Below, in pieces: positions 1-34,345 of a stretch of 34,345 bases of DNA. This DNA comes from Stentor roeselii. Its lineage: Eukaryota; Ciliophora; Heterotrichea; Heterotrichida; Stentoridae. Each line of letters begins with the position of its first letter. Position 1 is the stretch's first letter. The stretch spans positions 1 to 34,345 of the forward strand of contig RSEH01000349.1 of assembly GCA_006503475.1 (NCBI GenBank). The letters are read 5' to 3'. Under the pieces are notes generated by a model. It was not told the origin of the DNA and made no database searches. It worked only from the letters and a program-made list of their open reading frames with translations. Made by a program: the position numbers and the translations under genes.

Positions 1-342
1 TTACCGAATAAAAATTCTGATACTCTCTTTATCATCGAATATAAGAAGGATTACAATTTAAGTAAAGAAGTACAAATCAAGAATGGAATGATTCAAATAA
101 TGGAATTGTATGCTAGTGAAGCTATAAAGATTTGTAATGAGTATAAACATATAAAAAAAATTACCTTGAGAGCTGTTGCTTTTGTTAAAGCCGAAGGAAA
201 ATGGAGAATTTTTGCTGAAGAGGTTGAGTTCAATGAAGAAGGATTGAAATCAGCGATTGATAGTTTCAATAAGGGTGTTATTGACAAGAAAGATTTTATT
301 GAAGAATTATCGAAATATGCAATGAAGAGAGTTAGTAGTTAA
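1..342 (+). CDS. PD-(D/E)XK nuclease-like protein, 3' end (partial)
   Basis: The frame is open from base 1 and ends at TAA 340-342, so 113 residues of a longer protein are visible and the start lies outside the window. Near the left edge there is FIIEYKK, followed about 15 residues later by NGMIQIMELYA, then ITLRAVAF and KWRI. This order (Glu-x-Lys, a helix with Gln-Ile and Tyr-Ala, a hydrophobic strand) fits the C-terminal PD-(D/E)XK nuclease domain (PDDEXK_9 / DUF1703) often attached to an AAA-ATPase-like region. That family is frequent in mobile and accessory DNA, and the neighbouring 1.8 kb looks eroded, so an accessory origin is an inference. The missing N-terminus prevents a firm family call; an internal start at base 88 is possible but would cut the nuclease motif. 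Confidence 0.5.
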   Translation, partial: LPNKNSDTLFIIEYKKDYNLSKEVQIKNGMIQIMELYASEAIKICNEYKHIKKITLRAVAFVKAEGKWRIFAEEVEFNEEGLKSAIDSFNKGVIDKKDFIEELSKYAMKRVSS

Positions 343-791
343 GTAATAGTTTTAGGTTTATATCTAATGATTGCATTAAATAAACAAACTGTGCCTATAT
401 TTTTGTTAAATACTCACAAGAAAATATTCATGTTTAACAAAGGAGTTTATTTCGATATTTTAAGTTGAATTGTACTGATAAATTTTCTTTATTCGCAGTT
501 TGGGCTCTATAGATATAATCAATAATCATGTGAATGGCCCTGCTATTCCTTACCTAGATTACTTCATATCAATTTAAAGACTAAATCGTGAAATGTATTC
601 GCGCAATGCAAATCGCAATCTTTGTAATATATTTTTAAGAAAATTTCTGGAAAACTTCAATTTTTATAGTAAATCCTATAGATAATTTTCAAAAAATGAA
701 ACACTCGGGTGGTTCAGATTTTAAAACAATTGGATTTGTGAGTTCATTTTAAAAGATGAAATTCTTTTTGATAGAGTTGATTTGTTCAATC

Positions 792-1073
792 TTATTCTTC
801 TTCTTTGTTTACTATGTGCTCTTCTAATTTTCTTATGCAATCTTCCTTTTTTTCTTGTATTTTCTTATCATCATCTGCGATTTCTTTTTTAGGCTTTGTC
901 CTGTATTCATGTAATTATTTAATTTAGTGTGTAATTTACTTATTAATTTTCCTCTGAATACAAAGGAAATCTTTTGCTATTCTAGTTGTTTTGGTCTATG
1001 TGGATACATAATTTCCTCTGAATTTATTTGTTGTGTTGTCAATTAAATCTATTTCATCGTGTTTTTTGTGCAT
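792..1073 (-). pseudogene. Relict reading frame with in-frame TAA/TAG
   Basis: Reading the minus strand from ATG at 1073 gives 94 codons to a TAA at 792-794. Four further internal stops occur, one TAG and three TAA, and no TGA. The translation is protein-like: it includes TKTTRIAKDFLCIQRKINK, then a highly charged, coiled-coil-like stretch with KKEIADDDKKIQEKKEDC and RKLEEHIVNKEEE. Such a run is unlikely from random AT-rich DNA. It may be a decayed gene in which CAA/CAG became TAA/TAG, or a fragment from a source reading TAR as glutamine. The family is not recognised. Confidence 0.35.
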
Positions 1074-1200
1074 ATATAATTTTTCTAAGAACTAATCATT
1101 TTTAAGCTTAAGACACTGAAACGACCCATATATATTAAATATTAAAAAAATGGTCTAAGGAAGAATATAATTTGAAGAGTAATGGGATTATTGATTAGAG

Positions 1201-2080
1201 TAATGAAAATATTAATTTTATGATTTTTATATAGATTGATTTTTAAGTATTCATAATTAAAATATAGCTCATATGATCATCATTTTGGAAAATATAAACT
1301 CATCCAATATTAAATATAATTAATTTTTTATAGTTCTTTATTTAGAGCGATTAAATATTCCATAGGGTTTATCTTATATAATTGATTGAACAGGAAAATA
1401 TACACAGCATTAATATTAAATGGCATTTTATAAAGATGTTCCCTTACCTATATACTCTAATCCATCTATAAAAAGTGCTAAATCGTTTTAAAAAGTATTT
1501 TTCTATAAAGGCTAAGGAGTAATGGTTTAGCAACTAGCTTATCTCAATAATGATAAATTCTGTAAAAAAATCCAAATTTTTGGAAGATTAAAGGGAGTTT
1601 TGTAAAAATTGGCATATTCATCTTACATAAACGATGTGCAAAGTGCCAATATTTAATGTATCTTAGGCAATAAAAATAGTACTCAGATGTTATAATAAAG
1701 AAATTGGATAAAAGATGGCATAAGTTGATAGTATCTGAATACAAGGTGGAATGGAAAAAACACTAAAAAGAATTTTTTTCTTGAAGTAACTAATAGAATA
1801 GCAAAATGCTTTTTTAAAGAATCAGCAAGTGATAGACTAAGTCCGATTATAGTTGCATAAGGATAGAAAGCCTATAATCATTAAGATCAAAGATATGGGC
1901 ATTATGAAGTTAATCATATCTTGAAGATTTAATGATTCAGTCAATGGTTTGCAAATAATTGATTGAAGGAAATTAGAAACTATTTAGCATCATTCCTTCA
2001 CAGGAGGCTTGCTTAGGTCATTAATGCTATAAAACTTTCTCAATAATTCCACAAAATCACTCTTAAAACCCTTTAATTAT
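1201..2080 (+). pseudogene. Stop-riddled protein-like frame, possible relict gene
   Basis: Frame 1 across this stretch contains about 22 TAA/TAG and 6 TGA codons, yet segments between them read as plausible protein, for example MAFYKDVPLPIYSNPSIKS from 1420, then KKIQIFGRLKGVL and TNRIAKCFFKESASDRLS. In about 110 codons from 1420 the first codon position is richer in G than the second or third (roughly 22, 16 and 10), as expected for coding DNA. The number of stops is however close to chance for this base composition. It could be a decayed transposon or gene, a TAR = Gln fragment, or non-coding sequence. No family was recognised. Confidence 0.25.
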
Positions 2081-2111
2081 GCTAGTCTCAAAAATGAAAA
2101 AATAAAACCAA

Positions 2112-3581
2112 ATGTCAGACAGTATCGAATTAAAAGCAGACCTAGTGATTTGTCTTCAAACTCAGAATCTTGAAGAATTCAAATCAGTCCTTTCCTCCAC
2201 CAGATTACCCTTAAGAAGCATAAAAGACAACAACAACAAGAACCTATTCCATGAGTTAGCTTTGACTTCAATGCCAGTGCCGATGCAATTAGATTTTCTC
2301 ACAATGATTCAGATTTCTTATTTCAAGCACTACGAAGAGTCAGCCTTAAGTTATTTAAAAGAAGATTTAAACTCTCGAACTACAACAGAAGGCATAAGTC
2401 CTTTAATGTATGCAGTTCAACTTAACAGGGCAGTAATCATTAGCTAGGTCCTTGTTAAAAAGTTTATTCAACTAGAAGCTGATCCTTATTCGAAGACTAA
2501 AGATGGAAAGACTCTTGTTCATATTGCTTGTCAGTCTGGATGTTTCAAGATACTTGTTTATCTGAAATATGAATTGGAAATGGATTTGGATGCTTTGGAT
2601 AATTACAATATGTCGCCGCTTAGTTTGGCTGTTAAGGAAGGGAAAGAGGCGATTTCTTCTGCTTTGATTTCTTGGGATTGTAATATGCACATCAAAGATA
2701 AATTAGGAAATTCACTTCTTCATATTGCAGCTCTCAGTGAGAATACCTCAATCTCTAAAATCTTAGTATTAAGAGGAATCGATAGATCAACAAAAAACCT
2801 TGATGGTCTTACAGCTTATGATTTAACTTCGAAAACCAATACAAAATTATTAAAAATTGTACAAAATCCTTCATGTTTATCATCCTTCAATCCATTTCGC
2901 CCACCTCTGAGTCCAACGAAGAACTCCTACATGCTTTTCACCCTATACGTTTTTATCTTCATAACAAGATACGCTTTAGTCCTAGCCTTCCTCCTTCCTC
3001 ATCTATCAATCGAGTTATCAATAGGTTCAATAAGTTTTTTCATAGTAAACTTTTTCCTCTTCTTTGCAGTTCACCAAAAAGACCCAGGTTACCTATCAAG
3101 ATCTCGAGGACAAAACACAGTGAAACTAATAAACGAAAGCCACCCAGACAACATATGCACTTACTGTGAAATCTTAAAAACAATGACAGTTTTCCACTGT
3201 CATCACTGCGACAAATGCGTAGAAGGCTACGACCATCACTGTCCTTGGATAAGAAATTGTGTGGGTCAAAAGAACTATTCAACTTTTTTCTTCTTTTTAA
3301 CAGCATCATGGATGGATTATTTATATACTTCAGTCCTCGGATTACTTGACTTTTTTCAGCTACTTCAAAAAAAAAGAAGGTTTTTCGACTATAAAACTTA
3401 TCATAAAGAACTAGGACTTTTCGTTACAGTCATCTGCATGATTTGCTTCGTTTTCACTTTTCCTATTTGGCTTGCTCAGATCAAGGGTCTGATGCGAAAA
3501 AGAAAAAACTGGGTAAAAAAATCCTCAAAATCTGAAAAAAAACTGAAAGATTTAGATTTAAATGAAAGTTTAAGGAACTAG
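2112..3581 (+). CDS. Ankyrin-repeat DHHC protein S-acyltransferase
   Basis: Encodes a 484-residue palmitoyltransferase once the 15-nt intron at 2433-2447 is removed; without splicing the frame is broken by TAG. The first ~245 residues carry ankyrin-type repeats (GISPLMYAVQLNRA, GKTLVHIACQSG, NSLLHIAALSEN). Then come two membrane spans, a DPG motif, a cysteine-rich domain with CTYC and CHHCDKCVEGYDHHCPW (catalytic DHHC at residues 369-372), two more spans and a basic tail. The order matches Akr1/HIP14-type (ZDHHC13/17) enzymes, which acylate cysteines of membrane-associated proteins, usually at Golgi or endosomes. The usual TTxE motif after the last span is not visible. The stop lies 9 nt from the stop of the convergent LRRC49-like gene. 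Confidence 0.92.
2433..2447 (+). other. 15-nt intron (phase 0)
   Basis: GTAATCATTAGCTAG. Removing it joins NRA to VLVKKFIQLEADP inside an ankyrin repeat and removes the in-frame TAG at 2445-2447. Confidence 0.9.
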
Positions 3582-3590
3582 TGCCAATTA

Positions 3591-5477
3591 TTAATTAATT
3601 TTCCTTAATAACGAGGAAAGTGTGTCGTCATTAATGATCCTAGGAACACACATTTCAGTTAAAGTGTTTTTGACGTTATTACTCACAGCACCCTGCCAGT
3701 TTTTACCTAAAACTTCAATTTTGTTTGAATTCCCGATAGCGAGATTGACGAGTTTTTGGACATAATTGAAAGAAAATTCTAAGTTTTTCTTTGAAGTCTC
3801 TCGAAAAGACTTCTGGGCGTCTTTATCATCATGGTCATGAAGCGGTTTCTAAATAAATTCTACCAAAATATTCTTCCCACAAAGAATCCTGTCAAAGTTT
3901 TGAAAACATTCCCTTGCCCGAGTCTTGTCATTTTCATCCACTTTTTCCGAATTAATTTCCTCAATGCCAATAAATCGATAAACAGTGAAAGACCTAAACA
4001 AGACACAAAAGTTCGACTCATTATTTTCAACTTGAATCGATTTTAACCCAGTAAGAGCTTCAAACTTGCTGAACTGAATAAAAGAGTTAAAGTTGTTATC
4101 AGATAAAACGATTTTTTTCAGACCTGTAAACTTTTTCAGCTGGAAAATCAAGGAATTTTGAGTCAAAGATGAGAATTTTACGTATAGGAAGTGAATTGAA
4201 TGGACTGTGTCTTGAAATTCTGCCTTTGTTAGCACTTCTAAAGCGTTTCCATAGATGAAGAGAGTTGATTCACCTTCGATTTCTGCGTGGCCTGATTGAA
4301 GAACTGAGTCATTCGCGGTTTCTTTTCGTCTTTTGAACTGGTCGAGGCCGAGACTTTTCAGTCTTTCTACTTCGAGTCGCCATTCTTGGGAAATGACTGA
4401 AATTAAACTTTCTGAGTTTGTTGAAGGCTCCTCGATTTTTATTGGTTTCGAAGTTTCTTTCATGTCTGAACTCACTTTTTTCAGGTCCAAGTGAGTCACT
4501 TGTGGACACCTGTTGAGAATACATGCAGGGTAGGATAGGGAGTGATGAATTGGGTTACCATCTAATGCGAGTTCTAGAAGACTGGAAAAAACGGCAAGTC
4601 CTTCGATACTCTCTTGCTTTTCTAGACGGTTATTGGAAAGGAAGAGTCTTTGAAGTTTGTGCAAAGGACAGGGTCTTACAATTTCAATCAAGTTTCTCCT
4701 TAAATTAAGTTCAGTAAGCGAAACCAACGACTCAAGATTTTCAAACAAGCAAATCTGATTATTCGCGAGGTTGAGCACTCTTAACTCATGCAAAACCGCC
4801 AAGTTTTCAATCCTTCCAATGCGGTTGCTATGAAGGTCAAGCACATCCAATTTAGTCAACGAGTTCAAGTTTTTGATCTTGTCAATCTGATTCTTTCCAA
4901 GCATCAAAACCCTCAAAGTCGGCACAGTCTGAAGCCCGTTGATTTCTTTGATCTGGTTGTTGTAAAGGTCGAGAAAGATGAGATTGGGCAACGACAACAA
5001 ATTTTCTATCTTTGTGATAAAATTGTGCTGGTAATTCAGAAGTCTTAGCTTGTCCTCACCTTCTAACAAGGGCATCTGCGTCAGGTCTCGCCTGTCGAGG
5101 TTTAGTCGTTCTGGATTCGCATACCTCTCACTTGGTTTCCTGTACATCACTAACACCCCAGGCAGTCCAGGCAATTCAGCGAATATAATTCTCTCATCGT
5201 TTTCAACTCTTCTAATAATGGCACGTTTTAAGAGATACTGATAACGTTCATCAGATTCTGCTGAAACTTTTATCGGGTCAGGCTTCATCTGGCTGGGCAC
5301 TCCTGCTATCGGCAACTTTTTAACGCCGATGTTTAAAGACTTTCCTTGAGGCATCAGGTCTGGTCCTTGGCTGAGTGATTATTACGGCTTGCGCAGGGAA
5401 GATGGCCCTCCTGACTCTGACTGTGATCGAAGACCTGGTTTTGGAAAAAATGATGAAAGTTTTGCCACTGGCTTCAT
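3591..5477 (-). CDS. LRRC49: LRRC49-like leucine-rich repeat protein (tubulin polyglutamylase complex subunit)
   Basis: Two 15-nt introns (5371-5385 and 3849-3863) must be removed. The product is then 618 residues, from ATG at 5477 to TAA at 3591-3593. The longest uninterrupted frame, starting at 5354 and ending at TAG 3849-3851, lacks both the N-terminal 36 residues and the C-terminal ~86. The motif NPERLNLDRRDLT (about residues 115-128), then LLNYQHNFI, LIFLDLYNNQI, LRVLMLGKNQI, LDVLDLHSNRI and LRVLNLANNQI form SDS22-like repeats to about residue 330. LDGNPI and a WRLEVERLKSLGLDQFKRRK segment follow. This order matches LRRC49, a non-catalytic subunit of the TTLL1 tubulin polyglutamylase complex that helps target it to centrioles and cilia. 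A TTLL enzyme lies 1.4 kb away on the other strand. Confidence 0.85.
3849..3863 (-). other. 15-nt intron (phase 0)
   Basis: On the coding strand GTAGAATTTATTTAG. Removal joins GKNIL to KPLHDHDDKDAQ and extends the LRRC49-like protein by 85 residues to TAA at 3591. Confidence 0.85.
5371..5385 (-). other. 15-nt intron ending in CAG (phase 2)
   Basis: On the coding strand GTAATAATCACTCAG. Removal joins an upstream exon (MKPVAKLSSFFPKPG...SSLRKP) in frame to QGPDLMPQGKSLNIG. The 3' end is CAG, not TAG. Confidence 0.8.
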
Positions 5478-5836
5478 AGGATAATGTCAATTAATTAATT
5501 GAATAATGATGGTGGAATTATGATGATTAAGATGATTATGATTTCAAGTCTACTTGAATTAACTGAATCAATTAGATTTATTATTAAGATCTTGATGGAC
5601 TTCTGTGAAAATATTGAAATGTTTGGATTTGATTATAAGGTATGGAGAAAGGAATTTATCTCTGATTATTGAACTCTTAATTATACACAAATTATCAAAC
5701 ATTTTTAAGATTTCCTAAAAATGGGCTTATTTAGAAAAATGTTAATTCAGCCTTCGTCAAAATTTCAAATCGATTGATGAAATAACTTAAGTTCTTCCCC
5801 GAATGAATCCTTAATTAAAGCTAGTCTTTATTTTAA
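5478..5836. other. Intergenic region, upstream of LRRC49-like gene
   Basis: 359 nt between the start of the LRRC49-like gene and the end of the C2H2 gene, both on the minus strand. AT-rich with a short ATTAATTAATT run near 5490-5500. No further gene or RNA is visible; it presumably carries the LRRC49-like promoter. Confidence 0.5.
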
Positions 5837-6250
5837 CTAATGTTGGGACATGAAACTCTCAATATCTGAAAATTTTGGAAGTTTTGTTTGGATTTGCGGA
5901 CTTGAAATTAGTGGCAATTCCACTTTCTTCATGTTTGCCTTTCTTTTTTGGTAAGTCTTTTTCAGGCTAGCCGACGAGTTGAAAACTTTTACGACGAGTC
6001 TAAGAAAATAGCCTAGATCATCGAAAGAATTTGTTCCGACTGATAAAATTTGCTGATGAGTTGACTTGTGGTTCGAAAGCTGACTGGCATGTTTGAAGGA
6101 AAGTGAACAGCCCAAGTAGCTACATTTGAAGGGCTTTTCTCCTGTATGAATATTCATATGTTGTCGAAGGTTCTGACGAGATGAAAGGGTTTTCGAACAG
6201 GTCGGGCAAGTTACTGGTTGTTTCGTAATGTTATCGAAATCCATGATCAT
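5837..6250 (-). CDS. Small two-finger C2H2 zinc-finger protein, copy 1
   Basis: 137 residues with two adjacent C2H2 fingers near the N-terminus: Cys15, Cys18, His31, His35 and Cys43, Cys48, His61, His65, joined by the classic HTGEKPF linker. This suggests nucleic-acid binding; target and role are unknown. The C-terminus ends with SPQIQTKLPKF before the TAG stop. A second gene at 33356-33751 encodes a clear paralog with the same fingers and the same tail motif. Two start codons (6250 and 6244) are possible; comparison with the paralog favours the second, giving MDFDNITKQPVTCP. No 15-nt intron fits at the stop. Confidence 0.9.
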   Translation of the reverse strand: MIMDFDNITKQPVTCPTCSKTLSSRQNLRQHMNIHTGEKPFKCSYLGCSLSFKHASQLSNHKSTHQQILSVGTNSFDDLGYFLRLVVKVFNSSASLKKTYQKRKANMKKVELPLISSPQIQTKLPKFSDIESFMSQH

Positions 6251-6870
6251 TATTATATGATTTTAGTTGGATTTGATTTGATTTGGGATTTTTTTAAACG
6301 ATTGGTAATCATTTTTTGAATAATAAGAGAAGAAATTTTTTAGGAAATGAAGAGAGGGTTGAGTTTTAAAAGAAATGTTGGGATAAGAGTCTTCTTTTTT
6401 CTTATGATTTTTTATCATTTGGAAGGTTAGAATTTTTTACTATTTTTTGGTGGTTGATAAGGTTTTTGGATTTAGGGTATTTGATAGGATTATATTTTAA
6501 GGGGTTTTTTTTGGATGGTTTCATCAAAGATTGAATTTTTGACGATTGGTTGATTATACTGGATTCATTTATTTATGGATATGCTTGATTTCGATTTTTA
6601 ACAATATTTTCGCTTTTGAGTTAAACCTGAAATTTTTTGAAAATAAAGACTGTACCAGGCTAAATAAAACTAATAAGACCTTACTTATGATTTTTTTCTA
6701 ATCTCTTAATATAATAGTTATTAACATAAAAATGAATCCACTCAAACGCCAAGTCAGTCCATTATTAACTAAACCCTTCTGAATTAAAAAGCTTGCCAAA
6801 AAAAATCCCTAAACCCCAAAAACCTCTAAAATTTGAAATGAAACCTCAAACCCTTCAACCCTCCAAATAA
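6251..6870. promoter_or_regulatory. Divergent intergenic region between C2H2 and TTLL genes
   Basis: 620 nt separating divergent starts (6250 minus, 6871 plus), so it should hold both promoters. The left two thirds are T/G-rich and the right end A/C-rich on the plus strand. No defined motif, RNA gene or extra frame could be supported. Confidence 0.5.
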
Positions 6871-8277
6871 ATGGAAAACATAACAATAAACCTTCACAGT
6901 ACTTGAAACTCAGACTGTAAATACCCGATTCTCCGTTCAATCGCTCGTTCTTTAAAGTGGTCAATAACCGAATCAGAAGACATAAGTTCAAGTGACCTTA
7001 TCTGGCACGACTGCTCCATTCCTCCAGACCGTCTTTCATCTTTAAAACTCTACCAAAAAGTGAATCATTTCCCAGGCATGTCAGGAATCTTCCGTAAAAA
7101 CTCGATGGCTAACAATTTGAATCGTTTTCGAAAACTTTTCCCGAATGACTTCGACTTTTTCCCTAAAACTTGGGTGTTACCGGGTGAGATGAATTCTTTC
7201 AAACAGGCCTTGAAAACTAGGAAAAAAACTTTTATTGTTAAACCTGAAGCAAGCTCTCAGGGCCAAGGGATTTATTTGGTTAGGCAGGTTAGTGACTTGA
7301 AAGATCTTAATCATTGCATTGCTCAGGAATACCTTGAAAACCCGCTGTTGATTGATAATTTGAAATTTGATTTGAGGATTTATGTATTGGTCACTGGGTG
7401 TGAACCGCTTAGGATTTTTATTCATGAAGAAGGACTTGCTAGGTTTGCTACTAGTGACTATGTCCGTCCAAGCAAAGGAAACATGAAAGACGTCTACGTA
7501 CATCTAACCAACTACTCAATCAACAAAAACAACCCAAACTTCATCCAAGCCTCATCCAATAAAAAGTCGCACAAGCGAAGTTTATCAAGTGTTTTAATAG
7601 TAATCCCCAAATAGCAACTATCAGAGTTAGGCATCAACGTAGAAGAGATCTGGGACAACATCTGCGATATAATCGTTAAAACAATCCTAACAATTCAACC
7701 CGCTTTGGCCTCGACATACCGAACCTGCCAACCTTACGACTATTCAAACAGCATGTGTTTCGAGATTCTCGGCTTCGACGTGATTTTAGACAGTAATTTC
7801 AAGCCTTGGCTTCTAGAAGTAAATCATTCTCCCAGCTTTTCAACTGATTCAGACCTGGACCTTGAAATTAAAACTGCAGTCATTTCAGAAGCACTTGCTT
7901 TGGTCAACTTGAATGAAAAGAAAAAAAAAGAAATTTTAGCTGAAACGAAAAAAATGAATCGGCACAGGTCTCTTAGTAGCAGAAGCATCAAACCGAGTAA
8001 AGAGGAAAAAATGGTGAAAGTTGGAGAGGAGGTCAGGAAAAGGAACTTGTTTGAAGATCAACATTGCAAAGGGTTTATTAAACTTTACCCTGGATCTAAT
8101 GATCATTATTATGATAATTTCTTTAAAACTGCTGAGTGCTTTTATTATAAACTTTCTACACCTAAAAGACCTTCCTCTGGATTTAGGATTCAAGAAGATG
8201 AAGATGCTGACAGGAAAGTAGAAAATTTTAGCCATCTTTCTAATATGCTTGCGAAAAGAAGAGCTGCTTGGAGTTAG
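6871..8277 (+). CDS. TTLL6/13-like tubulin polyglutamylase
   Basis: Tubulin-tyrosine-ligase-like enzyme that would add glutamates to tubulin tails in cilia and cortical microtubules. Two 15-nt introns (6899-6913, 7600-7614) are removed to give 458 residues; the first exon is only 28 nt (MENITINLH). Visible family signatures in order: DLIWHD, YQKVNHFPGM, FPKTWVLP, KPEASSQGQGIYLV (about residue 118), FDLRIYVLV (about 162), VHLTNYSIN, and FEILGFDVILD with LLEVNHSPSFSTD (about 304; Glu and Asn of the ATP/Mg site). The LLEVNHSPSF and CFEILGFD wording is closest to the TTLL6/TTLL13 group. The tail is charged. Without splicing, TGA and TAG interrupt the frame. It sits near an LRRC49-like gene, a subunit of another polyglutamylase complex. 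Confidence 0.9.
6899..6913 (+). other. 15-nt intron ending in CAG (phase 1)
   Basis: GTACTTGAAACTCAG. Removal restores MENITINLHNCKYPILRSIA, joining the first exon to the conserved TTLL N-terminus and avoiding an in-frame TGA. Confidence 0.85.
7600..7614 (+). other. 15-nt intron (phase 0)
   Basis: GTAATCCCCAAATAG. Removal joins SSVLI to QLSELGINVEEIWDNI in the TTLL catalytic domain. It is nearly identical to the intron at 13484-13498. Confidence 0.9.
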
Positions 8278-8596
8278 TGTTAAAAGTAATAGAATTGTTT
8301 TATGGATTTTTTTTAGATTGATGATTTTTTTGGAAGGAGTTTGGAAAACTGGATATTTTCTAACTGATGAAGAATTTAGATAATTTATGTAAAATTTAAG
8401 AAAGTCTTAGTAAAAATCTTACAGAAGCAATAAAATCAAAGATAAACAAAAACTAAACTTATTAATTACTTTAACTTCTATAATTAAAACCTGTTGAAAA
8501 AAAATCCAAATTTTTCCACTAAAATCACCTAATCAACCCTCCTCGCCAAAAAATTCCCAAATTCTCTAAATTTCTGTTCAAATTTCTCTAAAATTA
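8278..8596. promoter_or_regulatory. Intergenic region upstream of MAP3K-like kinase
   Basis: 319 nt between tandem plus-strand genes, holding the end of the TTLL transcript and the kinase promoter. It changes from T/G-rich to A/C-rich near 8400. No gene or defined motif was seen. Confidence 0.5.
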
Positions 8597-9625
8597 ATGG
8601 GATCAGGTTGTTGTAAATCAGACGACGTGCACCCTCTGGACCGTTCAAAAGTGACTCCATTACCAGACCGTGAAAAAGAACTAACAGAGCAAACAGTATA
8701 CGACACTTTAAACATCCAACAAGGTCTAATCCGTTGGCGACGAGGAGATCTAATCGGTCAAGGAATGTTCGGCAGGGTATACCAAGCCTTAAACCTCGAC
8801 ACAGGTGAGCTATTAGCAGTGAAGACCTACAAGTTAAACGCGAACCAGTCCATCGCCCGTTCCGAGTTAATCAACATAAAACGTGAGTTGTTGATTCTCC
8901 GTTCTTTAGACCATCCAAACATCGTGAAGTACTTTCAAGTCGACGTGAGTCAAGAGGACAGTTCAGTCGACATCATCACTGAATACGTTCCCAGCGGGTC
9001 CTTGTTTGCATTGCTGGAAAAATATAAAGGCCTCAGTGAGTCAGTTATCCAGAACTACACGAAACAACTTCTAGAAGGACTTTCTTATTTACATGAAAAT
9101 GAAGTCGTTCATAGAGATCTGAAGTCGGCGAATATCTTGGTTACTGAAAATTCGACTTTGAAACTTACTGACTTTGGATGTAGTCGACGATTTGACTCGG
9201 ACTCAAATGGACAAAGCAGGAGTTTTAAAGGAAGTCCTTATTGGATGTCACCGGAAATGGTATTGAAACTTGGACATAGCTATCCTTCTGATATATGGTC
9301 TCTTGGGTGTCTTATTATTGAAATGGCAACTGGAAGACCACCTTGGTCGAATTACTCGAAGTACTCGAAAGATGTGCTTAAACTTATTGCGGAACCTGGA
9401 AATCTTCCGGATATTCCGAAGATTAGCACGGTTTTAAAGGAATTTTTGTTACTTTGTCTTACTCGTGAACCTCATAAAAGACCTAGTGCTAGGGATTTGT
9501 TGTGTCATGAATTTATTACTTCTAGTACTGTTAACAAGTGCTATGATAGTGTTAGGACTAGTGCTAATGTTTTTAGTGTTAGAGAGTCTGTCGCTGTGAA
9601 GGAAGAACAGAAGAAAGCTCTTTAA
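8597..9625 (+). CDS. MAP3K-like Ser/Thr kinase with N-terminal lipidation signal
   Basis: 342 residues with a complete kinase domain: glycine loop GQGMFGRV (residues 54-61), AVK lysine 76, HRDLKSAN (Asp174), DFG (192-194), SPYWMSPEM and DIWSLGC. Wording such as HRDLKSANILV, FKGSPYWMSPE and RPPW points to the STE11/MAP3K (NPK1-like) group. The N-terminus MGSGCCKS has Gly2 for N-myristoylation followed by Cys5 and Cys6, a typical dual myristoyl/palmitoyl membrane anchor. The kinase is therefore probably bound to the plasma or a vesicle membrane (inference). It has a short C-terminal tail and no separate regulatory domain. It ends 17 nt from the end of the convergent gene. Confidence 0.93.
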   Translation: MGSGCCKSDDVHPLDRSKVTPLPDREKELTEQTVYDTLNIQQGLIRWRRGDLIGQGMFGRVYQALNLDTGELLAVKTYKLNANQSIARSELINIKRELLILRSLDHPNIVKYFQVDVSQEDSSVDIITEYVPSGSLFALLEKYKGLSESVIQNYTKQLLEGLSYLHENEVVHRDLKSANILVTENSTLKLTDFGCSRRFDSDSNGQSRSFKGSPYWMSPEMVLKLGHSYPSDIWSLGCLIIEMATGRPPWSNYSKYSKDVLKLIAEPGNLPDIPKISTVLKEFLLLCLTREPHKRPSARDLLCHEFITSSTVNKCYDSVRTSANVFSVRESVAVKEEQKKAL

Positions 9626-9642
9626 TTTAATTTATACAAAGT

Positions 9643-12600
9643 TTAGAGAGACTGCATCCTAAAAGATGAAGAAGCCTTCAGCCTCAAATAAACCCTTTCA
9701 TCAAAATCATCAGCATCAAACTTAATCTCTTTACTCTTTAAATGTTCTTTCAATCCCCGATTGAAAATAAGTTGATTCGATGTGAATTGCGGACTAAAAT
9801 TAAATTTTTCACGTCTTCTCCTCAGTTTCTTCCCAACAATAGTCGCTTTCTTAAGTCTCTGCCTATACATCTGCTCATCAGTCAAATTATCCTGAGGCAG
9901 AACCTTCAAAGTAAAATGTTCAAAATTCTCTCCTTCATTTTCTGTCTCTTTTATTCCAAGAAACTCTTGTTTTCTTGAAAATCGATTCAAATTTTCAAAG
10001 TCAATCTCAAATTTCCCCTCTTCCAATTCTCGAAAATCAAAAAACATCTGATTTTGCTTTAACAAGCCTAAATTTACTCCAGGTCCAAAGGCGAAAGTCT
10101 TAGGAACAGTATTGAGTTTTAAAGCGAGTTCTTTGATTTCATCATCTAAATTAAAACTTTCCATCTCTTTTTCAAGTTCACTGAAGTCTACAACTTCATA
10201 ATGTGGGTCTTCTTCTGAGTCTTTATGATGAAGAATTTGTTTTGCTATCATCAAAGTGATCTCTTGATGAGAGAGTTCATAAAGTAATGTTTTTTTTGAA
10301 GGATCTTCGAGAATAGGCAGGTCCAAAGAAGATTCACTGCTGCTGAAATCTGAGGATTTATCGTTTTGGTCTGTTGTGATTGAAGTACTCATTTTTTGCT
10401 TTGATGGTTTTGGAGTGTTTTTACCTGAGTGCATTTCTTTCAAAGCAATTTCGCGAGGATAATAAGTTTGCAGATGATTTTGAGTCCTTATAGGTTTAGG
10501 AGGAATGTAATGTTTTGTTAAAGTTTTTTTCAATTCCTGAGGATTTTTATTAGTTTTAAGCTTGTTTTTGATAAGAAGGTCTTTTTCAGCTTGCTCTAGA
10601 CGAAATCGTTTTGCAGTAGGGTTATTAGAGATTCTTTTAATACCGACAAGATTCTGGACTTTTACGAGATTTTTAATTGATTTCAAGATAGAAAATGAAA
10701 AATTGTAAATAAAATTATTGACCGGGTCAAGTTTTCTTATATATTTTTTTACTTCACCAGAAACATAATTTTTCATATATTTCATCCCGATGCTTGACTT
10801 AAGAAGATTTTGCCTTGAAAGACTTTCACTTTTTTTCATAAATCTTTGTTCAAGTTCGATTTTCTTAATAACAGAGTAATTCGAAAAACTAGAAGTTGCA
10901 CTTTCAGAGCTTTCATCAGAACCTTCTCCGTCATTTTTCATTTTCTTCTGTTTTTTACTAGAGTCTTCATTTTTCGACTCTCTTTTTCTAGATCTACGCT
11001 TTTGAGACTTAAGGTCTGGAAAAAGACCTTCACGTCGAGACCCTTCCCTTGAGGAAAGTCTTGAGTCTTCTTTTGTAGGTTTTTTTACTTTAAGAAAACT
11101 GTGACTGCTTAAGTTGCTTTTGTTTGAATCACTGGGTTCATCTTGAAATAAGCCTGATTTTAACAGGTCAGGACTTTGAAGAGTTTCTTTGACAAGGTCT
11201 GCAACTTCAGTCACTTTTATTGACATTTTTAAACTTTCGTCTGAGGAACTTTCAGGATTTTTTCCTGGGTTTTTTGTTGATTTTTTTGTGGGAAAACGCT
11301 TTTTTTGGGAAGGGTTTAATGTTGGTCTGGCCTTCGATGGGCTTAAGCTTGTTTTTAGCTGTTTTGAACTGTTTGAGACACTTGAATTGTCTAGTTTTAT
11401 CGGAACTTCTGAATTTCCAGCGTCTTCTAAGCTGGCTCGAGAGAACTCTGAAGGTTTTTTTGAGATTTCTGTTCGAGATATTTCGTTTTTTCTTTTGGAA
11501 GAGTCTTGTCTGGAGTTTTTTGAGTTTTTTGAGGTTTTTAAGGTTTTTTCTGAGGTTTTGTGTTTTTTTAGTGATTTTTGATTGGCTTCGAGTTTTGAGG
11601 AAGATTTTAAGAGTGAAGCGTTTGAGACTTTTTTTCCACCTCGGGTTGGACTTGATAGGTCTGGAGTTTTTATCACTGGGGAATGAGCTGTGGTGGTTGA
11701 AGGGTTGGTGACGGGTGTGATCGTGTTTTCATTTATTTTCCTTCTTGAAAGTACCGGCGAAAATGCTGCTGATCTTTCAGAACCTTCAAAATCACTTTTT
11801 TCTTCATTTTCTTCTTTTTGATCAAGCCTTACCTCTCTTTCTTCATTATTTTTTAATTTATCAGCGTTTTTTTTACTTTCAGAACTCACAGATCGGTCTC
11901 TTCCTGCCCTAAACTTAAATTTTTCATTTATTTCACCTTCTTCATCAGAACTTGAAGAACCACTCAAGTCTTCGTCGGTATTTTCAAGACTTTCAAGTTT
12001 CATAACATTTCTTTTTACCTGACTTCCAATATTCAACTGTTCATAAAGCTCATTATCAGGATTTTCTAGATACTCTTCAGAGATCCTCGAATTTGAAACG
12101 TTTTTTAAATGGGACTTTTGACTTTCTTTTTTATTACCTGCCCTGGACCTTCCAGATCTTGATGAATTTCTTTCAAAAACTTCAGAATTCAAGAAATTTT
12201 GAGGATTTTCAAGAAAATTTGAAGAAAGATGTTGATTTTGAATGAAATTTTTCATACTTTTTGTATCGTTCAATGGATTTAGTTGATTATTTTCATGGTT
12301 TTGGTAAATTTCTTGAGAGTTAATGCGGATTTGACTTGATTCTTCTTGAAAATAACGACTTTTTCTGAAACCTTTCTGACTTTTAACGATTTTTTCACGT
12401 TGGCTTCTTGAATTTCTACTTTTTGATAGTCTTGCTTTTGAGCCTTTTGCGAGAAGTTGATTTGAAGAACTGGGTTTTTTTGTTTCGTTTTTTTTTTGAT
12501 CAAAACTTTGACTGTCATTCAAGTCTTCCAGTAAAGGCTGGTTCGGAGATTTAAGACGTGATTTACTTGAAAGGACTGGCAAAACTTCGAAGTTTTCTTT

Positions 12601-13128
12601 TACTTGGAAGGATGGGTCAAGTGATGTTGTTATTTTTGAAGGAATCATCGCTTGTCGAGGGGATTCTTGTGATGGTGACTTGATGCTTCGATGTGAGAAT
12701 AAAGGGTTTAAATGATTTGATTCATTGTCTGAGTCTCCGTCTTGAGGGACTAATAGAGAGATACTTACTTTTTCTTTCTTTTTGGATTTTGATTCGTAGA
12801 TTGTGTTCGTGGTTTGGTCTTTGTTGCCCAGATGTTTGGTTTTATGAGTCACCAGTCTCGGCAAGATCTTTGATGACTTCGATTCAAATATAAAGTTTTG
12901 ATGCTCATCAGTTGCATAAAGCGGTGGGGAGTTGAACTCTCTCTTACTACTAACCTTAAAAGGTTTAGTAGAAGTGATTTTAATCAAGCTGGGTGATTGA
13001 GAGCCAAAGTATCTCCATCCAGGTAATTCCTTAATTCTTGACTTGGGAAATCGATTTCTAAGAGGAACAAGATTCGAAGTTTTCTTCGACACCAGATCAG
13101 GCGAAAGTTCTTTTTTGCTTTTTATCAT
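9643..13128 (-). CDS. Large low-complexity Ser/Lys-rich protein, unknown function
   Basis: One uninterrupted frame of 1161 residues. The first ~850 residues are rich in Ser, Lys, Asn, Glu and Arg, with many short Lys-Ser and Ser-rich runs and acidic patches, so likely disordered. A more ordered part lies at about residues 950-1161, with HQEITLMIAKQILHHKD, then KTFAFGPGVNLGLLKQNQMF and EQMYRQRLKKATIVGKKLRR. No known domain is recognised. Basic, Ser-rich proteins of this kind are common cytoskeletal scaffolds in ciliates, but that is a guess. It shares a 122-nt divergent promoter region with the second DHHC gene. Confidence 0.85.
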   Translation of the reverse strand: MIKSKKELSPDLVSKKTSNLVPLRNRFPKSRIKELPGWRYFGSQSPSLIKITSTKPFKVSSKREFNSPPLYATDEHQNFIFESKSSKILPRLVTHKTKHLGNKDQTTNTIYESKSKKKEKVSISLLVPQDGDSDNESNHLNPLFSHRSIKSPSQESPRQAMIPSKITTSLDPSFQVKENFEVLPVLSSKSRLKSPNQPLLEDLNDSQSFDQKKNETKKPSSSNQLLAKGSKARLSKSRNSRSQREKIVKSQKGFRKSRYFQEESSQIRINSQEIYQNHENNQLNPLNDTKSMKNFIQNQHLSSNFLENPQNFLNSEVFERNSSRSGRSRAGNKKESQKSHLKNVSNSRISEEYLENPDNELYEQLNIGSQVKRNVMKLESLENTDEDLSGSSSSDEEGEINEKFKFRAGRDRSVSSESKKNADKLKNNEEREVRLDQKEENEEKSDFEGSERSAAFSPVLSRRKINENTITPVTNPSTTTAHSPVIKTPDLSSPTRGGKKVSNASLLKSSSKLEANQKSLKKHKTSEKTLKTSKNSKNSRQDSSKRKNEISRTEISKKPSEFSRASLEDAGNSEVPIKLDNSSVSNSSKQLKTSLSPSKARPTLNPSQKKRFPTKKSTKNPGKNPESSSDESLKMSIKVTEVADLVKETLQSPDLLKSGLFQDEPSDSNKSNLSSHSFLKVKKPTKEDSRLSSREGSRREGLFPDLKSQKRRSRKRESKNEDSSKKQKKMKNDGEGSDESSESATSSFSNYSVIKKIELEQRFMKKSESLSRQNLLKSSIGMKYMKNYVSGEVKKYIRKLDPVNNFIYNFSFSILKSIKNLVKVQNLVGIKRISNNPTAKRFRLEQAEKDLLIKNKLKTNKNPQELKKTLTKHYIPPKPIRTQNHLQTYYPREIALKEMHSGKNTPKPSKQKMSTSITTDQNDKSSDFSSSESSLDLPILEDPSKKTLLYELSHQEITLMIAKQILHHKDSEEDPHYEVVDFSELEKEMESFNLDDEIKELALKLNTVPKTFAFGPGVNLGLLKQNQMFFDFRELEEGKFEIDFENLNRFSRKQEFLGIKETENEGENFEHFTLKVLPQDNLTDEQMYRQRLKKATIVGKKLRRRREKFNFSPQFTSNQLIFNRGLKEHLKSKEIKFDADDFDERVYLRLKASSSFRMQSL

Positions 13129-13250
13129 AATTAAAGTATTTTAAAATCTTTACTCTTAAAAAAACAACTTTTTCGATTATCAAACAAAATTTCAAGTCTT
13201 TTCTCTACTCAAGCCACTCAATGAATTTAAAGGATTTTACAATATAAGAA
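13129..13250. promoter_or_regulatory. Divergent promoter region, 122 nt
   Basis: Only 122 nt separate the start of the minus-strand 1161-residue gene from the plus-strand DHHC gene, so both promoters must lie here or overlap coding DNA. AT-rich; no specific motif is claimed. Confidence 0.5.
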
Positions 13251-14111
13251 ATGATGAAAAAGAATGGATTCACAAGTCCCCTTCATCCTTATCAGATCCT
13301 CACTTGGATTGTTTTCGCTTTTCATTCAATTTCTCCAGGTTTGCTGATATTCCCAAATCTTGACAGTGAAAAAGGGATGATTTTCCTAGTAATATACTAC
13401 ATTTCTCATGCAAGTGTTTTGATAACTGGATTTTTATGCACATTGTCAAATCCAACTATTCAGAAATCGAGAGAACCACTTTAGTAACACCCAAATAGTT
13501 TAGAAACATCTGAAAATATCAATTTTTACTGCACTATCTGCGAGTCTTATGTGAGTAGGACGGCCAAGCACTGTGGAAGTTGTGATCGATGTGTGCATGG
13601 CTTTGATCATCACTGTAAATGGCTGAATAACTGTATTGGGCAGGTTAACTATAAACAGTTCATTGGCCTTTTGATTTCAGTTTTTTTAAATGAACTTGTT
13701 TTGTTTTGTTTCGAAATTAAGGTGCTTTTGATTCGGGGAATTGGGAAGAGTGTTAAGGGATTGGTGCTGTTTGATTGTGTATTGAATTCTATGATTTTGG
13801 CTGCTTTGGTTTATTTGATTGGGATTCATATTATGCTCAGGTTTAAAGGCATGACTACTTATGAGTATATTAAGGCTGCGAGGAAGGAGAAAGAAAAAAG
13901 GATTAACCCACTTCCAATAACACCTAAAACCGAAGAAAACAAAGTCCTAACCACTGAAATCGATGTAAAAAAGTCAATAATAAAATCCGAATCCAAACCA
14001 AACAACAAAACCGTAGAAGAAAACCCATTTTCCTTCTCAGTTCCAAAAGCCTCTCTAGAAGAAATGGTTCACCTAACAATGCAACTTCACTACGAAAGTG
14101 AAACTGAATAA
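13251..14111 (+). CDS. DHHC protein S-acyltransferase, four-span type
   Basis: 281 residues after removal of the 15-nt intron 13484-13498; unspliced, the frame meets TAG TAA. Two N-terminal membrane spans, then a cysteine-rich domain with CTICESYVSRTAKHCGSC and CVHGFDHHCKWLNNCIG (catalytic DHHC at residues 114-117). Two further spans and the canonical TTxE motif (MTTYEYIK) follow, then a charged tail rich in Lys, Pro and Ser. This is a standard palmitoyltransferase, without ankyrin repeats, so not a close copy of the enzyme at 2112-3581. The last ~200 nt switch abruptly to A/C-rich codons. The stop is 12 nt from the stop of the convergent membrane-protein gene. Confidence 0.92.
13484..13498 (+). 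other. 15-nt intron (phase 2)
   Basis: GTAACACCCAAATAG. Removal joins SREPLY to LETSENINFYCTIC and restores the first zinc-binding cysteines of the DHHC domain. Confidence 0.9.
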
Positions 14112-14123
14112 TTAAATAATACA

Positions 14124-14951
14124 CTAATCAAAACTTTCAATTTCATAAGCTTTGTGTCTATCAATACTAGAAAGTTCAATATTCGTCTGCATGGGTTCTT
14201 CTGGGTCGAATCTTTTCGACCATAAAATAGCAGTCCTTGTAAGAACCCTGATATTTTCACTTATAAGTACTTCTAAAAGCATGGAATACCCGAAGGCCGC
14301 CATCCAATGATCTACAAGTCTTGTGAAGTCAGTGTCGGTATCGTCATGGACCTTGTAAGTAAAAACAAAGACGAAAATCGTGCATATTCCAAACATGAGT
14401 CCTACAAAAACGTATCCGAAGACCTTTCTCCATAAAAAACCTTCGTCTTTTTCACGGATTCTTAGTAAAAAGTAACCGATTAGGTAGAATAAGGATGTTA
14501 TTATCATTGATACGAAACCGTATACAAAGTCACGACTTTTAAAGGTGTTTGGGTCTTCGTAGTCTTGGTCGTAGAGAATTCCTGTTATTAACATGTCTGT
14601 GAAGACGATTAGGAGGATTAAAGACCATCGGGATGTTGAGGTGAACCGCCATTCCGTCTTTGAAACTAACCAGCCTGATAGAAGGTACTCTTCGACTAGA
14701 AATCGGCAGATACTTCGACTTTCACCTGTTGGGTAACGATCTGAGGTGTCAGTCCTCGCAATATTCGGAATAATATCACGAATGATGCTAATAATCAATC
14801 CTAAAGCAAACGTCACAGTAAGGCTAATCCAGATCCATATCATACTAAATTCTCCTAAAACAGTGCGAGTATCTTTCCCTTTACACGATGAGTCAGGGTC
14901 AATAGGATAGTTACAAGCAAGAGCCCCAATGATCAAGACACTAAAAAACAT
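14124..14951 (-). CDS. Five-span membrane protein with signal-like N-terminus
   Basis: 275 residues. A hydrophobic leader (MFFSVLIIGALAC) is followed by a short lumenal stretch and about five membrane spans near residues 35-62, 105-125, 145-170, 180-205 and 215-245, then a hydrophilic tail. The segment LVEEYLLSGWLVSKTEWRF then STSRWSLILLIVFTD faintly recalls the first membrane block after the PLAT domain in polycystin-1-type proteins, but this is weak and no channel or PLAT domain is present. The function is unknown. It begins only 35 nt after the stop of the dynein-tail gene on the same strand, so its promoter must be very short or the two may be co-transcribed. Confidence 0.75.
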   Translation of the reverse strand: MFFSVLIIGALACNYPIDPDSSCKGKDTRTVLGEFSMIWIWISLTVTFALGLIISIIRDIIPNIARTDTSDRYPTGESRSICRFLVEEYLLSGWLVSKTEWRFTSTSRWSLILLIVFTDMLITGILYDQDYEDPNTFKSRDFVYGFVSMIITSLFYLIGYFLLRIREKDEGFLWRKVFGYVFVGLMFGICTIFVFVFTYKVHDDTDTDFTRLVDHWMAAFGYSMLLEVLISENIRVLTRTAILWSKRFDPEEPMQTNIELSSIDRHKAYEIESFD

Positions 14952-14986
14952 ACTTTATTAAAAATTCACCCCATAAAAACTCTTCT

Positions 14987-17900
14987 TTAATACAAAGACT
15001 GTTTTCTTTTAATATCATCATCTTCCAACTCTTTTTCAATTGAATTTAAAATTTCCATCCATCCATACAACTTGTTGGTCAGTCCTTCAACAGAGCAAAT
15101 CGAAAAAGCTGAAGGATTTTTAAACATGAACTTAGTAAATTCTTTAAACCCATGATGAAATTTCTTAATTTTCTCAAGAGTATTTCTGGAAACATCTGAA
15201 AAATTCAAGACTTTTTCCAGTTCAATCCAAATATTTTGGCATTTCAGCCAAAGCATGAAGTTTTCATGAAAAGATTTGAGTTTTAGTTCCCAGTCTTTGA
15301 CTTCAGGTTCAATATTTGTAATGAAAGGGTTAATGACGATTGCATCTATTTCTTCTAAACTGAATTCAATTAAACTCTGAAGTTTTTCAGGTTCTTGTAA
15401 GATAAAAAGTTCTTTTTCTTTGTCAAATTTTAAGAAAAACTCAGCTTGTAGCCAAGGTTCAATCAAATCTTTGAATTTATTCTCAACTTGCTCTTCTTTA
15501 GAAGCTTCAAACGAGATTTGATGAGTTTTTTCAGTGTAAAGATGTAGATCTTTATTAAAAGCATCTAAAAAAGTCATGATTTTGAAGTTTTTTTCTAAGT
15601 CGAAGCCGACAACTTCTTCAATTTTCTTCCAATGTCTCTCTTTTAAAGAAGAACAATTTAAATTTTCAATAACTTTCACAAGTTTCTCAGTTTTTTCTAT
15701 TTTTTCAAGAAAAAGATCAGGTAAAAAATTTCCTTGTTTTTCAAGCACCTTTGAATCAATTGCAATTTTATGAAATCTTGTTAAATCTCTATTGATTTCT
15801 ACAAGATTTACCTGAAAAACAAGTAAATCTGCCCATAATTTCGTTTTAACTTCCCAGAAGTCCATCGCTTTCCATAAAGAAAAAAGAATTTTAAACATTT
15901 TCCTAACTTTTCCAACAGATTCGAAGTTATTTCTAGGAATTCCTAGAATATCCTGATAACGAATAAAATCTTCACTTTCTCTGTAAAGTTGTTTCAAGCT
16001 TTTAGAAATAGGTGTTAAAAGTTCAACCATTTTTCTCGCAGCTGAATCTTTATACACAAATATCGGGTTATCAAGTTGTTTTTCAATGATTTCAAGTCTC
16101 GGTTCCACATTTTTCGTTTCACTTCTAAGCATTTTAATGAATTTTGCCTTATCAGTTTCATATCTCATATACAAGAAGTTCATCCTTGTCCTCATTTTTT
16201 CATAAGTCTTTGAAATTTCAGCTGCCTTGTCTTTTAAGTCGATAGGAACAGAGATATAATGTTTTTCCATCATTTCAATGAAATCCTTTAAATCCATGAC
16301 TTTTAATGCGATTTTTTCTGAATGTTCTTCGATGTGTTTGATGTCTTCAGATATTGAAATGTATTCGTGGATGTTGCTTGGGACTTGAAATAGTTTCAAG
16401 TTGCTTTTAATTAAATCAGAGTGTAAATGATTTGCTCTTTCCATTGCAAGCTCTGGAAGGTAACTTTGAAGCTTTGAAAGGCACTCGACTGGTGATGGCA
16501 ATAATTTGCTTTTGATTGACTCTAGGTCAAATTTAAAGATTCCAATAATTGAATTTTCTGGAAGATTTTGAAAGTCTTTCATTTGTTTCTTGAATTTCTC
16601 TAAATGATGGAAAATGTTCTGAATGTCACTTTTTCTAAACTTTTGCACCTTCAGTGAAGAGTTGTTTTGGTAAATTTGAATAAAAGGTTTCCAAGATTTA
16701 ATAAAATCTTGAATATCTTTCTCGTATTTTTCCATCAATCTCTCTATTTTTCCCTTATTTTCCTTGATTTCCTCATTTTTCATAAGGATCAGTTCAGGGT
16801 TGATAGCTTCAGGGACAATATCACTGCTAAATTCATGAAGAGCTTTTAAATAAACCCCGAAATCAGTAGCATCTGAAAAAAACTTCTTATTAAAAACATA
16901 TTTCGTAACTCTTTTCACTGCTTTCCACGCAGCAGATGTGAATTCAGCAACATTCGGATTAGTCCTAACAGAAATTCCATCAAATTCCGAATAAATCAAA
17001 AAAACAGCTCTTCCTGACCTGTTCAAATCTCTTAAAGAAAGTCGAAAAAAATTAAAAAATTTCAAATAAAAATTTTCACATAAGAAAAGTTTCGCCTCAA
17101 GCATCATGAAATCAACGAGTTTTATAAATTTTCCTAAATGTTGTAAATGATTTCTCATAACTGCTTCGTGGGTGTAAGGAAGGACTTTTGACCCAAGATT
17201 TTCTTCTTTGTCTAAAATACTTCCTGTGATGTTTGAATGGATGAACTTGTCGGTTGTGCTTGAGCAGAGACTTCTTAGGTTGAAAAAAATGCTGTCGTTG
17301 ATTGAGTAAAGGTCTTTGCTTTTTTGATGCGCTTTTGATTTTTGGTCTTGTTTGAATTGATCTAAGGATTTTGTGTGGTCGAGGACTAGGTCTAACATGT
17401 CGAGTTTGGAAATTATGAAACACTTTTGACGGATTTCGAGGAATATGCCTTGGAAGTCTTTGTTTAGGTAACTGATGTTTCGTCTTAGGAAGGATTTTCT
17501 TTGATCTATCATGTTTAATCTACGTTGTTTCATCCAGATGGAAAAGGTTTTCCATACACGGTATTTGCTGAAAAATGGGATTCCTTGGATTTTTTTAAAT
17601 AAGTAGTTTTCGCGTTCCCAGTCCTCAAGACTAACAAACTGAATCTCTCCATTAGAAAAGTGACTGATTCCCCTATAACTCAAAGTGAAATATTCCGGTA
17701 GTTTATTGTTAAAACTTGTTAAAACCAAATCATAAGCGTTTTCCCCTTTATTAAAATACCAGAAATCATCATGAAACTCAGGATTTTCCTTGACTTTTCT
17801 AATAAAAGCCAGCAAACCTTCACTAGTTCCTTGCCAAAATCGAGTATCTCCATGTGAATGAAGCGGCTGTAACTTGAATTTCTGTCTTAAAGGAGTTTTT

Positions 17901-18154
17901 TCCATTGAAATCCGTTCAGAGAGCCTTTCAGTCTTTATTTCCGCAACGATTCTTTCAGTTGTAGACTCCAATCGTTTTGTTAAGAAAGGTGAAAGCGGCT
18001 CGAGTTTTTCTTTTCGAAAGTTCAAGCAAGACTTGTCCTGCACCAAAGCTAACTTCGGGACGAGTCTTCCTATAATCGGTGTCTTTTCTCGCGGAAGGAC
18101 TTTTTCACTAGTTTGCAAGCGACTTATAAGAGTTTTTTTAAGAGACTCTGACAT
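14987..18154 (-). CDS. Dynein heavy chain tail without motor domain
   Basis: 1055 residues. Around residues 150-200 there is YFTLSYRGISHFSNGE, then WERENYLFKKIQGIPFF and KYRVWKTFSIWMK, which match the N-terminal region of axonemal dynein heavy chains. The middle is helical. Near residues 945-1045 the start of the linker (DHC_N2) is clear: EPEVKDWELKLKSFHENF, WLKCQNIWIELEKV. The protein ends at TAA just where the family continues with the conserved FPRFYFLSNDEL stretch. The AAA motor, stalk and most of the linker are absent, and the next gene, 35 nt on, is unrelated. Full heavy chains have about 4000 residues or more. No 15-nt intron can bypass the stop. It may be a motorless adaptor, half of a split gene, or a truncated copy. 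Confidence 0.85.
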   Translation of the reverse strand: MSESLKKTLISRLQTSEKVLPREKTPIIGRLVPKLALVQDKSCLNFRKEKLEPLSPFLTKRLESTTERIVAEIKTERLSERISMEKTPLRQKFKLQPLHSHGDTRFWQGTSEGLLAFIRKVKENPEFHDDFWYFNKGENAYDLVLTSFNNKLPEYFTLSYRGISHFSNGEIQFVSLEDWERENYLFKKIQGIPFFSKYRVWKTFSIWMKQRRLNMIDQRKSFLRRNISYLNKDFQGIFLEIRQKCFIISKLDMLDLVLDHTKSLDQFKQDQKSKAHQKSKDLYSINDSIFFNLRSLCSSTTDKFIHSNITGSILDKEENLGSKVLPYTHEAVMRNHLQHLGKFIKLVDFMMLEAKLFLCENFYLKFFNFFRLSLRDLNRSGRAVFLIYSEFDGISVRTNPNVAEFTSAAWKAVKRVTKYVFNKKFFSDATDFGVYLKALHEFSSDIVPEAINPELILMKNEEIKENKGKIERLMEKYEKDIQDFIKSWKPFIQIYQNNSSLKVQKFRKSDIQNIFHHLEKFKKQMKDFQNLPENSIIGIFKFDLESIKSKLLPSPVECLSKLQSYLPELAMERANHLHSDLIKSNLKLFQVPSNIHEYISISEDIKHIEEHSEKIALKVMDLKDFIEMMEKHYISVPIDLKDKAAEISKTYEKMRTRMNFLYMRYETDKAKFIKMLRSETKNVEPRLEIIEKQLDNPIFVYKDSAARKMVELLTPISKSLKQLYRESEDFIRYQDILGIPRNNFESVGKVRKMFKILFSLWKAMDFWEVKTKLWADLLVFQVNLVEINRDLTRFHKIAIDSKVLEKQGNFLPDLFLEKIEKTEKLVKVIENLNCSSLKERHWKKIEEVVGFDLEKNFKIMTFLDAFNKDLHLYTEKTHQISFEASKEEQVENKFKDLIEPWLQAEFFLKFDKEKELFILQEPEKLQSLIEFSLEEIDAIVINPFITNIEPEVKDWELKLKSFHENFMLWLKCQNIWIELEKVLNFSDVSRNTLEKIKKFHHGFKEFTKFMFKNPSAFSICSVEGLTNKLYGWMEILNSIEKELEDDDIKRKQSLY

Positions 18155-18261
18155 ATTTCAGGAGTTTATTGTCAAGAATATGTCGCAATGAAAATCTCTA
18201 AATTAAAGTTTTCTGGATTTTTTACGATTTTTGTCTTATCTAGAAATTTTATTGAAAAAAG

Positions 18262-20685
18262 TTAATTTAAATTATTTGACTCCTTCATCGTTTGATACTC
18301 TTTCAACAAAACAAGTGTTTTACTCGTCATTTTTTCCAAGTTCAACTGAAACAACATCGACAATATTTCCTTGAATAAACTGACAGCGTTTTCATAGTCC
18401 TTCTTCAAATACAAGATAACACCCTGCCAGAACTGTGCCTTAACCTGCATTTTTTCATCTTCTTCAATCCCTTCTCGCATCCAATAATGATGAATATTCA
18501 AAAAATCATGAATAGCGTTGAAGCCGTCATCAATGCAAACCTGGTACTTTGCAGAGATTTTTCCTATTAAATATAAAAATTTGTAGTTCATGCTCACTGC
18601 GAAGCCGTTGTTTGCAGCATCGCCAAGAGGGATCTTTGAAAGTCGCGCTCTGGGAAGGGGCTCAGGAGTTCGACAACCGATTTCTTCGCTGTCTGAATGA
18701 GAGTCGGATAAAAGAGGACTTGCGTCTGAGGCTTCACTTTCGATGACTAGAGAACTTAGGTTTTTCTTGGAATTTAATAGTTTTGCTCTTAGGAGAATTG
18801 TGGCTCGTAGCTCGGAGTCATCGATTTGGGATCCTCTTGATAAACGCTCTACTGTGTGCTCTAGTTGGAATAGACTTGTTGCGAATTGGAGCTGTTTTAA
18901 GTAGTCTACGTCTGGGATAAAGGGAGGGGGGTGGACTTGAGCAAGACTTTTTAGAACTAGAATCGCTTTTTCAAATTCATTGACCTTAACAAGCGACCGA
19001 ACATAAATCATATGAGTAGAAATCCAAACCTGCACGGGAACCAAGGGACTTTTACATTTTTTCATCATTTCTTTACAAATACTAAGAATTTCTTCATGTC
19101 TCGACAGATCCTTAAGCGCCTCACAAAGTATAAAAAAATGTTTCATCTGCAAAGAATTCAAATTTAAAATCGAGAAAAGAGTCTGAAGAGATTTTTCTTC
19201 TTCCCCTGATATTCTCTGAAGTTTCGCTAAAAGAATCATTCCTTCAATCTGATCAAACTTGCAAATATTCCTACAAAGAATTTTCGCTTCTTCCTGAAGT
19301 GCAGGTTGATAATTTTCCAGTATTTTTTCAAGCATTTCAATATGAAGTATATCCATATGCAAGTCTTTTATAACATTTTTCATCGAATTTACCTTTAAAA
19401 GGAGTTTTTTCGTTTGGGTCTTATTGGTCAGGGTGTTAATTTTGTGTAGTTCCGAGTTAAGTAGTCCTGAGCCGATTTTCGCGCATTGATTCGCTTTGAC
19501 TTTATCCCCTCCACTAAGGTATCCAGTCATAAGCCAATAATAAATATAAGGATGTCTAAACTCACTGCAGATCTTCAAACATTCCTCAAGTGCACCAATA
19601 GCAGACCCTGTAAAACACGAGTCTTTACTTTTAACACACATTCTTCCATAATGATAAAGATAAACCGCGTAATGCGAGTTTTTTCTGTATAAAGTTTGAA
19701 GCAGCTCAAAACACTTTCGATGTCTTCCAAGTTTAAAAAGCGACTTCGCGTAGTTTAAGTTGATTATGACTTGATATTCCCCACTTGTTTCATTTATATT
19801 CAAGAAACCGCTTTCAGCGGTTTCCAACGCGTTTGGATAGTCGTTGATTGAGTAAAAGTAGTACCAGAGCTTCAAATAACCCTCTGGGCGGCTTGGGTAG
19901 TTCAAAGTCAGTTGTTTTAAAAGAAGTATCGACTTTTCCTTGTGTCCTGGCGTTGTGCTGGCGGCTAAGACTTCACTCCAGGCAAGGTATCCGTAGAACT
20001 GGTCGATTGACTTGATTTTAGAAGCGTAATGTTGAGGGTTCTCGATTTCTTCTCCCACTTTCAAGTGGTCTTGCAGGGAAATGTGAAGAAGGCACCAAAG
20101 TAACTCGATTGATCTTGGGTTTCGCTTGACGAGGCCTATTTGAACTTTACATTCGATGTACTTTTGGGATTGCTGGGCTTTTGATTTTGTGTCGGTTGAT
20201 ATTGACTTTAATACTGCCAACCAGGTTTGGTAGAGTGTTGAATTTTTCTCTTCGGTTAAGGCGATGTTTAGGTGTTGCTCTGCTTCTTCGTAAAGACCTT
20301 CGTGGATTAAGAGCCGGGCAAGTCCAAAGTGTCCTTCATGACAATTGCTAATCTTATAAATCATATCAGTACAAACATTTTTATACTTCCTAAGCTCCAC
20401 ATCAGGAATGACATCACAAAAATGTTTATCCTTAAGAGCAAACAAAAAAAAGCTACTTCCACTATCAAGTTTCACTTCATCCTCCTCATTCCCCACAACC
20501 CTCTTAAAGTTATTTTCAAGTTCCTGTATAAGAATCGATTCATAAGTTTTCAAGTCACCAACATTATTCGAGTACTGCTTCTTAAGCCTAGAGTTTCTTG
20601 GATTGATTTTAATTTGTGTCTTTAAATTCGAGTAAAAAGAAGTTGGTGACCTTTGATTAGGAGTATTTTCAGCGCTGTGTTCCAT
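18262..20685 (-). CDS. TPR-repeat protein, unknown role
   Basis: 807 residues, mostly helical pairs typical of tetratricopeptide repeats, e.g. GHFGLARLLIHEGLYEEAEQ, AKSLFKLGRHRKCFELLQTL and FWQGVILYLKKDYENAVSLF. A Ser/Asp-rich insert (SDASPLLSDSHSDSEE) lies near residue 650 and may be a phosphorylated loop. TPR arrays act as scaffolds; no specific ortholog is recognised. The start at 20685 is only 8 nt after the stop of the AK6 gene on the same strand, so its 5' leader must overlap AK6 coding DNA unless the transcript is shared. Confidence 0.82.
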   Translation of the reverse strand: MEHSAENTPNQRSPTSFYSNLKTQIKINPRNSRLKKQYSNNVGDLKTYESILIQELENNFKRVVGNEEDEVKLDSGSSFFLFALKDKHFCDVIPDVELRKYKNVCTDMIYKISNCHEGHFGLARLLIHEGLYEEAEQHLNIALTEEKNSTLYQTWLAVLKSISTDTKSKAQQSQKYIECKVQIGLVKRNPRSIELLWCLLHISLQDHLKVGEEIENPQHYASKIKSIDQFYGYLAWSEVLAASTTPGHKEKSILLLKQLTLNYPSRPEGYLKLWYYFYSINDYPNALETAESGFLNINETSGEYQVIINLNYAKSLFKLGRHRKCFELLQTLYRKNSHYAVYLYHYGRMCVKSKDSCFTGSAIGALEECLKICSEFRHPYIYYWLMTGYLSGGDKVKANQCAKIGSGLLNSELHKINTLTNKTQTKKLLLKVNSMKNVIKDLHMDILHIEMLEKILENYQPALQEEAKILCRNICKFDQIEGMILLAKLQRISGEEEKSLQTLFSILNLNSLQMKHFFILCEALKDLSRHEEILSICKEMMKKCKSPLVPVQVWISTHMIYVRSLVKVNEFEKAILVLKSLAQVHPPPFIPDVDYLKQLQFATSLFQLEHTVERLSRGSQIDDSELRATILLRAKLLNSKKNLSSLVIESEASDASPLLSDSHSDSEEIGCRTPEPLPRARLSKIPLGDAANNGFAVSMNYKFLYLIGKISAKYQVCIDDGFNAIHDFLNIHHYWMREGIEEDEKMQVKAQFWQGVILYLKKDYENAVSLFKEILSMLFQLNLEKMTSKTLVLLKEYQTMKESNNLN

Positions 20686-20693
20686 GATTATAA

Positions 20694-21236
20694 CTAACTG
20701 GATTTCTCCGATATTTTAGACTTAACAAAATTTACGATTTCTTCCAGGTTGTTCTGCATTTCTTCAACTGTATTCGAGTTTCGACTGAGAATTATATCAT
20801 GACTGAAGGATTCCATTACTTCATCAGAGACAACATTGAAAATCTCTGATTCAATGTTTTCTCTTATTTTCTTCTCGGAATAACCTCTTTCTGTCAGTCG
20901 GTCGAAGATGTTTGTGTTTGACGCTCGAAGGATCAGGATCACGTCGAACCAATCTCGGGGGAAAAAACCTGAGGAATGAAAATCGATTATTTGACCACCT
21001 GAATGGATCTGGGGCTCTAATGCGTCGCAAAGCATGTCTTCGTCGAACTCGGGGACTCCGAATTCTTCGTTGAATTTTTTGTAGAGCTTTTGGTCGAGGA
21101 CTAGCTTGGATACTGATATTAGATGGAAGTCGCCTGGGTTTTCGCTGTTTAGACTGTCTTCTAATAGACGGGCTAGGGTTGTCTTACCAACTCCTGGAGT
21201 ACCGGTTATCAGTATATTTGGAAGTCGACGATCCAT
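20694..21236 (-). CDS. AK6: Adenylate kinase 6 / Fap7 (hCINAP)
   Basis: 180 residues, the usual length for AK6. P-loop GTPGVGKTT (residues 12-20), FDEDMLCDALEPQ, GGQIIDFHSSGFFPRDWFD, LTERGYSEKKIRENIESEIF and a C-terminal region with NTVEEMQNNLEEIV match the family closely. AK6/Fap7 is a nuclear NTPase-type adenylate kinase needed for the last 18S rRNA processing steps in the small ribosomal subunit. It is the middle gene of three on the minus strand with gaps of 7 and 8 nt. Confidence 0.95.
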   Translation of the reverse strand: MDRRLPNILITGTPGVGKTTLARLLEDSLNSENPGDFHLISVSKLVLDQKLYKKFNEEFGVPEFDEDMLCDALEPQIHSGGQIIDFHSSGFFPRDWFDVILILRASNTNIFDRLTERGYSEKKIRENIESEIFNVVSDEVMESFSHDIILSRNSNTVEEMQNNLEEIVNFVKSKISEKSS

Positions 21237-21243
21237 TTATTAC

Positions 21244-21474
21244 TTAAGGGTCGATGAAGTGGATATAAACCATCAACCCCACAAAAAACACTTCACAGTA
21301 AATAACCAGATCTTGCCACTCGAACCTCATAAGTCTCGGAAGCATCTTCGGAAATATCTTATTAGTGAACCTGTAAAAACTTCTAAACATCAAACTTCGT
21401 TCTGTATACTGAAGAACAGGCTTTTCAACTTTTTCTGGAAGTTTAGAGAATAATCTTATTGTGTGACGTAGCAT
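21244..21474 (-). CDS. Small single-span protein, possibly mitochondrial
   Basis: 76 residues, ending at TAA 7 nt before the AK6 start. The N-terminus MLRHTIRLFSKLP is basic and amphipathic, like a mitochondrial presequence, and a single hydrophobic segment (LVIYCEVFFVGLMVYIHF) lies at the C-terminus. This shape fits a small inner-membrane subunit of a respiratory complex, but no family is recognised. Support for coding comes from its place in the compact gene row and from the 120-nt divergent spacer to the CaaX gene. It could be an unexpressed frame. Confidence 0.6.
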   Translation of the reverse strand: MLRHTIRLFSKLPEKVEKPVLQYTERSLMFRSFYRFTNKIFPKMLPRLMRFEWQDLVIYCEVFFVGLMVYIHFIDP

Positions 21475-21594
21475 TTTTATTATAAAGAATAAATCATGAA
21501 CAGCTTATAATAATGGAAGGTCTGCAGGTTTAGTATAAAAATCTAAGCATGAACTAGCACTAAAATAAAATACTAGCTTTAGGTCAATATTAAA
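21475..21594. promoter_or_regulatory. Divergent promoter region, 120 nt
   Basis: Lies between the start of the three-gene minus-strand row (21474) and the CaaX gene start (21595). If the row is co-transcribed, its promoter must be here. AT-rich, no motif claimed. Confidence 0.45.
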
Positions 21595-21828
21595 ATGCTA
21601 TCGCCGGTAAGAAAAGTGGAAAAAAGTTTAGCCTCTGAGTCGTCCACTCAGAGCATCATCACGGCCCGATTGGTTTTGAAAGATGAATTTTACCTGAATT
21701 CACCTTCTGTACTTGAGGAGTCTTTGGCTGATTCCAATCCGAACCACCACCTCAGTATTTTCAGCGCTTCAGCCGATTCGAAAATCGAAGAATTGCAGAA
21801 CAATTCATGCAAATGTTTGCTACTATGA
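21595..21828 (+). CDS. 77-residue protein ending in a CaaX-type box
   Basis: A small acidic, Ser-rich protein with no membrane span, ending SCKCLLL before a TGA stop. The last four residues, CLLL, fit a CaaX box with terminal Leu, the type recognised by geranylgeranyltransferase I; Cys at -6 could add palmitoylation. A prenylated small membrane-associated protein is therefore proposed (inference). No homolog is recognised. The position, between a divergent promoter and the PH-domain gene, and the non-random composition support it. Confidence 0.55.
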   Translation: MLSPVRKVEKSLASESSTQSIITARLVLKDEFYLNSPSVLEESLADSNPNHHLSIFSASADSKIEELQNNSCKCLLL

Positions 21829-21921
21829 ATAAGCTAAATAACCTCATCCATCCTCCCTCATCAACCACTAACCCTTCCCATCAACTTCCCCATCTTCTAA
21901 TCGTGTTGATTCATATTAAAA

Positions 21922-22863
21922 ATGAATTCTCTTCACGAAAGAAACAACCCCGACTACAAATCCGGTTGGGTGAAAAAGCGTTCAAACAAGTTAAAAGTCT
22001 GGCAAAAGCGTCATCTCGTTCTAGAGCAAAGCAAGTTAAAATACTACCACTCCGAAAAAGAGCCAAAGCCAGCAGGAATAATCGATTTCGACGTCCTAAC
22101 AGTAGAAGTAACCCTCGAAAACAACGACTTCATCTTACTAATCACAGAAAGCCCACGAAACTTCCACTTTCGCTGCAAAACTGAACAAGAAGCGCGAGAT
22201 TGGGTTTATTTCATATCGTTGCGAAGCCAGTTTTCAAAGGGTTCAAAAGGGATTTCTCCAGTGTCACTTCAAAGAAAGTACTGGAAGTATGACAGGATTT
22301 CGCAGTATCAGTTTGAATGTCAAGCTGAAACAGGCGATTTGCTGTTGTTTCGAGGGAAAAGCGCCTTGTCGAAGATGCAGAGAGCTGTTACGAGAGGAAA
22401 ATACGACCATGTCGCTCTTTTGGTTAAAAGTACCTCGAATGATAATTTGTTTTTGTTTGAAGTTACTGGAGTTGAAGGCGTTGCTTTGTTGCTTTGGAAT
22501 GATTTCATGCTTTATCATTGGCATGAACTTTACTCTAGACTTACTTTTAAGAAAATTCATTGGGAAAGAAATGAAAACTCTTTGAGGAAACTTAATGAGT
22601 TTATTGAAAAGGTTAGGGGAATGGATTATAATCTTAGTGCTGGAAAACTTATGAGGAATCGACAGGATAAGGACCCTAGGAATAAAAAGGGATTCTTTTG
22701 CTCTGAACTTATTGCTACGGCTTTAAAGGAAATTGATGTACTTGATAAAGCTAGGCCTAGTAGCAAGTATTGGCCTGGAGATTTCGATGATGGCAAGTTG
22801 AAGTTATTGCCTCCGGCTTTTGTTGATAATGGACTTGTGATTGACTTTGGACTGAAAAATTAG
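21922..22863 (+). CDS. PH domain fused to a permuted papain-like (NlpC/P60-type) hydrolase
   Basis: 313 residues. The first ~105 form a pleckstrin-homology domain (SGWVKKRSNKLKVWQKR, FHFRCKTEQEARDWVYFI), which usually binds phosphoinositides. Residues about 135-300 resemble permuted papain-fold enzymes (YiiX/LRAT-like): TGDLLLFRG, then KYDHVALLV with candidate catalytic His163, and FFCSELIATAL with candidate nucleophile Cys260. Such domains act as amidases, acyltransferases or thioesterases; the substrate cannot be read here. The PH domain implies recruitment to membranes, so a lipid or lipidated protein substrate is plausible. Ends at TAG. Confidence 0.85.
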   Translation: MNSLHERNNPDYKSGWVKKRSNKLKVWQKRHLVLEQSKLKYYHSEKEPKPAGIIDFDVLTVEVTLENNDFILLITESPRNFHFRCKTEQEARDWVYFISLRSQFSKGSKGISPVSLQRKYWKYDRISQYQFECQAETGDLLLFRGKSALSKMQRAVTRGKYDHVALLVKSTSNDNLFLFEVTGVEGVALLLWNDFMLYHWHELYSRLTFKKIHWERNENSLRKLNEFIEKVRGMDYNLSAGKLMRNRQDKDPRNKKGFFCSELIATALKEIDVLDKARPSSKYWPGDFDDGKLKLLPPAFVDNGLVIDFGLKN

Positions 22864-23118
22864 TGGAATAATAGAAAGTTGAATTAATTACTGAGATTTA
22901 TTAATTTTGGGAGGTATTGATGGAAAATAGATTTTAAATGATGATATGCAATCATTTTCTTTTAAAATATGAATAAGGACAAAACTTTGAATTGTTTGAA
23001 ATTTATTGAAAATTAAGTTTATCCTTCATTACACTATGAAGTAACGAGTTTAAATTAATCAATAATGATATCATTTAAATCGATCAAGAAACAGTGATAT
23101 CATTCAACCATTTTAATA
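22864..23118. other. Intergenic region, 255 nt
   Basis: AT-rich spacer between tandem plus-strand genes. ATCGATCAAG-like and ATGATATCATTTAAAT palindromic patches occur near 23060-23105 (GATATCAT appears twice, at about 23067 and 23096). No gene is visible. Confidence 0.4.
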
Positions 23119-23730
23119 ATGCTATTTTTCTTATTACTCTCAACAACTCACTCAAAGCTTTGCAGCGATCTTCAAAGAAGCGACTTTTCCGAGTCACTAA
23201 CAACCTGCATCAACACCCTAGACAAGTCATCATGTACCGAGGCAATAAAAGACCTAGACGAGAAGTTCTCATCCTGCATAAAATCCGCTCCAGTTTTAAC
23301 ATTCAGACAAAAGCTTTACGATTTCAACACTGGCTTCTTCTACGGTCTTCAAGTCGATCCTACGAGTCCATCAGAGTGTGTCGTATCTTTAATCCAGCTG
23401 AAAAAAAGATGGGAAATAGTCTTCAATGGCCTAACAATGCCAAAATTCTCAACTCCAGTGATGTTTCTATTCAACTTCAACAGTTTTATCTCAGAACTTG
23501 ATTCATTCTACGGTTTATGCACCCTTTCCACGATTTACGACATTTTCCATCCAGAGACCTTTCCTTTATTCCTCAATTCAATTCTAATAAAGTGGCTTGC
23601 TGAAAAAGACAAAGTGAAAGCAACAATAAAAGCAATCAACAAGAGTCTTAATTCCTCTGATTTCGTATCAGCAGGGGTCAACAGTGGAAAACTTTTCACT
23701 TATTTGACTGGATACAAAATTGATAGCTAG
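23119..23730 (+). CDS. Secreted cysteine-containing protein, ciliate family, copy 1
   Basis: 203 residues with a short signal peptide (MLFFLLLSTTHS). The body holds eight or so Cys, a GFFYGLQVDPTSPSECV segment, a later LDSFYGLCTLSTIYDIF segment and a C-terminal SGKLFTYLTGYKI. A protein with the same layout is encoded at 25224-25685, so they appear to be diverged members of one secreted family. No enzyme motif is seen; function unknown. TAG stop lies 26 nt from the stop of the convergent TPR-like gene. Confidence 0.75.
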   Translation: MLFFLLLSTTHSKLCSDLQRSDFSESLTTCINTLDKSSCTEAIKDLDEKFSSCIKSAPVLTFRQKLYDFNTGFFYGLQVDPTSPSECVVSLIQLKKRWEIVFNGLTMPKFSTPVMFLFNFNSFISELDSFYGLCTLSTIYDIFHPETFPLFLNSILIKWLAEKDKVKATIKAINKSLNSSDFVSAGVNSGKLFTYLTGYKIDS

Positions 23731-23756
23731 TTCTTAAATCATTATTTATACCAAAA

Positions 23757-24968
23757 TCAATCATCTTCTGAATGCACCCCGTAAAGGTCATTCGAATTAA
23801 TGACAAAAGTCGTGTTTTCCTCTTCTTCGTAGTCTTGACTTAAAGGAGGCTCTGGCTCTTGGTTGTCTTCTCTTTGCGTTTTGAACTTGCCGGAGAAATC
23901 ATTATTTTTCTCGACTTTCTCGAGTTTTTCACGAAAATAACTCCTTTCTGTCTTCACTTCTAAGTCTTTTATTATCTTTCGTTGTCCTGCCTTTGGACGG
24001 ATCGGAGTCTTGTTCTTGGATGAAGCTTGACGAGACTCTTTTATTGGAGTTTTGGATTTACTGATTTTTGAAACTTTTTGGATTACTACTGGAGGGTAGT
24101 GCTTGTCGAATGATGACTTTATGTGCTGGAAAAGAGGAGTCTCGAATGGCATCAGGACTGAACCGATCTCAACGGCTCGGCTGTGCCAGGCTTTGGCTTT
24201 TTTTACCTCTTGTTGATCGTCTAGAAGTCTTGATTCTGTTGCAATCAGATAACAAGACGTAAGCAAAAGACAAATTTTCTCCAACATAAAATCTTTTGAT
24301 ACCTCAGCTTGAAACGTATGAGAATTTTTCACTTCAAAGTATTTCAAAGGCTTAATATCAAGAATATCGTTAATAGTGAAAGAGTAAATCCAATCGGTGA
24401 AGTGAATGACTCCAAGTGAAGACCTCTGTATAATCTTATTAGAATTCAAAGGAAACCTAGAGATCTTGCCCGATAGAAAAAGAAGACAAGACTCTAAAGT
24501 TTTATAATTTTGAAAATTATAATCAGGAAGATTTTTCATATTCGAAGCAGCAGAAACACAAAATTGATACGACTGAGAAACATAATTAAAAGCCTGTTTC
24601 GCTGAAAATACTGCAGCTTCATGATTCCCAAGATGTGACAAGATGGCTCCTTGTTGTATATAAAGCATGCAGATATATCTAGTATTCCTTATCTTCTCTA
24701 TATCTTGAGTTATTTCTCGAGATTTCGCTATTTTTATCGTTTTATCTAAATATTTGCAGCATTCTTCGAAGTCTTGGATTATTTGATAGCACATGGAAAG
24801 GTTATGATAAACGATCAGTCTCATGTCAAAGTCGCAGTCTTTGCTCAGGTCAAGACGATCTTCACAAAGACGCAGGATGTTCATTCCTTCATCGATCTCT
24901 GAAGACTCGATCAACTCGACGGCTCTTTCAATTCTTTCTAAAAGCTTTTTCTCTTTTTGCACTTCCAT
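23757..24968 (-). CDS. TPR-like helical protein with basic, disordered tail
   Basis: 403 residues ending at TGA, one of the clear uses of TGA as stop here. The N-terminal half is helical with TPR-like pairs (MRLIVYHNLSMCYQIIQDFEECCKYL cut here as two repeats; LYIQQGAILSHLGNHEAAVF). From about residue 295 it is basic and Ser/Lys-rich (KISKSKTPIKESRQASSKNK), then acidic at the end (DYEEEENTTF). This suggests an adaptor or scaffold; no ortholog is recognised. Confidence 0.8.
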   Translation of the reverse strand: MEVQKEKKLLERIERAVELIESSEIDEGMNILRLCEDRLDLSKDCDFDMRLIVYHNLSMCYQIIQDFEECCKYLDKTIKIAKSREITQDIEKIRNTRYICMLYIQQGAILSHLGNHEAAVFSAKQAFNYVSQSYQFCVSAASNMKNLPDYNFQNYKTLESCLLFLSGKISRFPLNSNKIIQRSSLGVIHFTDWIYSFTINDILDIKPLKYFEVKNSHTFQAEVSKDFMLEKICLLLTSCYLIATESRLLDDQQEVKKAKAWHSRAVEIGSVLMPFETPLFQHIKSSFDKHYPPVVIQKVSKISKSKTPIKESRQASSKNKTPIRPKAGQRKIIKDLEVKTERSYFREKLEKVEKNNDFSGKFKTQREDNQEPEPPLSQDYEEEENTTFVINSNDLYGVHSEDD

Positions 24969-25223
24969 TTATTGAACAGATGTGGAGATTAGGTAGCTGT
25001 GAATAAATTATTTTAGAAGAGGATTTGAATGGTTTTATGATAAATAATTTGTTAGAGACAGTTGGGTGAATTTTTTAAGTAAAATATTAAATATTTTTTA
25101 TTAACTCTGAAATAACTGATAAGAACCTGATAAATTTTAGTATTTTTAAGTGAAAGATTTACTTGAATGAAAAAATCTCAACAAAAATTAAGAAATTCTA
25201 AAATTTAATCTATTCATAATTTG

Positions 25224-25685
25224 ATGTTAGTTTTTATTCTACTTTCTCTAGTCTCAGGGCAAAGCAACTATGAATACCTTCGAGACTACATCGAAGGCTT
25301 CATGAAAGGTTACGAAGACCCAACATACACCTTCCCCTCTTCATCCTGCCTTTCACCTCGAGTACAAACATCGATAAACGACAAGATAATCGGACTCTTC
25401 TTCTTCGCCTCAAACGAGAACTGGGCCCAAGTAAACCTAATAAAATCCCAGCTACAAACAGTGATAAAAAACGCTTTAAAGTCCTGTGATCTCGACGATT
25501 TTTACCTAAGTACTCAAGAGTCCTACTCTTTTTCCACCTGGTTAAGGCGCCTGTGGTGGAATTCAGTCCTCATCTTCCGAAACTGCAGCAAATTTCAACA
25601 ACTTTTATTATCTAACAGAACTGGCGCCTTTTACCATCTGGGGACTTGTATGAAGTTTATCTTTCCTAAAGTCATAGTTGATTAA
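25224..25685 (+). CDS. Secreted cysteine-containing protein, ciliate family, copy 2
   Basis: 153 residues from the first ATG at 25224. A signal peptide (MLVFILLSLVSGQ) precedes YIEGFMKGYEDPTYTFPSSS with a following Cys, an ALKSCDLDDFYLS segment and a C-terminal GAFYHLGTCMKF. The layout parallels the 203-residue protein at 23119: a Phe/Gly-rich DP segment before the first conserved Cys, a middle Cys, and a small Gly-aromatic motif at the end. It is shorter. Function unknown. Its TAA stop is only 2 nt from the stop of the convergent minus-strand gene. Confidence 0.7.
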   Translation: MLVFILLSLVSGQSNYEYLRDYIEGFMKGYEDPTYTFPSSSCLSPRVQTSINDKIIGLFFFASNENWAQVNLIKSQLQTVIKNALKSCDLDDFYLSTQESYSFSTWLRRLWWNSVLIFRNCSKFQQLLLSNRTGAFYHLGTCMKFIFPKVIVD

Positions 25686-25687
25686 AA

Positions 25688-27694
25688 TTAATTCTTAGAT
25701 GAAAGACTTGGAGATCTTCCTAAAAAAGAAGGGCGTGAACTTGCTTTGCTTTTAATTGATTTCGGGCTTGAAGACCTTTCTACTTCGATGTTGGTGTAAA
25801 TGTCGAGGAACTCTTTGATTGAAGTAGAACCGCCTTTGACTTTAACGATAAGTTTTGAGTTTTCAAGTTTTATATGAACTTTAGTTGACCCGAATAAATA
25901 GTTACCGTTTTCTTGTCTGGTGAATTTTATTGGGACTTTATTGGAATTCACGTAGTCTGCCAAGGCCACATCGACTGGGTCGGATTTTAAAGGAATATGA
26001 AGAACTTGCTGTTTTTTTACTTGGCCCATTGTGCCTTTTAATGAGTCTAGTTTTTCTTCTTGTTGATCTGCGGAGTCCATCATCGCGTCCATTTTAACGG
26101 CTTCGTTGAAAATCACCTCGCTTTGACTGCTTAATAGGCATGAACCGCGGTCTAAGTCGGGAAGGGTTGCTGGCCTGCTCTGGAGATACAAATGCTTCAG
26201 CTTCGAAATATCAAGCGCAAGACTCGTGAGATCCGAGGAGCTCTTTTGTAAGGTTGACAAGCGAATCAATTCAAGATTCGCTTCAATATTCAAAATTAAT
26301 TCGCGATTTATAACAGTTCTTTCAGAGCTAATCTCAGATGACAAAGAAAGACCTTGCAGTACTTGTGAAGTCTTACTAGACAAATTAATTTTCCCTTCTT
26401 TTGACTTTTCTAAACTTGATTGATAAGCTTCAGGAAGCCAAATCTTAATCGAATTGTTAAAATCATCATGACTTATTCCAAGACTTCCACGATTCGAAAA
26501 GGAATTTTTAATTGAAAAGTGATGAGACTCGTTTTTCTGAATAGCTTCATGAAGCTCGTTGATTTTTTGCTTGAGTTTTGAATTTGATGCTTTAGTTTCT
26601 TCGAATTCTTGAGAAGTGAGTTTAAGGCGGTGCTTTAATTCAGAGATTTCAGTTTGAAAAGTGATGAGCTCGGATTTGCTTTGGTCTTTTGATGAGGATA
26701 AAAGGGAAAAGTGGCTTGTTTTTTGGGAATCGAGATGGGATTGATGGGCATGGCTCTTTGAGATTAAGGAATTGTAAAGAGATTGTTCTTTCCAGTCTCG
26801 ATGTTCTTGATCCAAAAGGTCTTTTTGTTTTTTTAAATCGATTAGGGATTTCGTCTTTTGTTGAAGGGTTTCTTTTAAGGAGTCTCGCTTTTTTAGAAGG
26901 GCTTGATATCGGGAAGTCGCTTCTTGGAAGGATTTGGATATCGTGGTTAACTCGTCTTTTGCCTCGAGTTGCAGTTGTCTTCGGTGAGATGATTTGGAAT
27001 CGAAGGTTTCTTTGAAATCTATGAGTTTTTTGGATAGAGACTCGAGAGATTTCACCTCTTGACATAAGCTTCTCACCACACTTTTCAACTGCTCCCCATT
27101 CATATTCTTCAATTCATCAAATCCCAAATTCTCCAAATTAACCTCTTCATGCTCACCACCGCCATTACCTTGAAAAGACAAACAAATAGCTCTTTCCTTA
27201 CAAACATTCCTGGCCCTCCAAATTTCATTTAAAGGTTCAGAAGACCTTCCACATCCCTCAACAACATTAACAAGATAAGGACATTCTTCATTCTTTTCCT
27301 TTTTTTCCTTTTTTTCCTTCAAAACTTTAACACTTTTACTTTTTTCTTTCACAATAGTCTCACAAAATACGAGATTTCCAGAAACTTTCACTCGAAAATT
27401 TTGGAAGTCTTCCGTCTTTACCTTCAGCCACTTCTCCGCCTTGAGGACAGTCCTTGCATTAAAGAATGACTCAACGAGAAGTCGAGCATTTCCCAAAAGT
27501 TTTTCACCGTTAAAAGCAGAGATGATGAAAAAATTGCTGCCGTTTAGTTCAAAGGGCTCTGTTGTCACTGGGCTTTTCAGGAGGACTGAAAGTTTTAAGC
27601 TGTTTGACTCGATGATGAAGGAAGGGATGATTTTTCCGCAGCCGGAGACTTCTTTGAGCTCGATTCGAAGTTTTGCTGATTTAACAGATTCCAT
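25688..27694 (-). CDS. C2-like / coiled-coil protein
   Basis: 668 residues. Residues 1 to about 120 look like a C2-type beta sandwich (AKLRIELKEVSG, NFFIISAFNGEKLLGNARLL). A long coiled coil follows at about 190-420 (KKLIDFKETFDSK, SLIDLKKQKDLLDQEHRD). Near residues 570-640 a compact domain reads ALADYVNSNKVPIKFTR, NYLFGSTKVHIKLE, KLIVKVKGGSTSIKEFLDIY, which loosely resembles Gas2-related (GAR) microtubule-binding domains. The last residues are Ser/Lys-rich. A cytoskeletal or basal-body role is plausible but inferred. Confidence 0.8.
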   Translation of the reverse strand: MESVKSAKLRIELKEVSGCGKIIPSFIIESNSLKLSVLLKSPVTTEPFELNGSNFFIISAFNGEKLLGNARLLVESFFNARTVLKAEKWLKVKTEDFQNFRVKVSGNLVFCETIVKEKSKSVKVLKEKKEKKEKNEECPYLVNVVEGCGRSSEPLNEIWRARNVCKERAICLSFQGNGGGEHEEVNLENLGFDELKNMNGEQLKSVVRSLCQEVKSLESLSKKLIDFKETFDSKSSHRRQLQLEAKDELTTISKSFQEATSRYQALLKKRDSLKETLQQKTKSLIDLKKQKDLLDQEHRDWKEQSLYNSLISKSHAHQSHLDSQKTSHFSLLSSSKDQSKSELITFQTEISELKHRLKLTSQEFEETKASNSKLKQKINELHEAIQKNESHHFSIKNSFSNRGSLGISHDDFNNSIKIWLPEAYQSSLEKSKEGKINLSSKTSQVLQGLSLSSEISSERTVINRELILNIEANLELIRLSTLQKSSSDLTSLALDISKLKHLYLQSRPATLPDLDRGSCLLSSQSEVIFNEAVKMDAMMDSADQQEEKLDSLKGTMGQVKKQQVLHIPLKSDPVDVALADYVNSNKVPIKFTRQENGNYLFGSTKVHIKLENSKLIVKVKGGSTSIKEFLDIYTNIEVERSSSPKSIKSKASSRPSFLGRSPSLSSKN

Positions 27695-27811
27695 GATTAT
27701 AAGATGGCTGGATTTGAATTGGGATTCGAGGTTTCAGGGAATTGAAGAGTTGAGGTTAATGAGTTGGGCATTGAGGGAAAAGGAATTTTTTATGAAGTTG
27801 AAGAGTTGATG

Positions 27812-27849
27812 AGGATTTATTTTTTTTTAGAGGATTTATTTTTTTTTAG
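27812..27849. repeat. 19-bp tandem duplication
   Basis: The unit AGGATTTATTTTTTTTTAG occurs twice in exact succession (27812-27830 and 27831-27849) and a third copy starts at 27850 (AGGATTTTA). It lies in the spacer upstream of the C2-like/coiled-coil gene. Confidence 0.85.
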
Positions 27850-27900
27850 AGGATTTTAAATAAATATTGGGTTTTTTTACTCTAACTCGTGTATTACCTA

Positions 27901-28626
27901 TTAAATCAATGGCATTCTTAATGCCAGGTATCTTAACATTGAAGAAGAACTCTTTTTCACTAACTTCAAGTTGCATCCATCTTTAAAACCGAACTTTCTT
28001 GGTGTCGGGGATAAGGAAATATATCGAGTGATTTGAGGTCTTTCGCTGGTGACAGAACTGTCTCGTGATTTGATTGAATTCACTGATTGGGACCTGAACA
28101 TACTTTGAGGTTTACTAAGATTAGGTCGAAAAGTGCATTCTTCAAGTCCGTCATCCTTCTTAAGTCTTCTAACCTCTTCAAGTGCATTTTCCCTTCTTTT
28201 CAATAAATTCATACTTCTGGTAAAAATATCTGACTTTCCTCTAACAAGTGTCGGGTTAGACGAAGTCTGTTTATGATCCATTTTGGATTCAAGCACTGCA
28301 AACTTTGGAGAGTCCAAAGCTGAGACAAAGCTAGTCGTTGACTGGGTCGAGACACTTTTAATGAATTTATTTCGAGATAAGATGTTTCTCACATAAGGGG
28401 ACTTCGCAGGACTCGAGGAACGTTTTGACTTGATCAAGGCTTTTGATATTTTATTAATTTCTGGAGATTTTCGGAGTTTTTGCATCTGTTTGTAGTAAAC
28501 TTTTAGCTTCATTTCGTTTAATTTGAATGACGGAGAAAGTTTTGACTTGTCGTTGGACCTGGAGGAATGGAGTTTTATGGTTTTTTCTTTGGGACCTGGA
28601 CTTTTAGGTGATTTTCTGCCGTCCAT
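27901..28626 (-). CDS. Basic Ser-rich protein with ECTFRP-type motif
   Basis: 241 residues, strongly basic, rich in Ser, Lys and Arg. Around residues 138-170 it has SMNLLKRRENALEEVRRL followed by EECTFRPNL, a combination seen in many ciliate and apicomplexan cytoskeletal proteins. Likely structural or microtubule-associated (inference). Its ATG at 28626 comes 2 nt after the TAA of the upstream gene on the same strand, the tightest gap in the window. Confidence 0.75.
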   Translation of the reverse strand: MDGRKSPKSPGPKEKTIKLHSSRSNDKSKLSPSFKLNEMKLKVYYKQMQKLRKSPEINKISKALIKSKRSSSPAKSPYVRNILSRNKFIKSVSTQSTTSFVSALDSPKFAVLESKMDHKQTSSNPTLVRGKSDIFTRSMNLLKRRENALEEVRRLKKDDGLEECTFRPNLSKPQSMFRSQSVNSIKSRDSSVTSERPQITRYISLSPTPRKFGFKDGCNLKLVKKSSSSMLRYLALRMPLI

Positions 28627-28628
28627 TA

Positions 28629-30068
28629 TTAATTAACTTTTAAATAAACTAAAGAATTCTGTAGGAATATTCCTAGTAGGAAGCTGAAAAGACATGAAAG
28701 AAAAACTTCGAATGATAGGGACCAAGTTATTTTCCTTTCAGCTTCATTGATCAGAAACTCACGTTTTTCTATAATTTTTCTCGTTTCCGACTGAATCATT
28801 TTGATTTTCATGCTCAAATCTCTGTTTTTCCTGTAAAGCTCTTCTTCAGTTTTTAAATAATTTCCTTGAAGTAGTTCTTTAATTCCGTTATTATTTTTGA
28901 AGAGGTTTTTCGTTTTAATGATTTTTTTGTTGTGAATTGAGTTCAAATGATAAAGTTCCTGACTTTTCTGCCTAATTTTCTCTAAAATTTTTTCCCTTTG
29001 TTTTGAAGATTTTTCAAATTCTTTAACTTGATCAAAGTTATTCGGAGATTTTGAAAAATATTGAAGAGTATTTTCAATGATTTCTTCTTTTTTTAAATTA
29101 AGCTGAACATCTTCAATTTCTTTGATTTTTTTTATCTGTAATTGAAATTTTTCTCTTTTCATTGAAAAAAACTTAAAGAGATTCAGGTTTTCTTGAAAAA
29201 TCTTCTCTTTTATCTCAAGTTCCATTAAAAATACCTGCTTTTCTTTCTCAGGCTTAACAAATCTTTTCTGTGAATCTAAAAGTTTGATTAAAAAAAAACT
29301 AACCCAAACTGAAATTTTAAAAATTTTGATTTTTTTTCCTTTTTTCAGATTTTGCGAGGCTGATAAAAAGTCTGAGTAAAAATTCATCAAAACCATGACT
29401 TTATCAAAATAATTTCTGACTTGATTCACTTTTTTCTCAATGAAAGTTGAAATTTCATTGAAAATTTCAGAATCGTTTTTCGAGCTTTCAAGTTTTTTTT
29501 GTATTTCATAAGAGGAAAAGTTGATATTTTCATTAGGGTTAAAGACTAGAAATGAAAGAGAGATGTAGTCTCTGAGTCTTTCTTTTGACAAATAGTTTTT
29601 GATCAGTGAGTGCTTTGACCAAATGAAGCCGATTAATTTGTTGTAAGGGTAGTCGTCTGGATACTGCTCCAAGTAATAAGAAATCGTGTTGTTCAGCTCT
29701 TCTTGGGTCACTTTAGGGATTTTTGACTGAGATATTATGTACATCAGCTGATGTTTTGGAAGTAGTCTTTGTAGGTCTTTAATTGAAACTGAAGGACTCT
29801 CGAGAAAATCTAGAATCAGAGAAGTTAGTAATGATGCAGGAAGTGACTTACTTGAAGGGTCTACACGTTCGAGGGTTTTCTTCACAAATGCTAAAAAGAT
29901 TGGATTTTCTGAAAGTTCTTGTTTGGAGTTTTTTGAAGGACAGTCAATTTTCTTATCTTCAAGTAAAACAAAAAGTTCCTCAAAAGCCTGAGGGTTCAAG
30001 TCAATAATCTCAAAACTATCCAAAGACTCATCCAAAGCTTTCCTTTGACTAAAAGTTAAAAAATCCAT
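28629..30068 (-). CDS. Tail-anchored coiled-coil protein
   Basis: 479 residues. The N-terminal third is helical and globular-looking. Residues about 200-450 are predicted coiled coil (KEKQVFLMELEIKEKIF, REKILEKIRQKSQELYHL). A single hydrophobic segment near the C-terminus (FEVFLSCLFSFLLGIFL) followed by only about ten residues marks a tail-anchored membrane protein with its bulk in the cytosol. Near the start, DESLDSFEIIDL has an acidic stretch before F-E-I-I, a pattern compatible with an Atg8-interacting (LIR) motif; this is weak. No family recognised. Confidence 0.78.
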   Translation of the reverse strand: MDFLTFSQRKALDESLDSFEIIDLNPQAFEELFVLLEDKKIDCPSKNSKQELSENPIFLAFVKKTLERVDPSSKSLPASLLTSLILDFLESPSVSIKDLQRLLPKHQLMYIISQSKIPKVTQEELNNTISYYLEQYPDDYPYNKLIGFIWSKHSLIKNYLSKERLRDYISLSFLVFNPNENINFSSYEIQKKLESSKNDSEIFNEISTFIEKKVNQVRNYFDKVMVLMNFYSDFLSASQNLKKGKKIKIFKISVWVSFFLIKLLDSQKRFVKPEKEKQVFLMELEIKEKIFQENLNLFKFFSMKREKFQLQIKKIKEIEDVQLNLKKEEIIENTLQYFSKSPNNFDQVKEFEKSSKQREKILEKIRQKSQELYHLNSIHNKKIIKTKNLFKNNNGIKELLQGNYLKTEEELYRKNRDLSMKIKMIQSETRKIIEKREFLINEAERKITWSLSFEVFLSCLFSFLLGIFLQNSLVYLKVN

Positions 30069-30112
30069 TATTTCACAAACCTACCAAACTTCACATGAAA
30101 TTTAATATTTAA
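30069..30112. promoter_or_regulatory. 44-nt divergent spacer
   Basis: Only 44 nt separate the start of the tail-anchored protein gene (minus) from the CK1-like gene (plus), so the two must share a minimal bidirectional promoter or use elements inside coding DNA. Confidence 0.55.
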
Positions 30113-30940
30113 ATGACGGAACTTTGCATATGTGGCCAGTACCAGCTTGAAAATCCTTTACAACAAGGTTCATTTTCTGAGATATTTTTGGCATCCCATA
30201 AAGAAAATAAGACCCGCTACGCAGTAAAAGTAGAAAAACTCTCATCAACCCACCTTCTCCAACAAGAATGTCGAGTACTGAGGATCTTGGAAGGATTTCC
30301 AGGTATTCCAAAAGTCTTCAATATCAGCAAAGACAGAGTAAACACTTACATGGTAATGGAATTACTGGGTGCTTCACTTTTAGACAAGTTTCACTCTCAC
30401 GGGGCTTTCTCTTTAAACCTATTATCTAAAACCGCTGCAAGTCTTCTCGAATCATTCAAATCAATTCACCAGGCCGGTTATATTCATCGAGACATAAAAC
30501 CTGAAAACTTCTTATTCGGACTAGAAGAAAATAGCAGTCAATTGTTCGTAATCGACTTCGGACTCAGTCGGAGGTTTTTAAAGGGAGATACACACAAAAC
30601 TCTCAAATTCGGTAAAAAACTTGTTGGCACTGCAAGGTTCGTCTCGATTAACACCCATCAAGGATTAGCTCAGTCTCGAAGGGATGACTTGGAAGCGCTT
30701 GGTTATTTGTTTGCTTTTCTTGGAAAGGGAAGACTTCCTTGGATGCATATTAGGTCTGCTAGCTCTAGTTTACAGTTTCAGGGAATTTTAGAAAGTAAGA
30801 GATGTCATAGTGCAAAATTCATTTGTGATGGACTTCCTGAAGTTTTTGAAGAGTTTTTAGAGTATTCTAGGAATTTGGGGTTTGAGCAAGCTCCGGATTA
30901 TGATAGGTTTATTGGAAAGTTTTTGGAGATGGTTGAGTAG
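30113..30940 (+). CDS. Casein kinase 1-like Ser/Thr kinase
   Basis: 275 residues, essentially a bare kinase domain. CK1 hallmarks: YAVKVE (Lys39), IHRDIKPENFL (Asp127), DFG (148-150), and GTARFVSINTH then QSRRDDLEALGYLF (residues 172-200), the CK1 replacement of the APE motif. The nucleotide loop reads LQQGSFSEI instead of the usual IGSGSFGEI, so two of three glycines are missing, but Lys39, Asp127 and Asp148 are kept and activity is plausible. No C-terminal regulatory tail. TAG stop, with no intron solution to extend it. Confidence 0.92.
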   Translation: MTELCICGQYQLENPLQQGSFSEIFLASHKENKTRYAVKVEKLSSTHLLQQECRVLRILEGFPGIPKVFNISKDRVNTYMVMELLGASLLDKFHSHGAFSLNLLSKTAASLLESFKSIHQAGYIHRDIKPENFLFGLEENSSQLFVIDFGLSRRFLKGDTHKTLKFGKKLVGTARFVSINTHQGLAQSRRDDLEALGYLFAFLGKGRLPWMHIRSASSSLQFQGILESKRCHSAKFICDGLPEVFEEFLEYSRNLGFEQAPDYDRFIGKFLEMVE

Positions 30941-31224
30941 TTAATGTTTATTTTAGAGAGTTTTGAGTGGATTTATGAGGTTTTTTTGGAGGATTAGGAT
31001 TTTTTTTTGGTTTTGGTATTTATTTAGAAGTATGTTTATGTGATCAAAGAGCTCTTGTGTTGTTTTTAATTATTGGTTTATTTAAGTAGTCTTTAGTGAT
31101 TAAAGGATCTTTACATTGTTTTTATTATCATTTTATTAAAGTATTCTTTATCTGACGAAGGAGGCCATCTAAATTCCTTCAAAAACCCATCTATATAAAA
31201 CAATTTAAATTTTATTGAATAATT

Positions 31225-32115
31225 TTATTTATCCAATACGTAAAAACAGTACTCTTCCAACGGCTCTCCAATAAAACAACCACTATTCCCAACCCCTCTA
31301 ACAAATACAAAATTATCAAAATTACTCGAAATCGACCTTCTAAACCCAACACAATAAATCTTAATTTTTTCTTCTTCAGCCATTTGAAAGTCAATCGGAT
31401 TTTCAAAGAACTTATCAGAACTCATAAAATTTTTTATCATTTTCAAGTAAAACCAAAACAAAAACACTTCATAAAAAAGTAAAAAACAAGCAAATCGATC
31501 AGAAGGAAAAAATCTAAAAAAAACTACTTCAAAAACATGAAACAAGTAAAAAAGATCAGGGCTGGGGATAGATCGAGAATAAGAATAAGCATAAGCCGAG
31601 TATTCAACTCTTCCAATTCTTTCAAAATTTTCAACAAGTTCCTTTAAATGCCTTCGAAACCTTCGAATTCTTATTTTGAAATGAACGAAAGCTAAAAAAA
31701 CTAACAAAGCGAATAAAAAACTTACTTTTCTTGAATAAATTAAATAAGCAGTGGTTGCCAAATATGTAAAAATCATTATTGCTAGAGGAAAAATCGCACT
31801 TTTGAAGGAGTAGAGATGGTAAAAAATTGATTTTTCTATGAGAGCTAAGTTCAGAGTAATTTGAAATGAAAAGAAAATTGAGTAGAACCCGCATGATACT
31901 ATTCCTAGGTCCTTATACTGCAGAATAACTGAGGAAAAAATTAAAACATCAGAGAATATTTTAAGTGTCGACGTTATTGCTATGAAGTAAGTTATTGGTT
32001 TCATTTGATATCGATACTTTCGAAAGGACTTCACTATTCTTGGAAAGATAAAAATTAACCAGAGACATAGTCCTGATGTTCTCATGAGGCAAAAAATTAC
32101 AGAACTTTCAACCAT
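31225..32115 (-). CDS. Multi-pass membrane protein, unknown
   Basis: 296 residues with about six hydrophobic segments (e.g. SGLCLWLIFIFP, AIFPLAIMIFTYLATTAYLI, VSFLFALLVFLAFVHF, ACFLLFYEVFLFWFYLKM). A basic cytosolic stretch (FKIRIRRFRRHLKEL) follows the middle spans, and the C-terminal ~50 residues are soluble and end CFYVLDK. Very rich in Phe. It may be a transporter or receptor, but no signature is recognised. Confidence 0.7.
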   Translation of the reverse strand: MVESSVIFCLMRTSGLCLWLIFIFPRIVKSFRKYRYQMKPITYFIAITSTLKIFSDVLIFSSVILQYKDLGIVSCGFYSIFFSFQITLNLALIEKSIFYHLYSFKSAIFPLAIMIFTYLATTAYLIYSRKVSFLFALLVFLAFVHFKIRIRRFRRHLKELVENFERIGRVEYSAYAYSYSRSIPSPDLFYLFHVFEVVFFRFFPSDRFACFLLFYEVFLFWFYLKMIKNFMSSDKFFENPIDFQMAEEEKIKIYCVGFRRSISSNFDNFVFVRGVGNSGCFIGEPLEEYCFYVLDK

Positions 32116-33355
32116 TATTATATGGACTAGTGAATGTTATATCTAGGATTTGAGATTGGTGAAAATGTTGGGATTATTGATCGATTATTTAAAAAGTTTG
32201 GTGATGATATTAGATATTAACGTAATTGAATTTTATTAAGATTGAAAATTTTCAGATTTAATAAAGAGTTTAAAACTTATTTTCTGAGCATGTTTAGAAA
32301 TTTCAAAATTATTAGAAGAAAAGAAGTTTTCTGATTTTTATGAAGTTTAAGATAAGTATCTTTAAAAATATAAGTTTAAGTTATCAGGAGTAAAGTGAAC
32401 CTTAGTGAATCTTTATCCATTATTCATAATACTCAATTCAAAAGTCCATATTCAATAATTCAAAGATCAATAATTCAAATATCTATAATCATTAATTCAA
32501 AGTAATCCTTGTTTATTCATTAATTCTCAATTCACAAATTTCATCATAAATGTTTTTAATATCATACAAATATATTATATCAGCATTTATTGATACTTAA
32601 ATAATCAAATAGAAACTTAAAACAATTCAACCCTGAAAAAAATACAACTATCAAAGTAACATGAATTGATTATGTTCTCAATAGCATATTCCTGAGAAAT
32701 TAACATCTAAAACCTAATCAAAAATAAATTTTCATAAATTTGTGAGAATGTGCAGCACAAAAAACTCTAAAAACCTTCTATGATACTTCACAACTCACGA
32801 ACCAATCGAAATTAATCTATCAATGACATTTGATAACTATCAATAAAATATACAAAAACTCCATTAACATATTCCAAATAAACATTTTTAACATATTTTC
32901 ATCATGCTCTAACTTTATTAAAATTTTTTATGAAAAATTGAGAATCATTTCATCCTCGATATTTCAAAACTTTAATCAAAAGTCTTACAAATCGATCCAA
33001 TCTTCTGGTATTAATTAAGGCTGACCTATCACCCATCACTAAATGAAAATTAACTGGACTTAGTTACTATTCCAACATTCAAAATCCTCAAATACATCCC
33101 TTACAAATACCTTGATCCAAAAACCTCTTAATCTTAACTTTTCATTTTTCCAACTTCAAAAAATATCTCAAAACTAAATCTTTCAATCCTCTTTCCCCTC
33201 ACTTGAACAATCCTTCCAAATCCAAACTCTTCAACCCTCTTTCACCAAGTCCTTCACCTTCACTTCCCGCACATCACTTAAAACCTTAAACAAAAGTAAA
33301 AAGAAGGAGCAGTTTCCTCTTCAAAACCGAATAAAAGAACTAATTTAATTATTTC
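32116..33355. other. Long intergenic region, 1.24 kb
   Basis: Lies upstream of the multi-pass membrane protein gene and downstream of C2H2 copy 2. From about 32380 it is A/C-rich on the plus strand. A plus-strand frame of 62 codons at 32830-33018 is AT-driven (Asn, Ile, Lys, Phe, Ser only) and not convincing. No RNA gene is visible. Short AATAATTCAAA repeats occur near 32454-32500. Confidence 0.5.
32446..32512. repeat. Short degenerate AATTCAAA repeats
   Basis: AATAATTCAAA occurs twice, with a related ATTAATTCAAAG copy, within about 65 nt, giving an irregular short-period repeat in non-coding DNA. Likely simple-sequence slippage. Confidence 0.55.
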
Positions 33356-33751
33356 CTACAACATCTGAAAAGTTTCTTCGAACTTGGGAAGCTTGACTCC
33401 AATCTGAGGACTTTCAATGCAAGGCAAGTCGATTTTTTTGTCTTTTAGTAGATTTCGGGAGACATCGACATGAGCCTGAGGGTGTTCCAAGGCCTGTATC
33501 AAAAGATGTATAAAGCTCAAAATATCATCAAAAGAGTTAATCGCTACTCTTGTGTGTTGCTGATGCAAGACTCGGTGATTGGAAAGCTGACTTGCATGTT
33601 TGTATGAACTGGTACAGCCGGGGAATGAACAGCGAAAAGGCTTTTCACCTGTGTGGATGTTCATGTGCTGTCTTAGGTTTTGTCGGGAAGATAAACTCTT
33701 TGAGCAGACTGGACAAACCACTGTTTGTTTCACTGGGTTAAAAGAACTCAT
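33356..33751 (-). CDS. Small two-finger C2H2 zinc-finger protein, copy 2
   Basis: 131 residues from the preferred start at 33751 (MSSFNPVKQTVVCPVC); an upstream in-frame ATG at 33778 would add nine hydrophobic residues with no match in copy 1. Two C2H2 fingers joined by HTGEKPF: CPVCSKSLSSRQNLRQHM, then CSFPGCTSSYKHASQLSNH. The C-terminal tail repeats the copy-1 motif as SPQIGVKLPKF. The fingers are nearly the same as at 5837-6250, while the region between fingers and tail has diverged, so the two genes are an older duplicate pair rather than a recent copy. Confidence 0.9.
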   Translation of the reverse strand: MSSFNPVKQTVVCPVCSKSLSSRQNLRQHMNIHTGEKPFRCSFPGCTSSYKHASQLSNHRVLHQQHTRVAINSFDDILSFIHLLIQALEHPQAHVDVSRNLLKDKKIDLPCIESPQIGVKLPKFEETFQML

Positions 33752-34345
33752 TTCAATTATTAAGAGAATATGAATCAATCATTTCTTTTAAATGTATTCA
33801 TTTTTTAGGCACTACTGAATAAAGTTCGATTTGAGTAGGAGTCAATGGAATCGTGTTTGTTTTGATTTAAGGGGAAAATTTAAGGACTTTGGACATTTTG
33901 AATGGAATTTTTCGCAAATTTGTGTAAAAATTAGAAATTTCAGTAAATCTTCAGATTTTGAGAAAACTTTTGAGTTTTGATAGGATTTTAGAAGGTAGGA
34001 CTTGATTTACTTTGGTTGTTGATGGGTTTTTGGGGGATTGGTGGGAAAGGATGGAGGTTTATAATTATTTGGTTAACTGGATGAACCATATATGATTTGT
34101 TGGGATACTCTAATATGTATTTATATTTAGAGTCAAATTGCTGTATTGATCTAGATTTTGGTTTTAGAGATTTTAATGGGAATGCAAACTGGGAAAGAAA
34201 GAAATCGCTTGAAAAGTGATTTTTAAGTGGCAGGATTTTTTTGGGTAAAGTATTGGATTTAAGAATTGAAGACTTTAGCCATGGGGGTTAAAAGTTAAAA
34301 GGTTTTATTCGGATGGGAAGTCTTTTAAACAAAATAGCCACTTAA
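33752..34345. promoter_or_regulatory. Region upstream of C2H2 copy 2, to window end
   Basis: About 590 nt without a supportable gene, T/G-rich on the plus strand like the region upstream of C2H2 copy 1. It should contain the promoter of C2H2 copy 2. No telomeric repeat, RNA gene or frame was seen. Confidence 0.45.

Follow-up and report, generated by a model that had tools for sequence, protein, structure and literature searches.

In kataegis and in the damage-induced mutation clusters of yeast, mutations are strand-coordinated and the mutated strand switches at the break. Such clusters are single somatic events, whereas the sawtooth of base composition that we describe here is heritable and genome-wide. 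At human PRDM9 hotspots, as we read the account, cytosine and adenine are mutated on the strand exposed to the left of the break, with the complementary pattern to the right, and the effect reaches a kilobase or two, a sign and a scale like those of the present genome. The hotspot asymmetry, however, consists in differing rates of rare variants at scattered sites, and the parts of the report that describe it give no asymmetry in the central ±100 bp (PMC7615360), whereas the steps in the ciliate genome are sharper and equilibrium composition is reshaped everywhere sampled, at about one site per 1–1.5 kb. Replication skew domains of human and yeast, as portrayed in sections of PMC3459929 and PMC9645720, likewise combine an abrupt skew change with a gradual return; compared with these, the unit here is ∼1 kb long and the third-position keto (G/T) fraction, hereafter K3, swings from roughly.2 to.8. 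Among ciliates, the sections of two reports that treat nanochromosomes of Nyctotherus (PMC2633312) and Halteria (PMC7858049) describe, as in the present genome, a strand-symmetric bias relative to DNA ends, limited in both cases to the chromosome ends: a purine skew over ∼70–130 nt in Nyctotherus (PMC2633312), and a subtelomeric skew in Halteria for which deamination of exposed strands has been proposed (PMC7858049). Unlike these, the resets that we observe are internal to contigs, keto/amino in kind, and associated with a bias about a kilobase long. Taken as a model of DNA ends, telomeric ends of this genome (n = 8) show only a weak amino excess over the first ∼200 bp, with a keto fraction of.43–.46 in the first 150 bp and ∼.50 by 200–300 bp, values that telomere remnants confound. 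A search of the literature other than preprints returned no earlier description of a kilobase keto/amino sawtooth.

The window is a stretch of 34,345 nucleotides (positions 1 to 34,345 of contig RSEH01000349.1) from the macronuclear genome of the heterotrich ciliate Stentor roeselii, which has CCCTAACA telomeres, 15-nt introns, and the standard genetic code. TGA is a stop codon in this genome: 49,349 codons contain 12 in-frame TGA against 441 TGG, seven of the 12 lying within 12 codons of the frame end, three within 12 of the start, and two in the interior, and TGA terminates 7 of 67 long frames. We analyzed the window together with 24 other loci of the same genome (274 kb in all), these being contig starts (C1–C20, C60, C120, C180, and C240) rather than random places. 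A reset is defined as a point at which the plus strand is keto-rich to the left and amino-rich to the right; fitting all 25 loci gave 179 resets, some of which score zero or below once refined, with a median domain of 1.03 kb and a mean of 1.32 kb.

The kilobase sawtooth of synonymous strand bias is confirmed. The original prediction described it from seven 60-nt base counts, all exact on recount, and from nine resets called by eye, for which the nearest fitted resets are 7467, 9646, 13889, 20336, 21182, 24241, 27035, 29935, and 31154, at distances (in that order) of 13, 6, 11, 1, 58, 1, 30, 145, and 11 bp. Eight of the nine calls thus fall within 60 bp of a fitted reset, with a median of 11 bp against 308 bp for random points. 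The codon-preserving shuffles proposed as a control bore the prediction out as well: across 30 synonymous-codon shuffles, scored by the variance of K3 between 40-codon bins within genes, the K3 variation along genes was not reproduced, either in the window (11 open frames; 0.0287 versus 0.0061±0.0007, z = 35) or in the 24 other loci (61 frames; 0.0191 versus 0.0065±0.0003, z = 50), and 50 kb of E. coli (21 frames) gave 0.0063 versus 0.0062±0.0005 (z = 0.2). Furthermore, resets called on T/C only recur in the G/A channel, and intergenic DNA carries the sawtooth as well. K3 autocorrelation in the window drops to −0.53 at a lag of 480 bp and stands at +0.24 at 960 bp, whereas the other loci reach −0.29 at 480 bp without a clear return. 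A nearly regular spacing of about 1 kb holds for the window, where simulated spacing indicates near-regular teeth of ∼1–1.1 kb, but the other loci do not fit it.

The predicted shape, a slow keto rise closed by a sharp keto-to-amino drop, was recovered in a third-moment sign-flip test on all bases with 150-bp arms (89 of 137 two-kb blocks positive, z = 4.3; 78 of 120, z = 3.8, when the window is left out). Excluding the window, the same test was weaker at third positions only (50 of 109 blocks positive, z = 2.0, p = 0.016), where 300-bp arms gave no significant result (p = 0.38), and noncoding DNA alone yielded 43 positive blocks of 58 (z = 4.25). A forward sawtooth fit better than a reversed one in 17 of 25 loci in-sample and in 14 of 25 on held-out data (Wilcoxon p = 0.09), with a clear summed gain; for noncoding DNA only, a linear fit favored the reversed sawtooth and an exponential model the forward one. 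In-sample fitting favored exponential decay between resets (1011 versus 553), and on held-out data the gain was 535 for a linear course and 514 for an exponential one, the latter being better in 10 of 25 loci (p = 0.52). Because the linear course is as good on held-out data, a decay set by absolute distance can be called possible rather than shown. Besides the in-sample fit, the plateau in long domains speaks for it: across 36 of them (>1.7 kb), K3 levels off near.49 at ∼700–800 bp from either reset. On average, resets are steeper than a 100-bp ramp would be, with a first-25-bp ratio of.54 as compared with.63 for a simulated step and.29 for the simulated ramp.

In agreement with the resets originally noted within genes on either strand, open frames contain 16 of the window's 26 fitted resets, the one at 9646 exactly at a frame's edge, and hence gene boundaries do not account for all resets. 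An intergenic reset at 6622..6623 (fit score 24.1, sd 16 bp) is followed by one visible by eye at 7467..7468, inside the plus-strand frame 6907–7611 (score 11.4, sd 6 bp). The tooth at 8411..9646 runs from an intergenic reset through a gene identified as a kinase by Pfam (8597–9625, plus strand) to a reset at the gene junction, K3 passing through.40,.30,.40,.54,.60,.72, and.82 before falling to.28. Two resets lie inside the minus-strand frame 9646–13140, at 11747..11748 (score 14.7, sd 13 bp) and 12843..12844 (score 11.6, sd 9 bp). A sharp reset at 13889..13890, inside the plus-strand frame 13488–14108 (score 27.6, sd 6 bp), begins a tooth (13889..14749; K3.22,.40,.50,.70,.74) that continues unbroken over the convergent gene boundary 14108/14127 to a weaker reset at 14749 (score 6.8). 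Further resets are situated at 17616..17617, inside the minus-strand frame 14990–18157 (dynein heavy chain N-terminal region by Pfam; score 16.5, sd 5 bp), and at 18939..18940 (score 13.9, sd 18 bp) and 20336..20337 (score 16.8, sd 13 bp), both inside the minus-strand frame 18265–20715 (TPR protein by Pfam). The tooth at 22963..24241 (K3.28,.38,.34,.40,.45,.64,.60,.52) crosses the convergent boundary 23727/23760 and ends inside the minus-strand frame 23760–24968 at reset 24241 (sd 3.7 bp), and that at 25249..26183 (K3.36,.26,.44,.60,.68,.68,.50) crosses the convergent boundary 25682/25691 between resets that are weak in the refined fit (scores 1.5 and −3.5). The minus-strand frames 25691–27733 and 28632–30080 contain resets at 27035..27036 (score 19.7, sd 13 bp) and 29935..29936 (score 11.9, sd 11 bp; called by eye at 30080), respectively. 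The strongest reset of the window, at 31154..31155 (score 34.0, sd 13 bp), lies between convergent genes, and an intergenic reset at 32424..32425 (score 11.3, sd 19 bp) falls outside the interval originally described.

Transcription direction does not explain the domains, as had been argued: mean coding-strand K3 over 72 open frames is 0.510±0.005, which amounts to almost no gene-oriented strand bias. The broader claim that the domains are independent of gene direction stands insofar as they lie in genes on both strands, but the argument behind it fails, since a rising sawtooth is unchanged by reverse complementation; direction independence is then automatic and leaves room for a gene-linked cause. 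Gene boundaries also hold resets, at 2–3 times the mean density 100–200 bp upstream of ATG and 0–300 bp after stop codons, and 61% of all 179 resets lie in open frames, which cover 74%. Comparison of five paralog pairs revealed positively correlated K3 profiles in four (0.46 to 0.90) and unrelated profiles in one, indicating that turnover is not general. The unrelated pair is a tandem one at locus L012 whose members are 59% identical over 688 residues; its K3 correlation is −0.08, and differences between codons for the same amino acid run 14:2, 13:1, and 9:1 one way and 0:10 and 3:8 the other way along the gene. The window also contains a pair of zinc-finger paralogs (5837–6250 and 33356–33778), in which the aligned stretch is too short for reset comparison.

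We favor, at a probability of about 45%, a model in which the sawtooth stems from 5′ resection at recurrent breaks in the germline or at DNA ends, at roughly one site per 1–1.5 kb. Each reset would be a spot of repeated germline breakage, or a DNA end, at which resection of the 5′-ended strand on both sides bares a 3′ tail of single-stranded DNA, the exposure tapering off within some hundreds of base pairs. In this tail, cytosine and adenine would mutate at a raised rate (C to T and A to G, along with some transversions), such that the plus strand, exposed to the left of the break, would turn G/T-rich, and to the right, where the minus strand is exposed, it would turn A/C-rich. Between adjacent sites the outcome would be a gradual climb that ends in an abrupt reset, whichever strand is read and whatever genes are present, and third positions could approach saturation, given that silent changes are tolerated and that the break sites would be long-lasting. 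The breaks might be meiotic ones of the SPO11 type in open chromatin, or they might arise at sequences that are lost from the macronucleus.

Near resets, the plus strand is poor in C and A on the left and in G and T on the right, in both 4-fold sites and cross-channel profiles; 4-fold sites to the left of resets change from A.38, C.15, G.13, T.34 at 700–800 bp to A.205, C.061, G.212, T.522 at 0–100 bp. Among the causes that the original prediction offered, a DNA-processing one provides the best fit by sign, scale, and turnover. The higher reset density upstream of ATG and after stops is as expected of breaks in open chromatin, and the genome encodes, judged by presence only, one SPO11/TopVIA-type (TP6A_N) gene, whose open frame spans 385 aa, together with two Rad51-family recombinases. 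Several observations speak against the model, among them the heterogeneity of the loci, the held-out fits and shared paralog profiles given above, and steps that are sharper than at human hotspots. GC-biased conversion, which is not required in all lineages, is not visible, as GC at 4-fold sites is flat near resets (.26–.30), and K3 to the left and right of gene boundaries <120 bp apart is uncorrelated (rho = 0.11, p = 0.49, n = 42). A search for an APOBEC-type deaminase found none in the genome, but controls gave no match either. No motif at resets emerged from counts of dinucleotides and of 3- to 6-mers or from EM searches at widths of 6, 8, 10, and 14, the EM score of reset sites being below all six displaced control sets at every width; GAC/GTC is in excess at resets (48 versus 24.8 expected, uncorrected for multiple tests).

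Chance, amino-acid composition, assembly joins, or inversions could in principle create resets, and one of 45 listed sharp resets (L019:6273) does coincide with the border of an array of tandem 21-nt units, while the refined scores at or below zero also speak for such a reading. Yet the signal disappears in synonymous shuffles (z = 35 and 50) and is absent in E. coli, and inversions or misjoins would interrupt frames that in fact pass unbroken through intragenic resets; we therefore give this source almost no credence. A cause at the level of transcription or mRNA, by which the 5′ ends of genes would be rich in A/C and the 3′ ends in G/T through codon choice, RNA structure, or transcription-coupled mutation, with intragenic resets marking cryptic transcription units, draws on the enrichment of resets at gene boundaries, on a coding-strand K3 that increases from.473 at 5′ ends through.497 in mid-gene to.587 at 3′ ends, and on the reverse-complement symmetry that prevents gene direction alone from dismissing it. 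We nevertheless judge it unlikely, since the near-even mean K3 given above shows no consistent coding-strand keto excess, many resets lie deep within single frames on both strands, K3 rises on through the boundary in 7 of 12 convergent pairs <120 bp apart, against the 3′-end rule, and the sawtooth is present in noncoding DNA alone. Moreover, the L012 pair has no common profile despite conserved protein and direction, although the four other pairs share theirs.

Replication would place an origin at each reset, with an A/C-rich leading strand and a drift back where forks meet variably. The leading strand is A/C-rich in S. cerevisiae, K. lactis, and, by analysis, C. albicans, according to passages of PMC3459929 and PMC9645720, which gives the sign seen here. 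The linear course between resets predicted by this account also equals the exponential one on held-out data. However, it would need an efficient germline origin about every kilobase, whereas eukaryotic origins lie tens of kilobases apart. In addition, K3 is flat mid-domain in the 36 domains >1.7 kb, a flatness that missed resets could produce, and independent patterns in tandem paralogs ∼4 kb apart would demand origin turnover at that scale; we regard an origin at each reset as rather improbable. Somewhat more plausible, but still unlikely, is that resets are junctions left by the removal of internal eliminated sequences (IESs), each tooth being one macronucleus-destined segment whose gradient was made in the micronucleus beside the IES by excisase leak, hairpin breakage, or IES-linked replication stress. 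Parts of a report on the heterotrich relative Blepharisma stoltei give 39,799 IESs on 41 Mb (one per ∼1.03 kb), about 70% of them intragenic where genes cover 77%, and about three quarters TA-bound (PMC9942856). The density matches our median domain of 1.03 kb (mean 1.32), with comparison numbers from a related genus, the resets are mostly intragenic with slight depletion (61% in frames covering 74%), and removal would sharpen resets even if breaks were spread inside the IES. Against it, the enrichment of TA at 51 resets does not exceed that of TC+GA (1.74 versus 1.72), a log difference of 0.01 where simulation with 76% TA junctions gives 0.54±0.17 and the null 0.00±0.18; the simulation places the mutational edge no more than 1 bp from the junction and overstates power if the edge is farther away. 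No match to the PiggyBac-type DDE_Tnp_1_7 domain (PF13843) was found in the genome, although control genomes gave none either, and the organism, with its standard code, is not the Blepharisma from which the IES figures come. Eliminated sequences may also name the break sites rather than oppose the break mechanism.

Under the break-and-resection model, the silent positions of this somatic genome might, as we tentatively suggest, record at base resolution where tens of thousands of recurrent germline breaks lie, perhaps at eliminated-DNA junctions. Such sites would have endured until synonymous positions were saturated, ancient paralogs would share them in part, and the finished sequence by itself would suffice to read them. 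Were silent-site composition governed across a whole genome, at the kilobase scale, by germline breaks or ends, codon choice, protein drift, and molecular clocks would hinge on the distance to the nearest site. Break sites would then be mappable from sequence, offering a handle on ciliate germline cutting or on the placement of meiotic breaks, which is hard to see in this group. Should replication instead be the cause, the origin density would be one not known in eukaryotes. Under either cause, gene-based codon-usage models would miss the main source of variation in this genome.

Third-position keto content (K3) was taken as the share of third codon positions with G or T, read on the plus strand; it was chosen because it is nearly free of amino-acid effects, third-position T/C and G/A exchanges being almost always silent. 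Twenty-five loci (274 kb) were sampled: the window, which is contig C286 taken whole (34,345 bp), and 24 ten-kb contig starts, which are not random places, all from an assembly of 44.4 Mb in 522 contigs. Stop-to-stop frames served as gene models, with a minimum length of 100 codons (300 for the shuffle bin-variance and spacing analyses) and introns not handled. TGA was read as sense in most fits and as a stop in the K3 bin profiles, the shuffle bin-variance and spacing analyses, and the reset-position and coding-strand checks.

Open frames are long, and some are joined by 15-nt introns of the form GTAA...TAG (e.g., at 2433, 7600, and 13484 in the window). TGA is a stop codon: it terminates 7 of the 67 long frames, and in-frame occurrences are very few (12 in 49,349 codons versus 441 TGG). 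The genome is that of a heterotrich ciliate macronucleus using the standard code, Stentor-like. In Blepharisma, by contrast, UGA means tryptophan according to the excerpted text of PMC9942806; a Blepharisma-type genome was rejected since TGA acts as a stop here. The double unit of the telomere repeat CCCTAACA occurs 271 + 389 times in the genome, against 0 for a reversed control, and lies at contig ends among the matches listed on contigs of known extent. Contig C40 (249.8 kb) carries CCCTAACA repeats at both ends and is thus a complete macronuclear chromosome.

Within window genes, K3 climbs gradually and then drops abruptly, as in a kinase gene at 8597–9625, where successive 150-bp bins read.40,.30,.40,.54,.60,.72, and.82, then.28. 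The original prediction described by eye sawtooth domains of about 1 kb that reset abruptly from G/T-rich to A/C-rich sequence; its 60-nt counts proved exact on recount, and its resets agree with fitted ones to a median error of 11 bp. The codon-preserving shuffle check that it proposed places observed K3 bin variance far above synonymous shuffles (z 35 in the window and 50 at the other loci, versus 0.2 in E. coli). A K3 sawtooth fit across the 25 loci scored +340 forward and −35 reversed, while five synonymous shuffles gave −1488 to −1385 and −1430 to −1324, respectively; locus by locus, forward was favoured in 17 of 25.

Circularity was removed by placing resets from one base pair and reading them in the other. 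Across resets placed from T versus C only (n = 150), third-position G/(A+G) falls from.43 and.39 in the two 100-bp bins to the left to.24 on the right, returning to about.34 by 500–600 bp; across those placed from G versus A (n = 146), T/(T+C) drops from.80 to.60. Rises placed in the same way (n = 142 and 135) appear in the independent channel as gradual slopes (.29.30 |.34.41 and.58.66 |.71.73). A sign-flip asymmetry test without the window was significant on all bases and on noncoding sequence and weaker on third positions. Held-out gains were 535 for a forward linear and 514 for a forward exponential (300 bp) tooth, versus 269 and 199 reversed, with forward better in 14 of 25 loci (p 0.09). 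The sawtooth is therefore real in the summed data, but loci differ, and a sharp reset is not present at every boundary.

The combined fit placed 179 resets, spaced 1.03 kb apart in the median and 1.32 kb on average. Some have refined scores of 0 or below, and 71 exceed 8, including 19 of the 26 in the window. The step at resets is steeper than a ramp of 100 bp would be. Toward a reset from the left, C at 4-fold sites falls from.15 to.06 and A from.38 to.205 as G and T rise, with 4-fold-site GC constant near resets at.26–.30; the pyrimidine share also increases, therefore the changes are not all transitions. GAC/GTC shows a roughly twofold excess over flanking sequence at distances up to 15 bp from 51 well-placed resets (48 versus 24.8, z 4.7, uncorrected). 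At L019:6074–6349, a 21-nt tandem array gives way at a reset to a 30-nt array whose content is similar.

A codon-level comparison of K3 was made in five paralog pairs. A tandem pair at L012 (59% identity) is uncorrelated (−0.08): one stretch holds runs of same-amino-acid codons shifted toward keto, and another holds runs shifted toward amino. Positive correlations were seen in the remaining four pairs, at.79 (77% identity),.90 (67%),.54 (38%), and.46 (34%). Near L010:4459 and L028:3003, K3 drops abruptly at the same homologous codon of proteins 34% identical, perhaps an ancient common site. Taken together, the four correlated pairs, the uncorrelated pair, and this shared drop indicate, in a small sample, that sites can persist for long periods and that new ones can arise or existing ones vanish. 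Elsewhere, L023:2–5777 is an inverted duplication with frames 77% identical over 603 residues and near-identity in its first blocks that resembles the result of a recent conversion, and the window holds two related minus-strand C2H2 zinc-finger genes (5837–6250 and 33356–33778).

Transcription as the cause is disfavoured, because mean coding-strand K3 is 0.510 ± 0.005 and the signal is present in noncoding DNA. In the window, teeth cross convergent gene boundaries. Of 12 close convergent pairs (boundaries less than 120 bp apart), 7 show a K3 rise from one side to the other; over all 42 close gene pairs, no K3 correlation was found between the two sides. Resets fall in open frames in 61% of cases, such frames covering 74% of sequence; density per 100 bp reaches.18 at 100–200 bp upstream of ATG and.13–.185 in the first 300 bp downstream of stops, whereas the mean is.065 and values inside genes near their ends are.03–.065. 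IES junctions match the resets in spacing and gene distribution but not in TA content. Replication origins are a less likely cause, though one that the gradient shape allows; yeast-like origins share the resets' skew sign in the excerpted text of PMC3459929.

Our main proposal is recurrent germline breaks or ends with 5′ resection. At a reset, both 3′-ending strands are G/T-rich. One gene of SPO11/TopVIA type and two for recombinases of the Rad51 family are present in the genome, each with an open frame (assembly G000, C316:14907–15089, C91:179837–180562, and C119:76711–77436). Because base mutation rates in ciliate germline nuclei are reported to be very low, a break-linked process could outweigh other sources of change at silent sites despite being rare.
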